Origin: Cupriavidus taiwanensis LMG 19424
Lineage (GTDB): Bacteria; Pseudomonadota; Gammaproteobacteria; Burkholderiales; Burkholderiaceae
DNA: 64,000 bases
Direction: 5' to 3'
Assembly: GCF_000069785.1 (NCBI RefSeq)
Contig: NC_010529.1
Coordinates: 186,001-250,000, forward strand
Part shown: positions 1 through 64,000 of the stretch, one piece after another
Layout: each line of letters starts with the position of its first letter
Numbering within the stretch: position 1 is the first letter of the stretch
Program-made: the position numbers and the translations under genes
The notes under the pieces: generated by a model
What the model was told of the DNA's origin: nothing
Database searches by the model: none
The model's input: the letters and a program-made list of their open reading frames with translations, nothing else

Positions 1-216
1 AGCCCACGCATGGCTTTGTCCCGTCTCGAAAGCATGGCGCTCCTCGGCATTCCACCCGGCTCCGGCTGGAAGGTCGAGGACATGCGCCGGCTCATCGCAG
101 ACTGCATTCACTACGTGGTGCACATGAAGCGATCGGGCGACATGCGTGTGCTCTCCGAGATCATTGAGATCAAGGGATTTCGCAACAACGACTACGAATT
201 CCAACGCGTTTTCTAA
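1..216 (+). CDS. virB11: VirB11/TrbB-type secretion ATPase, C-terminal end only
   Basis: The reading frame is open from the first base of the window and stops at 216, so only about 71 C-terminal residues are present. The segment beginning S-P-R-M-A-L-S-R-L-E-S-M and ending in I-I-E-I-K-G-F matches the conserved C-terminus of hexameric VirB11 ATPases. These power pilus assembly and substrate transfer at the inner membrane. The nucleotide-binding motifs lie upstream of the window. The pilin gene follows after 18 bases, giving the trb order B-C-D-E-J-L. Confidence is good because of family similarity plus gene order, though the Walker motifs cannot be checked here. Confidence 0.8.
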   Translation, partial: SPRMALSRLESMALLGIPPGSGWKVEDMRRLIADCIHYVVHMKRSGDMRVLSEIIEIKGFRNNDYEFQRVF

Positions 217-234
217 CCTCAGGAGTCCCTCCGC

Positions 235-582
235 ATGACCCCCCAGTTCTCCCTGCGCGCCCGCGCCACCGCACGCAAGTACGCGCCTTCCGTCCTGTTG
301 CTCGTCGGCATGATGGCGGTGGCCACCTCCGCCGCCGCCGCGGACGATTCGTTCCTCGGCAATCTCGGCAACTTCATCTGTGGCATCGCCACCTTCATCA
401 ACACCAAGTACCTCTTCGTCATTGGCCTGATCGTCATCGTGCTCGGCGCGTACGCCTATGCCAATGCGGAGTCGAGCCTGTCCAAGTTCATTTCGGGGGC
501 GTGCGTGGGCGTCGGCCTCGCCGCGGCGGCACCGTCGATCCTCAAGACGCTGAATATTGTGGCCGCCTGCACCGGCTTCTGA
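235..582 (+). CDS. virB2: VirB2/TrbC-type conjugative pilin
   Basis: A 115-residue protein with a basic N-terminus, a hydrophobic signal segment (about residues 18-36) ending in A-A-A-A, and two further hydrophobic stretches (about 55-75 and 85-103). This is the usual VirB2 prepilin layout. The start ATG follows CAGGAG, a good ribosome-binding site. The mature protein should span the inner membrane as a hairpin and then polymerise into the conjugative pilus. It lies directly between virB11 and virB3, as in trb/virB operons. Two cysteines (in FICGI and at the C-terminus) could form a disulphide; this is inference. Confidence 0.82.
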   Translation: MTPQFSLRARATARKYAPSVLLLVGMMAVATSAAAADDSFLGNLGNFICGIATFINTKYLFVIGLIVIVLGAYAYANAESSLSKFISGACVGVGLAAAAPSILKTLNIVAACTGF

Positions 583-583
583 C

Positions 584-913
584 ATGCGCAAGCACCATGT
601 GAGCATCGGCTTGTCGATGCCGCGCCTGATCGCCGGCGCGGTACGCGGACTGGCCATCGCCAACGGCACCATCGTCGCGCTGCTGATCTATGTCACTTAC
701 CGCAGTGGCTGGGAGATCCCGGCGGCGATATTCGTCAGCGGTCTTTGCAACCACGCGCTGCTGGCCTGGCTGACAAGCCGGGATCCATGGTGGAACCAGA
801 TTCTCAACATCTACAACATGTACGGCGACCTGTACGAGTCCGTCCCCTGGCACGGGAAATCTCACTCGGTCTTTCGCCGGCCTTACGGCTTTGACAGCGA
901 CCTGCCATGCTGA
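584..913 (+). CDS. virB3: VirB3/TrbD-type inner-membrane protein
   Basis: A 109-residue protein starting at ATG 584, one base after the pilin stop. A longer in-frame start at 557 would overlap the pilin and is less likely. Two adjacent hydrophobic segments (about residues 22-38 and 45-61) and the C-terminal signature around W-W-N-Q-I-L-N-I-Y match the VirB3/TrbD family, which anchors VirB4 and pilus biogenesis at the inner membrane. Its last seven bases overlap the start of the virB4 gene, so translation is probably coupled. Confidence 0.8.
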   Translation: MRKHHVSIGLSMPRLIAGAVRGLAIANGTIVALLIYVTYRSGWEIPAAIFVSGLCNHALLAWLTSRDPWWNQILNIYNMYGDLYESVPWHGKSHSVFRRPYGFDSDLPC

Positions 914-3363
914 AACTGAAACGCCGGCCGCTGGCCGAGATCGTGCCGTGGCTCACGTCCATTACGCCGGAACTGATCCTGAACAAGGATGGATCACTTC
1001 TGGCGGCCTATGAGTTTCGGGGTGTCGACGCGGATAGCGCCGATGCCAGTGACATTACCTCGGCCCGCGACCAGCTCGACCAGGCTTGCCGATCCTTCGA
1101 CAACCGCATCACCGCCTGGTGGCGGCTGTCCCACCGCCGCACAACCGGCTTCATCGACGGCGATTTCAGCAACAGCGCCGACGCACGTCTGAACGCACTG
1201 AACCGTGCGCATATGACCACCGGGCGGTACTTCCGGAACACGCACGCCCTCAGCATTGCCTACACCCCCGAGTCGGGCATTGCAAAGTTCTTCGAGAAGA
1301 TTGGCTATCACATGACGGTTGGGGGGCGCTCGGTGTACGGCGCCATCGTTGAGGCGGCAAAAGACACGGTTCTCTCTCGCAGCGCTTTCGCCTTCGACAT
1401 GGAGCGGATGCACGCGGATACCCGGCGCTTCGAGGCCATGCTCGATGCATTTACCGGCGGCATTCCGCGCATCAAGCCGACCCGGCTCACCATGCAGGAC
1501 AGCTATGCCGCGCTTCACCAGGTCGCCAATCCTAGCGTGCCGCCGCGCCGCATCCGGTTTCCTGTCACCTTGCTCGACACGCACCTGACGGAATCCGAGG
1601 TCACGGTGGGCGCCGAGCGATTGCTATTCGAATCCGCCCACGGCAAGCGTTATGCCGCGGTTGTTGCGGTGAAGGAATGGATGAGCTTCCAGGAAGCGGC
1701 GCTTGACAGCCTGATGCACGTGGATGCCGAGTTGGATATCTGCATCATGTACCGCTTTCTGGACACCGCGCGCGCCACGGCCTACATCGAGAAGGTGCGC
1801 CGCTTCTACAAGATGGCGGCGGTGAACCTGCGCTCCATGATGAAGCAGTACGTCTCCAAGGAGGAAAGCGAGAACGACGAAGGCCGCGAGGAACTGGCCA
1901 AGGAGGCGGGATACGCACTCAAGCGTCTCACCGCCGAGGGGATCCAGCACGGCTTTGCCAATATCTCGGTGATTGTCTACGCGGATTCCGAAGGTGAATG
2001 CGAGGACGCCGTCAGCGAGGTGGTCGGCGCATTGACCAACGCCGGCTTCGGGACGATCCGCGAGAAGGCGAACCTGATGCCCGCTTGGAACAGTACCCTG
2101 CCTGGCCGCTGGGACAAGCAACGCCGCCTCCAGTTCGTGGAAACGCCGGCCGTGTCCGACATCGCGCCGGTTCGCTCGGTCCTGGAAGGCCCGTCCTATA
2201 ACGCGTGGCTAAGCGAGAAGACCGGAGCGGAAGTGCCTCCCCTGACCTGCCTGCCAACGCGCCACCGCACAATTCAGCGCGTCGACATGCATCAGCGCGG
2301 CGGCAACGGCCATCTGTTCGTCATCGGCCCGATCGGTGCCGGCAAATCGGTGTTCCTGAATTTCCTGGTGTCGCAAGGCGACAGGCACAAGGCGCGGCGG
2401 ATTCGCTTCGACAAGGACCGTTCCACACGCATTCCGACGCTGCTGAGCGGAGGTACCTTCATTGACGTCACCGGGAAGTTTCAGACCAGCACGCCGGTCA
2501 ATCCGTTGTCGCTGCTGGCCGACCCGAAGAACTTCACTTACATCACGGAGTGGCTGACGCTCTCCCTAGAGGATGACGACTTCACGCTGTCGCCTCAGCA
2601 GGTGCAGGATCTCTTTGAGGCCGTCAAGCTGCTGGCTGGCTACCCTCGCGAGCGCTGGACCCTCAGCTCGCTCTCGACGATGCTGCATGCGGATTTGCGC
2701 GGGCGGCTTCAGATCTGGCTCAAGGGTGGTCAGTACGGGCACTTCTTCGATCACGCCGAAGACGCTTTCTCGGTTAGTGACAACCTGTGTATCGAGATGG
2801 GTGAACTGTTCCAGAAGTACGAACGCGCAGCGGTGCTGTTCACCGATTATGCGTTCTACCGGATCAGTCAGTCGATGGATGGCATCCGCTACACGATCAT
2901 CGAGGTCGAGGAATGCGGCTTCTTCTTCCAGAACGAGCGATTCTATCGGCGCTACGAGGATTGGATCACCACCATCCGCAAGCTCAACGGCGCCATCTGG
3001 TGCGCGACGCAGTCCCTGCGTCAGATTGCGCGCGTGGCGAACTTCGAGATCCTCAAGGAAAACATCGCCAACTGGATCTACCTGCCTAACAGCCAGGCTA
3101 AGACCAGTCCCGAACTCTACAAGGAGAAATTCGGGCTAACCGATGACCAAGTGCAGCTGATTTCAGACGCGGTGCCTAACCGCGACTACCTACTGATCAC
3201 TAACACCCAGACACGAATGCTGCAGACGGCATTCTCCGACGAGATGGTGGCCATGCTGCGCTCGGACGGGGTCGCACAGTCAATCTGCGACAAGCACTAC
3301 GCGTCGGGTGAATCCGATTGGCAGGACCGCTATGTGCGCGAAATGCTTGCGCGCGCAGCATAA
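907..3363 (+). CDS. virB4: VirB4/TrbE-type conjugation ATPase
   Basis: An 818-residue protein of normal VirB4 length. The Walker A motif GPIGAGKS is at residues 474-481, and an acidic Walker-B-like stretch (I-I-E-V-E-E-C-G) with downstream RecA-fold segments follows in the C-terminal half. The N-terminal half is the usual less conserved VirB4 region. The enzyme energises pilin extraction and substrate transfer as a membrane-associated hexamer. The start overlaps virB3 by 7 bases and the stop is 15 bases before the next gene. No frameshift is seen, so the gene looks functional. Confidence 0.92.
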   Translation: MLKLKRRPLAEIVPWLTSITPELILNKDGSLLAAYEFRGVDADSADASDITSARDQLDQACRSFDNRITAWWRLSHRRTTGFIDGDFSNSADARLNALNRAHMTTGRYFRNTHALSIAYTPESGIAKFFEKIGYHMTVGGRSVYGAIVEAAKDTVLSRSAFAFDMERMHADTRRFEAMLDAFTGGIPRIKPTRLTMQDSYAALHQVANPSVPPRRIRFPVTLLDTHLTESEVTVGAERLLFESAHGKRYAAVVAVKEWMSFQEAALDSLMHVDAELDICIMYRFLDTARATAYIEKVRRFYKMAAVNLRSMMKQYVSKEESENDEGREELAKEAGYALKRLTAEGIQHGFANISVIVYADSEGECEDAVSEVVGALTNAGFGTIREKANLMPAWNSTLPGRWDKQRRLQFVETPAVSDIAPVRSVLEGPSYNAWLSEKTGAEVPPLTCLPTRHRTIQRVDMHQRGGNGHLFVIGPIGAGKSVFLNFLVSQGDRHKARRIRFDKDRSTRIPTLLSGGTFIDVTGKFQTSTPVNPLSLLADPKNFTYITEWLTLSLEDDDFTLSPQQVQDLFEAVKLLAGYPRERWTLSSLSTMLHADLRGRLQIWLKGGQYGHFFDHAEDAFSVSDNLCIEMGELFQKYERAAVLFTDYAFYRISQSMDGIRYTIIEVEECGFFFQNERFYRRYEDWITTIRKLNGAIWCATQSLRQIARVANFEILKENIANWIYLPNSQAKTSPELYKEKFGLTDDQVQLISDAVPNRDYLLITNTQTRMLQTAFSDEMVAMLRSDGVAQSICDKHYASGESDWQDRYVREMLARAA

Positions 3364-3378
3364 CTTTGGAGAAACAAC

Positions 3379-4137
3379 GTGAAGAAGTGGATCGCCAACA
3401 TCGCCATCGCAACCTCGGTCTTCGGGGCTTCGTCTGCCCACGCTGCCCTGCCGGTCACCGATTGGGTTGGCCTCGTGCAAACCACCATGACGGCAATGCA
3501 GTCGCTGAAAACCGAGGTCTACGAGAATACCAACATCATCTATCAGTACAAGATGATGGCCAACCAGCTTCTGCAGGCCACAGGTCTGGATGTGGCCGCC
3601 ATTACGGAGCAACTGGACTCCATCGCCGATGACATCGGTAAGTACGAGATCTACGGCACCACGCTCAAGGACCTCTACGGCACGGTTTCGGACAACGCCG
3701 ACTACCTGAAGAAGATTCATAGCATGGTCGTCGCTTCGGGAAAAACCAAGGAGCAATGGTTCGAGGACCAGCGCAATCTGTTTAGGAACGGCGACAAGAC
3801 TGCCAAGGCCCTGTTCAGCCTGGGCGAGCAAATCTACAAGAATACGCAGTCAGTGGCGAAGCGCCGGCAAAAGATTCAATCGAGCATTAAGCTCTCGCCG
3901 ACCGCGCAAGCCGCGGCGCAGACGACCAACCAGATGCTGGACGTGCTCGCCAGCCAGAACTCGGATCTGCTGCAGCTCATGAGCGTTCGCGCTCAAGCCG
4001 ACGCGGACAAGGAACAACAGAGCGTCGCGAAGGAATCCCAAAGCGCCGAGGCCATGCGCGCGATTACGATCGCGCAGGATGAAGAACTCAAGCAGCTGCG
4101 CGCCCGCGTGTTCTCCCGCAAGCTGCAAGCTGACTGA
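3379..4137 (+). CDS. VirB5/TrbJ-like periplasmic conjugation protein
   Basis: A 252-residue protein starting at GTG, preceded by the ribosome-binding site TTGGAGAAA. A Sec signal peptide is evident (residues 1-22, ending S-S-A-H-A). The rest is mostly helical with long amphipathic stretches, including a Gln/Lys/Glu-rich C-terminal helix, as in TrbJ and VirB5 minor pilus proteins that sit at the pilus tip or help assembly. The position between VirB4 and VirB6 supports this strongly. Sequence resemblance is to TrbJ more than to Agrobacterium VirB5. No cysteine is present in the mature protein. Confidence 0.72.
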   Translation: MKKWIANIAIATSVFGASSAHAALPVTDWVGLVQTTMTAMQSLKTEVYENTNIIYQYKMMANQLLQATGLDVAAITEQLDSIADDIGKYEIYGTTLKDLYGTVSDNADYLKKIHSMVVASGKTKEQWFEDQRNLFRNGDKTAKALFSLGEQIYKNTQSVAKRRQKIQSSIKLSPTAQAAAQTTNQMLDVLASQNSDLLQLMSVRAQADADKEQQSVAKESQSAEAMRAITIAQDEELKQLRARVFSRKLQAD

Positions 4138-4147
4138 TCCGGTTGCA

Positions 4148-5203
4148 ATGAACGCCATGCTGCTGCGCCTACTGGTTCTGCTTGTCACCGCGGTGCTCTT
4201 GCACACCGCCCCGGCCTTTGCTCAGTCAACGAGTGCCGAAGCCGGGTCCCCTTCCCAGTCCGTGGAGTCTGCCCAGACCCCGCCGTCTTTCTCGGGTCCG
4301 ACGGGCACTGTTGCCGAATCCCTCAAAAGTTGGATTGGGCAGTTCGATTCCTTCCGCACCGGCCTGATTGGGGGCGCCACCTCACTCAGTCAGAGCATAC
4401 GATCGGAGACGGACAAGGTGGCATACGGATTGGCGCTCATTACGCTGACGCTTGCCGCCATCCGGTTCGCCGCCACGAATGATCCAACCAGCGCATGGAA
4501 CGACATCCTGGAAACCATCATGGTGCTCGGCATTCTCGCCTCGATCTATGTGGGATACAGCCAATTTGCGCCGGGCATCTATGATTGGTTCACGACACTC
4601 GCCAACAAGATCGCCGGTACGCGGTCCAGCAATCCGGCGATGACCCTCATCTCGGTGGGCGCGGGATTCCTGGACTCGTACAACCAGGCGATGGACGCGG
4701 CAAGCGGTCTGAGCAAGCTCGGCGTGGCGGTTTCGGGATTGACTCTTCTCTTTACGTTCGTGGTCTGCGCGGTGGCAGCGCTGATGTACAGCTTCTTCAT
4801 CGCCTTGGGTGAGATTCAGGCCGCTGTGGGTATCGTGATCGGCCCCCTTGCAGTAGCCCTGGCGTTCTCCGACTACACACGGCGCTATTTCATGTCGTGG
4901 CTCGATTTCATGATCGGCGCTTCGATGTATATCGTCATCTCAACCATCATGGCGCGACTCGTTTCAAGCGCTTTCACTTCCACGATCGCTGATCAGACTG
5001 GCATTGGCACGAAATCTTTGGCTGGCGCCGCCTATGCCCTTGGTGTTGCCTTGTTCATGCTGCTGGTCGCACTCGAGATTCCCAAGATGTCGGGTGCGGT
5101 CTTTGGATCGGGGGGTGGTCTTAGCGGTGGCGCCGCGGCTCGCCTGGGTATGAAGGCAGCTGGCGGCATCGGTGGGTTCCTCGCCAAGAAGGGCAAGAAA
5201 TGA
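4148..5203 (+). CDS. virB6: VirB6/TrbL-type polytopic membrane protein
   Basis: A 351-residue protein from ATG 4148. An in-frame start at 4079 would overlap the upstream gene by 59 bases and would precede the natural signal sequence. An N-terminal signal or first membrane segment (ending in A-P-A-F-A) is followed by a Ser/Pro/Thr-rich linker. At least five hydrophobic segments come next, among them A-L-I-T-L-T-L-A-A-I and the pair near V-V-C-A-V-A-A-L-M and G-I-V-I-G-P-L-A-V-A. This is the VirB6/TrbL layout of the inner-membrane translocation channel. The C-terminus is Gly/Lys rich. It overlaps the next gene by ATGA. Confidence 0.8.
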   Translation: MNAMLLRLLVLLVTAVLLHTAPAFAQSTSAEAGSPSQSVESAQTPPSFSGPTGTVAESLKSWIGQFDSFRTGLIGGATSLSQSIRSETDKVAYGLALITLTLAAIRFAATNDPTSAWNDILETIMVLGILASIYVGYSQFAPGIYDWFTTLANKIAGTRSSNPAMTLISVGAGFLDSYNQAMDAASGLSKLGVAVSGLTLLFTFVVCAVAALMYSFFIALGEIQAAVGIVIGPLAVALAFSDYTRRYFMSWLDFMIGASMYIVISTIMARLVSSAFTSTIADQTGIGTKSLAGAAYALGVALFMLLVALEIPKMSGAVFGSGGGLSGGAAARLGMKAAGGIGGFLAKKGKK

Positions 5204-6438
5204 CGGTCCATCACCCCTTGCCAGCAGCGGACTTGCTGGCAGCCCACGACAGCCGCCTCGCGTTGGTTCGGCAATACGCCAACGAAACGAACGAGGCAGA
5301 CATCAAGAGCAAGTGGCTGAGCGTGTTGGAACGCTGCGCCGCATGGTTCTCCAGCATGCCGCTTCGGCCGGCCGAACACGCCGAGCCCGGCGGGGCGTTT
5401 CGTGCCACGGTCGAAGCGGCCTACTTCGCCATGCGCCTTTCCGGCGCTCAGAAATTTGCCGCAGACCAGACGTCGGAACGACGGCGCCAGCTTGAACCTC
5501 AGTACCTGTATGCGCTCTTTCTGGCTGCCTGCTGTTCGCGGCTGGACGAGCCCTGTCGCCACTTCCAGTTCTTTCGGCATCGGGATGGAGCGGAATGGGT
5601 TCCTGCCGCACACGGGGCGTTCGGCAGCTGGCTCGGCGCTGACACCTACCAGGTGACGCGGCGGGAGGCAGCGTTGCCGATCGAACGGATGCGCACGGCG
5701 CTGCTCGCGCGAGAGATCCTCGGGGCCGAACGGTTGGGCGCTTTCGACAGCCACGTGCTCTCCGAACTGTTCGGCGCCATCAACCCGGATCCACGACCGT
5801 CAGGCCTGGAGACGCTACTGCACAAGGTTGTGCGGCAAGCAATCGACACCACAACCCAGTTTGAGGTGAAGGCTCGCCGTGCCGCCTTTGCCCCGGACGC
5901 GACCCCAGCGCCGGCGGCGCAGAGCCTGGCCGCCGATGGGGCCGACGCCCCGACGTCGCCAGCGAACCTGCCCCAGGCGAACGCGAATACTGCGAAGACA
6001 GAAGCAGAGACGCCACCCCAAGCGGCAGGTAGCAGACCGGATTCGCCCGATACGGCCAACGGCTCGCCGGCGGTCAGCGAGCCGCATGCACGAGTTGAGA
6101 CGTCTCGCAACGTGGTGCAACTCGACGGAGCGCGTTCGTTGCGCAAGGAGCCGACGCCCGAGGATCCCTTCAAGGCACTCGCTGGCACCTCGAACCTCAT
6201 GCGCGAGTTCTTCAAGGCGCTCTCGCAGGACGCGGCCGCTGGAAAGACGAAAGTGACGCGTGTTGAGGGAAAGGTTGCTATCAGCAAGCGCTCACTCGGC
6301 AACTATGGCATTGCCTCCGACACACTCATTGAGCATCTGCGCAAGTTCAGGCATCTCTACAAGATCGTTGGCCAGGACATCCTGCTGGTCGACGAAGTAG
6401 GAAACCTGATCATGCCTGGCCCGCAATCCGACGCATGA
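5200..6438 (+). CDS. TraI_2-domain protein, degenerate MOBH relaxase relative
   Basis: A 412-residue protein. Residues about 40-160 align by eye with the TraI_2 (HD-like) domain of MOBH relaxases: P-G-G-A-F-R-A-T-V-E-A (63-73) sits where the family has PGGLLRHTLEV, and C-C-S-R-L-D-E-P (111-118) where it has LLHDIGKP. Both the histidine of the first motif and the HD pair of the second are replaced, so metal binding and nicking are unlikely. A Pro/Ala/Thr-rich linker (about 225-320) leads to a TraI_2_C-like domain (about 335-405). Start and stop overlap both neighbours by ATGA, so it is made in step with VirB6 and the coupling protein. It could be an accessory DNA-binding factor; this is inference. 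Confidence 0.62.
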   Translation: MTVHHPLPAADLLAAHDSRLALVRQYANETNEADIKSKWLSVLERCAAWFSSMPLRPAEHAEPGGAFRATVEAAYFAMRLSGAQKFAADQTSERRRQLEPQYLYALFLAACCSRLDEPCRHFQFFRHRDGAEWVPAAHGAFGSWLGADTYQVTRREAALPIERMRTALLAREILGAERLGAFDSHVLSELFGAINPDPRPSGLETLLHKVVRQAIDTTTQFEVKARRAAFAPDATPAPAAQSLAADGADAPTSPANLPQANANTAKTEAETPPQAAGSRPDSPDTANGSPAVSEPHARVETSRNVVQLDGARSLRKEPTPEDPFKALAGTSNLMREFFKALSQDAAAGKTKVTRVEGKVAISKRSLGNYGIASDTLIEHLRKFRHLYKIVGQDILLVDEVGNLIMPGPQSDA

Positions 6439-8300
6439 ATCATTACATTAACCACTTCCGCCCCATTTACGAGTTCCGGGCCGCCGTCGGCTGGGCGCTT
6501 GCTTGCGTGGTGCTGCTCGTGAGCGGCATGCCAAACGGAGCCTACTTCTCACTGGTTTGCCTGGCATTCCTGCTCGTTCGTTCCACACAGGTGTGGCGGG
6601 CGCTGCGGTTCCGGCTTGCCATCTCCACGAAATGGCTGACCCTGATCAGGATCGAAGACCTGCTTGCAAAGAGCCGACAGCTGCGCTCCGCAGACAAAGA
6701 CGAGGATGCCATGTATCTGGGTACCGGATATGAATGGACGCAGAAGCACTGTCAGATCGCCCACGACATCCTGCGTATGCCATCAAGCGATGTTCCGGGG
6801 CTGCCCAAATGGCTGCCGAAGGATACCGTCAAGGCGATCGAGAAAACGTTCGCCCCCGAGCACAGCATTGCGGACCGCTCGCCACAGGGAAAATCCTGGA
6901 TCGGGGGCATGGAATCGCAGCGCGGCCCCATCCCCTTTCACTACAAGGCAATGGGCGGTCACACGTCAATCAGCGGCACTACCGGGTCGGGAAAGACACG
7001 CACGTTCGAGCTGATTTCGACGCAGGTGATCCACAACCCCAATGACGTGTTGATCGCGATCGATCCCAAGAACGATCCCGACTGGGTCGCACGGTGCAAG
7101 CGTGAATGCGAGCGCACCGGACGCAAGTTCTTGTACTGGAAACAGGCGGCGCCCTCGCGATCCATTCGCCTGAACCCGTTGGAAAACTGGTCCCAGCCGT
7201 CGGAAATTCCGACTCGCATCGCCCAACTGATGGAGGAAGGTCCGTTTCGCCAGTTTGCCTTCCTGTTTATTGACCGATCCGTCAAGGGCGAGCTGTACGT
7301 GGGCGACAAGCCGAATCTCCGGTCGATCCTCCAGTACGCTCAGAATGGCATCAACAATTTGCTCGAGCGAGCGCTGGAGCGCTTTTTCCCTGAGGCCGGC
7401 AAGCCTGATTGGGAAGAGGAAGTCACGGCGTACATGCAGAAGGTCGCACAGAAGATGGGTGGCACGCGTCTTGATGCCATGGTCAGTATGTACATCGATC
7501 GATTCGCCAAGCTCGGCAAGGGGCACGAGACGATCGACGGCCTGATTTCAACCTTTCAGCATGACCGCGACCACTATGGCCGGATCATTGCCTCTGCCCT
7601 GCCCCTTCTGCAGATGCTTGCCACCGGAGAGACCGGACTGATGCTGGCGCCCAAAGCGGACGATTTTGAGGATGACCGCGAGATCTGGGATATCGACAAG
7701 GTCATCAAGCAGAAGGCTGTGCTTTATGTCGGCGCCGATTCGCTATCCAATTCGATGGTGGCGCAGGCGGTCATGTCGATGCTGCTGGCCGACATCGCAT
7801 CGGTCGCCGGCGCGATTTACAACTTCTACGCCAAGCCGCCCGAGATTGTCCTGGTTGTCGACGAAGCGGCCGAGGCCATCAACGAGCAATTGCTCCAGCT
7901 CTTGAACAAGGGCCGCGGGGCAGGCTTCAAGGCGTTCGTCGCTTACCAGACCCGCTCCGACTTCACGGCCAAACTCGGAAACGTGGCAAAAATGCAGCAA
8001 GTCTTGGGGAATTTGAACAACCAGATCGTTTTACGCTTGGAAGACATCGACACGGCCAAGTGGTTCTCCGAGAAAGCCGGGACCACAGCCATCCGCAACC
8101 TGGTCGTCTCAAGCAGCACCAGCACCGGAACGGAGGCTCATGTCGGCGAGTTCAGCGGCTCTGTGTCTCGATCGGCCCAGCTTGAGAAGGCGCCGCTCAT
8201 TCCGCACGACCTGGTCATGCAACTGCCGAACCTGCAGTACTTCCTGCGAATCTCTGGAGGCGCCGTCTACCAGGGTCGAATTCCAATTATCACGGACTAA
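6435..8300 (+). CDS. virD4: Type IV coupling protein, VirD4/TraD class
   Basis: A 621-residue protein with two N-terminal membrane segments (about 17-31 and 36-49), a Walker A motif GTTGSGKT at residues 181-188 and a Walker B segment E-I-V-L-V-V-D-E-A. This is the TraD/TraG family hexamer that docks the relaxase-DNA complex onto the secretion channel. The start overlaps the TraI_2-like gene by ATGA. Having the coupling protein immediately after a relaxase-type protein is usual in MOBH elements. The frame is intact and the length normal. Confidence 0.9.
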   Translation: MNHYINHFRPIYEFRAAVGWALACVVLLVSGMPNGAYFSLVCLAFLLVRSTQVWRALRFRLAISTKWLTLIRIEDLLAKSRQLRSADKDEDAMYLGTGYEWTQKHCQIAHDILRMPSSDVPGLPKWLPKDTVKAIEKTFAPEHSIADRSPQGKSWIGGMESQRGPIPFHYKAMGGHTSISGTTGSGKTRTFELISTQVIHNPNDVLIAIDPKNDPDWVARCKRECERTGRKFLYWKQAAPSRSIRLNPLENWSQPSEIPTRIAQLMEEGPFRQFAFLFIDRSVKGELYVGDKPNLRSILQYAQNGINNLLERALERFFPEAGKPDWEEEVTAYMQKVAQKMGGTRLDAMVSMYIDRFAKLGKGHETIDGLISTFQHDRDHYGRIIASALPLLQMLATGETGLMLAPKADDFEDDREIWDIDKVIKQKAVLYVGADSLSNSMVAQAVMSMLLADIASVAGAIYNFYAKPPEIVLVVDEAAEAINEQLLQLLNKGRGAGFKAFVAYQTRSDFTAKLGNVAKMQQVLGNLNNQIVLRLEDIDTAKWFSEKAGTTAIRNLVVSSSTSTGTEAHVGEFSGSVSRSAQLEKAPLIPHDLVMQLPNLQYFLRISGGAVYQGRIPIITD

Positions 8301-8305
8301 TACCA

Positions 8306-8812
8306 ATGCGCAGCAGCCTGTTCCGACAAATCGTCAAGGAATACAAGCTTTCGGCGAAGCTCTCGCCCGTGCTCTCGCTATCGCCGGACCTTGATGACAT
8401 TTGCACGCGGGTAGTCGACTACATCGGCGTGAATTTCCGCGTCCGCGAGGAGCCGCTGGTCAAGGAAATGCTTGCCGACGGCATCACGGCGTGGCGCGCC
8501 GCCCGCAAGCACGGCGATCCCAACGTCGCTTTCATGATGGGGCTGTTCTCCCGCGCTCACGAGCTCTATGGCAAGCGCTATGCCGCGTTCAAGGGCGAAA
8601 AGTACAACGTCTGGTATCCGTTTCACGAATCCATTCCGGCGTTCGAGCAGCGCCAGCCGGATGGCTATGTCTGCCGCGTCGTCGACGAACCGGCACCTGG
8701 CGCAATCACGCAACGCTGCGCAGCGTTTCAGCTCGCTGCCCGGGTCCTGACGGGTTACACCTTCACCCGCTACTTCGAGAACTACGATGTCGCTGGCGAC
8801 TTTGCACACTGA
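8306..8812 (+). CDS. Hypothetical protein of the conjugation operon
   Basis: A 168-residue soluble protein beginning 5 bases after the coupling protein gene. It has no signal peptide or membrane segment and no motif I recognise. It has a helical, charged N-terminal half (K-E-Y-K-L-S-A-K) and aromatic-rich later segments such as Y-N-V-W-Y-P-F-H-E and F-T-R-Y-F-E-N-Y. Position, spacing and codon use place it in the transfer operon. Its last 26 bases overlap the next gene. It may partner the coupling protein, but nothing in the sequence proves that. Confidence 0.6.
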   Translation: MRSSLFRQIVKEYKLSAKLSPVLSLSPDLDDICTRVVDYIGVNFRVREEPLVKEMLADGITAWRAARKHGDPNVAFMMGLFSRAHELYGKRYAAFKGEKYNVWYPFHESIPAFEQRQPDGYVCRVVDEPAPGAITQRCAAFQLAARVLTGYTFTRYFENYDVAGDFAH

Positions 8813-9083
8813 CGCGCGCCGGGCGGCGATCCGAGTCAAACAGGCCCCCGCTCGCCTTGCGGCCAGGCTCTGTGGTGTCGATCCCGCTCTCGCCCTGCAC
8901 ATGCATGAGTGGTTGACGGCGCCGCCCCACCTTGCTCAGGAGATGCCCCAGTCATTCTCCAGCGGAGCGGCCGCGGCATGCTTTGCGCTCGTCAAGATTT
9001 CGGTAGACAAGCCGGCCATCTTCTGGGGCGCTCTGTTCGCTTTTCTGAGCCTGCCGCTATGGCTGGCACTGCGCTGGATCTGA
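8787..9083 (+). CDS. Small membrane-anchored protein of the conjugation operon
   Basis: A 98-residue protein whose ATG lies inside the end of the preceding gene (26-base overlap in another frame). The N-terminal two thirds are soluble and Ala/His rich. The C-terminus carries a hydrophobic segment (about 79-97, A-I-F-W-G-A-L-F-A-F-L-S-L-P), so it is probably tail-anchored in the inner membrane. The next gene starts 1 base after the stop. No known family is recognised. The overlap and downstream spacing support its being a real gene. Confidence 0.5.
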   Translation: MSLATLHTDARRAAIRVKQAPARLAARLCGVDPALALHMHEWLTAPPHLAQEMPQSFSSGAAAACFALVKISVDKPAIFWGALFAFLSLPLWLALRWI

Positions 9084-9084
9084 C

Positions 9085-9702
9085 ATGGCCAACAGCCGGT
9101 TCGCTTCGCACGTACGCTTGTGGTTGATCGTCTCGCCGTTGATGATCTGCACCCTGGCGCCGTTCATGCAGAACGATCGCGCCTTCGAAATCAGTGAGGC
9201 CGAACAGGCGTCGGTTGAACGCGTGCTCGGCCAGGAAAGGGCGGATATCGTCGTTTCGCTGGCCAACGCCCGCTTTCACAAATGGTTCATCGACAGCGGT
9301 GCGGTCAAGGCATCGTTCACCGGCTCCGACGGCCAGACCAGTTTCTCCGACGGGGGCGCCGCCGCCTTCGGCAGAGGTTGGATGCAGCATTTCTGGCTGA
9401 CGATCTACCGTGCGGTGTACCGGGCCGCGGTGGCTCATCACTGGGTTCTCGGCGCGATCGTCCTGCTCGTTGCGTTATTTAACGACGGGACCGTATCGCG
9501 AAAGATTCGCGCCGCCGGGGCTGGGTTCGCCAATCCGGTGACATTCCACGTTGCGGCCCATGGATTGACGCTCTGCTTCGGCTTCGGGACGTCTGCCCTG
9601 CTGTTACCCCTTCCCATGCTGGCGACCTGGTGGACCTTTGGTGTCTGCCTGATTGGCCTGCTCTGCTGGCGCCTTGCGGCGTCTTTCCATGTCGGCAAGT
9701 AG
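9085..9702 (+). CDS. DUF4400-type conjugative element membrane protein
   Basis: A 205-residue protein with an N-terminal membrane segment (about 10-28), a periplasmic-type region containing N-A-R-F-H-K-W-F, and three further hydrophobic segments (about 120-136, 150-170 and 175-195). The layout and the A-R-F-x-x-W motif fit DUF4400, a family of membrane proteins found beside coupling proteins in integrating conjugative elements and MOBH plasmids; their role is unknown. It starts 1 base after the upstream stop. Confidence 0.62.
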   Translation: MANSRFASHVRLWLIVSPLMICTLAPFMQNDRAFEISEAEQASVERVLGQERADIVVSLANARFHKWFIDSGAVKASFTGSDGQTSFSDGGAAAFGRGWMQHFWLTIYRAVYRAAVAHHWVLGAIVLLVALFNDGTVSRKIRAAGAGFANPVTFHVAAHGLTLCFGFGTSALLLPLPMLATWWTFGVCLIGLLCWRLAASFHVGK

Positions 9703-9756
9703 CCGGTGCCGTAACGACTACCAAGGCCGGTGCCCGGCCACATATTGGAGAACATC

Positions 9757-10608
9757 ATGACCACGACCGATTTGACCCCCGCCGAAGAGACCCTGCAGCA
9801 ATCCGCGCCGACCGACGTAGCTGCTGCGCCGCTCGTCGCAACACCTCCAACGCTTGGCGCAATTGACAGTTCTGGCGACGTCGAGACCGAACTCGCGGAG
9901 ATGGAGCAATCGGCCGACGCACTGCGCCAGGAAGGTCTGATCTCGACAGCGGATCATGAGGAGCGCAAGGCTCAGGTGGAGCGCACCCGTAACCTTTTTC
10001 GGGACCTGGCGCCTGAAGACCGCCAAGCGATCGTTCGACGCCGGCGCGAGCTCGGCCTGCAGATCCTCAATCGCGAGCTTGCCGGTGCGGCAGTTGTTCC
10101 AGTGGCGCTCAAGCTCAATCACACCCGCCTGCGGCCGCTGTTCGAGCAATGGTGGCCGTACATGAACCGGATGTCGTTGAACCTGCAGCGCTTCGGAGCT
10201 GCCACGTTCTCGCGCTCTGAATTGTCGACACTCGAAAACTACCTGGAGCGCGAACTCTCGAAGATTGAGGATTATGTGGACGAGCAATTGCGAGTGGCGA
10301 AAGCCTACCGCGAACAACGGGAACAGGAAATGCGCGCACAAGGCGAGATCGTGTTTGTGCCGACAATCCAGCGCCCCTCCCTTTCACTCGAGGTTCAAGC
10401 CTATTCGCGGTTCTCCGTGCGCGCACTGCAGGTTCTGATCAAGTTCGATCAAACCATGGACCAGTTCGACTTCATGGTCTGGAACGGCATCCGTGACCAG
10501 AGCGACGTCAACGACGAGGTCACTCGCTTCCTGCGCAAGTTCCAGCCGCTGGGGCTGCGCAGCTACACCACGCACCTGAAGCTAATGACGACTGTGCGCG
10601 GGATGTAA
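9757..10608 (+). CDS. Hypothetical helical protein at the end of the transfer operon
   Basis: A 283-residue protein. ATG 9757 is chosen because TTGGAG lies at the right distance; an in-frame ATG at 9730 has no such site. The sequence is Glu/Arg/Gln rich with long predicted helices, for example around R-R-R-E-L-G-L-Q-I-L-N and the run E-R-E-L-S-K-I-E-D-Y-V-D-E-Q-L, which suggests coiled coils. No signal peptide, membrane segment or known motif is seen. A 54-base gap separates it from the DUF4400 gene, so it is likely the last gene of the operon. Function unknown. Confidence 0.6.
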   Translation: MTTTDLTPAEETLQQSAPTDVAAAPLVATPPTLGAIDSSGDVETELAEMEQSADALRQEGLISTADHEERKAQVERTRNLFRDLAPEDRQAIVRRRRELGLQILNRELAGAAVVPVALKLNHTRLRPLFEQWWPYMNRMSLNLQRFGAATFSRSELSTLENYLERELSKIEDYVDEQLRVAKAYREQREQEMRAQGEIVFVPTIQRPSLSLEVQAYSRFSVRALQVLIKFDQTMDQFDFMVWNGIRDQSDVNDEVTRFLRKFQPLGLRSYTTHLKLMTTVRGM

Positions 10609-10797
10609 GCCCAAGTGTCACCTGGTGTGAGCACGTCACCCCAGAGGCAACAAGTTGTCCCGTGGGGGCACTTGCTATCACCCCGTGACAGATGGTCCCA
10701 CCAACATCAGCGCCCCAACTGCCTCGTATCTGTCTCGTAGTCGTACTTCGGGGCACTTGCTCACACGTGCTATCACCAGCACCACAACGGGATTCCA
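10609..10797. promoter_or_regulatory. Intergenic region with short related motifs before the helicase gene
   Basis: 189 bases without a gene. The string GGGGCACTTGCT occurs twice (near 10664 and 10752), each followed by ATCACC, the second time after a 10-base insertion CACACGTGCT. A third related stretch near the start reads GTGTGAGCACGT, nearly the reverse complement of that insertion. These could be operator half-sites for the helicase gene. No experimental or family knowledge supports this, so confidence is low. Confidence 0.25.
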
Positions 10798-12537
10798 ATG
10801 TCGCTCGAAAAGGTACTAGCAGTCCTTAATCCCGCCCAACGCGAAGTCGTGGACCTGCGTCAGCACTGCCTCGCCGTGGCGGTACCTGGAGCTGGAAAGA
10901 CGGCGACGATCGCTGCCAAGACCGCAGTCCTGCTTGCGGATCCGCATGTGACTGTGGGCGCAGTGACGTTCAGTAAGGACGCCGCGGTCGAGCTTCGCGA
11001 GCGGATACTCGCGCTTGCCGGATCAGCGACGAAGAGGCGACTGCTTGCTGGTACGTTCCATTCTCTCGCCTATAAGCAGCTTGGACGGCGCGACGGCGGC
11101 AGCGCGCCAGACGTCGCCACCGATGGCGATCGTACCGGGCTTCTGATCCAGGTTCTCTCTGACCTAGGGTTGGACTGGAAGGTGGAGGACGCCATCGCGG
11201 CGGTTGAAGCGATTAAGACCAACTTCGGCCAAGTGCAAAGCGGCAGCGCCGAAGAAGTGCTTTACCGTGGCTACCAAGATTCACTGGAGCGAAACGGCAA
11301 GATTGATTTTCAGGACATGCTTCGGCTAGCCGTGGAAGGCATGCAGAACGGCACCATCGAGCCGTATCCGTTCAGGTACCTCCTGGTCGACGAATTTCAG
11401 GACACTGACCCTCTCCAATATCAGTGGATCGCCTCGCATGCTCAGGCCGGATCGATTGTGACCGTTGTTGGCGATGATGATCAGAGCATCTATGGCTTCC
11501 GATCAGCGTTGGGCTTCCGCGGAATGGAATCCTTCATTCGTCAGTTTGACGCGCAGTCAGTGGTGTTGGGCAACAATTATCGCTGCCACGCAGAGATTCT
11601 TGGGGCGGCGGACCGAATCATCCGGAATAACCGCGACAGGATCCCAAAGGAACTGGTTGCGTACAAGGGCCCCGGCGGGAAGGTTCAGTTCCAGCGGTTC
11701 GCTGACGAGTATGCCGAGGCTGTCGCAGCGATGGAGCATCTGACGGCGGCGGTAAGGAATGGCCAATCGGCGGCAGTCCTTGCCCGGACCAACCGCATTC
11801 TCGACCCCGTCGAGGCGATATGCCGATCGCATGGCGTCAAGTATTTTCGGGCGTCCGGCAAGTCGATTCTGAACCGGCCTGAGGCCGCCCTCATGTGCAA
11901 TCTTCTGGAACTGGTCCAGAGGACGAAGAGTACCGGTGTGGACGCGCTGCTGTCCTTTGTCGGGATTGATACCCAAGAACTACGGCTCCTGCACAGCAAG
12001 GGCCGCGCGAATACAGAACAGCGCCAAAGAAAAGAGCTTCTGGAACTGGGCCTTTCGGAAGCATCGGCGGATCGCTATCGGGAACTTATGAAACGGCTTG
12101 TCGAGTGGCGAACGCTCTGCGACCGGCAGTTTTATTCGCTGGTGCTGGAAGGAGTGTACGAATGGATGATGCACCAGACCGACTCTGATCCTGCCCGCCG
12201 GGCCACGACCACGACGTTCGACGTACTGTCCCGGCTCAATGGTCCATTTTCCGACAGGCTGGAGTTCCTGCGCCGCAGCAACAATGAGCCGGCGCCGGAT
12301 GCGTTGATCCTAACAACCATGCACAGCTCCAAGGGGCTAGAGTGGGATCGGGTATGGATCATCCGGGCCGAGGAAACCGTTGTGCCCGATGAGAAAAGCA
12401 CCGAATCGGAAGAGCGTCGCTTGTTCTACGTAGCAGTGACGAGAGCACGTGAGGATCTGCGGCTATCGATGGCCAAGAAGAATCCGACCTCTCCCTTTGT
12501 CTTAGAGGCAGGCCTTGATGCGTTGACCACTACATGA
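10798..12537 (+). CDS. UvrD/Rep-type superfamily 1 DNA helicase
   Basis: A 579-residue ATP-dependent helicase. Visible motifs are Q-motif/Walker A P-G-A-G-K-T (residues 30-35), motif Ia V-T-F-S-K-D-A-A, Walker B L-L-V-D-E-F-Q-D-T, motif III G-D-D-D-Q-S-I-Y-G-F-R, motif IV N-Y-R-C, motif V T-M-H-S-S-K-G-L-E-W and motif VI V-A-V-T-R-A-R-E. It is shorter than chromosomal UvrD (about 720 residues), matching the compact helicases carried on plasmids and islands. It is separated by 189 bases from the transfer operon and probably has its own promoter. It may serve element replication, transfer or defence; the sequence does not decide which. Confidence 0.88.
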   Translation: MSLEKVLAVLNPAQREVVDLRQHCLAVAVPGAGKTATIAAKTAVLLADPHVTVGAVTFSKDAAVELRERILALAGSATKRRLLAGTFHSLAYKQLGRRDGGSAPDVATDGDRTGLLIQVLSDLGLDWKVEDAIAAVEAIKTNFGQVQSGSAEEVLYRGYQDSLERNGKIDFQDMLRLAVEGMQNGTIEPYPFRYLLVDEFQDTDPLQYQWIASHAQAGSIVTVVGDDDQSIYGFRSALGFRGMESFIRQFDAQSVVLGNNYRCHAEILGAADRIIRNNRDRIPKELVAYKGPGGKVQFQRFADEYAEAVAAMEHLTAAVRNGQSAAVLARTNRILDPVEAICRSHGVKYFRASGKSILNRPEAALMCNLLELVQRTKSTGVDALLSFVGIDTQELRLLHSKGRANTEQRQRKELLELGLSEASADRYRELMKRLVEWRTLCDRQFYSLVLEGVYEWMMHQTDSDPARRATTTTFDVLSRLNGPFSDRLEFLRRSNNEPAPDALILTTMHSSKGLEWDRVWIIRAEETVVPDEKSTESEERRLFYVAVTRAREDLRLSMAKKNPTSPFVLEAGLDALTTT

Positions 12538-12808
12538 CGACGCAAAAGATGTAGCGCAGTGATCCGGTATTTTTGCGACCTGCAAACGGGAAAAGTGCAA
12601 GGAAGGATGACCTTGTCGTGTTTGATGAAAAGTAATCCCTAAATCGACCTGAGGGCCTTCTACTTGTCCGCCACGTACAAGTACGACTCGGCCTCGCGGA
12701 TTTCCAAGGAAAAGTGAATGAGACTTCAACCAACGAAAAAAAACCTGGAGCTGCAAGACTTATACCCTGCAGGTACATAGTTGCAGTGGGGAGCCGCCAG
12801 AGACCTAT
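12538..12808. other. Gene-free spacer between helicase gene and IS-A copy 1
   Basis: 271 bases after the helicase stop with no supported gene, ending in CTAT immediately before the IS-A end. An A8 run occurs near 12736. I see no repeat, RNA or regulatory element that I can name. Confidence 0.4.
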
Positions 12809-12822
12809 CAGGCTGCTGAAGT

Positions 12823-12863
12823 ACTCATCGCGCTAGCGATGAGTTTTTCCCCGCAAGGCGGGG
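12823..12863 (+). terminator. Tandem hairpins inside the IS-A left end
   Basis: ACTCATCGC and GCGATGAGT form a 9-bp stem around GCTA and run into T5, like a Rho-independent terminator on the plus strand. A second stem, CCCCGC/GCGGGG, follows at 12849-12863. They would stop outside transcription entering the element antisense to its transposase gene. The same pair is present in copies 2 and 4. In the remnant at 40024 the loop of the first hairpin is the point where IS-B inserted. Confidence 0.55.
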
Positions 12864-12950
12864 AGCGCTGTTTTTCACAATCCGGAAGCCGGACGTCACT
12901 GCCTCGGCTTTTTCCGCGTTTTGGCGCCCATTCCGGCCTCATTAGCGCGA

Positions 12951-14051
12951 TTACTGCAACTGCGGACGGATTTGTCCCAGCGAGCGCATGCGCACGAGGT
13001 GGTAGGCGGCCATGCTCAGCACAAACATCTGATCGACTTTCTTCAGACCGCGCACCATCACCTGACGCATGCGCCCCACGGTCTTGACCCACCCGAAGCC
13101 CTGTTCGATCAGCTTGCGCTTTTGTTGCGAGACGGCATAACCGGCGCTGGAAGCAATGGCATCAGGAACGGCCGAGCGACGACCCGATGTGTTCTGCGCC
13201 ACGTGGGGCGTCACCTTCATTTCCAGGCAGGCCTCAATGAACTCGTGCGCGTCATAGCCCTTGTCCGCGCCCACGGTGACTTCCACATTCAGGTCTTCAA
13301 TCACCTGCCTGGCATCGTTAAGCATGACCTTTGCGGCCTCCCGCTCGGCGTGTCCGTCCGCCTTGGTCACCATGGCGCTAACCACCAGGCCATGGCGGTT
13401 GTCGCTCAGGGTATGACCCATGTAGCGCAGCTCACTGGATGTCTTGCCCTTGCGGTAGAGCTTGGCATCGGGATCGGTCTTGGATTCGTGTGTCTCGTTG
13501 CTGCGCTTGCGACCTTTGAAGCTGCCGCCGGCGTCATCGTCTTGGTCGTCGCCATCCTTGCGCACGAAGCTCTTGTGGCCTGCCCACGCCTGTATCAGCG
13601 TGCCGTCCACGCTGAAGTGCTCACCCGACAGCCAGTTCTTCTTCTGCGCGATGGCCAGCACCTCGTTGAAAAACTGGATCACCGCATCATGCTTGATCAG
13701 TCGCTCGCGGTTCTTGGTGAAGACCGTGGGCACCCAAACTGAGTCGTCCATCGACAGCCCGATGAACCAGCGAAACAGCAGGTTGTATTGCGTCTGCTCC
13801 ATGAGCTGGCGCTCAGAGCGAATGCTGTAGAGCACCTGCAGCAGCATGGCCCGCAGCAACTTCTCCGGCGCGATACTGGGGCGGCCACCCTTGATATCGG
13901 CCTCGTACATCTGCGCGAACAGCCGGTCCATCTTCACCAGCGCCTGGTTGGCCATAGTCCGGATCGAGCGCAGCGGATGGGACTGCGGCACGAAATCCTC
14001 CAGCCTCCGCATAGTGAACAAGCTTTCCGTGAAGGTATCTGCGCCGCGCAT
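12951..14051 (-). CDS. IS-A transposase (IS5 family), copy 1
   Basis: A 366-residue DDE transposase from ATG 14051 (an in-frame TTG at 14078 would add nine residues). The N-terminal helical domain contains the G-R-P-S-I-A-P-E-K-L-L-R-A-M segment typical of IS5-type transposases. Catalytic candidates are Asp in F-S-V-D-G-T-L-I-Q, Asp in G-A-D-K-G-Y-D and Glu in K-L-I-E-Q-G-F-G-W. The frame is intact, so the copy is probably active. Differences from the other copies are a few single residues, for example Ser or Asn in G-G-[SN]-F-K-G and Pro or Ala in A-V-[PA]-D-A-I. Confidence 0.9.
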   Translation of the reverse strand: MRGADTFTESLFTMRRLEDFVPQSHPLRSIRTMANQALVKMDRLFAQMYEADIKGGRPSIAPEKLLRAMLLQVLYSIRSERQLMEQTQYNLLFRWFIGLSMDDSVWVPTVFTKNRERLIKHDAVIQFFNEVLAIAQKKNWLSGEHFSVDGTLIQAWAGHKSFVRKDGDDQDDDAGGSFKGRKRSNETHESKTDPDAKLYRKGKTSSELRYMGHTLSDNRHGLVVSAMVTKADGHAEREAAKVMLNDARQVIEDLNVEVTVGADKGYDAHEFIEACLEMKVTPHVAQNTSGRRSAVPDAIASSAGYAVSQQKRKLIEQGFGWVKTVGRMRQVMVRGLKKVDQMFVLSMAAYHLVRMRSLGQIRPQLQ

Positions 14052-14135
14052 GAATGTGGGATTGGATGGGATCCTCAAAGCAACGCTTCAGCCAGTCGTC
14101 GCGCTGACGTCCGCTGGAGGTATTTCAGCGGCCTG

Positions 14136-14623
14136 CTAGCTTGCTTGAGCGGAAATGACTCTTTACTGTGGTGAGGTGACAAGCCCCCGATTTCATGTGC
14201 CATAAAATCCCCATGATCTATTGGGTAGTTTGACCATTTCAGGCTCCGATGGCGTTATCGAAATATTAAATTTGTATGACTGTAGTTTCCAAAACGCCTT
14301 GGCCCCTTTTTCGTGCTTTCGACACCTACTTCAAACTGAGTTCTTCGGCACAACATTCCTGACTATAGGATCTTTCCTCATCTCATTAGATCTTGATTTA
14401 GATCAAGCAATGACGAGTTGAAGTCGATCGTCCTATGTCTTCGCATAGCTTGGCATATAAACTTTTATCTCTATCTCTCTAGGAGACGAAGCACGAACAA
14501 ATGACGCTTCATAAATTTGTTATTTGATTGCATGAATTCATACCCCACAATTTAGCCTAGGATCGTCTGCATTTAGCATCAAAGTGTCATGAAATTTCGT
14601 TTTTTTAATTCATGGAGAGTGCC
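14136..14623. other. AT-rich gene-free region upstream of the small peptide gene
   Basis: 488 bases clearly richer in A and T than the surrounding DNA, with no open frame I can support. TTTAGATCAAGC and similar AT tracts lie near 14390-14405. It probably contains the promoter of the small peptide gene at 14624, but no clear -35/-10 pair is assigned. Confidence 0.35.
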
Positions 14624-14779
14624 ATGCGCAAGAGGATTAAAAAATTGGGGGTCGTTGGTTTAATGACGGCGACCGTGCTGTTCGGCGCTATGCCTGCATT
14701 CGCAGCGGAAATGGAGGGCTGGTCCGATAACTGTTTGTTCTTGGAGATCGGAAAGGGTGATTTTAGGATTTGTTTGTAA
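14624..14779 (+). CDS. 51-residue secreted peptide, unknown function
   Basis: ATG 14624 follows GGAGAG at a suitable distance; the gene stops at TAA 14777-14779. The product begins M-R-K-R-I-K-K, continues with a hydrophobic core (about residues 8-23) and ends the signal at A-M-P-A-F-A, an ideal signal peptidase I site. The predicted mature peptide is about 24 residues, from A-E-M-E-G-W to the C-terminus R-I-C-L. It is acidic and has two cysteines 13 residues apart that could form a disulphide loop. It sits alone between IS-A and IS256 in AT-rich DNA. I recognise no family. It could be a secreted signal, a toxin or a remnant; only the secretion signal is visible. Confidence 0.55.
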   Translation: MRKRIKKLGVVGLMTATVLFGAMPAFAAEMEGWSDNCLFLEIGKGDFRICL

Positions 14780-15084
14780 CGCTGACAGGGCATAGAGCTG
14801 CAGCGCTGATATCTATCAAGGGCAGCGTCATCAGAACGCACCAATGTTAGCTGAATAAACCTTCCACATGCCGCTTTTTGTCTGATTGTGCAGCGAGTGG
14901 AGGGCTCCCCTCCCCTGGCGCAGACCGGTTGGTTTCTTGTTCAGCAAGGAATACCGGGGAAGGCGGCGCGGATTCTTGAAGAAGACGGGATTTTGAGGCC
15001 CGTATTCCCCGTTCCGATAGCCGAAGGCCCGGGACCTGTCAGAAATTTTGTGTTTAGGGCATAACATGTCGCCAAGGAGCATGT

Positions 15085-16344
15085 ATGCCACGCAAAACCA
15101 AGACCAGCCAGGCCGCCGACCGTGAGCTGCCGACCATTCCCGAGGACCTGATTGCCCATTTCGTTAAGGGTCCGATGACCGCCGAGGCGGTGCAGGACGC
15201 CTCGATGGCGTTCAAGAAGGCCCTGATCGAGCGCGCCCTGGGGGCCGAGCTCGGCCATCATCTGGGCTACCCGGCTGGCGCCGAGCGCCCGGCCGGCACG
15301 GCCAACCAGCGCAATGGCAAGAGCGCCAAGACGGTTCTGACCGACGACGGGCCGCTGCGGTTAGACATCCCTCGCGATCGCGACGGCAGCTTTGATCCGA
15401 TCCTGATTCCCAAGCACGAGCGGCGCTTCACCGGGTTCGACGACAAGATCATCGCCATGTATGCGCGCGGCATGACCTTGCGCGAGATCCAGGCGTTTCT
15501 GGCCGAACAGTACGGCACCGAGGTCTCGCCCGAGTTCATCAGTTCGGTGACCGATGCGGTCATGGACGAGGTCACCGCCTGGCAGGCCCGTCCGCTGGAG
15601 GTGATGTACCCGGTGGTGTTCTTCGACGCGCTGCGGGTCAAGATGCGCGAGGACGGCGTGGTGCGCAACAAGGCCGTCTACCTGGCCTTGGGCGTGCTGC
15701 CCGACGGCACGCGCGACATCCTGGGCCTGTGGATCGAGACTACCGAAGGCGCCAAGTTCTGGATGAAGGTGTTCAACGACCTGAAGACCCGGGGTACCCA
15801 AGACATCCTGATCGCGGTGACCGATGGCCTTAAGGGCATGGAACAGGCCCTGGCCGCGGTGTTCCCGAACACCACCCTGCAGACCTGCATCGTGCATCTG
15901 ATCCGCAACAGCCTGGAGTACGCCAACTGGAAGGAGCGCCGCGCCGTGGCGGCGGCGCTCAAGCCCGTGTACACGGCCCCCACGGTCGAGGCCGCGCTGG
16001 CCGAGTTGGCGGCCTTCGAGAACGGGGAATGGGGTCGGCGGTATGCACCGATCGGCGCATCCTGGCGTCGCGCCTGGGATCAGGTGATCCCGTTCTTTAC
16101 GTTCCCGCCGGCGATCCGCAAGATCATTTACACGACCAACGCGATCGAGAGCATCAACGCGCAGCTGCGCAAGATCATCAAGACGCGCGGTCACTTCCCC
16201 AGCGACGAGGCGGCGACCAAGCTGCTGTGGCTGGCGCTGCGAAACATCACGGTGAAGTGGGGCAGTTCAACCCATGACTGGAAGGCTGCCATGAACCAGT
16301 TTGCGATCCTCTACGAGGAACGCTTCACCCACCCTTATCGTTAA
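15085..16344 (+). CDS. IS256-family transposase (mutator type)
   Basis: A 419-residue DDE transposase preceded by AAGGAG at a good distance. Catalytic candidates are Asp in V-F-F-D-A-L-R-V-K, Asp in A-V-T-D-G-L-K-G-M and Glu in T-T-N-A-I-E-S-I-N, the last being the hallmark C-terminal block of the mutator/IS256 family. The length is typical (about 400). The frame is intact and the element has intact ends, so it could still move. Confidence 0.93.
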   Translation: MPRKTKTSQAADRELPTIPEDLIAHFVKGPMTAEAVQDASMAFKKALIERALGAELGHHLGYPAGAERPAGTANQRNGKSAKTVLTDDGPLRLDIPRDRDGSFDPILIPKHERRFTGFDDKIIAMYARGMTLREIQAFLAEQYGTEVSPEFISSVTDAVMDEVTAWQARPLEVMYPVVFFDALRVKMREDGVVRNKAVYLALGVLPDGTRDILGLWIETTEGAKFWMKVFNDLKTRGTQDILIAVTDGLKGMEQALAAVFPNTTLQTCIVHLIRNSLEYANWKERRAVAAALKPVYTAPTVEAALAELAAFENGEWGRRYAPIGASWRRAWDQVIPFFTFPPAIRKIIYTTNAIESINAQLRKIIKTRGHFPSDEAATKLLWLALRNITVKWGSSTHDWKAAMNQFAILYEERFTHPYR

Positions 16345-16353
16345 GATATTGCT

Positions 16354-16383
16354 GGCTCACCGTTCCATCGACGGTGAGCCTTT
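16354..16383 (+). terminator. Hairpin after the IS256 transposase gene
   Basis: GGCTCACCGT and ACGGTGAGCC form a perfect 10-bp stem around a 7-base loop, ending in TTT. It lies 9 bases after the transposase stop, inside the element. The T run is short, so termination may be weak. Confidence 0.5.
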
Positions 16384-16415
16384 ACCTGCCCTGCACACAA
16401 AAAAACTGACAGGCC

Positions 16416-16807
16416 CAAGGCCCGGAGGTTCCGGGATAACCTGGATGCGACCACGGACCTTGCGCTGAGCCACATCGGAACCATGGTGAACAGCAAACAG
16501 ACGGCCCCGTGCCACCGTCCTGCAGAGGCTAATGGGGAAAGCCTGGGAGAACGACATCCTCGGCAGCTTACGCGCCACTGGTCATGCTCACGCAATCGCG
16601 TCAGCCCGCGCCAGGGCGAGCGTTCCCAGAGGCCGCTGTCCCAATCACGAAGGCGACGCCAGCAAGCACTGCCTTCCACAATTCGCTATTGACCTTCTTC
16701 CGTGCCATGACGCATAGCCACACTCAACGGGCAGATGACGACGACACGGTTTTGTTAGCCACACTTAGCACCGCAAGAGCGCGAAGGAATTGCCCATCTT
16801 TGAGGTC
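16416..16807 (-). other. Decayed host sequence interrupted by IS256
   Basis: 392 bases without an intact gene. On the minus strand an ATG at 16708 opens a 35-codon frame that reads like a signal peptide (V-L-A-G-V-A-F-V-I-G-T-A-A-S) and then stops near 16602. Further down another minus-strand frame runs through the IS256 target site and, with the element removed, continues at 15023 to about 14820. This looks like a broken gene for a secreted protein into which IS256 inserted. The product is not recognised. Confidence 0.3.
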
Positions 16808-18279
16808 ATTTCCTTATACGGAAGTCATGACTCTTCCCTCAGTGTTTGAATAGTGAGCGCGGCGTCCATGGTTCGCTGCATGCCGATCCAGATCGTCTTG
16901 GCGCCGGGCTCGCCATCGTTCTTCCGCCCAAGGAACCCGCCCAGGGAAGCAACCAACCGAATCATCTGATTGAGTGTGACCGGTGTCTTCGGGCGAGCTT
17001 TCTTGGAGAGCACGTATGCCCCCCGAATCTCGTCGGCATCGAAGAACAGCGACGCATCCAGATCCGGACAGGTTCTGCCCAACCGCATCAGGCGGGCAAT
17101 GCGCCATGCCACCACCATATACAACGCCAAGGCCCGCTCCACACGATCCATGTGCGATAGCTGTAGCGCCTCGACCTTGCAGCCGGTCTTCAGGACATGG
17201 AAGAACATCTCGATCTCCCACCTTGCCCGATACCATTCAACAAGTTTGTTGACCGCATCAGCGTCCTGCGCTTCTCGGTTCGTCACCAATCGCCAAACCA
17301 CTGGCTTGACGCCTGCGGGCGCTTCGATCTCCCTTGCCGCCACACAGGTGAACTCCGCTCCGACCAGACCCGGCAGCTTCATACGCTGGGCGCGTAGTTC
17401 CTGTTTGACCTCGCGCGCCTTCTGGCCTGCTCGCCCTGGCAAGATAAAGGTGATTTCCCCGAGTACCGGGCTGGCGTCGACGCTATCCCACAACTTGCCG
17501 CCCTCGGCCAGGTTGCGGTTGTGTTGGCTGCGGATCAACCAGTCGGCCGGTTGGCCAAGTTCCTGGGCGCGCGCCATCAACTCGGCAATATCACCCTCGC
17601 GGTCTGTCACATACACCAGCCGTGTCTGCGGCAATAGCGCGGCTTGCTCCGCAACCCGTTCATATCCTTCAATCCAGCGTACGCTTTCCTTGATCCCGCC
17701 CCGGTTGCCATCGGCGTCCTTGGGCTCCCGAGCCCACATCCAGGCATCGATCACCCCCAGCGGCTCGCGGTCAGGCGTCACCGCGTAGGTCGGATGCAAA
17801 AACATGCCCCGCTGGGCTTCATAGGTCAACGGACCCAGCCCGTCGATCTCCTGGCCATTAAAGTTCAATTCGGTTGTATCAGCGATGCACAGCACCACCG
17901 GAAACTGCGCGGCCCTCGCTGCAGTGCGCTCCCAATGCGGCTGCATTACGTCCCGCCAATCGATCTGCTCATTGCCGAGAAACCGATATGCCGCGATGGT
18001 TTGCGACCAGTCATCGCATGCGCCGGGGATGCTCGCCGTCGGCAGAGCCGCAAACCGCTTGAGCAGCTCCTTGGCGCGCCGATCCCGCCCCGGATCACCA
18101 AGATCCAGACTCTCGAATTCCTCGTCCACCCATGCCCCCGACTCGTTGCTCATTGCTGCGCGAAAATCCGAGAGTAAACGCGAGTCTGGCGAAGTTAACA
18201 ACCCCCTTACCTCGAAATTCCCGGGACTTCAAGCTCCAAGCCTCGCCGCGGAGACGGTCCTACTTCCGTATAAGGGGAT
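16808..18279 (-). mobile_element. IS-C copy 1 (IS4 family, Tn5-like), complete
   Basis: 1472 bases with ends ATTTCCTTATACGGAAGT and, inward from the right, ATCCCCTTATACGGAAGT. The two outer flanks do not form a target duplication: the left is ...TTTGAGGTC and the right (minus-strand reading) is GCGTTCAACCC. The 9-mer GCGTTCAAC instead recurs beside copy 4 at 50628. The copy is therefore probably a recombinant between two insertions. Other copies are at 37556, 45622 and 49156. Confidence 0.9.
16825..18153 (-). CDS. IS-C transposase (IS4 family), copy 1
   Basis: A 442-residue transposase from ATG 18153; a TTG at 18201 with a good GGGGG ribosome-binding site would add 16 residues. The N-terminal L-G-D-P-x-R-D-R-R block resembles Tn5 transposase. 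Catalytic candidates are Asp in A-D-T-T-E-L-N-F, Asp in T-D-R-E-G-D-I and Glu within the IS4 YREK signature W-Y-R-A-R-W-E-I-E-M-F-F. This copy differs from the others at a few residues (Y-V-T-D where the others have Y-M-T-D; L-N-Q where the others have L-N-H). The frame is intact. Confidence 0.92.
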   Translation of the reverse strand: MSNESGAWVDEEFESLDLGDPGRDRRAKELLKRFAALPTASIPGACDDWSQTIAAYRFLGNEQIDWRDVMQPHWERTAARAAQFPVVLCIADTTELNFNGQEIDGLGPLTYEAQRGMFLHPTYAVTPDREPLGVIDAWMWAREPKDADGNRGGIKESVRWIEGYERVAEQAALLPQTRLVYVTDREGDIAELMARAQELGQPADWLIRSQHNRNLAEGGKLWDSVDASPVLGEITFILPGRAGQKAREVKQELRAQRMKLPGLVGAEFTCVAAREIEAPAGVKPVVWRLVTNREAQDADAVNKLVEWYRARWEIEMFFHVLKTGCKVEALQLSHMDRVERALALYMVVAWRIARLMRLGRTCPDLDASLFFDADEIRGAYVLSKKARPKTPVTLNQMIRLVASLGGFLGRKNDGEPGAKTIWIGMQRTMDAALTIQTLREES

Positions 18280-18281
18280 GG

Positions 18282-18788
18282 GTTGAACGCACCAACGACC
18301 AAGGTCTTCCATCCACCGACGCTCTCTTCGGCAATGAGTATCCTTGGCGGAATCTACATAGGGCTGTTTTTTTAGATAGCCGATAACCGCGTTGACGTCC
18401 TTGGCCGCATCCATACCGCTTGCCACGGCATCGCATCCGTGCCGACGGAGGTAGCCTTCCGAATTACCATAGCCACGCATCATGGGCTCGGCCACGACAT
18501 ATCCGCGCGACAGCAAATAGCCCGTCGCAAAATTAAAACGAAATCGTGTGGTTTTCCAGGAATGAGCCGTGGTTTAGTACCGCAAGAAATGGACTCGGAC
18601 CCGGCCGGGTGTACAGCGTGACTTCGAGCTTGACCGGATCGTCGGGATTTCCTTCCACCAGAATCACCCGCTCGCTTTTCTGCACGACCTCTGGAAGATG
18701 CTGCTTCGGTTCCCTCTCAGCGAGGGGCGCACAGGCCGCGACGAGCAAGGCCCCCGAAGGCCAGAAGCAAAGAGAGATGCTTTGACAT
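18282..18788 (-). pseudogene. Lipoprotein hydrolase, 5' part; split by IS-C and frameshifted
   Basis: Minus-strand remains of a secreted alpha/beta hydrolase of the dienelactone-hydrolase type. ATG 18788 starts M-S-K-H-L-S. After one frameshift comes the lipobox L-V-A-A-C, then L-N-H-G-S-F, then after another frameshift S-R-G-Y-V-V-A-E-P-M-M-R-G-Y-G. After a third, near 18343, comes I-L-I-A-E-E-S-V-G-G-W, where the family has the nucleophile motif G-x-S-x-G-G (here G is Glu). It ends at V-V-G-A-F-N against IS-C copy 1. The next residues, I-P-G-V-K-G-L, are found at 50637 beyond IS-C copy 4. It lies 42 bases after the TolC gene and was probably the last gene of the secretion operon. Confidence 0.75.
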
Positions 18789-18829
18789 GGATTTACTTTC
18801 TCCCTTCGCAAATGCCGTGGCGGTTTCGT

Positions 18830-20272
18830 TCATCGTTCCACCTGTACATTGTTCATGCCAAGCCGCCCCAGGCTGCCCGCCAGCCGCAACCGCGTGGCTT
18901 TCCAATCGGCCAGTGCCTGTACGCGCTGCTGCTTGGCATTGGCCAGCGCCGTTTGCGCATTCAGCAGTTCGAGAATATTGCCGACGCCGGCCTGATAGCG
19001 ATGTTCGGCAGCGTTAAAGGATTGCTGCGCAGTATCGAGTAGCGTTGCGCTGTACTTCACGCTGTCCGTGGCGGTTCGAACGGCCTGATAACTGCTCCAC
19101 ACCTCCAGCCCCACCTGCTGGCGCGCAGCATCCAGACCGTCGTGCTCGCGTTCGAGCTGTGCCTGGGCCTGATGGATCCGGTACAAACGGCCAAAACCTT
19201 CAAATAACGGGATCGTGAGCTGAATCCCGACATACCAGTCGCGTCCGGTAGCCGGAAAGCTCGGGACGCCGAGCCCTAGCGTAGCTGGCTGATTGTTCAG
19301 GCTGTAGCGGGATACCAGGCCGAGGCTGGGCATGCCCTCGGCGCGCGTCTGGTCAACCCTGGCCGCCGCCGCATCCACCTGGGCCTCGGCGGCCATCACG
19401 CTTGGATGTGCCTGCCTGGCGCCCTCGATCAACTCGCCAACCGCCTGGGTGAACTGCGCGTCCGTCCTCACCTCGTCGCCCACACCGGGCAGGGTGAGCG
19501 GCACGTCCGGCGATAGATTCATGTCAGCAGCGAGCGTGCCAACGGCGGTTTGCCACTGGCCGTCCGCCTTGGCGCGGTTTAGTACCGCCTGCGTATAGGC
19601 CGTCTGTGCCTGCAAGGCATCCGAGATGGGCGCCACGCCTTTGTCCACCCGCCCCGAGGCCGCGCGGAGGCTGTTCGCCGCCATCGCCTCCACATCGCGC
19701 GCCGCAACCAAGGCGCCCGCACTCGCCTGGGCCGTGTAGTAATCCTTGGCCGTGGTCACGAACAGGCTTTGCACGGTGGCATCCTGCGTTGATTGTGCGG
19801 CAGCCAGCAATGCCGATGCGCTGCTCACGGCAGCGCTACGCGCACCGAAATCGTAGAGCACCCAATTCAATGCCACGTTGCCGGTGCCCACATTGGCGAG
19901 CGTGGCCGAACTCAGATTCGGATGCCTGGTCACATCCGTCCTCGCCCCGTCTCGCACGTACTGCCCGGTGCCGTTCACGGTCGGCAAGTAGCCTGCCCGC
20001 GCAGTCCCCACGCCAGCGGCCTGGGCCTTGACATCGGCCCAAGCCTGGCGCGTCTTTGGGTTGACGCATAGCGCCCGTTCGACGGCCTCGCCCAGGAGCA
20101 GCGGCGAGACTGGCGGCCCGGCCCGACATCCGGCGATGTCCGGAATGAGCGCGCCGGCAGGGGTGGCCGGAAGGTGCTGCTCCGCGCGCAGCGGGTCGAA
20201 GGCCTGCGCGTCCTGGACCAGCCCCCATAGCCCGGCCAGGATGAGGGTGAGCGGGATGCGTCTAGCGTTCAC
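18830..20272 (-). CDS. TolC-family outer-membrane channel of a type I secretion system
   Basis: A 480-residue protein with a Sec signal peptide (about residues 1-24, ending D-A-Q-A). Two repeated halves of long amphipathic helices follow, typical of the OEP family; conserved features include Q-A-W-A-D-V-K-A-Q-A near the first repeat and Y-Q-A-G-V-G-N-I-L-E-L in the second. It forms the outer-membrane exit duct for the HlyB/HlyD pump encoded just upstream; the adaptor gene overlaps it by 11 bases. The frame is intact. Length is normal for the family. Confidence 0.9.
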   Translation of the reverse strand: MNARRIPLTLILAGLWGLVQDAQAFDPLRAEQHLPATPAGALIPDIAGCRAGPPVSPLLLGEAVERALCVNPKTRQAWADVKAQAAGVGTARAGYLPTVNGTGQYVRDGARTDVTRHPNLSSATLANVGTGNVALNWVLYDFGARSAAVSSASALLAAAQSTQDATVQSLFVTTAKDYYTAQASAGALVAARDVEAMAANSLRAASGRVDKGVAPISDALQAQTAYTQAVLNRAKADGQWQTAVGTLAADMNLSPDVPLTLPGVGDEVRTDAQFTQAVGELIEGARQAHPSVMAAEAQVDAAAARVDQTRAEGMPSLGLVSRYSLNNQPATLGLGVPSFPATGRDWYVGIQLTIPLFEGFGRLYRIHQAQAQLEREHDGLDAARQQVGLEVWSSYQAVRTATDSVKYSATLLDTAQQSFNAAEHRYQAGVGNILELLNAQTALANAKQQRVQALADWKATRLRLAGSLGRLGMNNVQVER

Positions 20273-21692
20273 GCAAGCTCTCCTGAGCGGCCTCGATCAC
20301 GGGGCCTAGGAAGTATTCGGCCACCGTGCGCTTGCCGGTACGGATATCCGCCGTAACCGCCATGCCAGGCGTGAGCGCGATCCAGCGGTTCTCCACCCGG
20401 ATGCGGTTAGTGGTGAGGCGAATACGCACCGGAAAGGTGAGCCCAAGCTTCTTGTCGTTGGTAGCGTCATTCGACACGGAGAGCACCGTGCCCTCGATGA
20501 AGCCATAGCGGGAATAGGGAAACGCCTCCACCTTGACCGCGACAGCCTGGCCCACGTCCACAAAACCGATATCCTTGTTTTCCAGTTGTCCCTCGACCTC
20601 CAGCGTGTCGTCGGGCACGATTTCCATCAGCGCCTGGGCCGTGGTCGCGACACCGCCCAGTGTGTGCGCGGCGAGTTGCTGCACCGTGCCGGCCACGGGC
20701 GCGGTGAGGCTCATCAGTTCCTGGCGCGTCTGCGCCTTGGTCTCATCGTTGCGGCTCTGCGCCCCCTGCTGGGTGTGTTTCTCCAGCTCATCGAGCTGGT
20801 CATGCCGAAACTTCGAGGCTAGCGCCCCCAGTTCGGCCCGCTGCTCGGCGATACCGGCCGTAAGCTCCAGCACGTGGGCACGCTGGGCCGCCAGCTCGTT
20901 CTCCAGGTCCAGGGCCTTCTGTTCCTTGTCCAGGTAATCGTGACGCGCCACATACTTGTCAGCCACCAGCGCCTTATAGTCCATGGCCTGCTGGCGCGCA
21001 AGCGGCGCGGTGGCCTGTAACCGTGCCACTTCGGCCCGTGTGCTGTCCCGCGCCGCCTCGCGCTTGTGCAGCTCTGCCTGCGCGCTGTCGATGCGATCCT
21101 GATACTCGCGCCAGGCGCCATTGGCCAGATGCTGGGCTTCGCGCATTCGGTCTTCCGACGCGCCATCCACCTGCACAACCTGCGGCGGTTGTTTGATTTC
21201 CTGCGCGCCAAGCAGCGCCCGCGCACGGGCCGCACCGAGGCCGGCATCGACGCGGGAGAGGTACGCCTTGTCCGCATCGGCGGCGGCCTGAGTGGTGTCG
21301 AGCTTCACCAGCAACTGGCCCGCCGCCACGCGCTGGCCATCACGCACGAGGATTTCGCGAATGACGCCGGTCACCGCCGGCTGAATCACCTTCACCCGCG
21401 CATTGGGTACAAATTTCCCCTTGGCAGTTACCACGATATCGAGCTTGCCAAAGATGCCGATCAATAACACCAGTCCGGTTAGCGCCACAATGATTCGCAT
21501 TGTCCAGCGGGGCGCCGGATGCGCTGGCGTTTCCGCCAATTCCAGATGGGCGGGGAGAAATGCCAGTTCGTGCGGGGTCCGACTGGGCGCGTCCAACTCG
21601 CGACGGATGTGCCAGGCCGCCCGGAATACGCTGGCGTAGCGGCGCAGCGGCTCACGCAGCGCCGCCCATTGGGATACGCCGGGGGTACTCAT
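20262..21692 (-). CDS. hlyD: HlyD-type membrane fusion protein of a type I secretion system
   Basis: A 476-residue adaptor with a cytoplasmic N-terminus, one membrane segment (about residues 66-84) and a lipoyl/biotinyl half-motif near P-A-V-T-G-V-I-R-E-I. A long coiled coil follows (about 150-320, with Gln/Glu/Ala-rich heptads), then the second lipoyl half, L-T-A-P-V-A-G-T-V-Q-Q-L, and a beta-barrel C-terminus. It links the ABC exporter to TolC across the periplasm. The ATG overlaps the stop of the HlyB gene (ATGA), so the two are translationally coupled. Confidence 0.92.
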   Translation of the reverse strand: MSTPGVSQWAALREPLRRYASVFRAAWHIRRELDAPSRTPHELAFLPAHLELAETPAHPAPRWTMRIIVALTGLVLLIGIFGKLDIVVTAKGKFVPNARVKVIQPAVTGVIREILVRDGQRVAAGQLLVKLDTTQAAADADKAYLSRVDAGLGAARARALLGAQEIKQPPQVVQVDGASEDRMREAQHLANGAWREYQDRIDSAQAELHKREAARDSTRAEVARLQATAPLARQQAMDYKALVADKYVARHDYLDKEQKALDLENELAAQRAHVLELTAGIAEQRAELGALASKFRHDQLDELEKHTQQGAQSRNDETKAQTRQELMSLTAPVAGTVQQLAAHTLGGVATTAQALMEIVPDDTLEVEGQLENKDIGFVDVGQAVAVKVEAFPYSRYGFIEGTVLSVSNDATNDKKLGLTFPVRIRLTTNRIRVENRWIALTPGMAVTADIRTGKRTVAEYFLGPVIEAAQESLRER

Positions 21693-23821
21693 AGTCCGCT
21701 GTCCTGTAACGAGACGAGATGGGCATAGTAGCCACCCAGTGCCAGCAACTCCTCATGCCTGCCCCGTTCCACGATACGGCCGCCGTCCATGGCAATGATC
21801 TGGTCGGCGTGGCGCACGGCGGTGAGCCGGTGGGCGATGATGATCACCGTGCGTCCGGCGCAGATGGCCTTCATATTGTTTTGGATAATTCGCTCGGTCT
21901 CGAAATCGAGCGCACTGGTGGCTTCGTCGAACACCAGCACGCGCGGATTGGTCAGCAGCGCCCGTGCAATCGCCAGGCGCTGCCGCTGGCCGCCCGAAAG
22001 GTTGCCGCCGTGTTCACCGACCACCGTGTCGTACCCTTCCGGCATGTCGCAGATAAAATCGTGCGCTCCCGCCAGCTTCGCCGCTTGCATGACTGCCTCC
22101 AGCGGGGCGCCGGGATCGGTGAGCGAAATGTTGTCGCGGATCGAGCGATTGAACAGCAGGTTCTCCTGCAACACCACGCCGATCTGGCGGCGCAGCCAGG
22201 AGGGATCGGCCAGCGCGAGGTCGATGCCATCTATACGCACCGCGCCCTGCTCCGGCAGATAGAGTCGCTGTAGCAGTTTGGTGAGCGTGCTCTTGCCTGA
22301 GCCCGAGCGCCCGACAATACCCACGACGTGGCCGGTGGTGATCCCCAGGCTCACGCCATCGAGGATCGGCGGGCCGTCCGCGCGATAGCGGAAGCGGATG
22401 TTCTCGAACACGATGCTGCCCTTGATGGACGGCGGCGTTTGCCGGCTTTGCGCCAGCTCCGTGCGCGTATTCAAGATGTCGCCGAGGCGGCTCATGGATA
22501 TACCGACTTGCTGAAAATCCTGCCACAGTTGCGCGAGGCGCAGCACCGGGGCGCTCACGCGCTGCGACATCATGTTGAAGGCGATCAGCGCGCCCACGGT
22601 CAGCTTGCCGTCGATGACGAGCTTGGCTCCAAAAAACAGCGTGCCGAGCGTCACCAGCTTCCCCACCAATTGAATCGCCTGCTGCCCGACGTTGCCGAGT
22701 GAGGTCACACGGAAGCCCGCCGCGACGTATGCCGCGAGCTGGGTTTCCCAGCGTTTGACGAACTGCGGCTCCACGGCCATGGCCTTGACCGTTTCGATCC
22801 CGGACACCGATTCCACGAGGAACGATTGGTTATCCGCGCCACGGGCGAACTTGTCGTTCAGGCGCTTGCGCAGCAACGGCGTAATGAAGGCGGAAATCGC
22901 ACCGTAGAGCGGCAAGGACAGAACCACCATCAGCGTGAGCCAGACGCTGTACAGGCACATGACAGCGAGGAACACCACAGAGAACACCAGATCGATGAGC
23001 GCGGTCAGCGCCTGGCCGGTCAGGAAATTTCGAATGCTTTCCAACTCCCGCACGCGTGCCACGGTGTCGCCCACACGCCGCGCGCCGAAATAGGCGAGTG
23101 GCAAGGCTACAAGATGGCGAAACAGGCGCGCGCCCAGTTCCACGTCGATACGGTTGGTCGTGTGCGCGAATACATGGTTGCGCAGGCCCGTGAGCAACAC
23201 CTCAAATACCGAGCTGACAAGGAGCGCCAGGCACACCACGTTGAGGGTGCTATAGGTGCGGTTCACCAGCACCTTGTCCATCACCACCTGGAACATCAGT
23301 GGCGACACCAGCCCGAACAGTTGCAGCGCCATCGAAACGCCGAGCACTTCCAGCAGCAGGCGGCGGTACTTGACCACCGCCGGGATAAACCATGAGAAAT
23401 CGAAGCGAGCCAGCTCGCCTGCCAGGGAGGCGCGCGAGGTGAAAAGCAGGATGCGCCCGCTCGTACGCGCCACTATCTCTTCGATCGGCTTGGGTGCGGG
23501 CGCCGACATGCCGGGCTCCAGTATCAGCGCGGTCTTGCCATCGGAACCGGCGAGAATGAAATGCCGGCCCGCACTGTCCAGCACCAAGGCCGGGAATGGG
23601 GTCTTGCCAAGCCGATCTGCCACCAGCGCCACTGCTCGGGCTTTCAGGCCCATGCCACGAGCGGCTAATACCAGATCGGCCTCAGAGAAGGACTCGCCAC
23701 CGAGCGCGGCGGCATGGCGGATTTGCGCGGCATCCGTAGCAATGCCATGAAATCGTGCGATGAGCACGAGCGCAGCCAAGCCGGCATCGTCGAGACGCGC
23801 CAGGTTTTCGTTCGAACCCAT
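21689..23821 (-). CDS. hlyB: HlyB-type ABC exporter with inactive C39-like domain
   Basis: A 710-residue exporter. Residues about 10-130 form a C39-like domain in which the catalytic cysteine is absent (D-D-A-G-L-A-A-L at the active-site block) while the R-H-F-I-L histidine remains, as in haemolysin-type exporters that do not cleave their substrate. Six membrane segments follow (about 150-440). The ATPase domain has Walker A G-R-S-G-S-G-K-S-T, signature L-S-G-G-Q-R-Q-R and Walker B V-L-V-F-D-E-A-T-S-A-L-D. The lack of protease function predicts a substrate with an uncleaved C-terminal signal, fitting the RTX-substrate-like protein encoded 103 bases upstream. Confidence 0.93.
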   Translation of the reverse strand: MGSNENLARLDDAGLAALVLIARFHGIATDAAQIRHAAALGGESFSEADLVLAARGMGLKARAVALVADRLGKTPFPALVLDSAGRHFILAGSDGKTALILEPGMSAPAPKPIEEIVARTSGRILLFTSRASLAGELARFDFSWFIPAVVKYRRLLLEVLGVSMALQLFGLVSPLMFQVVMDKVLVNRTYSTLNVVCLALLVSSVFEVLLTGLRNHVFAHTTNRIDVELGARLFRHLVALPLAYFGARRVGDTVARVRELESIRNFLTGQALTALIDLVFSVVFLAVMCLYSVWLTLMVVLSLPLYGAISAFITPLLRKRLNDKFARGADNQSFLVESVSGIETVKAMAVEPQFVKRWETQLAAYVAAGFRVTSLGNVGQQAIQLVGKLVTLGTLFFGAKLVIDGKLTVGALIAFNMMSQRVSAPVLRLAQLWQDFQQVGISMSRLGDILNTRTELAQSRQTPPSIKGSIVFENIRFRYRADGPPILDGVSLGITTGHVVGIVGRSGSGKSTLTKLLQRLYLPEQGAVRIDGIDLALADPSWLRRQIGVVLQENLLFNRSIRDNISLTDPGAPLEAVMQAAKLAGAHDFICDMPEGYDTVVGEHGGNLSGGQRQRLAIARALLTNPRVLVFDEATSALDFETERIIQNNMKAICAGRTVIIIAHRLTAVRHADQIIAMDGGRIVERGRHEELLALGGYYAHLVSLQDSGL

Positions 23822-23872
23822 GGATCAGTGCGAAATTGTTCTTGTTAGACGGGGTGGCTATCGACAAGCGTA

Positions 23873-23900
23873 GAAAAACCGGCGCCCTCGCAAGGGCGCC
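23873..23900 (-). terminator. Internal terminator between secreted protein and exporter genes
   Basis: On the minus strand GGCGCCCT and AGGGCGCC form a perfect 8-bp GC-rich stem around a 4-base loop, followed by GGTTTTTC. It lies between the stop of the secreted protein gene (23925) and the HlyB start (23821). The layout matches haemolysin operons, where partial read-through keeps exporter levels below substrate levels. Confidence 0.7.
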
Positions 23901-23924
23901 GTCTGCTACCGTCGGGGTGACGTA

Positions 23925-25364
23925 TCAATGAGCCGCCAGTTGCAGTGTGGTTTGATCCTGGGGCAGCGCCTGCGCAACGATGCTACCGGCTGCGTCCGGC
24001 GCATACGCGGCCATTGCCTGAATCAACTGATTCACTTGTTTTTGGGCGAAGGTATCCGCCGCGCTAGGCGTCTGGCCGTTGCCCGGATTGAACATCAGAT
24101 TGACCCCGGCAATGTCGCCCGTGGTGCCATCGGCGCGCGTGTACGTGCCGTCATCCAGGATGGTGTTGCCGTTGCTGTCCTGGCTGATGTGCGTGGCATC
24201 CAGGTTGATCCCTGCAATACCCAATTGGTCGAGGGTGTACAGTTGCCCGCTCTGGAACTGGCCGGTGCCTGTCGTATCACCCCACACCTTGAGGGTCTGC
24301 CACGTTGCCACGTTGGCGCCCACATTGAAGACGTTGTTGCTGGTGCAGACTAGGTCATTGGCACCGGTGTTGATGGTGTTGTTTGTACCGTTCGCCGTGA
24401 CCGTGACATTATTGCCGGCGTTAATGGTGTTGCCAGTGCCGTTCACTGTAGCGGTGGCGCCATTCAGAAGATTAACGGTTGCATTATTCGCATTGACCGT
24501 CGCACTAGTATAGACATTTTCGGTAAGCAGATTGCCAGATGGATTCGTAACGGTCGACGTGCTCGGCGCTGTTCCAGTGAACTTTACCTGGATCGTATTA
24601 CCGGATGAGTAGTTCTCCGACATCGAACCAATCTGATTGGTCGCGTTGTTGTTCGTAAAGGTGACCGATTGAAGGGTTCCAGGCGCGGGAGCCTGTGCGC
24701 CACTGGCTGCGCCGTAATAATTGAAGTAGGCCTGCCAGTTAACACTGTTCGGCAAGGTCGCATAGACGCCCATTGCACTATCAATCAGAATCTGCCGATC
24801 AGAACCGATAAGGCTACTGGAGCGAATATCCGTGGCATGTTGCGTATCAAGTAACGACTGAAGCCCGGTACTACTAACGCTACCATCAGGATTCGCCTTA
24901 TACTCGCCCGCCAAATAAATCTGCGGACCATTATTGCTCAGAATCTCCCGCTGAACCACCCAGTTGTTATAGACTGCTTCGCCCTCTTGATGCAGGCCGA
25001 CCATGGCGCTCATCGCATAGGCGTCTGGACTACTGGACGGAACTGCATACGCCGATTTGAAGTCAGTGTCGGCTTTCACATTCGCGAAATGACCGATCTC
25101 ATGGGCCAAGCTACCGATGACCTCGCCATCCGGCCAAGTTTTCCAATTGCTAGCAAACGTAATTCCTCCCCCTTCCTTGAAGAACATGCTGCCATCGGGC
25201 CCTTGAACAATTGGGTTCAATGATCCCGCAGCAACTGCCGCCTGGTAATCCAATAGCTGGGACACAAGAGTTGGACTCTTGTTTATAAGTGCAATCTGAC
25301 TCGTTGAGAGTCGGACGTTACCCCACATTGATTCATTGCCCGTGATAATCTGATTACTTGTCAT
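23925..25364 (-). CDS. Secreted metallopeptidase-like protein, type I secretion substrate
   Basis: A 479-residue protein without an N-terminal signal peptide. H-E-I-G-H at residues 88-92 is the zinc-metallopeptidase HExxH signature, and the E-G-E-A-V-Y-N-N-W segment (about 127-135) could give the third ligand. Residues about 270-345 are an Asn/Thr/Val repeat region (N-T-I-N-A-G-N-N-V type). The C-terminal 110 residues, with T-L-D-Q-L-G-I-A-G-I-N-L-D and D-D-G-T-Y-T-R-A-D-G-T-T-G, resemble the region before the secretion signal in large RTX/bacteriocin-type substrates. The gene overlaps the upstream lipoprotein gene by ATGA and precedes the exporter genes. The target of the enzyme is unknown. 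Confidence 0.75.
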   Translation of the reverse strand: MTSNQIITGNESMWGNVRLSTSQIALINKSPTLVSQLLDYQAAVAAGSLNPIVQGPDGSMFFKEGGGITFASNWKTWPDGEVIGSLAHEIGHFANVKADTDFKSAYAVPSSSPDAYAMSAMVGLHQEGEAVYNNWVVQREILSNNGPQIYLAGEYKANPDGSVSSTGLQSLLDTQHATDIRSSSLIGSDRQILIDSAMGVYATLPNSVNWQAYFNYYGAASGAQAPAPGTLQSVTFTNNNATNQIGSMSENYSSGNTIQVKFTGTAPSTSTVTNPSGNLLTENVYTSATVNANNATVNLLNGATATVNGTGNTINAGNNVTVTANGTNNTINTGANDLVCTSNNVFNVGANVATWQTLKVWGDTTGTGQFQSGQLYTLDQLGIAGINLDATHISQDSNGNTILDDGTYTRADGTTGDIAGVNLMFNPGNGQTPSAADTFAQKQVNQLIQAMAAYAPDAAGSIVAQALPQDQTTLQLAAH

Positions 25365-25981
25365 GGTAACTCAACCATTTTCCTGTTTTGAAATAAACTG
25401 ATATTTGTTGCACAGTCAATCGTAGAGAAGCCAACTATCAACTCAATCCAATTCTCCTTGTAATTGAATCCATAAAAATAGTCCTCACCCGGGTGATCAT
25501 AATTTCTATGTGATATACCTCGACCGAATTTATCAAAGAGCACGCCACGAGTTATACATATATTATTTCGATCAAGATAATCACCAAATGACACCCTCGG
25601 CAGCCCTCCATCACTCGGCGCAAGGGTTCCATATGACGCGCTGGGAGTTGTTGAATAAAGAAAAGTTTCTTGAGACGCCGATGCGATCTTGAAATCCCGT
25701 CGGATTCCAATTAACTCATTAGTTTTCGGATGAAAGGCTTGATGCGGCTCTCCGTGGCTAAATTTCAGTCGAAAGCTTTCCGCCAATAGTTCGCTATTTG
25801 TTAAATCGCCATGCTCAATGACGTTATTGATCGCTGCGAGAAAAGCCTCCGGTGTTCTGGCAGCATCTGATGCCGACCGCGAGCCCGCGCAGCCATATAG
25901 GTAGCCAATGGAGATAGCAATAGCAAGCACTGTCGCTTTGCCTGAAAGATGGCGCCCATTACGCCTTCGATAGCTGATCAT
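25361..25981 (-). CDS. Lipoprotein encoded directly before the secreted metallopeptidase
   Basis: A 206-residue protein from ATG 25981. In-frame codons continue upstream to 26122 but lack a signal sequence and run toward IS sequence, so the shorter form is preferred. Residues 12-28 are a hydrophobic signal ending in a lipobox-like L-Y-G-C, so the product is probably membrane-anchored in the periplasm. The rest has no motif I recognise; it is rich in aromatic and charged residues and has two later cysteines. Because its stop overlaps the start of the secreted metallopeptidase gene by ATGA, a role as immunity protein, chaperone or receptor for that protein is a reasonable inference. Confidence 0.6.
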   Translation of the reverse strand: MISYRRRNGRHLSGKATVLAIAISIGYLYGCAGSRSASDAARTPEAFLAAINNVIEHGDLTNSELLAESFRLKFSHGEPHQAFHPKTNELIGIRRDFKIASASQETFLYSTTPSASYGTLAPSDGGLPRVSFGDYLDRNNICITRGVLFDKFGRGISHRNYDHPGEDYFYGFNYKENWIELIVGFSTIDCATNISLFQNRKMVELP

Positions 25982-26122
25982 TTGAGCTTTATCACCTCCA
26001 AGTATGTTGACACCCAGCGTCAAACACGCAAATCTGGTCATGCCCTTAGGCACGCCTCCGCCATGCTGAATAAACTCAGAAAAAATGCACCGAATATTCG
26101 CACGAGCAAACCAGCCCATCAT

Positions 26123-27703
26123 TTATTGCAGCACAGGCGGCCACACGGATTCTATAGTCGGACCTGAAAAATTCAGTCTGAGGGCCCAGCGTGGCTGGAG
26201 GGTGGATGATTCTGGTCGCCCCATCGGTTGACTGCGGCAATGCGGGCAAGGTCGATTGGCTGCATTCCTGGCGGATCGAGCCATACCTGTGAGCAGAGTC
26301 AAGACGAAAAAAAAGAACGCCCGCGGATGCCCAGGCGGGCAATTGCTCGCGGCAGCCAACGGAGATTGAAGCCTGCGGCACAGAGGATAGGGGACGGCGT
26401 TACCGATTTCGCCCTGACGCATGCCGTGATCCGCTTTGACATGGCCGATGACAGGCTCGACCGCCTGGCGACGTTTAAGCATTCTGCGCTGGCGACGATT
26501 CATGGTTTTGATTCTGCCGCGGTGAATCACCTTCACCGGCGTCACTTCGGCATCGACCCCGCGATAACCGAGGTCAACGATAGCAGTGTGGGGCTTGCGC
26601 GATCCCGGCAGGTCCTGAAGCAGGATAGCGGTTTGCTCGAGTTGGATGTGTAGTGTGTGACCATCGTAAGGATTGCCAGGAAAGCTGCGAGCACCGACGA
26701 TGAGTCCCTGATTGGCAGTGATTGCCAAACTCACCTTCACACCGAACTCATACGGCTGGGGGGCTTTGCCCTTGGCGACACACTTCACCTCGGGTGCGTG
26801 CAGGGCGTAGAGCTTGTTCTTGTCCTTGACGCGTTGCTGCGCAATGCGTCGGGCACGTTCGAGCCAGGGACGCAGACGCTCTTGCTGGTCCTCGGCAAGC
26901 GCCGTCATCTTGTGTTCGATGTCCCGTAGTACGCGGCCGAGCACGGTGCGCTGACGCTTGAGCACGGTTCTCAGCAGTTTGAACTGCTTGGCATGCGCAT
27001 AACCACCCGCACGAAATCGCAACGACTTGCCTTCCCTGCCAAAGGTCTGCTTGAACTCGATGCCGGCGCGTTTGGCCAGTTGCACCACCTTGGCCCGCGC
27101 TACCTCCAGCAGACGGCTGTCGGTCGGATAGGCAATGGCCTTCTCTTGCACCGTGGTGTCGACGACGACCCGTTCGAACTCAGCCGGTTTGATCACGTTC
27201 ATTTGCACGGCGGCAGCAATCGTGGTGGCCAGCAGTTCCTCGACGCCAGCCTCACCCAGAGCCTGCCGGAAACGCACGAAGTTGGTCGGGTCACACGGCA
27301 GCCGCATCTGGAAGTACTCCTCGCCGCAGAAGTACTGCCAGTACACGTTCTCCGCCCAGCGCTCGCACACCGACTCGTCGCTCTCGTTGAAGGCATGCTT
27401 GAGGTAGAGCAGCCCGACCATCAGCCGGATCGGAAGGCGAGGCCGGCCTGCGGCACTGATGCCTGCACCAGCCACCGCCAACATCGGTCCGAACAAGTCC
27501 TCGCCGACCACGTTGCTGCCATCCTTCGCCTTGCGCGCAAGCACTGGCGCCAAGGCTGCCTCAATGCTGTTCCACGGCATCCGGCTCGCCAGCACTGCCA
27601 GCGGATGCCGAAGATCAGTCATCCCGTCCAGGCGGCTGCGAAAGAAGTCCGGTGTGCTCATCCGCAAGTTCCTCAAATCTCCCAGGATTCGAATCAGATT
27701 CAT
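26123..27703 (-). pseudogene. IS5-family transposase with frameshifted C-terminus
   Basis: Minus-strand open frame of 526 codons. Residues about 17-440 are a long IS5-type transposase: L-R-H-P-L-A-V-L-A-S-R-M-P-W at the N-terminus, G-R-P-R-L-P-I-R-L-M-V, catalytic candidates in V-V-V-D-T-T-V-Q-E-K, D-L-G-Y-R-G-V-D and Q-A-V-E-P-V-I-G-H. After A-D-H-G-M-R-Q the frame departs from the family. The natural continuation L-C-A-A-G-F-N-L-R-W-L is found in the +1 frame and ends at a stop near 26308. A one-base frameshift has therefore replaced the natural C-terminus with read-through sequence. The catalytic residues remain, but function is doubtful. Confidence 0.72.
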
Positions 27704-27745
27704 ATTCGATCTGGGAGTTCGGCACGCAGCGAAATTTTTTGCTAA
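26150..27745 (-). mobile_element. IS5-family element with long transposase, approximate limits
   Basis: The element carrying the frameshifted 526-codon transposase frame. Its limits are estimated from loosely similar AT-rich ends, around TGAAAAATTCAG on the left and AGCAAAAAATTT read inward from the right. No target duplication was found, and an IS-B copy abuts it on the right at 27753. Its left end lies in the region upstream of the lipoprotein/metallopeptidase operon and may have removed or supplied that promoter. Confidence 0.45.
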
Positions 27746-27752
27746 ACCTTAG

Positions 27753-28943
27753 GGATGCTCTGCACAATTAGCCGGCGGATGTGCTTGCAATGAATCGTCG
27801 AGCCAGCGAGCATGTGGCGCATGAAACAAACTGACCTTGGACTGAACTTGTCGACCAAGCGCACCCGCAAGCGCGAATTCCTGGACGAGATGAACCGTGT
27901 GGTGCCATGGGCCGATCTGGTGATGCTGATCGCTCCGTACGCCCCGGAAGGCAAGCGCGGCCGTCCCCCGTTCGCGGTCGAGGCAATGCTGCGCATCCAC
28001 TTCCTTCAGCAATGGTTCGGCCTGTCGGACCCGGCGATGGAAGAAGCGCTGCACGACGTGCCGCTGTATCGGGAGTTCGCCGGGCTGGACAACTGGACGG
28101 TGAGGCTGCCCGACGAGAGCACCATCCTGCGGTTCCGTCACCTGCTGGAGAAGCACAAGCTGGCCGCTCAGATCCTCGCGCTGGTCAACGACATCCTTCG
28201 CGACAAGGGATTGATGCTGCGCGCGGGCACGGTGGTGGACGCGACACTGATCAGCGCACCGAGTTCGACCAAGAATGGGTCGGGCGAACGCGACCCAGAG
28301 ATGCACCAGAGCAAGAAAGGAAACCAGTGGTATTTCGGCATGAAAGCGCACATTGGCGTGGACGCCGAAAGCGGGCTGGTGCACACGGTGCGGGGCACGG
28401 CGGGCAAGGTCAACGACGTGGTTGAGGGCAACAGCCTGCTGCATGGAGAGGAAACCGACGCGTTCGGCGATGCGGGCTATCAGGGCGTGGAGAAGCGTCC
28501 GGACGCGCGGGCGGGCGTGAACTGGCACGTAGCGATGAAGCCAGGCAAACGTCGCGTCCTGGACCAAAGCAAACCACTTGGCGCGCTCGTCGATCAGGTC
28601 GAGCGAATCAAGGCGGGCATCCGGGCCAAGGTCGAGCATCCGTTCCGGGTCATCAAGCGGCAGTTCGGCTACACCAAGGTCCGCTATCGAGGGCTGAGGA
28701 AGAACACCGCGCAACTCATGACCTTGTTCGCACTGTCCAACTTGTGGATGGCGCGCGGCAAACTGCTGGCTGCCGGGGCATGAGCGCGTTTCTGGCTCAC
28801 GCCGATGCCTCGCGCGCAGCCCGCGAATGCTGCTTCGCGCGTGCGAGATAGCTTCGCTCCGAGCTGATAGGTTGGCGTCGTGGCGCATTCAGCTTCCTGT
28901 TAAACGGCCAAGCACACTCGATTCGCGTTTGTGCAGAGTATCC
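27753..28943 (+). mobile_element. IS-B copy 1 (IS5 family, IS5 subgroup), mismatched flanks
   Basis: 1191 bases with ends GGATGCTCTGCACAA and, inward from the right, GGATACTCTGCACAAA. The flanks are TTAG on the left and CTAA on the right, reverse complements rather than direct repeats. Copies 2 and 3 have perfect 4-bp duplications (CTAG and TTAG). This copy therefore seems to have taken part in a rearrangement after insertion. Confidence 0.88.
27812..28783 (+). CDS. IS-B transposase (IS5 family), copy 1
   Basis: A 323-residue transposase (ATG 27821 would remove three residues). It begins M-K-Q-T-D-L-G-L and includes G-R-P-P-F-A-V-E-A-M-L-R-I-H-F, typical of the IS5 subgroup. Catalytic candidates are Asp in V-V-D-A-T-L-I-S, Asp in F-G-D-A-G-Y-Q-G and Glu in K-V-E-H-P-F-R-V-I-K. 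The frame is intact and the protein is identical to those of copies 2 and 3. A long open frame on the opposite strand is a shadow. Confidence 0.93.
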   Translation: MWRMKQTDLGLNLSTKRTRKREFLDEMNRVVPWADLVMLIAPYAPEGKRGRPPFAVEAMLRIHFLQQWFGLSDPAMEEALHDVPLYREFAGLDNWTVRLPDESTILRFRHLLEKHKLAAQILALVNDILRDKGLMLRAGTVVDATLISAPSSTKNGSGERDPEMHQSKKGNQWYFGMKAHIGVDAESGLVHTVRGTAGKVNDVVEGNSLLHGEETDAFGDAGYQGVEKRPDARAGVNWHVAMKPGKRRVLDQSKPLGALVDQVERIKAGIRAKVEHPFRVIKRQFGYTKVRYRGLRKNTAQLMTLFALSNLWMARGKLLAAGA

Positions 28944-29960
28944 CTAACCGAAAGGACTTGTGTCTACGGCGCCTGCCTCCGGTAAGATATTGCGTAGTAA
29001 TTGCTGTTGAGCCATGTTGTTACTTCTGCCGATGGCCTTGAGCGGATCGCGCAGCACAGCTCTACCAACCTCCATGACGTCGCTCACCACTCGTTGATCG
29101 CAACTGCGTTCCGCCCCCCAGAAATTCAAGGCAGCCCATTTTGGGAAACTACAAGGGAGTGCTAGAAGCTGCGTTTCTGGCTCGCGTGTCACCAATGGAA
29201 TGTTATAATCCAACAGCGAGCAGATGCCACCCGCTGAATGCAGTAGCGTTATCTGCGCATGCCAGGATGGCACCACCGTCTCTCGGTAGCCAGGCGTACC
29301 GGCCTGCCGGCTCAGGAAGGCACGTAACGGGCTGCCGGGTTCGCTGTCTTCTTGCAATAGGATCCAGGCATTCTCGCTCTTATCCTCGTTGACTCTGCGC
29401 GTGGCGCCGACGAGCCGACGCTGCGTTGCCACGATGTTATGCTGGCGCACACGCTCGGGATGGTGCCCGCTGTCGACGACGAAGGCGCAGTCTAATTCTC
29501 CGGCGTCAAGTAGACTGGCAAGCACCGCATCGGCAATCACCGGCCGCGTGACAAAAGTGTCTTGCGGAAACTCTTCGCCTAAGGCGAACAAGATTTCAGT
29601 GATGAGGGGATCGCCAATCGATGCCGAAAAGCCTATTGCTACGCGCCTACCACCCTCCTGACGCTTGGTCGTGACCTCCTCTCGGCGTCGAACCAAATCT
29701 CCCCATATCGCCAGGATCTGTCGCGCTATCTTTTCCAGACGTATCGCATGCGGTGTGGGCACAAGTATGCCGTTTCCTTTGAAGAACAAGGGGTCACCGG
29801 TGATCTCGCCCAAGCGATCGAGACTATAGGACACCGTGCTCACGCTGCGCTGGGTGCATGCTGCGACAGCCCCCAGGTTACGGTACTCCATAACGAGAAC
29901 AAAGACTTGCAATAGCTTCGTGTTAACATGACGAATTTCCGATAGCGTAGTATTGGACAT
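28944..29960 (-). CDS. LysR-type transcriptional regulator
   Basis: A 338-residue regulator from ATG 29960; an in-frame ATG at 29981 has no visible ribosome-binding site. The N-terminal winged helix shows the LysR helix-turn-helix pattern (A-A-C-T-Q-R-S-V-S-T-V-S-Y-S-L-D-R-L), and the rest is a substrate-binding-protein-like effector domain. The TAG stop is formed with the CTAA next to IS-B copy 1, so the true C-terminus may have been altered by that insertion. No divergent target gene remains; an IS3-family element lies upstream. The target and effector cannot be told from this window. Confidence 0.75.
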   Translation of the reverse strand: MSNTTLSEIRHVNTKLLQVFVLVMEYRNLGAVAACTQRSVSTVSYSLDRLGEITGDPLFFKGNGILVPTPHAIRLEKIARQILAIWGDLVRRREEVTTKRQEGGRRVAIGFSASIGDPLITEILFALGEEFPQDTFVTRPVIADAVLASLLDAGELDCAFVVDSGHHPERVRQHNIVATQRRLVGATRRVNEDKSENAWILLQEDSEPGSPLRAFLSRQAGTPGYRETVVPSWHAQITLLHSAGGICSLLDYNIPLVTREPETQLLALPCSFPKWAALNFWGAERSCDQRVVSDVMEVGRAVLRDPLKAIGRSNNMAQQQLLRNILPEAGAVDTSPFG

Positions 29961-30169
29961 TCTACCAATATCACCATGCAATGGTGACGCGAGTCTAAAG
30001 GACGGGATGGGTATCCAAAAGAAAGATAGACATAAGTCTGGTCCCGTGAATTGATCTGAATCAAAACTTTGCAGACGTCGAAAGATCCTCGTGCACCCCC
30101 GGCGTCAGAATTGTTGTCGTGTCACCTGATTTCGATTGACCCAGTCTGGGGGCGGTAGAGTCAGAGTGA

Positions 30170-30667
30170 ATGAGAGCCTATTCAGCAGAGAGAAAGGAAG
30201 CGCTGTTGCTCCGCATGATGCCTCCCGAGAACGCGTTGGTGTCAGCGCTGGCAAGGGAGACGGGGATCACGGAGCAGACGCTGTATGCTTGGCGTCGACA
30301 GATGAAAGCGCAAGGAGTCCCGGTGCCGGGAGATGGAAAGAACCCCGAGGTCTGGTCCTCGGAAGACAAGTTTGCGGTGGTACTGGAAACCGCGCCGCTC
30401 AATGAGGCGGAATTGGCCGAGTATTGCCGCCGCAAGGGTCTTTACGCGGAGCAGATCGCTGCTTGGCGCGAGGCCTGTCGCTCGGCCAATGCCAACGCCG
30501 GTGAGCAGGCGCGAGAGCAACTGCTCCAGTCCAAAGGCGACAAGAAGCGTATCCAGCAGCTTGAAAAGGAATTACAGCGCAAGGAGAAGGCGCTGGCGGA
30601 AGCGGCCGCGTTGTTGATCCTGAGAAAAAAAGTCCAGGCGATCTGGGGAGAAAAAGAGGACGACTGA
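30170..30667 (+). CDS. IS3-family orfA (DNA-binding subunit)
   Basis: A 165-residue protein with an N-terminal helix-turn-helix region (residues about 15-45, E-T-G-I-T-E-Q-T-L-Y-A-W-R-R-Q) and a Lys/Glu-rich leucine-zipper-like C-terminus (about 120-155). This is the usual IS3 orfA layout. It ends just after an A7 tract at which ribosomes would shift by -1 to make the OrfAB fusion. The frame is intact, but its partner is not functional. Confidence 0.75.
   Translation: MRAYSAERKEALLLRMMPPENALVSALARETGITEQTLYAWRRQMKAQGVPVPGDGKNPEVWSSEDKFAVVLETAPLNEAELAEYCRRKGLYAEQIAAWREACRSANANAGEQAREQLLQSKGDKKRIQQLEKELQRKEKALAEAAALLILRKKVQAIWGEKEDD
30625..30631 (+). promoter_or_regulatory. A7 slippery site for orfA-orfB frameshift
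   Basis: Seven A residues near the end of orfA. A -1 shift here reads on through R-K-K-S-P-G-D-L-G-R-K into C-I-S-L-I-R-E-A of orfB without a stop, as expected for IS3-family translational fusion. Confidence 0.6.
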
Positions 30668-30687
30668 TCAGCGTCCCAGATCGCCGG

Positions 30688-31611
30688 TTGTGTATATCGT
30701 TGATTCGTGAGGCAGAACGCTCTGGCTGCCGGCTGGCGCAGGCTTGCGACGAGTTGGGTCTGAGCTTGCGCACCTTCCAGCGCTGGGTTCGGGAAGGCGA
30801 CGAGGTGGTCGCAGATGCTCGCACCACCACTGAGCGGCCAGCGCCAGCCAACAAGCTAAGCGAGGCGGAACGCCAGCAGATTCTTGCCGTGGCCAACAGC
30901 GTGGAGTTTGCCAGTTTGCCGCCCAGCCAGATCGTACCGACGCTGGCGGACCGCGGCCAGTACGTGGCCTCGGAGTCGAGCTTTTATCGTGTCTTGCGTA
31001 GCGCGTCGCAGCAGCATCACCGCGGTCGTGCGCGCAAGCCCTCGGCCCGGGTGGTGACCAGCCATTGCGCCACCGGTGAAGTGCATCGGGCGGAGTCGGC
31101 GGAACTGGCGGCGCTGCTCATGCGGCGAGCCAGTTTGGCCGAAGGTCTGGCTGGACGTCCTCTGGTTCTGCACTCGGATAACGGCAGTCCAATGAAGGGC
31201 GCGACGATGCTGGCCACCCTGGAAAACCTGGGGGTGGTCGCTTCGTTCAGCCGGCCGCGCGTGAGCAATGACAACCCCTACGCGGGGTCGCTGTTCCGGA
31301 CCTGCAAATACCGGCCGGACTACCCGCACCAGGCGTTCGACAGCGTGGACGAGGCACGCGCATGGACGCAGCGATTCGTGCGTTGGTACAACCATGAGCA
31401 CAAGCCTAGTGCACTGAAATTCGTCACGCCGGCGCAGCGCCACAGTCGCCTCGCCCCGGTGGTGCTGGCGCACCGTGAAGCGGTCTATGCTGAGGCTAAG
31501 GCCAGAACGCCTGCGCGTTGGTCAGGGCCGACGCGGAACTGGAGTTTGGCCGACGAAGTCTGGCTCAATCCGGAGCAGATGGAGCTAGCAGAACTAAAGC
31601 AGGTTGCGTAA
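30688..31611 (+). pseudogene. IS3-family orfB with internal deletion and lost catalytic residues
   Basis: An open frame of 307 codons that is still readable but cannot encode an active integrase. At about residue 125 the sequence jumps from V-T-S-H-C-A-T-G to E-V-H-R-A-E-S-A-E-L. The expected W-S-W-D-I-T-Y-L segment with the first catalytic Asp and about 45 residues are missing. The second Asp is present (L-H-S-D-N-G-S). At the third site the family has N-P-Y-x-E-x-L-F, but here it reads N-P-Y-A-G-S-L-F, so the Glu is Gly. The deletion kept the frame. Confidence 0.75.
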
Positions 31612-31846
31612 GGTGACGTGACAACTACGTTGACAATCGCCGTGCATGCGGGGCCGCTCATTGAATCGGCGGATTGTTATGCGTTTAGGTTCAAATACAA
31701 GCCAACGCCGGGGAAAGCGGCAAGAGCTCGCAAAGAGATTGCTTCGCTCTGGCCAGGTTTGCGTTAAACAATCGAACATGAATTTTCTGGACTGCTTTTC
31801 GAAGGGTTTTATCTCCGTGGCATCAGGCACCTTGGAGACCGCCTAT

Positions 31847-33173
31847 CAGGCTGCTGAAGTACTCATCGCGCTAGCGATGAGTTTTTCCCCGCAAGGCGGG
31901 GAGCGCTGTTTTTCACAATCCGGAAGCCGGACGTCACTGCCTCGGCTTTTTCCGCGTTTTGGCGCCCATTCCGGCCTCATTAGCGCGATTACTGCAACTG
32001 CGGACGGATTTGTCCCAGCGAGCGCATGCGCACGAGGTGGTAGGCGGCCATGCTCAGCACAAACATCTGATCGACTTTCTTCAGACCGCGCACCATCACC
32101 TGACGCATGCGCCCCACGGTCTTGACCCACCCGAAGCCCTGTTCGATCAGCTTGCGCTTTTGTTGCGAGACGGCATAACCGGCGCTGGAAGCAATGGCAT
32201 CAGCAACGGCCGAGCGACGACCCGATGTGTTCTGCGCCACGTGGGGCGTCACCTTCATTTCCAGGCAGGCCTCAATGAACTCGTGCGCGTCATAGCCCTT
32301 GTCCGCGCCCACGGTGACTTCCACATTCAGGTCTTCAATCACCTGCCTGGCATCGTTAAGCATGACCTTTGCGGCCTCCCGCTCGGCGTGTCCGTCCGCC
32401 TTGGTCACCATGGCGCTAACCACCAGGCCATGGCGGTTGTCGCTCAGGGTATGACCCATGTAGCGCAGCTCACTGGATGTCTTGCCCTTGCGGTAGAGCT
32501 TGGCATCGGGATCGGTCTTGGATTCGTGTGTCTCGTTGCTGCGCTTGCGACCTTTGAAGCTGCCGCCGGCGTCATCGTCTTGGTCGTCGCCATCCTTGCG
32601 CACGAAGCTCTTGTGGCCTGCCCACGCCTGTATCAGCGTGCCGTCCACGCTGAAGTGCTCACCCGACAGCCAGTTCTTCTTCTGCGCGATGGCCAGCACC
32701 TCGTTGAAAAACTGGATCACCGCATCATGCTTGATCAGTCGCTCGCGGTTCTTGGTGAAGACCGTGGGCACCCAAACTGAGTCGTCCATCGACAGCCCGA
32801 TGAACCAGCGAAACAGCAGGTTGTATTGCGTCTGCTCCATGAGCTGGCGCTCAGAGCGAATGCTGTAGAGCACCTGCAGCAGCATGGCCCGCAGCAACTT
32901 CTCCGGCGCGATACTGGGGCGGCCACCCTTGATATCGGCCTCGTACATCTGCGCGAACAGCCGGTCCATCTTCACCAGCGCCTGGTTGGCCATAGTCCGG
33001 ATCGAGCGCAGCGGATGGGACTGCGGCACGAAATCCTCCAGCCTCCGCATAGTGAACAAGCTTTCCGTGAAGGTATCTGCGCCGCGCATGAATGTGGGAT
33101 TGGATGGGATCCTCAAAGCAACGCTTCAGCCAGTCGTCGCGCTGACGTCCGCTGGAGGTATTTCAGCGGCCTG
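31847..33173 (-). mobile_element. IS-A copy 2 (IS5-family insertion sequence, complete)
   Basis: Same 1327-base element and ends as copy 1, including the tandem hairpins. The left flank reads CTAT and the right CTAG, the same pair as copy 1, so exact 4-bp duplications are absent in both. The shared flank pattern may reflect recombination between copies. Confidence 0.88.
31989..33089 (-). CDS. IS-A transposase (IS5 family), copy 2
   Basis: 366 residues, intact. It differs from copy 1 only at single positions such as A-V-A-D-A-I in place of A-V-P-D-A-I. All three acidic catalytic candidates are kept, so the copy is likely functional. Confidence 0.9.
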   Translation of the reverse strand: MRGADTFTESLFTMRRLEDFVPQSHPLRSIRTMANQALVKMDRLFAQMYEADIKGGRPSIAPEKLLRAMLLQVLYSIRSERQLMEQTQYNLLFRWFIGLSMDDSVWVPTVFTKNRERLIKHDAVIQFFNEVLAIAQKKNWLSGEHFSVDGTLIQAWAGHKSFVRKDGDDQDDDAGGSFKGRKRSNETHESKTDPDAKLYRKGKTSSELRYMGHTLSDNRHGLVVSAMVTKADGHAEREAAKVMLNDARQVIEDLNVEVTVGADKGYDAHEFIEACLEMKVTPHVAQNTSGRRSAVADAIASSAGYAVSQQKRKLIEQGFGWVKTVGRMRQVMVRGLKKVDQMFVLSMAAYHLVRMRSLGQIRPQLQ

Positions 33174-33685
33174 CTAGGGCCGAACCTGGCGTCGAATTCG
33201 TGCCGTACCGCGCTGCGAACACAACCGGCAATCCTCATTTGGTTAGTTTGGCAATGCTAATGTTTGAACACCATCCCCTCGGGATATCAGATATCAGGAA
33301 ATCCTTATTATAAATTAAAGAAAATCCGATGACATCTTCTGTAGGGTGCGATTAGTATCTGTATAGGGATTGGGCTAGACAGGCCCTCCTTGAGTTGGTG
33401 TATGTCTCCCCAAACAATGCGTCCTTTATAGCGCCCGACTTCCCGTCGGGCGTTTTTTTAACGTCTGTGTGCGGGTGTATTGTGCCGTATACGATGGCAT
33501 CCCGGACACGCCAGTGGTAGGGGATCTGCTAATGGAGAACCAGGCAGCTCTGTCGGTATTTCCGGCGCGGAATCGTTAGGTAGTTCATTTCCGCTTCAGT
33601 TGAACTCGTACGACACCCAGCCATCTTCGTTAAACTAGAACGCCTTACCGATTCTAAGTATTTACACCGATAGGATTAAGAAGAT
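33174..33685. other. Gene-free region upstream of the GH12 gene
   Basis: 512 bases with no supported gene. It contains a strong terminator at 33432-33459, whose upstream gene is missing and was probably displaced by IS-A copy 2. The last 100 bases presumably hold the promoter of the secreted glycosidase gene, but I could not assign -35/-10 boxes with confidence. Confidence 0.4.
33432..33459 (+). terminator. Rho-independent terminator, orphan
   Basis: CGCCCGAC and GTCGGGCG form a perfect 8-bp stem around TTCCC, followed by T7. No gene remains upstream on the plus strand before IS-A copy 2, so the terminator is orphaned. Confidence 0.75.
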
Positions 33686-34468
33686 ATGCCAAAATTTCTA
33701 GCCATATTGGGATGTCTCACCTCCCTGATGCTGATGCTTGGATCCACCGTCGCGCAGGCTGCAACATGGTCTGTAACTTCGCCTTCAACTTCATCCTGCC
33801 ATGAGCATACTCTTTTCGCGCGTTGGAGCTACGAGGGGTATACCTTAAACAATGACGTATGGGGGCCTTGCAGCGTTCCTCCAGTCGCAGTTGGTCCGCA
33901 GTCCTTTTGGGCTAATTCAAGTTTCGACTGGAGTGTCACATCAGACCAGCCTGACACGAACGGCATAAAGTCCTATCCGCACGTCGAATACTTTGTCAAC
34001 AAGCCTGTCGGTTCGCTGAGGAAGCTCACTGCCACTATCTCAGCTACCACGCCCTCTGCTGGTGCATGGGAATCTACGTTGGATATCTGGGCAGACGCAA
34101 AACAGCACGAGATCATGGTCTGGCTGAACTACACGGGCACCTCGAATGGATGCGGTAATGTCAAGCCAATCTCGTACAACTGGACTGCTGAAGGTTGCGC
34201 GATTCCGCTCTACAGTAACGTTTCGCTGTCCGGTAGCACCTGGAATGTCTATGTCGGTACCAACGGCAAGAACGCCGTCTATTCTTTCTTACGTACAGCG
34301 AAGACCAACCAAACTACGATCGACGTGCTGGAGATTATGAATTACTTAAAGTCGCTGAACTATTTTGATGACGTGGTCGTCGGCGAGATCCAGTACGGTT
34401 TTGAAATTACATCCTCGGTCGGTGGGCTGAGCTTTGGGTCTAAGAACTTCGCCGTCACCGCTGAGTAA
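33686..34468 (+). CDS. Secreted glycoside hydrolase family 12 (endoglucanase-like)
   Basis: A 260-residue protein with a Sec signal peptide (residues 1-26, ending A-Q-A-A). The beta-jelly-roll features of GH12 are visible: Y-T-L-N-N-D-V-W-G (52-60), I-K-S-Y-P-H-V (94-100) and the catalytic pair, Glu142 in H-E-I-M-V-W-L and Glu240 in Q-Y-G-F-E. In the family the first is the nucleophile and the second the acid/base. Such enzymes hydrolyse beta-1,4-glucans or xyloglucan, usually from plant cell walls. The gene has lower GC than the conjugation block, stands alone and is intact, suggesting separate acquisition. The exact substrate cannot be told from the sequence. Confidence 0.82.
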   Translation: MPKFLAILGCLTSLMLMLGSTVAQAATWSVTSPSTSSCHEHTLFARWSYEGYTLNNDVWGPCSVPPVAVGPQSFWANSSFDWSVTSDQPDTNGIKSYPHVEYFVNKPVGSLRKLTATISATTPSAGAWESTLDIWADAKQHEIMVWLNYTGTSNGCGNVKPISYNWTAEGCAIPLYSNVSLSGSTWNVYVGTNGKNAVYSFLRTAKTNQTTIDVLEIMNYLKSLNYFDDVVVGEIQYGFEITSSVGGLSFGSKNFAVTAE

Positions 34469-34496
34469 TTTTAAGGCGGCATAAAATTCTGAAGTG

Positions 34497-34524
34497 CAAC
34501 ACCTTGTCAATTTGTAAGGTGTTG
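34497..34524 (+). terminator. Hairpin after the GH12 gene
   Basis: CAACACCTT and AAGGTGTTG form a perfect 9-bp stem 28 bases after the GH12 stop codon. No T run follows, so it may stabilise the mRNA end or be a weak terminator. Confidence 0.4.
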
Positions 34525-34544
34525 TGAATGACGAAGAAGAAGTC

Positions 34545-35828
34545 CTGAGCTTGCCCCCGAAAAAGGAATCCCTTGCTGAGCGTTTAAATTCATGCAAGGA
34601 GAGTCAAGAAGATGAGCAAGACGACGCGAGCGCGGTACACGCTCGAATTCAAGCTGGGAGCGGTTCGGCTGGTCAAGGCGGGCCAGAGCATTGCGGCGGA
34701 GGCTGCGGCGCTGGGCGTGCCAGGGCAGTCGATTTCCAACTGGGTCTAGGCCGAGCAGGAAGGCAAGCTCGGCGGGGCCGGCACGAAGCCGGTCCGCGCG
34801 GAGCAGATGGAATTGTCGAGAACTTCGTGCCGAAGTGGCACGTCTGAAGATGGAGCGTGTCATCCTAAAAAAGGCGTGCGCGTACTTCGCGAAGGACTCG
34901 ACGTGAAGTACGCTTTTATCGAACGCAATCGTCACCACTGGCCGATTTCGGTGTTATGCGAGGTGCTGGAAGTCAGCCCCGCCGGCTTTCATCAACGGCG
35001 GCAACGCGCCGCTAAGGACAGGCCGCAGCGCAGCCGCGTGAGCGACGACGCGCTGCTGGTGCACATCCAGGCGATTCACGCGGAGGTCAAGGGCGAGTAC
35101 GGTTGGCCGTGCATGTGGAAAGAGCTGGTTGCGCGCGGCGTACTGAAAGGAGCGCGTGCGCAAGCTGATGGTGCAACACTGCGTGCGTGCCCGGCACAAG
35201 CGAAAGTACATCGCGACGACGAACTCGAAGCATGGCCTGCCTGTCGCACCGAACCTACTGGAACGCAACTTCACGGCGCCGGCGCCGAATCGGGTCTGGA
35301 CGAGCGACATCACCTACGTGGCGACGGCTGACGGCTGGCTGTACCTGGCCGTCATCATCGACCTGTTCAGCCGGCAGGTGGTGGGGCTGGTCGATGCAGC
35401 GGCATATGAAGGCCGAGTTGGTCACGGATGCGTTGCGCATGGCATGGTTCCGGCGTCGCCCCGATGCCAGCGTGATTGTGTATAGCGACCGTGGCAGCCA
35501 GTACTGCGGCGGGCTCTTCCAGGACACGCTCAAGGCGTACGGCATGCGTTCGTCGATGAGCCGGCCCGGCGATTATTGGGATGCGCCAACCGAAAGCCTG
35601 TCGGGTTCGCTGAAGGTCGCACGACTGCACAGCCGGCGCTTCCCGACGCGGCGTGCCGCGATGGATGAAATCGTCGACTGGCTCGGCTTCTACAATGCTC
35701 GCCGGCTGCATTCGACATTGAACTACGTCAGCCCTATGACGTTCGAGAAGAATTGGGCCGCTGCCCAGCCAGGGCAAGCGGCCTGATGGCCTCGGCTATG
35801 GGATTCGTGAAACAGGGGCAAGCTCAGT
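34545..35828 (+). mobile_element. Decayed IS3-family element
   Basis: About 1.28 kb between inverted ends CTGAGCTTGCCCC and, inward from the right, CTGAGCTTGCCCC followed by T. Its two reading frames are broken by a stop and several frameshifts. It directly follows the hairpin after the GH12 gene. Confidence 0.7.
34612..35786 (+). pseudogene. IS3-family orfA/orfB remains, frameshifted
   Basis: orfA starts M-S-K-T-T-R-A-R-Y-T but hits TAG after N-W-V. Its end, R-L-K-M-E-R-V-I-L-K-K-A, is in another frame. orfB begins near 34904 (K-Y-A-F-I-E-R-N-R), shifts near 35145 into V-R-K-L-M-V-Q-H, and includes the catalytic W-T-S-D-I-T-Y-V. It shifts again near 35390 and continues with Y-S-D-R-G-S-Q-Y and the P-T-E-S-L block to the end at 35786. 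All three catalytic residues survive, but at least three frameshifts and one stop prevent expression. Confidence 0.78.
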
Positions 35829-35961
35829 CCTAGCAACTGCGGCCCGCCCATGTTCATCCCAGCGCGCCGGCACAAGCATATGTGTTGAACGCCAAACATC
35901 ATTCATGAGCGGGATTCACGTCGAGCTTGTGCATGGAGGTTGACTGCCGAGGGCGATCTGG

Positions 35962-36011
35962 GACGCTTCGATGGCGTTCAAGAAGACCCTGATCGAACGT
36001 GCCCTGGGCGC
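35962..36011 (+). repeat. 50-base IS256 transposase fragment
   Basis: Matches, with a few differences, the part of the IS256 transposase gene near 15198-15247 encoding D-A-S-M-A-F-K-K-A-L-I-E-R-A-L-G. Both edges join unrelated sequence, so it is debris of a second IS256-type copy. Confidence 0.7.
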
Positions 36012-36075
36012 TGGAGAGGTGGCGCCGTTTGTTCGGATAGAGATCCGGAGTTTTTAAGTGGAAGCGCTGTGGCAG

Positions 36076-36906
36076 TCAGGCTGCCGATTTGATCGCTGGC
36101 AGCGTGGCGAAGTATGCCTCATCCGGGGTCTGGTCCGCCAGACTGGAATGGGGCCGTCGTTGGTTGTACCAAGTTAGGTAGTTAGCGATAGAGCGGCGCG
36201 CATGGCTGACCGAGTCGTAGGCTTTCAGGTAGACCTCCTCGTATTTGACGCTGCGCCAAAGGCGTTCGACGAACACGTTGTCGCGCCAACTGCCCTTGCC
36301 GTCCATCGACAGTCGGATGCCGCGGTCGAGCACAGCGTCTGTGAACCCCGTCGCGGTGAACTGGCTGCCCTGGTCGGTGTTGACGATCTCCGGCGTGCCG
36401 TATTTCGCAAAGGCCTCCTCCAGCGCCTCGACAGCATGGCAGCTCTCCAGAGTGATCGCCACCCGGTGGGCCAGTACTTTGCGGCTCGCCCAGTCCACCA
36501 CCGCCATCAGATACACGAAGCCCCGCGCCATCGGAATGTAGCTCGTGTCCAGCGCCCACACCTGGTTGGCGCGATCGATCGTCCGGTCGCGCAGTAGGTA
36601 TGGCCAGATCTTGTGCGCCGCATGCTTGCGGCTCGTGTTGGGGCGACGGTACAGCGCCTCGATGCCCATGCGCTTCATCAGCGTGCGCACGTGCCGGCGG
36701 CCGACCGGGATGCTCTCCCGTCGCAACAGGCGGGCCAGCATGCGTGCGCCCGCGAAGGGATGCTCCAGATGCAGTTCGTCGATCCGGCGCATCAGCCTCA
36801 GATCCGCGTCGCTGATTGGACGCGGCTGGTAGTAGACGCTCGATCGGGAAATGTCGACCAGCTTGACCTGGCGGCTCACCGGCAGCGGGTGATCGCGGTC
36901 AATCAT
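36076..36906 (-). CDS. IS3-family orfB (integrase-like transposase)
   Basis: A 276-residue product from ATG 36906, whose ATGA overlaps the orfA stop. In practice it is probably made as an OrfAB fusion by a -1 frameshift. The rve integrase core shows Asp in W-A-L-D-T-S-Y-I, Asp in N-T-D-Q-G-S-Q-F and Glu in F-V-E-R-L-W-R-S-V-K. The HTH_21-like N-terminal region includes R-I-D-E-L-H-L-E-H-P-F. The frame is intact and likely functional. Confidence 0.88.
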   Translation of the reverse strand: MIDRDHPLPVSRQVKLVDISRSSVYYQPRPISDADLRLMRRIDELHLEHPFAGARMLARLLRRESIPVGRRHVRTLMKRMGIEALYRRPNTSRKHAAHKIWPYLLRDRTIDRANQVWALDTSYIPMARGFVYLMAVVDWASRKVLAHRVAITLESCHAVEALEEAFAKYGTPEIVNTDQGSQFTATGFTDAVLDRGIRLSMDGKGSWRDNVFVERLWRSVKYEEVYLKAYDSVSHARRSIANYLTWYNQRRPHSSLADQTPDEAYFATLPAIKSAA

Positions 36907-37214
36907 CGCTTTCCGCTCAGCAATCCCGCCTTGCCGAGCGCGTGCTCTAAAAAATCGTTCTCCAGTGTCAATTGGCCTATCTTTGCATGCAGCGCCTTCA
37001 CGTCCACCGGCGGCTCGGCCGCAGTCTTGGTTTTGCCGCCGCCGAACACGTCCGCGGCGTGCTCCGCCAACTGTTGCTTCCACTCCGTGATCTGGCTCGG
37101 GTGCACGTCATACTGCTGGGCCAATTCCGCCAGCGTCTTGTCGCCCTTGAGCGCGGCCATGGCCACCTTGGCCTTGAAGGTTGCCGAGTGGGTCCGTCTG
37201 CTTCGTTTCGTCAT
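36903..37214 (-). CDS. IS3-family orfA (DNA-binding subunit)
   Basis: A 103-residue protein starting M-T-K-R-S-R-R-T-H-S. The helix-turn-helix is around L-A-E-L-A-Q-Q-Y-D-V-H-P-S-Q-I-T-E-W-K, and a leucine-zipper-like C-terminus (L-H-A-K-I-G-Q-L-T-L-E-N-D-F-L) serves for dimerisation. It overlaps orfB by 4 bases (ATGA). Intact. Confidence 0.88.
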   Translation of the reverse strand: MTKRSRRTHSATFKAKVAMAALKGDKTLAELAQQYDVHPSQITEWKQQLAEHAADVFGGGKTKTAAEPPVDVKALHAKIGQLTLENDFLEHALGKAGLLSGKR

Positions 37215-37297
37215 CTTCTGGATCCTTTATGCCCGCCATTATGGCCGGCTCAGGCCCCAGCTCTTCCACTTAACCGACTGTCCGAATTTCCGCCGCC

Positions 37298-37553
37298 ACC
37301 TCTGCGCGAGGGCCAGTACCTCGTTGAAGAATTCGATCACCGCATCGTGCTGGATCAGGCGCGCACGGTTCTTGGTGAATACCGTGGGCACCCAGACTGC
37401 ATCGTCCATCGACAGCCCAATGAACCAGCGAAACAGCAGGTTGTACTGCGTCCGCTCCATCAGTTGACGCTCGGACCGGATGCTGTAGAGCACCTGCAGC
37501 AGCATCGCCCGCAACAGCTTCTCCGGTGGAATGCTCGGGCGACCGCCTTTGAC
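37298..37553 (-). pseudogene. Fragment of an IS-A-like IS5 transposase gene
   Basis: About 85 codons on the minus strand homologous to residues 65-150 of the IS-A transposase but diverged (S-I-P-P-E-K, D-D-A-V-W-V-P, N-R-A-R-L-I-Q-H). It is cut on the left near the IS3-family element and on the right by IS-C copy 2, whose 9-bp target GCCTTTGAC lies at its edge. It is an older relative of IS-A, not a recent copy. Confidence 0.7.
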
Positions 37554-37555
37554 CC

Positions 37556-39027
37556 ATTTCCTTATACGGAAGTCATGACTCTTCCCTCAGTGTTTGAATA
37601 GTGAGCGCGGCGTCCATGGTTCGCTGCATGCCGATCCAGATCGTCTTGGCGCCGGGCTCGCCATCGTTCTTCCGCCCAAGGAACCCGCCCAGGGAAGCAA
37701 CCAACCGAATCATGTGATTGAGTGTGACCGGTGTCTTCGGGCGAGCTTTCTTGGAGAGCACGTATGCCCCCCGAATCTCGTCGGCATCGAAGAACAGCGA
37801 CGCATCCAGATCCGGACAGGTTCTGCCCAACCGCATCAGGCGGGCAATGCGCCATGCCACCACCATATACAACGCCAAGGCCCGCTCCACACGATCCATG
37901 TGCGATAGCTGTAGCGCCTCGACCTTGCAGCCGGTCTTCAGGACATGGAAGAACATCTCGATCTCCCACCTTGCCCGATACCATTCAACAAGTTTGTTGA
38001 CCGCATCAGCGTCCTGCGCTTCTCGGTTCGTCACCAATCGCCAAACCACTGGCTTGACGCCTGCGGGCGCTTCGATCTCCCTTGCCGCCACACAGGTGAA
38101 CTCCGCTCCGACCAGACCCGGCAGCTTCATACGCTGGGCGCGTAGTTCCTGTTTGACCTCGCGCGCCTTCTGGCCTGCTCGCCCTGGCAAGATAAAGGTG
38201 ATTTCCCCGAGTACCGGGCTGGCGTCGACGCTATCCCACAACTTGCCGCCCTCGGCCAGGTTGCGGTTGTGTTGGCTGCGGATCAACCAGTCGGCCGGTT
38301 GGCCAAGTTCCTGGGCGCGCGCCATCAACTCGGCAATATCACCCTCGCGGTCTGTCATATACACCAGCCGTGTCTGCGGCAATAGCGCGGCTTGCTCCGC
38401 AACCCGTTCATATCCTTCAATCCAGCGTACGCTTTCCTTGATCCCGCCCCGGTTGCCATCGGCGTCCTTGGGCTCCCGAGCCCACATCCAGGCATCGATC
38501 ACCCCCAGCGGCTCGCGGTCAGGCGTCACCGCGTAGGTCGGATGCAAAAACATGCCCCGCTGGGCTTCATAGGTCAACGGACCCAGCCCGTCGATCTCCT
38601 GGCCATTAAAGTTCAATTCGGTTGTATCAGCGATGCACAGCACCACCGGAAACTGCGCGGCCCTCGCTGCAGTGCGCTCCCAATGCGGCTGCATTACGTC
38701 CCGCCAATCGATCTGCTCATTGCCGAGAAACCGATATGCCGCGATGGTTTGCGACCAGTCATCGCATGCGCCGGGGATGCTCGCCGTCGGCAGAGCCGCA
38801 AACCGCTTGAGCAGCTCCTTGGCGCGCCGATCCCGCCGCGGATCACCAAGATCCAGACTCTCGAATTCCTCGTCCACCCATGCCCCCGACTCGTTGCTCA
38901 TTGCTGCGCGAAAATCCGAGAGTAAACGCGAGTCTGGCGAAGTTAACAACCCCCTTACCTCGAAATTCCCGGGACTTCAAGCTCCAAGCCTCGCCGCGGA
39001 GACGGTCCTACTTCCGTATAAGGGGAT
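37556..39027 (-). mobile_element. IS-C copy 2 (IS4 family), with 9-bp target duplication
   Basis: 1472 bases, same ends as copy 1. The 9-mer GCCTTTGAC lies at 37545-37553 (two bases CC before the end) and again at 39028-39036 directly after the right end. This is the only copy whose own two flanks still show the duplication, so it has not recombined since insertion. Confidence 0.92.
37573..38901 (-). CDS. IS-C transposase (IS4 family), copy 2
   Basis: 442 residues, intact, from ATG 38901. It carries Arg in L-G-D-P-R-R-D, as in copy 4, and Y-M-T-D and L-N-H as in copies 3 and 4. The IS4 YREK signature and both catalytic Asp candidates are present. Confidence 0.92.
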   Translation of the reverse strand: MSNESGAWVDEEFESLDLGDPRRDRRAKELLKRFAALPTASIPGACDDWSQTIAAYRFLGNEQIDWRDVMQPHWERTAARAAQFPVVLCIADTTELNFNGQEIDGLGPLTYEAQRGMFLHPTYAVTPDREPLGVIDAWMWAREPKDADGNRGGIKESVRWIEGYERVAEQAALLPQTRLVYMTDREGDIAELMARAQELGQPADWLIRSQHNRNLAEGGKLWDSVDASPVLGEITFILPGRAGQKAREVKQELRAQRMKLPGLVGAEFTCVAAREIEAPAGVKPVVWRLVTNREAQDADAVNKLVEWYRARWEIEMFFHVLKTGCKVEALQLSHMDRVERALALYMVVAWRIARLMRLGRTCPDLDASLFFDADEIRGAYVLSKKARPKTPVTLNHMIRLVASLGGFLGRKNDGEPGAKTIWIGMQRTMDAALTIQTLREES

Positions 39028-39267
39028 GCCTTTGACGTTACTGAAAAAGGTGGATCAAATTTAACTCGCTTTGAGGCGATCAAGTTGAAGGAACAGAAAC
39101 CTAGAGTGAGTTCGCGCAAACGTCTGGCACACTCCTTGCGCCAGCATTTGTTATGCGCAATATTGCGAGCGGCGATGGGTGGTCACCCGTTGCCAACCCC
39201 GAGTCCAGAAACAATGGCCTGAAGGACGGACTCCTGGACATTGGGGTCGGCGCAGAGGTTCTTTCTG

Positions 39268-39812
39268 ATGGCACTAACTCAAAGCGATAAATCTATGGCC
39301 CTACGAATCTCCAAGACACTGATGGTCGTTGCCATCGCGCTCTTTGCCTCTTTGGTCGCGTTTAACAATATAACCGATTACTTTACAAATTTCGTCTTTA
39401 TCCGTCATGTCCTTCTAATGGACACGACCTTTCCAAGTAGCAGAAACATGTATCGAACTATCACTTCGCCAATTCTGCATCATGTTGCCTATGTGTGCAT
39501 TATCACACCTAGAGACTGTAACGGCGGTTTTTTGCTGGATGGGTAGCAATCGCTTGTGGTGTGCCCGGCATGATTCCCACATGGCCTTTCAGCGCGCGAA
39601 AGGCTTTGCCAACGCCGGGCTGACGCTAGGTTTTTTGAACATTGCAGGTTGCGTTCATGTCGATTGGAGGGGAATGGTTCGGTATGTGGATGTCGAAACA
39701 GTGGAATGGGATACCAGATGCGTTCCGATTTTTTATCACGATCCTGTCAGTGCTGATCTTTGTGAGCCAGGAGAATGATGCTTTAAAAAACCACGACAGA
39801 ACCGGCCTATAG
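39268..39812 (+). pseudogene. DUF2165 small membrane protein, two frameshifts
   Basis: The first frame encodes A-L-R-I-S-K-T-L-M-V-V-A-I-A-L-F-A-S and T-F-P-S-S-R-N-M-Y-R-T-I-T, hallmarks of DUF2165. Near 39508 the frame shifts to L-E-T-V-T-A-V-F-C-W-M-G, and near 39650 it shifts again to E-W-F-G-M-W-M-S-K-Q-W-N-G, continuing to the natural stop TAG at 39810-39812. The complete protein would have about 180 residues and four membrane segments. Its function is unknown in the family. Two indels leave it non-coding unless they are sequencing errors. Confidence 0.72.
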
Positions 39813-40023
39813 GCAGAAGCTCATTGACATGGGCTGCACCCATGACTGCAGCAACACTATTTGACGCCCTTAAAATCTGTGGCGAAATTAAATTAATGGC
39901 GGGCCTTAGAACGGTTATCCACGGGCTTGCAAACCGCTTGGTTGCGGCAGGTTTGGGTTCCCACGCTCCCACCTGATTCGCCGTTTCTGTTTCTTCGCTG
40001 TGCAGCCTTGCAGGGTGCCTTAA

Positions 40024-40051
40024 CAGGCTGCTGAAGTACTCATCGCGCTAG
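40024..40051 (+). repeat. 28-base IS-A left-end remnant
   Basis: Identical to the first 28 bases of the IS-A left end up to CTAG in the loop of its first hairpin, where IS-B copy 2 begins. The rest of that IS-A copy is not found beyond IS-B. Confidence 0.85.
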
Positions 40052-41242
40052 GGATACTCTGCACAAACGCGAATCGAGTGTGCTTGGCCGTTTAACAGGA
40101 AGCTGAATGCGCCACGACGCCAACCTATCAGCTCGGAGCGAAGCTATCTCGCACGCGCGAAGCAGCATTCGCGGGCTGCGCGCGAGGCATCGGCGTGAGC
40201 CAGAAACGCGCTCATGCCCCGGCAGCCAGCAGTTTGCCGCGCGCCATCCACAAGTTGGACAGTGCGAACAAGGTCATGAGTTGCGCGGTGTTCTTCCTCA
40301 GCCCTCGATAGCGGACCTTGGTGTAGCCGAACTGCCGCTTGATGACCCGGAACGGATGCTCGACCTTGGCCCGGATGCCCGCCTTGATTCGCTCGACCTG
40401 ATCGACGAGCGCGCCAAGTGGTTTGCTTTGGTCCAGGACGCGACGTTTGCCTGGCTTCATCGCTACGTGCCAGTTCACGCCCGCCCGCGCGTCCGGACGC
40501 TTCTCCACGCCCTGATAGCCCGCATCGCCGAACGCGTCGGTTTCCTCGCCATGCAGCAGGCTGTTGCCCTCAACCACGTCGTTGACCTTGCCCGCCGTGC
40601 CCCGCACCGTGTGCACCAGCCCGCTTTCGGCGTCCACGCCAATGTGCGCTTTCATGCCGAAATACCACTGGTTTCCTTTCTTGCTCTGGTGCATCTCTGG
40701 GTCGCGTTCGCCCGACCCATTCTTGGTCGAACTCGGTGCGCTGATCAGTGTCGCGTCCACCACCGTGCCCGCGCGCAGCATCAATCCCTTGTCGCGAAGG
40801 ATGTCGTTGACCAGCGCGAGGATCTGAGCGGCCAGCTTGTGCTTCTCCAGCAGGTGACGGAACCGCAGGATGGTGCTCTCGTCGGGCAGCCTCACCGTCC
40901 AGTTGTCCAGCCCGGCGAACTCCCGATACAGCGGCACGTCGTGCAGCGCTTCTTCCATCGCCGGGTCCGACAGGCCGAACCATTGCTGAAGGAAGTGGAT
41001 GCGCAGCATTGCCTCGACCGCGAACGGGGGACGGCCGCGCTTGCCTTCCGGGGCGTACGGAGCGATCAGCATCACCAGATCGGCCCATGGCACCACACGG
41101 TTCATCTCGTCCAGGAATTCGCGCTTGCGGGTGCGCTTGGTCGACAAGTTCAGTCCAAGGTCAGTTTGTTTCATGCGCCACATGCTCGCTGGCTCGACGA
41201 TTCATTGCAAGCACATCCGCCGGCTAATTGTGCAGAGCATCC
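40052..41242 (-). mobile_element. IS-B copy 2 (IS5 subgroup), CTAG duplication
   Basis: 1191 bases with direct 4-bp repeats CTAG at 40048-40051 and 41243-41246. The left CTAG belongs to an IS-A end remnant, but the sequence after the right CTAG is not IS-A. The duplication matching by chance, or a later deletion, must be considered. Confidence 0.9.
40212..41183 (-). CDS. IS-B transposase (IS5 family), copy 2
   Basis: 323 residues, intact, with the same protein sequence as copy 1. At one silent site near 40550 it reads GCC where copy 3 reads TCC-type sequence on the plus strand, so the copies are not fully identical at DNA level. Confidence 0.92.
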   Translation of the reverse strand: MWRMKQTDLGLNLSTKRTRKREFLDEMNRVVPWADLVMLIAPYAPEGKRGRPPFAVEAMLRIHFLQQWFGLSDPAMEEALHDVPLYREFAGLDNWTVRLPDESTILRFRHLLEKHKLAAQILALVNDILRDKGLMLRAGTVVDATLISAPSSTKNGSGERDPEMHQSKKGNQWYFGMKAHIGVDAESGLVHTVRGTAGKVNDVVEGNSLLHGEETDAFGDAGYQGVEKRPDARAGVNWHVAMKPGKRRVLDQSKPLGALVDQVERIKAGIRAKVEHPFRVIKRQFGYTKVRYRGLRKNTAQLMTLFALSNLWMARGKLLAAGA

Positions 41243-41383
41243 CTAGCAAAGTTTCGGTAAACTGTGTTGAGGCCCGAATGCGAAGTTGGCAAAATGGGAA
41301 CGTAGATCGATCCAACCGTGGTTTAAGAATTCATTGAAAAACGCTTGAATTTATTGCTGCATTCGTTGACACGGCCATCAATC

Positions 41384-41911
41384 ATGAGCAAGTGGAATAT
41401 GAAACAAAGAGGGCGTGCTATCGTCATGATTCAAGGCCTTCCGGGATCTGGCAAGACTACACTTGCTAGAATGCTTTTGGATTTAATTCCGACAGCCAGC
41501 TGGGTTAATGCGGATTTTGTTCGGGATAATATAAATCGTGACTTGACGTTTAGTTTTGTGCACCGAATCGAGCACGCTCGTCGTATGGCGGAAATCGCCA
41601 ATCTGACGCTAAACTACGGTGCGAACGACCATTGCATTGTGGATTTTGTTTGTCCCACAACGGAAACGCGGAGAGCCTTTCTGGGGGCGGCAAAGTACCC
41701 AGTCTACACCGTGTTCATGAACACGATAACTGCTGACGAGTCTAGATTTGCAGATACGCGCAAAATGTATGAGGTTCCCACAGATTACGCGTTTCGGGTG
41801 AGCGGATATAAGACGGCGCAGGAATTGAGGGACGTTGCACGTACAATTCACTTGGTACTCCTAAGCAGATCCCCAAGTTTGTCGTTGACTAAACTCAGGC
41901 GGAGTCTTTGA
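41384..41911 (+). CDS. P-loop kinase of the adenylylsulfate-kinase type
   Basis: A 175-residue protein from ATG 41384 (codons are open from 41345). The Walker A motif G-L-P-G-S-G-K-T-T is at residues 18-26. W-V-N-A-D-F-V-R-D-N-I-N-R-D-L and R-I-E-H-A-R-R-M resemble the APS-kinase (CysC) fold: W-x-N-A-D-x-V-R, N-x-D-L and R-x-x-x-A-R-R. It is therefore probably a small-molecule kinase; sulfate activation is not proven. It is more AT-rich than its surroundings. It stands 253 bases from a convergent truncated aminotransferase gene, perhaps remnants of one biosynthetic locus. Confidence 0.65.
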   Translation: MSKWNMKQRGRAIVMIQGLPGSGKTTLARMLLDLIPTASWVNADFVRDNINRDLTFSFVHRIEHARRMAEIANLTLNYGANDHCIVDFVCPTTETRRAFLGAAKYPVYTVFMNTITADESRFADTRKMYEVPTDYAFRVSGYKTAQELRDVARTIHLVLLSRSPSLSLTKLRRSL

Positions 41912-42164
41912 ATTTAATGGCAAATGAGTCTTGCGCGGAATAATATTAGTGCTGGTGCGACTCGGACCGAACCGGTCAGCAAATAGGCCTTCAATTTAGC
42001 CTATCACGTAATATCGGTGAAAGCCGCAGCCATGCTGCTACGGCAATTTGCGAAAGTAATAGGACATCTCTGCAACTGTAGCGATGCGAGTTATTCGGCG
42101 ATTGTGCGTTTGGGGGCGGGTTCGAGCGGTAATCCTTGGCTGTGGGCATCTCGGTACCGGCCTT

Positions 42165-43132
42165 TCATAATTGTGCCCAATAAGTCTTGTTGGAGAGGCA
42201 AGTGTTCGCTGTCGCGCGAAACGCTCGCCAACAGTATTCGATCATGGATCTATCTGTAACCCGCGCGGTCATATCTTCGTCTTTGCAGTAGTCCGCGAGC
42301 GCACCCTTCAGCGCCTCTTGTAAAGTGCTGAAGAATGTGTTGCCCATGGAAATATTGCTCATGTAAGTTGCCGGGTAGCCTGTGTATATACCGTATTGAA
42401 GGCACCGTCGGACAAATGCACTTCCATGTCTTTGCGAAGGCATGACAATATCGAACATGGCGTCGCTTCCTAAGACACGCGCGGGTATTCCGAAGCTAGC
42501 GAACGACTCGTGGAACAACCTCTTGAGCACTGCGCCGCTATCCGCCAAGCGAGCTACAATGCCATCTTCTTCGAAAATTTGCTGCGTTAGATTAGCAGCT
42601 ACGAAGGCTCGATTTTCACGTAAGTAGGTGTTGCCAAGATAAACACCATCCGCCCCGGACATGGCATCGGCCGTACCAATAACCGCAGAAAGGCCAATTC
42701 CCTGTGCGAGTCCTTCGGACAAGGTAATCAGGTCGGCCGGGACCCGGTGTGCTTGGCAGTAACCACCGTCGGCGTAACGAAGTCCGCAAAGCACCTCGTC
42801 AACGATCAAAAGCGCTCCATGCAGCATAGCCATTCTAGCGCTTTGGTGGAGTAACTCCGGAGGAAAGACCGATGGCTCTGGCGTGACTACAATTCCGGCG
42901 ACTTTGCCTCTGTTCCAACTCAACATCTGCTGCAAGATATCTAAGTCATACTGAAAGTCCTGGATGTAATGGTCTTTGGCTGTAGAATCGTCAGACCACG
43001 GGTACCGTTGGAAGATGTCATGCCAACCGTGAAAACCGGCTGTTAGGATAATTGGTTGACCGGTTCGACGTCGTGCGATGCGGACAGCTGCCTCCGTTGC
43101 ACAAGATCCGGTCCTCAAGAAGAAGGCCCTAG
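42165..43132 (-). pseudogene. Class III aminotransferase-like gene, 5' end lost to IS-A, PLP lysine absent
   Basis: The minus-strand frame is open into IS-A copy 3, so the N-terminal third is missing. The remaining 322 codons resemble glutamate-1-semialdehyde aminotransferase-type enzymes of polysaccharide or secondary-metabolite loci: L-R-T-G-S-C-A-T-E-A-A-V, A-G-F-H-G-W-H-D, L-L-I-V-D-E-V-L-C-G-L-R. Where the family has the PLP lysine (for example F-G-K-G-M-A-N-G), this protein has L-S-E-G-L-A-Q-G, so Lys is replaced by Glu. It could be a non-catalytic relative, or the substitution could follow loss of function. Confidence 0.7.
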
Positions 43133-44319
43133 CAGGCCGCTGAAATACCTCCAGCGGACGTCAGCGCGACGACTGGCTGAAGCGTTGCTTTGAGGATCCC
43201 ATCCAATCCCACATTCATGCGCGGCGCAGATACCTTCACGGGAAGCTTGTTCACTATGCGGAGGCTGGAGGATTTCGTGCCGCAGTCCCATCCGCTGCGC
43301 TCGATCCGGACTATGGCCAACCAGGCGCTGGTGAAGATGGACCGGCTGTTCGCGCAGATGTACGAGGCCGATATCAAGGGTGGCCGCCCCAGTATCGCGC
43401 CGGAGAAGTTGCTGCGGGCCATGCTGCTGCAGGTGCTCTACAGCATTCGCTCTGAGCGCCAGCTCATGGAGCAGACGCAATACAACCTGCTGTTTCGCTG
43501 GTTCATCGGGCTGTCGATGGACGACTCAGTTTGGGTGCCCACGGTCTTCACCAAGAACCGCGAGCGACTGATCAAGCATGATGCGGTGATCCAGTTTTTC
43601 AACGAGGTGCTGGCCATCGCGCAGAAGAAGAACTGGCTGTCGGGTGAGCACTTCAGCGTGGACGGCACGCTGATACAGGCGTGGGCAGGCCACAAGAGCT
43701 TCGTGCGCAAGGATGGCGACGACCAAGACGATGACGCCGGCGGCAACTTCAAAGGTCGCAAGCGCAGCAACGAGACACACGAATCCAAGACCGATCCCGA
43801 TGCCAAGCTCTACCGCAAGGGCAAGACATCCAGTGAGCTGCGCTACATGGGTCATACCCTGAGCGACAACCGCCATGGCCTGGTGGTTAGCGCCATGGTG
43901 ACCAAGGCGGACGGACACGCCGAGCGGGAGGCCGCAAAGGTCATGCTTAACGATGCCAGGCAGGTGATTGAAGACCTGAATGTGGAAGTCACCGTGGGCG
44001 CGGACAAGGGCTATGACGCGCACGAGTTCATTGAGGCCTGCCTGGAAATGAAGGTGACGCCCCACGTGGCGCAGAACACATCGGGTCGTCGCTCGGCCGT
44101 TCCTGATGCCATTGCTTCCAGCGCCGGTTATGCCGTCTCGCAACAAAAGCGCAAGCTGATCGAACAGGGCTTCGGGTGGGTCAAGACCGTGGGGCGCATG
44201 CGTCAGGTGATGGTGCGCGGTCTGAAGAAAGTCGATCAGATGTTTGTGCTGAGCATGGCCGCCTACCACATCGTGCGCATGCGCTCGCTGGGACAAATCC
44301 GTCCGCAGTTGCAGTAATC
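43133..44319 (+). mobile_element. IS-A copy 3, truncated at one end
   Basis: On the plus strand it begins with the CAGGCCGCTGAAATAC end after CTAG. It runs through the whole transposase gene, then leaves the IS-A sequence 2-7 bases after the stop codon, joining an IS66 tnpC fragment. About 142 bases with the other inverted end and the tandem hairpins are missing, so this copy cannot move on its own. Confidence 0.88.
43217..44317 (+). CDS. IS-A transposase (IS5 family), copy 3
   Basis: 366 residues, intact. It has Gly in T-F-T-G-S-L-F where the other copies have Glu, and Ile in Y-H-I-V-R. All catalytic candidates are present, so it could act in trans on the complete copies although its own element lacks one end. 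Confidence 0.88.
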   Translation: MRGADTFTGSLFTMRRLEDFVPQSHPLRSIRTMANQALVKMDRLFAQMYEADIKGGRPSIAPEKLLRAMLLQVLYSIRSERQLMEQTQYNLLFRWFIGLSMDDSVWVPTVFTKNRERLIKHDAVIQFFNEVLAIAQKKNWLSGEHFSVDGTLIQAWAGHKSFVRKDGDDQDDDAGGNFKGRKRSNETHESKTDPDAKLYRKGKTSSELRYMGHTLSDNRHGLVVSAMVTKADGHAEREAAKVMLNDARQVIEDLNVEVTVGADKGYDAHEFIEACLEMKVTPHVAQNTSGRRSAVPDAIASSAGYAVSQQKRKLIEQGFGWVKTVGRMRQVMVRGLKKVDQMFVLSMAAYHIVRMRSLGQIRPQLQ

Positions 44320-44718
44320 CCGCTCTGACTCCGGCAGTTCGTGGCGCATTGGCACGCGGGGAAGCGCCGGGTCCAACGGCTTGCGGCCGCGCTTCTTGCG
44401 CTTGTGACCGGCCACCTCAATCTCTGGCGTACCTTCTTCTTCCTGTGCCGGAAGTGTCGCCGCCGTTGGCGCCAGCGTCTCGGCTTCATTGAGGAACAGG
44501 TCCTTCTGCTGCGATCCCCGAACCTCGCTCGTGGCGCCGAACAGCTTGCGCTGGAAGGCCTTGAGCCTCTCGAGCAGCAGGTCACGCTCGACCGTCACCA
44601 CGCGCAGTTTGCCTTTGAGCGCATCGCGCTCCTTGGCGGCATTGCGCAAGAGCTGGAGTTCCGCGGCGGTAATCGTGACAGGCGTTGACGACATGGCGGA
44701 TTTGACCGTCGATGTCAT
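44320..44718 (-). pseudogene. tnpC: IS66 tnpC, N-terminal part only
   Basis: From ATG 44718, about 133 codons remain of the roughly 500-residue IS66 transposase. They include a coiled-coil leader, L-L-L-E-R-L-K-A-F-Q-R-K-L-F-G (an IS66 N-terminal hallmark) and the Lys/Arg-rich K-R-K-K-R-G-R-K-P-L segment. The gene then runs into IS-A copy 3 and loses the catalytic domain. Confidence 0.8.
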
Positions 44719-44725
44719 GCAGCGT

Positions 44726-45076
44726 TCACACGGCCCGTTGGTAATGTCGCGGCGGGTGCCGCTGGACGGCACTGATGTCGATGCCGTCCAGCAGCCAGTG
44801 AAGTTGCTCGACCGAGAGCGTCGCCACTGCCGCCCCACGCGGCCAAGCAAAACGGTCTGCCTCAAGTCGTTTCAAAAAGAGCCAATATCCGTTCCGGTCC
44901 CAGCCAAGCAGCTTGATCCTATCGGCTCGTCGATTGCGAAACACGTAGACCGCTTGTGCGAACGGATCGAGCCCCAGCGACTGCTCGACCAGCGCCGACA
45001 GACCATTGATACTCTTGCGGAAATCCACAGCTTCCCGGTGCAGGTAGACCTTCAGCCCTTCGTCGAAGCGGAACAT
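44726..45076 (-). CDS. tnpB: IS66 family accessory protein TnpB
   Basis: A 116-residue protein with the IS66 Orf2 signature: V-D-F-R-K-S-I-N-G-L, P-F-A-Q-A-V-Y-V-F-R-N-R-R and I-K-L-L-G-W-D-R-N-G-Y-W. The ATG overlaps the tnpA stop by one base. Intact, but useless without TnpC here. Confidence 0.9.
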   Translation of the reverse strand: MFRFDEGLKVYLHREAVDFRKSINGLSALVEQSLGLDPFAQAVYVFRNRRADRIKLLGWDRNGYWLFLKRLEADRFAWPRGAAVATLSVEQLHWLLDGIDISAVQRHPPRHYQRAV

Positions 45077-45534
45077 CAGCTCGCCCCCAACGCTTCGATC
45101 ATCGCCTTTACGAGTTCACCGTCACGCTCACCGCATGCGAGCTCAATCGCTACGCCGTTTGGCAACTTCGCACTCAGCAGCGCGACTGATCGCGACGGCT
45201 GAGGTTGCGGTTCAACTGCCACGGCCGTCGTGCGACGCGGCGCAGTGACCACAGCTTCGACTTCAGGGGATCGGATTCCCTGAACAACCGGCACGAACGC
45301 CGCCAGCGAACCGTGTTCCACTGCCCTCGATTCCCGATGCAGCCGAATCCATTTGCGCAGTTGATTGGCATTGACTTGAGCCTTGAGCGCCATGCCTGCC
45401 ACCGATGCGCCAGGCCGAAGACACAGCTCAATCAAACGCCGCTTGGCCACCGGCTCGTAATCGCGTTTCCCATTGCGCCGGACACGCACTACTCGCAGTG
45501 GAAAGCAGTCAACATCAATATCGTCAGTGATCAT
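45076..45534 (-). CDS. tnpA: IS66 family accessory protein TnpA
   Basis: A 152-residue protein from ATG 45534 with a helix-turn-helix region (G-A-S-V-A-G-M-A-L-K-A-Q-V-N-A-N-Q-L-R-K-W) of the IS66 Orf1/TnpA type and a C-terminal conserved block (A-I-E-L-A-C-G-E-R-D). It overlaps tnpB by one base. Intact. Confidence 0.82.
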   Translation of the reverse strand: MITDDIDVDCFPLRVVRVRRNGKRDYEPVAKRRLIELCLRPGASVAGMALKAQVNANQLRKWIRLHRESRAVEHGSLAAFVPVVQGIRSPEVEAVVTAPRRTTAVAVEPQPQPSRSVALLSAKLPNGVAIELACGERDGELVKAMIEALGAS

Positions 45535-45621
45535 GGTTTGCGTCCGCAAAGTGTTTGCGGACGCAAGCCTGCCAAGACTCACCCTACAAAACTAGGACGC
45601 CGTTTCTCGGTCGCTTACGTC

Positions 45622-47093
45622 ATCCCCTTATACGGAAGTAGGACCGTCTCCGCGGCGAGGCTTGGAGCTTGAAGTCCCGGGAATTTCGAGGTAAGGGGGT
45701 TGTTAACTTCGCCAGACTCGCGTTTACTCTCGGATTTTCGCGCAGCAATGAGCAACGAGTCGGGGGCATGGGTGGACGAGGAATTCGAGAGTCTGGATCT
45801 TGGTGATCCGGGGCGGGATCGGCGCGCCAAGGAGCTGCTCAAGCGGTTTGCGGCTCTGCCGACGGCGAGCATCCCCGGCGCATGCGATGACTGGTCGCAA
45901 ACCATCGCGGCATATCGGTTTCTCGGCAATGAGCAGATCGATTGGCGGGACGTAATGCAGCCGCATTGGGAGCGCACTGCAGCGAGGGCCGCGCAGTTTC
46001 CGGTGGTGCTGTGCATCGCTGATACAACCGAATTGAACTTTAATGGCCAGGAGATCGACGGGCTGGGTCCGTTGACCTATGAAGCCCAGCGGGGCATGTT
46101 TTTGCATCCGACCTACGCGGTGACGCCTGACCGCGAGCCGCTGGGGGTGATCGATGCCTGGATGTGGGCTCGGGAGCCCAAGGACGCCGATGGCAACCGG
46201 GGCGGGATCAAGGAAAGCGTACGCTGGATTGAAGGATATGAACGGGTTGCGGAGCAAGCCGCGCTATTGCCGCAGACACGGCTGGTGTATATGACAGACC
46301 GCGAGGGTGATATTGCCGAGTTGATGGCGCGCGCCCAGGAACTTGGCCAACCGGCCGACTGGTTGATCCGCAGCCAACACAACCGCAACCTGGCCGAGGG
46401 CGGCAAGTTGTGGGATAGCGTCGACGCCAGCCCGGTACTCGGGGAAATCACCTTTATCTTGCCAGGGCGAGCAGGCCAGAAGGCGCGCGAGGTCAAACAG
46501 GAACTACGCGCCCAGCGTATGAAGCTGCCGGGTCTGGTCGGAGCGGAGTTCACCTGTGTGGCGGCAAGGGAGATCGAAGCGCCCGCAGGCGTCAAGCCAG
46601 TGGTTTGGCGATTGGTGACGAACCGAGAAGCGCAGGACGCTGATGCGGTCAACAAACTTGTTGAATGGTATCGGGCAAGGTGGGAGATCGAGATGTTCTT
46701 CCATGTCCTGAAGACCGGCTGCAAGGTCGAGGCGCTACAGCTATCGCACATGGATCGTGTGGAGCGGGCCTTGGCGTTGTATATGGTGGTGGCATGGCGC
46801 ATTGCCCGCCTGATGCGGTTGGGCAGAACCTGTCCGGATCTGGATGCGTCGCTGTTCTTCGATGCCGACGAGATTCGGGGGGCATACGTGCTCTCCAAGA
46901 AAGCTCGCCCGAAGACACCGGTCACACTCAATCACATGATTCGGTTGGTTGCTTCCCTGGGCGGGTTCCTTGGGCGGAAGAACGATGGCGAGCCCGGCGC
47001 CAAGACGATCTGGATCGGCATGCAGCGAACCATGGACGCCGCGCTCACTATTCAAACACTGAGGGAAGAGTCATGACTTCCGTATAAGGAAAT
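45622..47093 (+). mobile_element. IS-C copy 3 (IS4 family), complete
   Basis: 1472 bases, same ends as the other copies. The left flank (GCTTACGTC) and right flank (GGGTCTTAACG) share no 9-bp duplication, so either they come from different insertions or one side was later deleted. The left edge is 3 bases from the IS66 terminus. Confidence 0.9.
45748..47076 (+). CDS. IS-C transposase (IS4 family), copy 3
   Basis: 442 residues, intact, from ATG 45748. It has Gly in L-G-D-P-G-R-D as in copy 1, but Y-M-T-D and L-N-H as in copies 2 and 4, a mosaic that fits recombination among copies. The catalytic signature is complete. Confidence 0.92.
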   Translation: MSNESGAWVDEEFESLDLGDPGRDRRAKELLKRFAALPTASIPGACDDWSQTIAAYRFLGNEQIDWRDVMQPHWERTAARAAQFPVVLCIADTTELNFNGQEIDGLGPLTYEAQRGMFLHPTYAVTPDREPLGVIDAWMWAREPKDADGNRGGIKESVRWIEGYERVAEQAALLPQTRLVYMTDREGDIAELMARAQELGQPADWLIRSQHNRNLAEGGKLWDSVDASPVLGEITFILPGRAGQKAREVKQELRAQRMKLPGLVGAEFTCVAAREIEAPAGVKPVVWRLVTNREAQDADAVNKLVEWYRARWEIEMFFHVLKTGCKVEALQLSHMDRVERALALYMVVAWRIARLMRLGRTCPDLDASLFFDADEIRGAYVLSKKARPKTPVTLNHMIRLVASLGGFLGRKNDGEPGAKTIWIGMQRTMDAALTIQTLREES

Positions 47094-47400
47094 GGGTCTT
47101 AACGGCGTCTTTTGTGAGGATTTACTTTGCTCGTTTGGCACATCGCTTGGATGGTGCACTTCCACGGGAATGGCCATTCAGTCCGAATTTATGGGCCAAC
47201 TGCGTGAGTGCGATCATTCCCAAATGGCCTATCAGGAATACGATTTTCTTCTACCATGGCGTACCCAGCTCAGCAACGAGAACACGCGATGTCATATTTC
47301 TCTTTTCGATGACCGTTGAACACCCAAGCTGCCACCGGGTCCGATGACAACGAGACCAAGACACTCTAATTTCTTGGATATCCCAAAAACAGGGCGACAT
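47094..47400. other. Gene remnants between IS-C copy 3 and the cation exporter gene
   Basis: 307 bases with short open frames on the plus strand but no start, motif or family I can support. It may be the 3' end of a gene cut by IS-C copy 3. Confidence 0.3.
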
Positions 47401-48336
47401 CTATTCTGCCTTGAGGGTTTTCGTAAAGTAAACCGGGTCGACGTGAGTCATAACGTTGAGTACGCGATGGTGCTCCATCGTGCGCCGCCGGGCATCGACG
47501 GCAATCGCATGGCCCTGTGCCACTGTCAGCGTGGCCTCGACTTCAAGATGGACATCAACGAGCACCTGGTCGCCCATCTTGCGGGTGCGCAGGTCGTGCA
47601 AGCCGAGCACGCCGGGCGTGCCCAGCATGGTGGCGCGAATGTCGGCGACGGTTACTTTGTCGGCGGCGCGGTCCATCAGGTCATTTAGAGCGTCCCAACT
47701 GAAGCGCAGTCCCATGCGCGCGACCATCAGCGCCACTACCATTGCCGCGATCGGGTCGAGGCTGTGATAGCCGAGCAGGTTGCCGGCGATGCCAAGCGCC
47801 ACCACCAACGATGAAGCCGCATCCGAGTGCGCATGCCAGGCATTGGCTACCAGCATGCTCGAACGGACCCGCCGCGCCACGGCCAGCATGTAGCGGAACA
47901 GCAACTCCTTGGATGCCAGCGCGACCACTGCCACCCAAAGTGCCATTGGCTGAACCGGCTGTGGCCCGGCGGGATGCTGCAGCTTGCCCAGTGCTGCCCA
48001 CAGCATGCCCGCCGCCGCCGTCAGCAGCAGCACACCCAGGACCAGCGACGCTGCTGTCTCGAACCGCAGGTGTCCATACTGGTGATCGGCATCCGGATCC
48101 TTGCTGCTTTGCGCTCCGGCGGCCAGTACGACAAAGTCTGAAAGTAGGTCGGACAGCGAATGTGCGGCGTCGGCAATCAGCGCCTGCGAGCCGGAGATGA
48201 TGCCGGCCGCCCCCTGGGCGATGGTCAGGCCGATATTGACCGCCACGCTGACAAGCGTGCTGCGCCAACCGGCGCTGTAACGCGCCTGTGCGTCAGTCGG
48301 CCTTCTGGCGTCGTTTTCGGGTAGTTCGGGACGCAT
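47401..48336 (-). CDS. Cation diffusion facilitator (CDF) metal exporter
   Basis: A 311-residue inner-membrane protein with about six membrane segments. The zinc-site pair of CDF proteins is visible: D56-A-A-H-S-L-S-D63 in helix 2 and H168-A-H-S-D172 in helix 5. The cytoplasmic C-terminal domain (about 215-300) has the V-x-D-I-R and H-D-L-R-T-R-K-M-G-D-Q-V-L-V-D-V-H-L pattern of the CDF regulatory domain. It exports divalent metals such as Zn, Fe, Co or Mn by proton exchange; the exact metal cannot be told. Frame and length are normal. Flanks on both sides are IS debris. Confidence 0.9.
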   Translation of the reverse strand: MRPELPENDARRPTDAQARYSAGWRSTLVSVAVNIGLTIAQGAAGIISGSQALIADAAHSLSDLLSDFVVLAAGAQSSKDPDADHQYGHLRFETAASLVLGVLLLTAAAGMLWAALGKLQHPAGPQPVQPMALWVAVVALASKELLFRYMLAVARRVRSSMLVANAWHAHSDAASSLVVALGIAGNLLGYHSLDPIAAMVVALMVARMGLRFSWDALNDLMDRAADKVTVADIRATMLGTPGVLGLHDLRTRKMGDQVLVDVHLEVEATLTVAQGHAIAVDARRRTMEHHRVLNVMTHVDPVYFTKTLKAE

Positions 48337-49155
48337 CTGGTGAATTTCGATTTGGTCCTGGAACTATAGCTCAAAGCGACAGGAAGTAGATCATCACGTA
48401 TTTGTGGTGACGAAAAAAGTCCTGCATTGGCTGGGCTACACCTCTGCTTTTAAAAGATTGATCCTTGAAGCGATTTCCCAATTCTAGTCTTTTCCCTTTA
48501 AGGCTTCTTTGACCACGCGAAAACACCGAGCAGCACAAGCAAAGAAAATGCGAATCAGTACACCATCCACAAGCGCGAAGGATCTCCTGCCTGGTGCGGG
48601 AGGTGGGTCAAAAGCAAGCCGATCAGCCAGACAAGCCTCCACGCAGACAACAAACCTGTCGCCGTAAGCTGCGTCCGCGGTCGCGATAGATTGTCATACT
48701 TCCACTTGATTGGCTTGAAGTCATCCCGGAATGTGATTGGCGACAACGTTAGTCAAGAACGCAGCGAACTGATCGCTGGTAGGGACTGTCAGAAAATTTC
48801 TGTTTAGGGCATAACATGTCGCCAAGTAGCACTCAATGAGTGCGCAACACCGCAGCGTATCTGTCGCATCCACTGCGTTGTCCGTTCTTGCCAAGGCTCT
48901 GACCTGATCAACAATGTTGAAGAAGAGAGTTAGCTCCTGCAGTTGGAAGCCGACTGTGCATAGAGCGTCATCCGGATACAGGCGAATCGTGAACCTGTAG
49001 GGACGATAATGAATCTCTTTCAAGGTGTTCGGCGGGATTGAAATTGACCTGGGCCAAATCTAATTCAAATTATCGAGTCGGTCCATTTTTTCTGCACTAA
49101 AATGATACCAGACGTCAGCGCTTTGCAACGCTGGAGGTTACCACCCACTCAAGGC
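48337..49155. other. Degraded region with an IS256 end remnant
   Basis: 819 bases without an intact gene. A minus-strand open stretch from 49023 (K-E-I-H-Y-R-P-Y-R-F-T-I-R-L-Y-P-D-D) reads like part of a real protein but is interrupted at the IS256 remnant (48782-48827). Another short minus-strand frame lies at 48555-48746. Neither is recognised. The right edge meets IS-C copy 4. Confidence 0.35.
48782..48827 (+). repeat. Solo IS256 left-end remnant
   Basis: GGGACTGTCAG followed by TTTAGGGCATAACATGTCGC and AAG matches the first 46 bases of the IS256 element at 15032 with a few changes. No transposase sequence follows, so it is a truncated end. Confidence 0.75.
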
Positions 49156-50627
49156 ATCCCCTTATACGGAAGTAGGACCGTCTCCGCGGCGAGGCTTGGA
49201 GCTTGAAGTCCCGGGAATTTCGAGGTAAGGGGGTTGTTAACTTCGCCAGACTCGCGTTTACTCTCGGATTTTCGCGCAGCAATGAGCAACGAGTCGGGGG
49301 CATGGGTGGACGAGGAATTCGAGAGTCTGGATCTTGGTGATCCGCGGCGGGATCGGCGCGCCAAGGAGCTGCTCAAGCGGTTTGCGGCTCTGCCGACGGC
49401 GAGCATCCCCGGCGCATGCGATGACTGGTCGCAAACCATCGCGGCATATCGGTTTCTCGGCAATGAGCAGATCGATTGGCGGGACGTAATGCAGCCGCAT
49501 TGGGAGCGCACTGCAGCGAGGGCCGCGCAGTTTCCGGTGGTGCTGTGCATCGCTGATACAACCGAATTGAACTTTAATGGCCAGGAGATCGACGGGCTGG
49601 GTCCGTTGACCTATGAAGCCCAGCGGGGCATGTTTTTGCATCCGACCTACGCGGTGACGCCTGACCGCGAGCCGCTGGGGGTGATCGATGCCTGGATGTG
49701 GGCTCGGGAGCCCAAGGACGCCGATGGCAACCGGGGCGGGATCAAGGAAAGCGTACGCTGGATTGAAGGATATGAACGGGTTGCGGAGCAAGCCGCGCTA
49801 TTGCCGCAGACACGGCTGGTGTATATGACAGACCGCGAGGGTGATATTGCCGAGTTGATGGCGCGCGCCCAGGAACTTGGCCAACCGGCCGACTGGTTGA
49901 TCCGCAGCCAACACAACCGCAACCTGGCCGAGGGCGGCAAGTTGTGGGATAGCGTCGACGCCAGCCCGGTACTCGGGGAAATCACCTTTATCTTGCCAGG
50001 GCGAGCAGGCCAGAAGGCGCGCGAGGTCAAACAGGAACTACGCGCCCAGCGTATGAAGCTGCCGGGTCTGGTCGGAGCGGAGTTCACCTGTGTGGCGGCA
50101 AGGGAGATCGAAGCGCCCGCAGGCGTCAAGCCAGTGGTTTGGCGATTGGTGACGAACCGAGAAGCGCAGGACGCTGATGCGGTCAACGAACTTGTTGAAT
50201 GGTATCGGGCAAGGTGGGAGATCGAGATGTTCTTCCATGTCCTGAAGACCGGCTGCAAGGTCGAGGCGCTACAGCTATCGCACATGGATCGTGTGGAGCG
50301 GGCCTTGGCGTTGTATATGGTGGTGGCATGGCGCATTGCCCGCCTGATGCGGTTGGGCAGAACCTGTCCGGATCTGGATGCGTCGCTGTTCTTCGATGCC
50401 GACGAGATTCGGGGGGCATACGTGCTCTCCAAGAAAGCTCGCCCGAAGACACCGGTCACACTCAATCACATGATTCGGTTGGTTGCTTCCCTGGGCGGGT
50501 TCCTTGGGCGGAAGAACGATGGCGAGCCCGGCGCCAAGACGATCTGGATCGGCATGCAGCGAACCATGGACGCCGCGCTCACTATTCAAACACTGAGGGA
50601 AGAGTCATGACTTCCGTATAAGGAAAT
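49156..50627 (+). mobile_element. IS-C copy 4 (IS4 family), complete
   Basis: 1472 bases. The right flank is GCGTTCAAC (50628-50636) and the left ends CACTCAAGGC. The 9-mer GCGTTCAAC is absent on the left but present, inverted, beside copy 1 at 18282-18290. Copies 1 and 4 are in opposite orientation, so recombination between them inverts the segment between. Confidence 0.92.
49282..50610 (+). CDS. IS-C transposase (IS4 family), copy 4
   Basis: 442 residues, intact, from ATG 49282. It has L-G-D-P-R-R-D as in copy 2 and a unique Glu in A-V-N-E-L-V-E-W where the others have Lys. The catalytic signature is complete. Confidence 0.92.
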   Translation: MSNESGAWVDEEFESLDLGDPRRDRRAKELLKRFAALPTASIPGACDDWSQTIAAYRFLGNEQIDWRDVMQPHWERTAARAAQFPVVLCIADTTELNFNGQEIDGLGPLTYEAQRGMFLHPTYAVTPDREPLGVIDAWMWAREPKDADGNRGGIKESVRWIEGYERVAEQAALLPQTRLVYMTDREGDIAELMARAQELGQPADWLIRSQHNRNLAEGGKLWDSVDASPVLGEITFILPGRAGQKAREVKQELRAQRMKLPGLVGAEFTCVAAREIEAPAGVKPVVWRLVTNREAQDADAVNELVEWYRARWEIEMFFHVLKTGCKVEALQLSHMDRVERALALYMVVAWRIARLMRLGRTCPDLDASLFFDADEIRGAYVLSKKARPKTPVTLNHMIRLVASLGGFLGRKNDGEPGAKTIWIGMQRTMDAALTIQTLREES

Positions 50628-50665
50628 GCGTTCAACATCCCGGGCGTCAAGGGCTTGGCAGTGAT
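50628..50665 (+). pseudogene. Lipoprotein hydrolase, continuation beyond IS-C copy 4
   Basis: Directly after IS-C copy 4 the plus strand reads A-F-N-I-P-G-V-K-G-L-A-V. It begins inside the 9-bp target duplication and continues the minus-strand hydrolase pseudogene that ends V-V-G-A-F-N at 18282. In the family this stretch lies just after the nucleophile motif and reads like N-x-P-x-V-K-G. Similarity fades after about 50665, where HesB-type sequence on the other strand takes over. Confidence 0.65.
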
Positions 50666-50689
50666 GCTCGGCCGCACAGCAGTCTTTGC

Positions 50690-50976
50690 GAAAGTTAGAC
50701 CAGTCCGAGTCGGCGAGTCGACGAAATCTAATGTCACGCCATCCAATAGAAGACGGCTTTCGGCCGGCAAGAAAAGGCGAACACCTTTGATATCCATCTC
50801 TTCGTCGCCTACGTGTGGCTCGGCCTCAGCGCTGAATTCTGCATCATGTTCAGAGCACGCGCCAACGCTAACGCACAGCCGAAAGCCAGCACCAAGTGGC
50901 ACGCCGGAAAAACGCACCACACAACGCATGAATTCAGCCGCGGTAGCCGTAACAGTTAGGTTAGGTTAGGTAGCAT
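50690..50976 (-). pseudogene. HesB/IscA-type iron-sulfur protein, 5' repeat slip and lost C-terminus
   Basis: On the minus strand T-V-T-A-T-A-A-E-F, V-R-F-S-G-V-P-L-G-A-G-F-R-L, A-C-S, L-F-L-P-A-E-S-R-L-L-L-D-G-V and D-F-V-D-S-P match the HesB/IscA fold of iron-sulfur carriers. The likely ATG is at 50976, but three CCTAA units (50956-50970) put it out of frame; with two units the reading would be M-L-P-N-L-T-V-T. Only the first of the usual conserved cysteines is left, because the C-terminal C-x-C end is replaced by hydrolase sequence. Confidence 0.62.
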
Positions 50977-51201
50977 GGTATTGATTCCCACAATATGATA
51001 TTTGCCGACATTGCGCTGCCCAAAGTTGGCCGCAAGATCTTGCATACAAGCCAATACACCCTGCTTATGCTTTAGGCTCAAGCTGCATCTGTTTGACCTC
51101 GGACATGATGTTCTTTATGGCCTCAGCCTAGTGAAGGCCCTCAAATGCGAAATCCATGCCACCGCTTAAAATGGGTTCTTCGAAGAATTCCGTGGGCCTA
51201 A

Positions 51202-52528
51202 CAGGCTGCTGAAGTACTCATCGCGCTAGCGATGAGTTTTTCCCCGCAAGGCGGGGAGCGCTGTTTTTCACAATCCGGAAGCCGGACGTCACTGCCTCGG
51301 CTTTTTCCGCGTTTTGGCGCCCATTCCGGCCTCATTAGCGCGATTACTGCAACTGCGGACGGATTTGTCCCAGCGAGCGCATGCGCACGAGGTGGTAGGC
51401 GGCCATGCTCAGCACAAACATCTGATCGACTTTCTTCAGACCGCGCACCATCACCTGACGCATGCGCCCCACGGTCTTGACCCACCCGAAGCCCTGTTCG
51501 ATCAGCTTGCGCTTTTGTTGCGAGACGGCATAACCGGCGCTGGAAGCAATGGCATCAGCAACGGCCGAGCGACGACCCGATGTGTTCTGCGCCACGTGGG
51601 GCGTCACCTTCATTTCCAGGCAGGCCTCAATGAACTCGTGCGCGTCATAGCCCTTGTCCGCGCCCACGGTGACTTCCACATTCAGGTCTTCAATCACCTG
51701 CCTGGCATCGTTAAGCATGACCTTTGCGGCCTCCCGCTCGGCGTGTCCGTCCGCCTTGGTCACCATGGCGCTAACCACCAGGCCATGGCGGTTGTCGCTC
51801 AGGGTATGACCCATGTAGCGCAGCTCACTGGATGTCTTGCCCTTGCGGTAGAGCTTGGCATCGGGATCGGTCTTGGATTCGTGTGTCTCGTTGCTGCGCT
51901 TGCGACCTTTGAAGTTGCCGCCGGCGTCATCGTCTTGGTCGTCGCCATCCTTGCGCACGAAGCTCTTGTGGCCTGCCCACGCCTGTATCAGCGTGCCGTC
52001 CACGCTGAAGTGCTCACCCGACAGCCAGTTCTTCTTCTGCGCGATGGCCAGCACCTCGTTGAAAAACTGGATCACCGCATCATGCTTGATCAGTCGCTCG
52101 CGGTTCTTGGTGAAGACCGTGGGCACCCAAACTGAGTCGTCCATCGACAGCCCGATGAACCAGCGAAACAGCAGGTTGTATTGCGTCTGCTCCATGAGCT
52201 GGCGCTCAGAGCGAATGCTGTAGAGCACCTGCAGCAGCATGGCCCGCAGCAACTTCTCCGGCGCGATACTGGGGCGGCCACCCTTGATATCGGCCTCGTA
52301 CATCTGCGCGAACAGCCGGTCCATCTTCACCAGCGCCTGGTTGGCCATAGTCCGGATCGAGCGCAGCGGATGGGACTGCGGCACGAAATCCTCCAGCCTC
52401 CGCATAGTGAACAAGCTTTCCGTGAAGGTATCTGCGCCGCGCATGAATGTGGGATTGGATGGGATCCTCAAAGCAACGCTTCAGCCAGTCGTCGCGCTGA
52501 CGTCCGCTGGAGGTATTTCAGCGGCCTG
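51202..52528 (-). mobile_element. IS-A copy 4 (IS5-family), CTAA target duplication
   Basis: 1327 bases with direct 4-bp repeats CTAA at 51198-51201 and 52529-52532. This is the cleanest copy and shows that IS-A targets and duplicates CTAA, as IS5-type elements favouring YTAR do. It cut into an older IS4-family relic on its right. Confidence 0.92.
51344..52444 (-). CDS. IS-A transposase (IS5 family), copy 4
   Basis: 366 residues, intact, with G-G-N-F-K-G like copy 3 and A-V-A-D-A-I like copy 2. With intact ends and a perfect target duplication this is the best candidate for a currently active copy. Confidence 0.92.
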   Translation of the reverse strand: MRGADTFTESLFTMRRLEDFVPQSHPLRSIRTMANQALVKMDRLFAQMYEADIKGGRPSIAPEKLLRAMLLQVLYSIRSERQLMEQTQYNLLFRWFIGLSMDDSVWVPTVFTKNRERLIKHDAVIQFFNEVLAIAQKKNWLSGEHFSVDGTLIQAWAGHKSFVRKDGDDQDDDAGGNFKGRKRSNETHESKTDPDAKLYRKGKTSSELRYMGHTLSDNRHGLVVSAMVTKADGHAEREAAKVMLNDARQVIEDLNVEVTVGADKGYDAHEFIEACLEMKVTPHVAQNTSGRRSAVADAIASSAGYAVSQQKRKLIEQGFGWVKTVGRMRQVMVRGLKKVDQMFVLSMAAYHLVRMRSLGQIRPQLQ

Positions 52529-52574
52529 CTAAGTTGCCACATTCGGTAAGCTACTGCCTCCTTCGTTGGCACAG

Positions 52575-52733
52575 GGCTCAAAATTGCTGTGTTACTTGGT
52601 CCCACAGCTTGCCGCCGCCAGGCAAGGTGTTGTGATTGTGCTGCGAGCGCAATAGCCAATCCGCCGGGTGGCCCAACTCCCTTGCTTTGACCATCAGCGC
52701 CCATGATGTCCGATTCCAGTGAGCTACATAGAT
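52575..52733 (-). pseudogene. Relic of an IS4-family transposase, middle part
   Basis: Minus-strand sequence homologous to, but clearly diverged from, the part of the IS-C transposase gene around W-D-S-V. It is separated from the rest of the same relic (54681-55199) by the IS21 element. Its downstream half is missing beyond IS-A copy 4. Confidence 0.65.
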
Positions 52734-52804
52734 GTCAACGCCGATTTAAATTTGACCCACTTTGGCAAGAATCGCCGAAGTAAAACTGACCCACCTGGCT
52801 CCCG

Positions 52805-53575
<771 letters not shown>

Positions 53576-53589
53576 CTAGTGCTGCAGGT

Positions 53590-54619
53590 TCATGCCGCCA
53601 CCTCCAGCAGGCTGTCATACACGGCCAGCGGATGCTGCAGGCTCTCGCGCGGGATGGGGCGCATGGGCCTGCGTACAGGCAGCGGTCTGCCCGCCTGCGG
53701 TAGCGGCAGCAAGGCCTCTTGCTCGACGGCAAGGCGCACCACGGGGCGCTCGCCAGTGGTGGCATGAACCCGTATGTTGGCCACCTCCGTCAGCCAGCGG
53801 CCAATGTACTGGTTGGCGGCCTCGACATCCAGCTTCAGCCCGGCTTGTTTGAGCGTGGCGGCCAGCGGCACGACAAAGCTCTCCTTGAGATAGCGATTGA
53901 AGCGCTCGACCTTGCCCTTGGTCTTGGCGCGATAGGGACGGCATACCTTCAGTTCGAAGCCATACCGCTCGGCCTGCGCCAACAGTTCCCGGTCCCAGCG
54001 ATGGCGGCCATCGCCGTGCGCGTCGCGCTCGACGACCACCGACTTGGCGTTGTCGAACAGGATGTGCTCGGGCACGCCGCCGAAGAAAGCCAGCGCCTCT
54101 TCCAGACAGGTGCATAGCGTGGCGGTGTCCTCGCCGGCCGTGAAACGCACGAAGCTCGCGCGGCTGTAGCCCAGCGTCGCCACCAGTGCCAGCAGTGGCT
54201 CGCGCCCGCGCCGAATGACTGTGAAGTCGGCCTGCATTTGCTTGCCAGGGGCCGTCTCGAAGCGCACCAGCGGCTCGGGCTCGGCGCTCTTATGCGGCGC
54301 CAGAAACACCTCGAGCTGGCTGACGCCACCGTCGTAGCCGCGTTCGCGCAACTCGCGTAGCAGCACGGTCGCCGGAATCCAGCGCGGGCGTGCCGCTTCG
54401 ATGCGCTCCAGCAAATAGCCGTGGTGCGGCGCAAGCTTCGTTGCCCTGAGCTCACGCGGCCTGTACCGACCCGCGTGTTCGTGGCCCAAATAGCGCCGCA
54501 CCGTGTTGCGCGACAGACCCGTCTGCCGGTGCTATCTCCCTCACCCCCGCACCTCGTTTCGCCAATACCCTGATTTCCACTGCTTGCTCCTGTGTCAGCA
54601 TCGGCGGCAAATCCGCCAT
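53590..54619 (-). pseudogene. istA: IS21 transposase istA, single frameshift near its start
   Basis: From ATG 54619 the protein reads M-A-D-L-P-P-M-L-T-Q-E-Q and K-R-G-A-G-V-R-E-I-A, then one extra C near 54530 shifts the frame. The natural continuation R-Q-T-G-L-S-R-N-T-V-R-R-Y is in the next frame and stays open to 53590. The rve catalytic region (M-Q-A-D-F-T-V-I, L-F-D-N-A-K-S, G-K-V-E-R-F-N-R-Y) is intact. Translation could restart after the shift, but the helix-turn-helix would be lost. Confidence 0.8.
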
Positions 54620-54680
54620 CCTCCACCAGGTGGGTCAGTTTTACTTCGGCGGGGTGGGTCAGTTTTACATCGGCGCTAAC

Positions 54681-55199
54681 ACATAGACAAGTCGTGTGGC
54701 TGGCAGTGCGGCCGCCTGTTCCGCGACCCGCTCATATCCTTCGATCCAGCGGGTACTTTCCTTGATGCTGGGGCGCACTCCATCCGCACTCTTCGGCTCG
54801 CGTGCCCACATGTAAGCATAGAGCACGCCAGGCGGTTCGCGCGATGGCGATACAGCGTAAGTCGGCCAAGACAGTGATAGTCTGACCGTTAAAGTCCAGT
54901 TCCGTAGTGTCTTGGATCCAGAGCACCACTTCGCATGCCCGCATCCGCTCGGCCTAACTCTGGCAGTGGGGCGCCAGAATATCGCGCCAGTCCAGTTCAT
55001 CCTGCGCCAGGAAGCGGTACGCCGCAGCCGTTTCCGCCCAGCCGCCGCATGCGCTGGGTATGCTTGCCGTCGGTTTCTCTGCGATGCTATCGCTAGCTAG
55101 CAGCACCGCCCGCTTGTTCAGGCGCTAGTCGCCCAAGTCAATGTCCTTGAATTCTGCCGCCGCCCAACTCGTTGCCTCTCCCTGCATGTGCCGGTCCAT
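54681..55199 (-). pseudogene. Relic of an IS4-family transposase, N-terminal part
   Basis: From an ATG near 55199 the minus strand reads A-A-A-E-F-K-D-I-D-L-G-D, then after frameshifts and stops W-I-Q-D-T-T-E-L-D-F-N-G and Y-M-W-A-R-E-P-K-S-A-D-G. All are recognisable against IS-C but diverged. It ends at the IS21 target site. This is an older, inactive cousin of IS-C. Confidence 0.7.
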
Positions 55200-55581
55200 T
55201 TGGGGGTTGGGCCCCCAAGCGTTACGCATGTGGTTTTCTCCGCCTTACGATCGTTCACCTGGTCATAGAATGCATGATGCGGTAGACGAACCTTTTGTCG
55301 AAGTGCAGGATATGCCACTGAAATGAAAATCCCGCATAATTCTCAAGCTGCAATTATCATCAACATGTAGAGTGCCTCTTAGGGCTTAAGACCTACTGAA
55401 GCTGTCGCCCTACTCGTACGATTTTTTTGGCTGCTGCCAATACCATCGCTACTATTCTGACGTGCGCTCTCTATAGAAATGAAATCCGACGGGTAATACA
55501 ATCTACCGGCCGCTTCAGAGCACGTTTCGAGCTGCCGCCCCCATAGCGCTTAGATGGTTTGATAGAACCTAAATTTCGAAA
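55200..55581. other. Gene-free region upstream of the binding protein/kinase pair
   Basis: 382 bases with no supported gene; lower GC than the IS elements. It should hold the promoter of the coupled binding protein and sensor kinase genes, but I could not assign one. Confidence 0.4.
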
Positions 55582-56691
55582 ATGAATCGCAGAGAGATGC
55601 TCCGCGCCGGAGCGTATGCCGGGCTTGTAAACATGATACATTCGACACATGCATTCGAACGGCGGCCCCACGTTGTGTTTCTCAACCCCGGCGAATCCGC
55701 TGAACGTGGCACCGGTCAACATTGGCAATTGGTGTCCAGTTTTATGGGCATGGCCGCAACGACGTTTAATATGCAACTGGAGGTGTTGTACGCAGAGCGT
55801 GATCATTTACTCATGCAGCGCCAGGCGGAGGAAGTTGCCCGACGTAGTTTTCCCCCAGACTACGTAATCATTGTCAACGAGAAGATGGCCGCACAACAAA
55901 TGCTTAAAGTGTTGGCTCACTCACCGTCCAAAATATTAGTTATTCACAACGATCTGACGTCCGAACAGCGCCAGTACGTCGGCAATGAACGGGAAAAAAT
56001 TTCGAACTGGATCGGCACATTAACGGCGAACGCCGAGTTGGGCGGATTTCGCCTGATGGAGTTTTTATATCAACGACTCGGCCGACGAGAGGTTAATGTT
56101 ATTGGAATAACTGGGGATCCTAATACACCAGTCTCGCTGGAAAGGGCTGCCGGGGTCGCCACCTTCCTGAATCAAACGGCAAATGGGCGCATCTGTCAGT
56201 TGGTTTTTAGTGACTGGAGTCGAGCCGATAGCCACCAAAAGGCTCGCGTACTGCTGGCACGGTACCCCGAAGCCAATGTCATGTGGGCCGCCAATGACAC
56301 TATGGCACTGGGTGCACTTGATGCCGTCAAGCTTAACAACGCCCATGTTCTGGTAGGCGGCATGGGAGCTTTGAAAGAAGCGCTTGAAAGCGTGATTCAT
56401 GGCGGCCTTGCGGGCATCGTAGCAGGCGATTATTTTGTCGGTGCTTGGGCAATGGTACTGCTATACGATTATCACTGGGGCAAGGATTTTGCGAAACATG
56501 GGGGGCCGCGTCTAAAACTCGACTATCTTGGCATTATCGAGCGCACGAACGCCAGACGTTTTTCCGATGTCGTTTTTAGACGAATCGAAGCCTTTGACGT
56601 TAGACCCTATTCAAAGCATTTAAATCAACGGGAAGGCTCCTATGATTTCGATCTTAAGCATCTTTTAAAAACTACGACCAGAAGCCTCTGA
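55582..56691 (+). CDS. Periplasmic substrate-binding protein, sensor partner
   Basis: A 369-residue protein with a short N-terminal M-N-R-R-E-M-L-R-A-G signal-like segment. The rest is a type I periplasmic binding protein fold of the sugar/LacI type: P-D-Y-V-I-I-V-N-E-K, V-N-V-I-G-I-T-G-D-P, V-M-W-A-A-N-D-T-M-A-L-G-A-L-D-A. The stop TGA overlaps the ATG of the sensor kinase gene, so the two are translationally coupled. No ABC permease genes are near. It therefore probably binds a ligand, likely a sugar, and presents it to the kinase instead of serving transport; this is inference. Confidence 0.78.
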   Translation: MNRREMLRAGAYAGLVNMIHSTHAFERRPHVVFLNPGESAERGTGQHWQLVSSFMGMAATTFNMQLEVLYAERDHLLMQRQAEEVARRSFPPDYVIIVNEKMAAQQMLKVLAHSPSKILVIHNDLTSEQRQYVGNEREKISNWIGTLTANAELGGFRLMEFLYQRLGRREVNVIGITGDPNTPVSLERAAGVATFLNQTANGRICQLVFSDWSRADSHQKARVLLARYPEANVMWAANDTMALGALDAVKLNNAHVLVGGMGALKEALESVIHGGLAGIVAGDYFVGAWAMVLLYDYHWGKDFAKHGGPRLKLDYLGIIERTNARRFSDVVFRRIEAFDVRPYSKHLNQREGSYDFDLKHLLKTTTRSL

Positions 56692-58517
56692 TGCGTGTGC
56701 GTGCCAAATTTTCGCTGAGGTCCCTAAATCTTCATACCAAGTTGATGCTTTCGCTTGTCGTGCTTGTCGCAGCTGTCGCCGGAACTTCAGCTTCTATGTT
56801 AGTAGAACACGAGCGCAACAGCCGACTTCTCGCACTAGGGGACCGGGCCACAAGAATTGCTGACCTTTTCAGCCAATCGCTTGTTCTGCCTTTATGGAAC
56901 GTTGATCTTCGCGCAATCGAAAACCAACTCGCCGCGCTTGCACCCAACCCTGAAGTTGCCGAGTTTACGGTTACCGCGGCAGGCTACGGAACGGTAGCTA
57001 CTGTAAAAGGTTCCCGTCACTTAAACGACGGCGAAAGCGTTGTACGTGTACGAGCAATTGAATATGATCCGCCCGGAAACGCACCGAAAGAGAAAATCGG
57101 GGAAATTCGAGTCGTACTAACCAAGGCTGTCGCTCAGGAGGCAATCAACCGCGCCCGGCAGGCCATCTTTGCGATTATGGCAGCGCTCCTAGCAGTGCTT
57201 TACGCTGCTAGCTTCCTCCTCCTGAAGCGCATGGTCCGCAGCCCCGTCAATGGCCTCGAAAAGATGGTCGATAAGATTTCTGGTGGAGATCTTGATGCGA
57301 GATGCGAGGTGAAATCTGGCGACGAGCTCGGGCGTCTCGCCGTGCGAATCAATTACATGGCCGATCAGCTTCGTACATCGACACTGCTTCTTCAAAAAAG
57401 CGAGAGAAAGTACCGTAGCATCGTGGAGAATGCTGTCGAGGGTATATTCCTCCTCGATCAAGCTGGAAATCTTGCCGAAGCCAATCCCGCGATGGCTCAA
57501 CTGCTTGGCTATGACAACGCGTGTGATTTGACTGTGTCTGCAGAAAGCGATGGTCGACCAAAAAGCCCCTTTTCTCTCAGCCTAACTGCGACTTTGTTCA
57601 AGACCCTGAACGTCGATGGCGAAATTCGCGGCCTCGAACTTCAGTTGAGTCGGCTTGATGGAACACCTATATGGGTCCAATTGAATGCACGCGGCCTAAT
57701 GGGAAGCGAAGGTAGCCTTCGTTATCTCGAAGGATTGCTCACCGATGTGACCGCCCGCAAGCATGCCTTGGAAGATTTGCAATTGCAGCGCGATAGGCTA
57801 GAGCTAGAGGTGAGCGAGCGGAAATGGACCGAACTCGAATTGCTAGCATCCCGGGAGCGTCTCCAACAATTACATGCGCATCAGGAAGCGATTCGGGAGG
57901 AGGAAAGGAAGTGCATAGCCATGGAAATCCACGATGAACTAGGGCAGCTTTTAACAGCCCTAAAAATGGACCTCTCCTTATTAAGCATGCAATTGCCGAC
58001 GGGATCTGGTGTGATTCAGAAGGCTGAAGAGATGCGCGAATTGATTGAACAAACCATTCGCATTGTGCGAAATGTAGTGAGTCACCTGCGACCCACAGCA
58101 TTGAACTATGGTCTCGCGTCCGCATTGGAATGGCTCGCTGCAGACTTTAGCCGCCACACCAAGATTCCGTGTCGATTCCAATCCACTCACCCCGAACCAA
58201 ATCTTCCTGACCCTCGTGCGACGGCAATTTTTCGTATCGTTCAAGAATCACTTACCAATGTTGCCCGCCACGCCAAAGCTTCCCAAGTCGATGTCACACT
58301 TGCCAATACAGACGCCGGTATCGAAGTGATCATCAGGGACAACGGGCAGGGATTCAACGTTGTTTCTGCGCGCGCCGGATATTCATATGGATTACACGGT
58401 ATGGCGGAACGCGCTCGCCTAATTGGCGCGCAGCTAGAAGTTCACAGCAAGCCAGATCGCGGTACCCTAATAAGACTGCGACTTCTGGAAACCTTTGAAA
58501 AACCTCAATCCCATTAA
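56691..58517 (+). CDS. Hybrid-free sensor histidine kinase (HAMP-PAS-HisKA_3)
   Basis: 608 residues. Membrane segments at about 17-38 and 160-182 enclose a periplasmic sensing region. HAMP lies at about 185-235 and PAS at about 240-360 (Y-R-S-I-V-E-N-A-V-E-G-I-F-L-L). A coiled linker leads to the phosphoacceptor E-I-H-D-E-L-G-Q with His414, of the HisKA_3 (NarX/DegS) type. An HATPase domain follows with D-N-G-Q-G-F-N and G-L-H-G-M-A-E-R-A. The kinase matches the NarL-type regulator encoded convergently at 59753. Intact. Confidence 0.9.
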   Translation: MRVRAKFSLRSLNLHTKLMLSLVVLVAAVAGTSASMLVEHERNSRLLALGDRATRIADLFSQSLVLPLWNVDLRAIENQLAALAPNPEVAEFTVTAAGYGTVATVKGSRHLNDGESVVRVRAIEYDPPGNAPKEKIGEIRVVLTKAVAQEAINRARQAIFAIMAALLAVLYAASFLLLKRMVRSPVNGLEKMVDKISGGDLDARCEVKSGDELGRLAVRINYMADQLRTSTLLLQKSERKYRSIVENAVEGIFLLDQAGNLAEANPAMAQLLGYDNACDLTVSAESDGRPKSPFSLSLTATLFKTLNVDGEIRGLELQLSRLDGTPIWVQLNARGLMGSEGSLRYLEGLLTDVTARKHALEDLQLQRDRLELEVSERKWTELELLASRERLQQLHAHQEAIREEERKCIAMEIHDELGQLLTALKMDLSLLSMQLPTGSGVIQKAEEMRELIEQTIRIVRNVVSHLRPTALNYGLASALEWLAADFSRHTKIPCRFQSTHPEPNLPDPRATAIFRIVQESLTNVARHAKASQVDVTLANTDAGIEVIIRDNGQGFNVVSARAGYSYGLHGMAERARLIGAQLEVHSKPDRGTLIRLRLLETFEKPQSH

Positions 58518-58552
58518 TCGAGAATCCGAGATGATTCGCCTGGAAGTCTTAG

Positions 58553-59743
58553 GGATACTCTGCACAAACGCGAATCGAGTGTGCTTGGCCGTTTAACAGG
58601 AAGCTGAATGCGCCACGACGCCAACCTATCAGCTCGGAGCGAAGCTATCTCGCACGCGCGAAGCAGCATTCGCGGGCTGCGCGCGAGGCATCGGCGTGAG
58701 CCAGAAACGCGCTCATGCCCCGGCAGCCAGCAGTTTGCCGCGCGCCATCCACAAGTTGGACAGTGCGAACAAGGTCATGAGTTGCGCGGTGTTCTTCCTC
58801 AGCCCTCGATAGCGGACCTTGGTGTAGCCGAACTGCCGCTTGATGACCCGGAACGGATGCTCGACCTTGGCCCGGATGCCCGCCTTGATTCGCTCGACCT
58901 GATCGACGAGCGCGCCAAGTGGTTTGCTTTGGTCCAGGACGCGACGTTTGCCTGGCTTCATCGCTACGTGCCAGTTCACGCCCGCCCGCGCGTCCGGACG
59001 CTTCTCCACGCCCTGATAGCCCGCATCGCCGAACGCGTCGGTTTCCTCTCCATGCAGCAGGCTGTTGCCCTCAACCACGTCGTTGACCTTGCCCGCCGTG
59101 CCCCGCACCGTGTGCACCAGCCCGCTTTCGGCGTCCACGCCAATGTGCGCTTTCATGCCGAAATACCACTGGTTTCCTTTCTTGCTCTGGTGCATCTCTG
59201 GGTCGCGTTCGCCCGACCCATTCTTGGTCGAACTCGGTGCGCTGATCAGTGTCGCGTCCACCACCGTGCCCGCGCGCAGCATCAATCCCTTGTCGCGAAG
59301 GATGTCGTTGACCAGCGCGAGGATCTGAGCGGCCAGCTTGTGCTTCTCCAGCAGGTGACGGAACCGCAGGATGGTGCTCTCGTCGGGCAGCCTCACCGTC
59401 CAGTTGTCCAGCCCGGCGAACTCCCGATACAGCGGCACGTCGTGCAGCGCTTCTTCCATCGCCGGGTCCGACAGGCCGAACCATTGCTGAAGGAAGTGGA
59501 TGCGCAGCATTGCCTCGACCGCGAACGGGGGACGGCCGCGCTTGCCTTCCGGGGCGTACGGAGCGATCAGCATCACCAGATCGGCCCATGGCACCACACG
59601 GTTCATCTCGTCCAGGAATTCGCGCTTGCGGGTGCGCTTGGTCGACAAGTTCAGTCCAAGGTCAGTTTGTTTCATGCGCCACATGCTCGCTGGCTCGACG
59701 ATTCATTGCAAGCACATCCGCCGGCTAATTGTGCAGAGCATCC
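58553..59743 (-). mobile_element. IS-B copy 3 (IS5 subgroup), TTAG duplication
   Basis: 1191 bases with direct repeats TTAG at 58549-58552 and 59744-59747. It lies in the short gap between the convergent kinase and response regulator genes, 35 bases after the kinase stop and 10 before the regulator stop, and leaves both intact. Confidence 0.93.
58713..59684 (-). CDS. IS-B transposase (IS5 family), copy 3
   Basis: 323 residues, intact, identical in protein sequence to copies 1 and 2. With perfect ends and target duplication it is likely active. Confidence 0.93.
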   Translation of the reverse strand: MWRMKQTDLGLNLSTKRTRKREFLDEMNRVVPWADLVMLIAPYAPEGKRGRPPFAVEAMLRIHFLQQWFGLSDPAMEEALHDVPLYREFAGLDNWTVRLPDESTILRFRHLLEKHKLAAQILALVNDILRDKGLMLRAGTVVDATLISAPSSTKNGSGERDPEMHQSKKGNQWYFGMKAHIGVDAESGLVHTVRGTAGKVNDVVEGNSLLHGEETDAFGDAGYQGVEKRPDARAGVNWHVAMKPGKRRVLDQSKPLGALVDQVERIKAGIRAKVEHPFRVIKRQFGYTKVRYRGLRKNTAQLMTLFALSNLWMARGKLLAAGA

Positions 59744-59752
59744 TTAGAGACC

Positions 59753-60385
59753 TCATTCCTGCGTGAATCCATGTCGAATTGCATAGCGAATAAGCTCGGC
59801 GTTGTTCTGAAGCCCCAGCTTTTGCATCAGCCGCATCTTGTGGGTGCTGATCGTCTTAGCGCTTAGCGATAGTGACTCGGCGATCTCGTTGACGGTTTGC
59901 CCTGTAGCAAGCCGCTGCAGCACTTGGAATTCCCGATCAGACAGCACTTCATGTGCTGGCGCGTCAGTGCCCCTCTGGTGAAACACCATGGCATCGACCA
60001 ACGCCGGATCGATGAACTTGCCCCCTGCGGCAAGCTTTCGTATTGCCCCAAGGAGGATCTCCGGGTCACTATCCTTTGTCACATATCCAGATGCCCCGGC
60101 ACGTAAGGCCCTTGAAGCGACCTGTGCTTCGTTATGCATGCTGAGAACCAGGATGACGAGACTCGGCCATTCGAGACGAACCCTCCGAATCAAGTCGATG
60201 CCACTGATACCGGGCATAGTCATGTCCAAGAGGAGAAGGTTGAACTCTCCGGTGCGCAATTGCTCCAACGCAGCGGCGCCATCCGCGGCCTCGCCTGAGA
60301 CGACGATATCTGTCGTGGTCGCCACAATTTGCTTTAGACCACTGCGGACGATCGCGTGGTCTTCAGCAATAAGAACTCGAATCAT
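59753..60385 (-). CDS. NarL/FixJ-type response regulator
   Basis: 210 residues. The receiver domain has the acidic pair E8-D9, phosphoacceptor Asp54 (L-L-L-D-M-T-M-P-G) and K-T-type switch residues (Y-V-T-K-D). The C-terminal LuxR-type helix-turn-helix includes L-S-D-R-E-F-Q-V-L-Q and I-A-E-S-L-S-L-S-A-K-T-I-S-T-H. It is convergent with the HisKA_3 kinase, its probable partner. Length and frame are normal. Confidence 0.92.
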   Translation of the reverse strand: MIRVLIAEDHAIVRSGLKQIVATTTDIVVSGEAADGAAALEQLRTGEFNLLLLDMTMPGISGIDLIRRVRLEWPSLVILVLSMHNEAQVASRALRAGASGYVTKDSDPEILLGAIRKLAAGGKFIDPALVDAMVFHQRGTDAPAHEVLSDREFQVLQRLATGQTVNEIAESLSLSAKTISTHKMRLMQKLGLQNNAELIRYAIRHGFTQE

Positions 60386-61728
60386 GCTTGACAGGGATTG
60401 GTGGCTATAAATTGACGCGCCCGCAACAGCACTGCGATCGTGTCGATACTTGGTCTTTCAAAACCCTATTATCAACACCGACATCCGTTGCTGGGGGAGG
60501 AAGGAACATGGTACGCCATATCCCTGGTGTTCGGATATGGGATACATCGATAGATCGACAGAGGCCATCCCCTTGCCACGCCGGATGTGAACTCTAGCGG
60601 CGCGTATTCGTGCCTTGCGTTAGGGCGCCGTCTTGTAGAAAGCGCCGATGGAAGGTTTGATCACCAGTAGGTGCGCGCAAGTCTAACGGCAGCTTCGCTG
60701 TACTCCCGGGGCGAAAGGAGCTTCCCGTCTACATGACCGGCGCGGCTCCTTCCGCAGGGACGTCGTCTTTGAATGCACAGTAAGTGACTTAAAAATTTGG
60801 TTATGTGTCGCAAGCGGGGAAACTGAATGTGAATAAACGGCGCGCGCATGGAGCACTTTGGCGGTCGTGCACCGCCGGTATGACGATCGATAACCAATGC
60901 GTTGCCAGGCTCTTCCTACTTTTAGCGAGCGGCAGACCGCGCGAGTTAAGCAATAGCCATGCCGACAATGAGTTCTCGCCCCTTGAATGCGTCACTCCGG
61001 CTCTCACTGGAGACGCGCTGTCGTGCTCAAAGTTCTTTTAATCACGCTCCACGGTTTTACATGGGTGACCCAGCTTTGTGAGCGGCGTGCCGAAGATCGC
61101 CGGCAGTGCTATAGGCGCGCTCAAGCAGGGACAGAGCACTGATAGGTGAGCGCTGAAAAATTCTCAGATACCCGCTGCAGAATGCTCGAGAAGCAGCGGA
61201 CTTTTTCGTACCGCCGAGACGGCACGATTCGTCGGATGCGGTGATGGCATATAAGCGCCGCACCGCTGGTGATGCAGTTCCGGCGCGGCCCGCGTGGCCC
61301 TTGCCCTCTGGCGGACTGCCGCCGCAGCGCGCTGTGGTGCCCATTAGCAGCCCGCCCACCTCCGGAAGCACCAGCTCGCGCTATCCGTGGCTAAGGGATG
61401 AATTGCACCGCATGATGGAAGACTGTGTCAGAAGTGCGCGAAGCATGATTTTCGATCTGGACTACTTGAGCCCGGCAATCATACGTGCCCTGAGTGTTTT
61501 GCTGGATGACGCTGTGCTATGTTCAACGAGATCGCTCCAGCGCCCCGCTTGCTGAGCACGCTGTCGGACCTGAAGGAGTGGTGCCTGATCGCTGTGGGCT
61601 ATGCGCCGCAGGGCATCGCCAGCCACGTTGCGCGCTTCCTCAAGGCATGTGCGGGCTCAATCAGCATGGGGGCAGTGTGCCGGCGACATCTGCCTTATCA
61701 TGGGGCCTTCGCACCCATCACCACAACC
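60386..61728. other. 1.3-kb region without an intact gene
   Basis: Between the response regulator and the epimerase gene I find only short frames. One, ending at 61555, reads R-D-E-L-H-R-M-M-E-D-C-V-R and F-D-L-D-Y-L-S-P and may be the tail of a broken gene. In-frame codons open to 61519 precede the epimerase start but look unlike a signal or domain. No RNA or repeat is recognised. Confidence 0.35.
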
Positions 61729-62679
61729 ATGCATCTGCCAACCGAAGACTTCCAGGGTCACCCGCTGGTGTGGATTGGCCACGCCGACTCCTATCTGCTG
61801 CTGGCACCTCAACATGGTGGGCGCCTGGTCCGCTGGGTACACCGAGGGCAAGATATCCTTTACTGGCCCGACGCCGCTGACTGGAGCTGCCCCGCCAAGG
61901 TCCGCGGCGGCAATCCACTGCTGTTTCCGTTTGCCGGCCGGCATTTTGTCAAGGGCAACCCGGGGCAGTGGCGTGATTCGCAAGGGAAAGTGCATTCGCT
62001 CGCGCTGCACGGTTTTGCGCGCGACCTTCCGTTTGAGGTTAGCGCCATCAACGGTCGCGCGTCCATCAGAATGACGCTGCGCGACAGTGGGGCAACGCGC
62101 GCAGGTTATCCATTCGCCTTCGTTTTTGAAGCCATCTACGCGTTGCTGCCCGATGGCCTGGAAGTCACGCTGCGCACCATCAATACCGGCACGCAGTGCC
62201 TGCCCTGCTATCCCGGTCACCACTTCTATTTCGCCTTGCCCCACTCACAGCGCGCCGCAGCATCGCTCGCACTGCCGCGCACCGAGCGCTTGCGCCAGCG
62301 GTCGGATGGCAGCCCGATGTGCGCGGAGCCGGGCGAGCCAACATACCGGCTCGACGACCCACGGTTGCAGGACGCCCTCCACGCCTTCCGCGCTAACCCG
62401 TCTGCCACGCTGGCCATACCTGGGCGCAAAATCCGCTTCGAACTGAACCAGCCCGGCAGCGCGCCATGGCATGCCGTGACCACATGGTCCGAGACTGAGA
62501 CCGCCGACTTCTATTGCGTGGAGCCGTGGGTGGGCCTGCCCGATGCGATCCACCACGGCCTCGGCCTGCGCTGGATCGAGCCCGGCCAGAAGGAAAGCGC
62601 GGTGTGCCGGTTGCGCGTCACGTCAGATCTCCTCGCGTTGGCCAAAGTTCGCTCAGACGATGAAGTGGCACCGACGTGA
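61729..62679 (+). CDS. Aldose 1-epimerase-like (galactose mutarotase family) protein
   Basis: A 316-residue protein from ATG 61729; the frame is open upstream to 61519 but the family begins near H-P-L-V-W-I. Mutarotase-type features are G-G-R-L-V-R-W-V (about 29-36), G-G-N-P-L-L-F-P-F-A-G-R, H-G-F-A-R (likely catalytic His), P-G-H-H-F-Y-F (second His region) and D-F-Y-C-V-E-P-W-V-G-L near the end, where the catalytic Glu is expected. It interconverts sugar anomers or, in related members, phosphosugars. The sugar is unknown. Confidence 0.8.
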   Translation: MHLPTEDFQGHPLVWIGHADSYLLLAPQHGGRLVRWVHRGQDILYWPDAADWSCPAKVRGGNPLLFPFAGRHFVKGNPGQWRDSQGKVHSLALHGFARDLPFEVSAINGRASIRMTLRDSGATRAGYPFAFVFEAIYALLPDGLEVTLRTINTGTQCLPCYPGHHFYFALPHSQRAAASLALPRTERLRQRSDGSPMCAEPGEPTYRLDDPRLQDALHAFRANPSATLAIPGRKIRFELNQPGSAPWHAVTTWSETETADFYCVEPWVGLPDAIHHGLGLRWIEPGQKESAVCRLRVTSDLLALAKVRSDDEVAPT

Positions 62680-64000
62680 TAAACGTACTTCAAGTCGCCT
62701 TGCCGGAAATTGCTCCTTGTGCGTTCGTGTTCAATCATTCTGTTGCTTTCCTAGCGCATCAGTCTGTCGCTAGGTTGAAAACTCCGACACCGCTCCTTTC
62801 GATCATGGGAATCGTGCCGTTGACTTTCAACGTCGTCCATCACCCCCGGATTTCGCGCGGTGGTCTGATACTACTTAAGCTTAAGACTCCAAGTTAGTAA
62901 CCACATGGGGACACAACTAAGTGCCCATGGTCCAGCCGGAAGTCTCGGGGACACGGCGAATCTGCCCAGTGCAGGGCTGCTTACCGCAATAGGCGGTTTT
63001 TTCATGGGCCTATGCTTGGAAGAACCCGGGGTGAATGGCGTTCGCATTGACCTGTAAGTAGGTTCACGATGTGCTGCGAATACGGTCGGCTCGTCGTTTC
63101 CGGATCCCAGGACCTCGTTCGCGAGGCGGCGATCCTTCCTTATCGCTCTTTGCGGGCTTGGCCCGTCAGTGATTCTATTACCTTCGGCCGTGCTGTACCG
63201 CCGCAACGGCGAGCGCATAATTTCAGCTTGGGGGCGCTGGCGGAGCGGCCCGTCCGAGACGCGCTTGAAGGCGGCCGCTTGCATGCGCCGTGAAGATTCA
63301 ACACATTGTATCCGTGGTTCATCCACTGAGTCTGGAAAACGCGGCACCACACGTTGCTGGAAGGCTGGATCGAGTCGGCCAGCCACGATGGCGGGCGCTT
63401 TGTGATCCGCGTCATCGACGGAGTCCACAGGATGTCGCAGCGAGAATGGTTGTGGCTCGGCAGCGAGTGGCCGACGGGCTTTGGCCTGTCGTTCACGGCA
63501 AGCCATCCGCCGGTGCGTTGTGCACAGGGATTCCGGTTTGCGACAGGGCGACCGCGCTGATGCATGCCATGACCGATTGCCTGCCGGTGGGTTATTGCCT
63601 GGCCAGTCAATTTTCCGATAAAGACGGTGCGCCATGTCTGCCGCCACGTACTGCTACGCTTGGCCGCGGCGCGGGCGTTGAGGAAGCGACATCACTGAAT
63701 GCGTGGCGGCAGTTGGTCAAGGCATGCCGGTCATCGCATCTTGATGGCGATAGTGTCGGCCACTGCGGCACGACAGCACAATGAACGCAGCGCGATGCAG
63801 ATGTGATGGAACCCCGTGTTTAACCTGGCGTCGCGACAGCATCCTGCCCTATGTGTCCTAGATGAGCCACACCCTGCACGGGGTCAGCGCACTCAATGGG
63901 CTTTGGGCATGCCAGCTTACGCTCATGCGGCGGACTGGGATCACCACGGCCGGCACCGGCCCGCCTTGATCGGGAGCGACTCGCGGCGTTAGTGGGCATT
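62680..64000. other. Terminal 1.3-kb region without a supported gene
   Basis: Several open stretches exist on both strands (the longest 258 codons on the minus strand, 62871-63647), but they are Arg/Pro-rich, overlap one another and show no family pattern or ribosome-binding site. It may hold the remains of broken genes. Confidence 0.35.

Follow-up and report, generated by a model that had tools for sequence, protein, structure and literature searches.

Inversions and deletions mediated by insertion sequences (IS) in bacteria are characterized by identical IS copies, exchanged flanks and target duplications that are split between the copies. Homologous recombination between the copies is already well known as the mechanism. 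The locus analyzed here is alike in these respects and differs only in detail, since several flank pairs together with empty sites in a sister plasmid make the exchanges readable. The useful part is the preserved record.

A different route is known for replicative elements such as IS26, whose intramolecular inversion gives two inverted IS copies, each next to an inverted copy of the target. This arrangement is shared by our locus. However, IS26 belongs to another IS family with another mechanism, whereas the element studied here, named IS-C, carries an IS4/Tn5-type transposase, and the other flank pairs can be explained without the IS26 route.

For Cupriavidus taiwanensis, excerpts of a study on experimental evolution describe deletions in the symbiotic plasmid, and mobile elements were the likely recombination sites there too (PMC5995829). 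Those deletions arose in evolved Ralstonia clones, whereas the rearrangements described here are natural and common to three assemblies. We analyzed a window of 64,000 nucleotides from strain LMG 19424 (NC_010529.1, positions 186,001 to 250,000); all coordinates refer to this window unless preceded by C2. The 557,200-bp replicon, here named C2, is taken by us to be plasmid pRALTA and presumably is the plasmid used in the evolution experiment. It appears to be the nitrogen-fixation plasmid of a bacterium from Mimosa root nodules.

The IS-C element and its copies

IS-C is 1474 bp long, has the ends CATCC...AAATG and generates a target duplication of 9 bp. The 9-bp register was fixed by the intact flank pairs CGCTTACGT and CCCATACGG of two copies with matching flanks. 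In total, 11 copies were present on C2, and these numerous repeats were nearly identical in nucleotide sequence over 1.47 kb. Four of them are located within the window: copy 1 (16807-18280, minus strand, transposase 16825-18201), copy 2 (37555-39028, minus strand), copy 3 (45621-47094, plus strand) and copy 4 (49155-50628, plus strand). Copies 1 and 4 are orientated inversely to each other and are spaced by 30.9 kb, as the initial annotation had described (about 31 kb).

The transposase contained the domains Dimer_Tnp_Tn5, Tnp_DNA_bind and DDE_Tnp_1, all exceeding the cut-offs, as found in DDE transposases of the Tn5/IS4 type. Additionally, the YREK motif, which has the spacing Y-2-R-3-E-6-K, was present at residue 324 in the transposase of copy 4 (YRARWEIEMFFHVLK). 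The excerpts of the IS4 review give 1350-1550 bp and a target duplication of 8-9 bp for the IS50 subgroup and 1150-1750 bp and 8-10 bp for the IS4Sa subgroup (PMC2266710), and IS-C is within the ranges of both. The ends CATCCCCTTATACGG fit the patterns listed in these excerpts for CA-ended subgroups in part. Judged by its sequence, IS-C is an IS4-family insertion sequence. A 9-bp target duplication of the IS4 type had been expected in the initial annotation.

Target flanks of copies 1 and 4 and the split hydrolase gene

The left and right flanks of each copy are here named L and R, followed by the number of the copy on C2; copies 6, 9 and 10 are those at C2:368678, C2:437287 and C2:478947, respectively. 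Copy 1 is bordered by L1 (18281-18289, minus strand, CGTTCAACC) and R1 (16798-16806, minus strand, ACCTCAAAG), copy 4 by L4 (49146-49154, plus strand, CACTCAAGG) and R4 (50629-50637, plus strand, CGTTCAACA). L1 and R4 matched at 8 of 9 bases, i.e. the two copies of one target are split between inverted IS copies. A perfect duplication had been proposed for this pair. The shared target is indeed found next to copy 4 and, inverted, next to copy 1, and neither copy has it on its other side, but the 9-mer quoted at that time, GCGTTCAAC, takes in the final G of IS-C itself at copy 4. With the boundaries derived from the other copies the match is 8/9 (CGTTCAACC versus CGTTCAACA), and the perfect duplication was rejected. 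Random 9-mers from the plasmid gave a mean of 0.015 pairs with at least 8/9 per 10x10 comparison. The pair L2-R2, which we read as non-original, reached 8/9 as well, so this score alone is no proof.

Both flanks carry parts of an alpha/beta-hydrolase gene, a frameshifted pseudogene. The larger remnant (18281-18800, minus strand, 5' limit approximate) ends with ...GGWKTLVVGAFN at the IS, and a 3' piece of only about 29 bp (50629-50657, plus strand) continues in frame as N-IPGVKGL. Reading ...GGWKTLVVGAFN / IPGVKGL across L1/R4 stays in register with homologues such as GGWNTLVFGAQSPPDVKGL and agrees with six of seven of them. An equally good score against the homologue residues was reached by 8 of 60,000 sampled 7-mers of the plasmid. 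The homologue register and the 8/9 target support the earlier suggestion of one hydrolase gene split across copies 1 and 4. Both halves probably flanked a single IS-C copy in the past, until an exchange between IS-C copies separated them.

Among 60 genomes of the genus the hydrolase piece was found in four including the own genome, in none of them uninterrupted; assembly G055 showed the same order and the two others were drafts broken at the IS. A search of the family with a 66-aa piece matched 267 of 398 genomes, with 63% identity for the closest match outside the plasmid lineage, and among plasmids the piece was present in two records. For the copy 4 side, a 24-mer had no exact match in genome_contigs, a collection from which the own and near genomes are possibly excluded. 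The homologues that were inspected read through the junction site, with orthology at the same locus established for none of them. Since no genome with an uninterrupted hydrolase gene was found, the pair L1-R4 rests on eight of nine target bases and seven residues. No description of the arrangement of copies 1 and 4 was found in the excerpts of PMC2266710, PMC5995829 and PMC7673401.

Displaced flank pairs in C2 and related plasmids

The 121 L-R comparisons of the 11 copies on C2 revealed four displaced pairs: L1-R4 (8/9), L4-R10 (9/9), L2-R9 (9/9) and L10-R6 (8/9). The exact partner of L4, R10 at C2:480421, is located beside the IS-C copy at C2:478947, 244 kb distant. Both flanks are contiguous in plasmid I of STM 8555 (NZ_LT984809.1), in which no exact 15-bp IS-C ends were present, and in assembly G056. 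The empty site of STM 8555 reads CGCTCAAGC and shares 7/9 bases with the C2 target. In their largest aligned pieces G056 and STM 8555 shared 99.99% identity, and they do not count as two separate witnesses.

L2 (39029-39037, minus strand, CGTCAAAGG) matched R9 of the copy at C2:437287 completely. In STM 8555 L2 runs into R9-like sequence, where the first 70 bases of R9 scored 35 against the 151 bases that follow L2, while 1,000 shuffles and 2,000 random places gave no more than 13 and 16, respectively; R2 scored 9. The reading that copy 2 is intact, with L2-R2 (8/9) as its flanks, was rejected, since L2-R9 matches at 9/9 and L2 continues R9-like and not R2-like in STM 8555. L10 and R6 jointly span one uninterrupted IS5-type element of STM 8555 with an overlap of 9 bp, and the positive control, the intact copy 8, behaved likewise, again with 9 bp of overlap. 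The STM 8555 element is a homologous IS elsewhere, at a different locus. Two of the four displaced pairs have empty sites in the sister plasmid, and the third has an uninterrupted homologous element. No partner was found for R1 (no match of at least 7/9 among the 11 left flanks on C2), R2 (besides the 8/9 of L2-R2), R3, R7, L6, L7, L9 and the left flank of copy 3 in SWF66294. The reconstructed history is therefore incomplete.

The IS-C repeats are numerous and nearly identical, and draft contigs of two genomes (G023 and G032) stop at the IS or barely inside it. Misassembly through identical 1.5-kb repeats was a concern of the initial annotation. However, the junctions of copies 1 and 4 were identical in the SWF66294 plasmid and in G055, which differ in length (578,456 and 599,597 bp, respectively). 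The flank pairing in SWF66294 was that of C2 at 8 of 10 copies, and G055, which has 10 copies, agreed with SWF66294 at all nine copies readable on both sides. All four displaced pairs were present in both plasmids. With 99.99% identity over 49 kb, SWF66294 and G055 are close relatives of each other. Since the junctions recur in two further assemblies, a misassembly private to LMG 19424 is unlikely and the concern is largely answered; misassembly as the source of the pattern is extremely improbable.

One inversion or several exchanges

The split hydrolase gene is a real rearrangement scar, which we attribute not to one clean flip of 31 kb but to an extended chain of exchanges. Such a flip, with copies 1 and 4 recombining and nothing else notable, had been proposed to explain the region. 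It fits the inverted copies with a shared target, and among single exchanges in the block order of SWF66294 the hydrolase gene is rejoined only when copies 1 and 4 swap flanks; this swap also keeps one circle. However, it predicts that L4 matches R1. This reciprocal junction reached only 6/9, while L4-R10 is a 9/9 pair whose site is empty in STM 8555 and the near-identical G056. L4-R1 as reciprocal pair was rejected and a simple two-copy inversion is therefore not claimed; as the whole explanation we regard it as unlikely. It could still represent the latest step, since the direct step between copies 1 and 4 is part of three of seven minimal inversion-only histories. A direct inversion of the present 31-kb segment may thus have been the route to the split.

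Alternatively, a transposase-driven intramolecular event might be considered, in which the element attacked the hydrolase gene in the same molecule, inverted the DNA in between and left the target copies. The resulting pattern would be the same, with two inversely orientated IS copies that each have one inverted target copy next to them. However, IS4-family elements studied so far, for example IS10 and IS50, use cut-and-paste transposition. The same is stated for IS231A in the excerpts of the IS4 review (PMC2266710). Furthermore, earlier exchanges would still be needed to bring L4 beside R1, and the remaining displaced pairs look like simple insertions. We therefore consider this event very unlikely.

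With a probability of roughly 0.8 we favour IS-C insertions followed by repeated homologous recombination between the copies. IS-C would have inserted at several sites of the plasmid by ordinary transposition with a 9-bp duplication each time, and the near-identical 1.47-kb copies would later have served homologous recombination, by which flanks were swapped between copies. Four insertions, that into the hydrolase gene among them, would now have their two flanks at different copies. As the hydrolase halves lie at copies 1 and 4, which are inverted, some stretch between IS-C copies would have been inverted. We infer homologous recombination as mechanism, and likewise the order of events and, for each step, inversion instead of excision and reintegration.

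The chain from copy 1 via copy 4 and C2:478947 to C2:368678 requires at least three exchanges and the pair of copy 2 and C2:437287 a fourth one, so that the observed flank pairs call for a minimum of four reciprocal exchanges. The four-copy chain closed on itself gives two circles, and inversions among those four copies alone are therefore insufficient. Many differences in block order compared to STM 8555 lie away from IS-C. Other IS families have therefore probably moved DNA as well, which makes orientation arguments based only on IS-C conditional.

When target sites are paired over every copy found of a single IS, former neighbour segments of a plasmid become visible, and the natural but over-simple conclusion from one split gene to one inversion is corrected. 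Repeated shuffling by IS recombination is indicated before the split of the three compared plasmids. This bears on the question why C. taiwanensis strains have so few core plasmid genes, as 413 pRalta genes were inferred to be ancestral and only 12% were in the core genome according to the excerpts of PMC5995829. That the plasmid holds a ledger of IS-C exchanges from which the order of inversions can be solved, and that the 31-kb segment with the type I secretion operon may still flip in culture, is unlikely.

The segment between copies 1 and 4 carries a type I secretion operon with TolC-like, HlyD-like and peptidase/ABC transporter genes (18830-23821, minus strand). A cation diffusion facilitator gene (47401-48336, minus strand) adjoins a phasin gene in STM 8555 and is separated from it here. 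At 50658 a junction lacking an IS was found. The following block (50658-51190, minus strand) is homologous to G056, G043 and STM 8555, where other DNA adjoins it, and contains a decayed gene which presumably resembles iron-sulphur assembly proteins. Copy 3 has a left flank that duplicates the one at C2:358162; in SWF66294 and G055 its left flank is a different one.

IS-C copies and their 9-bp flanks

The contig C2, which we take from the replicon and genome sizes to be plasmid pRALTA of the Mimosa symbiont Cupriavidus taiwanensis LMG 19424, comprises 557,200 bp of a genome of three contigs (6,476,522 bp); the window corresponds to C2 positions 186001-250000. Window positions 10500-30000 were matched in a single piece (100.0%) by NZ_CP016951.1 of C. 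taiwanensis SWF66294 from Mimosa nodules. The IS4-family element IS-C is 1474 bp in size, has the ends CATCC...AAATG and encodes a Tn5-type transposase with the YREK motif. At least 11 full copies were present on C2 (40 of 100 candidates scored). Copies 1 to 4 lie inside the window and start at C2 positions 202807, 223555, 231621 and 235155; copies 5 to 11 start at 358162, 368678, 390688, 432591, 437287, 478947 and 447069, respectively. Since the left and right 9-bp flanks are the same at copy 5 and likewise at copy 8 (CGCTTACGT and CCCATACGG), the target duplication of IS-C is 9 bp.

All 121 comparisons between flanks at the CATCC end (L) and the AAATG end (R) were made on C2. Nine pairs agreed in at least 8/9 positions (L1-R4, L2-R2, L2-R9, L2-R11, L3-R5, L4-R10, L5-R5, L8-R8 and L10-R6) and none in exactly 7/9, against a chance expectation of 0.015 pairs of at least 8/9 on average per 100 random plasmid 9-mer comparisons. 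Site preference or chance can still yield one such pair, L2-R2. L3 duplicates L5, and R11 starts as R2 does, ahead of a run of N. No partner was found for L7, L9, R1, R3 and R7, nor for L3 and L6 in their SWF66294 form; R2 is also partnerless once its 8/9 match to L2 is set aside. A 252 bp stretch (window 37301-37552) with 87% identity to IS5-type copies stops at most 3 bp from copy 2, whose right flank thus resembles one half of a divergent IS5-type element that was split.

The hydrolase gene split between copies 1 and 4

L1 (CGTTCAACC) and R4 (CGTTCAACA) agree in 8/9 positions. The perfect shared 9-mer of the initial annotation was off by one base and, at copy 4, included the terminal G of IS-C itself. 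Its reading of one gene split across both copies held: SVGGWKTLVVGAFN ahead of copy 1 and IPGVKGL behind copy 4 are in register with GKSMGGWNTLVFGAQSPPDVKGL of the homologues. The motif was present in 7 of the 8 homologue loci inspected, with the same spacing in six of the seven and a longer loop in one, and an equally good score was reached by only 8 of 60,000 7-mers (0.00013) drawn in all six reading frames from the plasmid stretches retrieved. The homologues are CocE/NonD-like alpha/beta hydrolases according to Peptidase_S15 and related Pfam hits and the record name; the gene here is disrupted by frameshifts. The hydrolase scar is real.

The 3' piece of the gene is only about 29 bp long. 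From window position 50658 it yields to DNA that has different neighbours in STM 8555, its relative G056 and the further genome G043, and a second junction, without an IS, therefore lies there. The join is abrupt, from the hydrolase remnant to that of a presumably iron-sulphur-assembly-like gene.

With regard to misassembly, raised as a caveat in the initial annotation, copies 1 and 4 have the same left and right flanks in the plasmid contigs of SWF66294 (578,456 bp) and G055 (599,597 bp), which are collinear with window positions 13657-41245 and 45621-60428. These two are related strains, as they are 99.99% identical over 49 kb. The drafts G023 and G032 have the hydrolase side, with contigs ending at the IS or just inside it.

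Reciprocal junctions and mechanism

A simple swap of flanks between copies 1 and 4 predicts that L4 equals R1, but these agree in only 6/9 positions. L4 (CACTCAAGG) instead equals R10 in 9/9, about 245 kb away on C2. In plasmid I of STM 8555 (NZ_LT984809.1), where no exact 15-bp IS-C end was found, L4 lies at 124080-124481 and R10 starts at 124476, between cation transporter and phasin genes; the target there is CGCTCAAGC, 7/9 identical to that of LMG 19424. The same arrangement was seen in G056, which is no second witness because its largest aligned pieces share 99.99% identity with STM 8555.

Two further displaced pairs were compared with STM 8555. L2 equals R9 in 9/9 (CGTCAAAGG), and the L2-like sequence continues there into an R9-like one with a score of 35, whereas R2 scores 9; the R9 controls peaked at 13 over 1,000 shuffles and at 16 over 2,000 random places. 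L10 and R6 (8/9) both lie inside an IS5-type element, of which a homologue is uninterrupted in STM 8555 at a different place, with the two alignments overlapping by 9 bp. In STM 8555 the unique blocks adjoining L10 and R6 (402370-408606 and 412440-419474) share one orientation and are separated by 3.8 kb, in agreement with this pairing. The intact copy 8, used as a control, gave an empty-site picture too.

Homologous recombination between near-identical IS-C copies would account for every displaced pair. An inversion driven by the transposase can mimic the pair of copies 1 and 4, but the other displaced pairs are explained without it. Such inversion is not the usual mode of action of the IS4 family. 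The rearrangement is of a known kind, and its value lies in the readable record of exchanges. For IS231A of the same family, PMC2266710 describes cut-and-paste transposition.

The type I secretion operon and two genes upstream of it (window 18830-26122), one of them called hemolysin in the SWF66294 record, had no unique DNA match of at least 250 bp in plasmid I of STM 8555 or in contig C3 of G056. Gain or loss of this region may therefore distinguish the LMG 19424 plasmid from those of STM 8555 and G056.

Number of exchanges and later changes

The matched flanks form the chain R1-[1]-L1~R4-[4]-L4~R10-[10]-L10~R6-[6]. No solution with two reciprocal exchanges exists among copies 1, 4, 10 and 6, and three suffice in 16 ways. 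Closed on itself the chain gives two circles; with an exchange between copies 2 and 9 added it gives one. The SWF66294 block order allows 64 minimal histories of four steps; in seven of them one circle is preserved at every step (inversions only). A direct exchange of the present copies 1 and 4 occurs in 16 of the 64 and in three of the seven, in the latter solely as the most recent event. The single inversion of about 31 kb proposed initially could have been the last step, but does not explain the region alone. These counts assume reciprocal exchanges, chains closed by the unpaired flanks and no block moved by another IS family; the last is doubtful, because many of the junctions with STM 8555 are not located at IS-C copies.

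Eight of the ten SWF66294 pairings were also found on C2, where copies 3 and 6 have other left flanks (duplicating those of copies 5 and 9, respectively) and copy 11 is additional. G055 equals SWF66294 at nine of ten copies, namely those read on both sides. Since C2 differs at copies 3, 6 and 11 while G055 agrees with SWF66294, recombination probably continued in the LMG 19424 line after the split from these strains.

The stretch adjoining copy 9 is present twice on C2 (364262-370154 and 437287-444999), once inverted beside copy 6; it is single in the fetched SWF66294 stretches, bounded by IS66-type and IS-C copies. At window 41246-45620, the corresponding segment of SWF66294 and G055 encodes an ACC deaminase, an Lrp-type regulator and an ankyrin protein; a 3,682-bp part of the SWF66294 version had no match in a whole-genome search of LMG 19424. 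The latter carries other DNA here, a mosaic of pieces present elsewhere in SWF66294.
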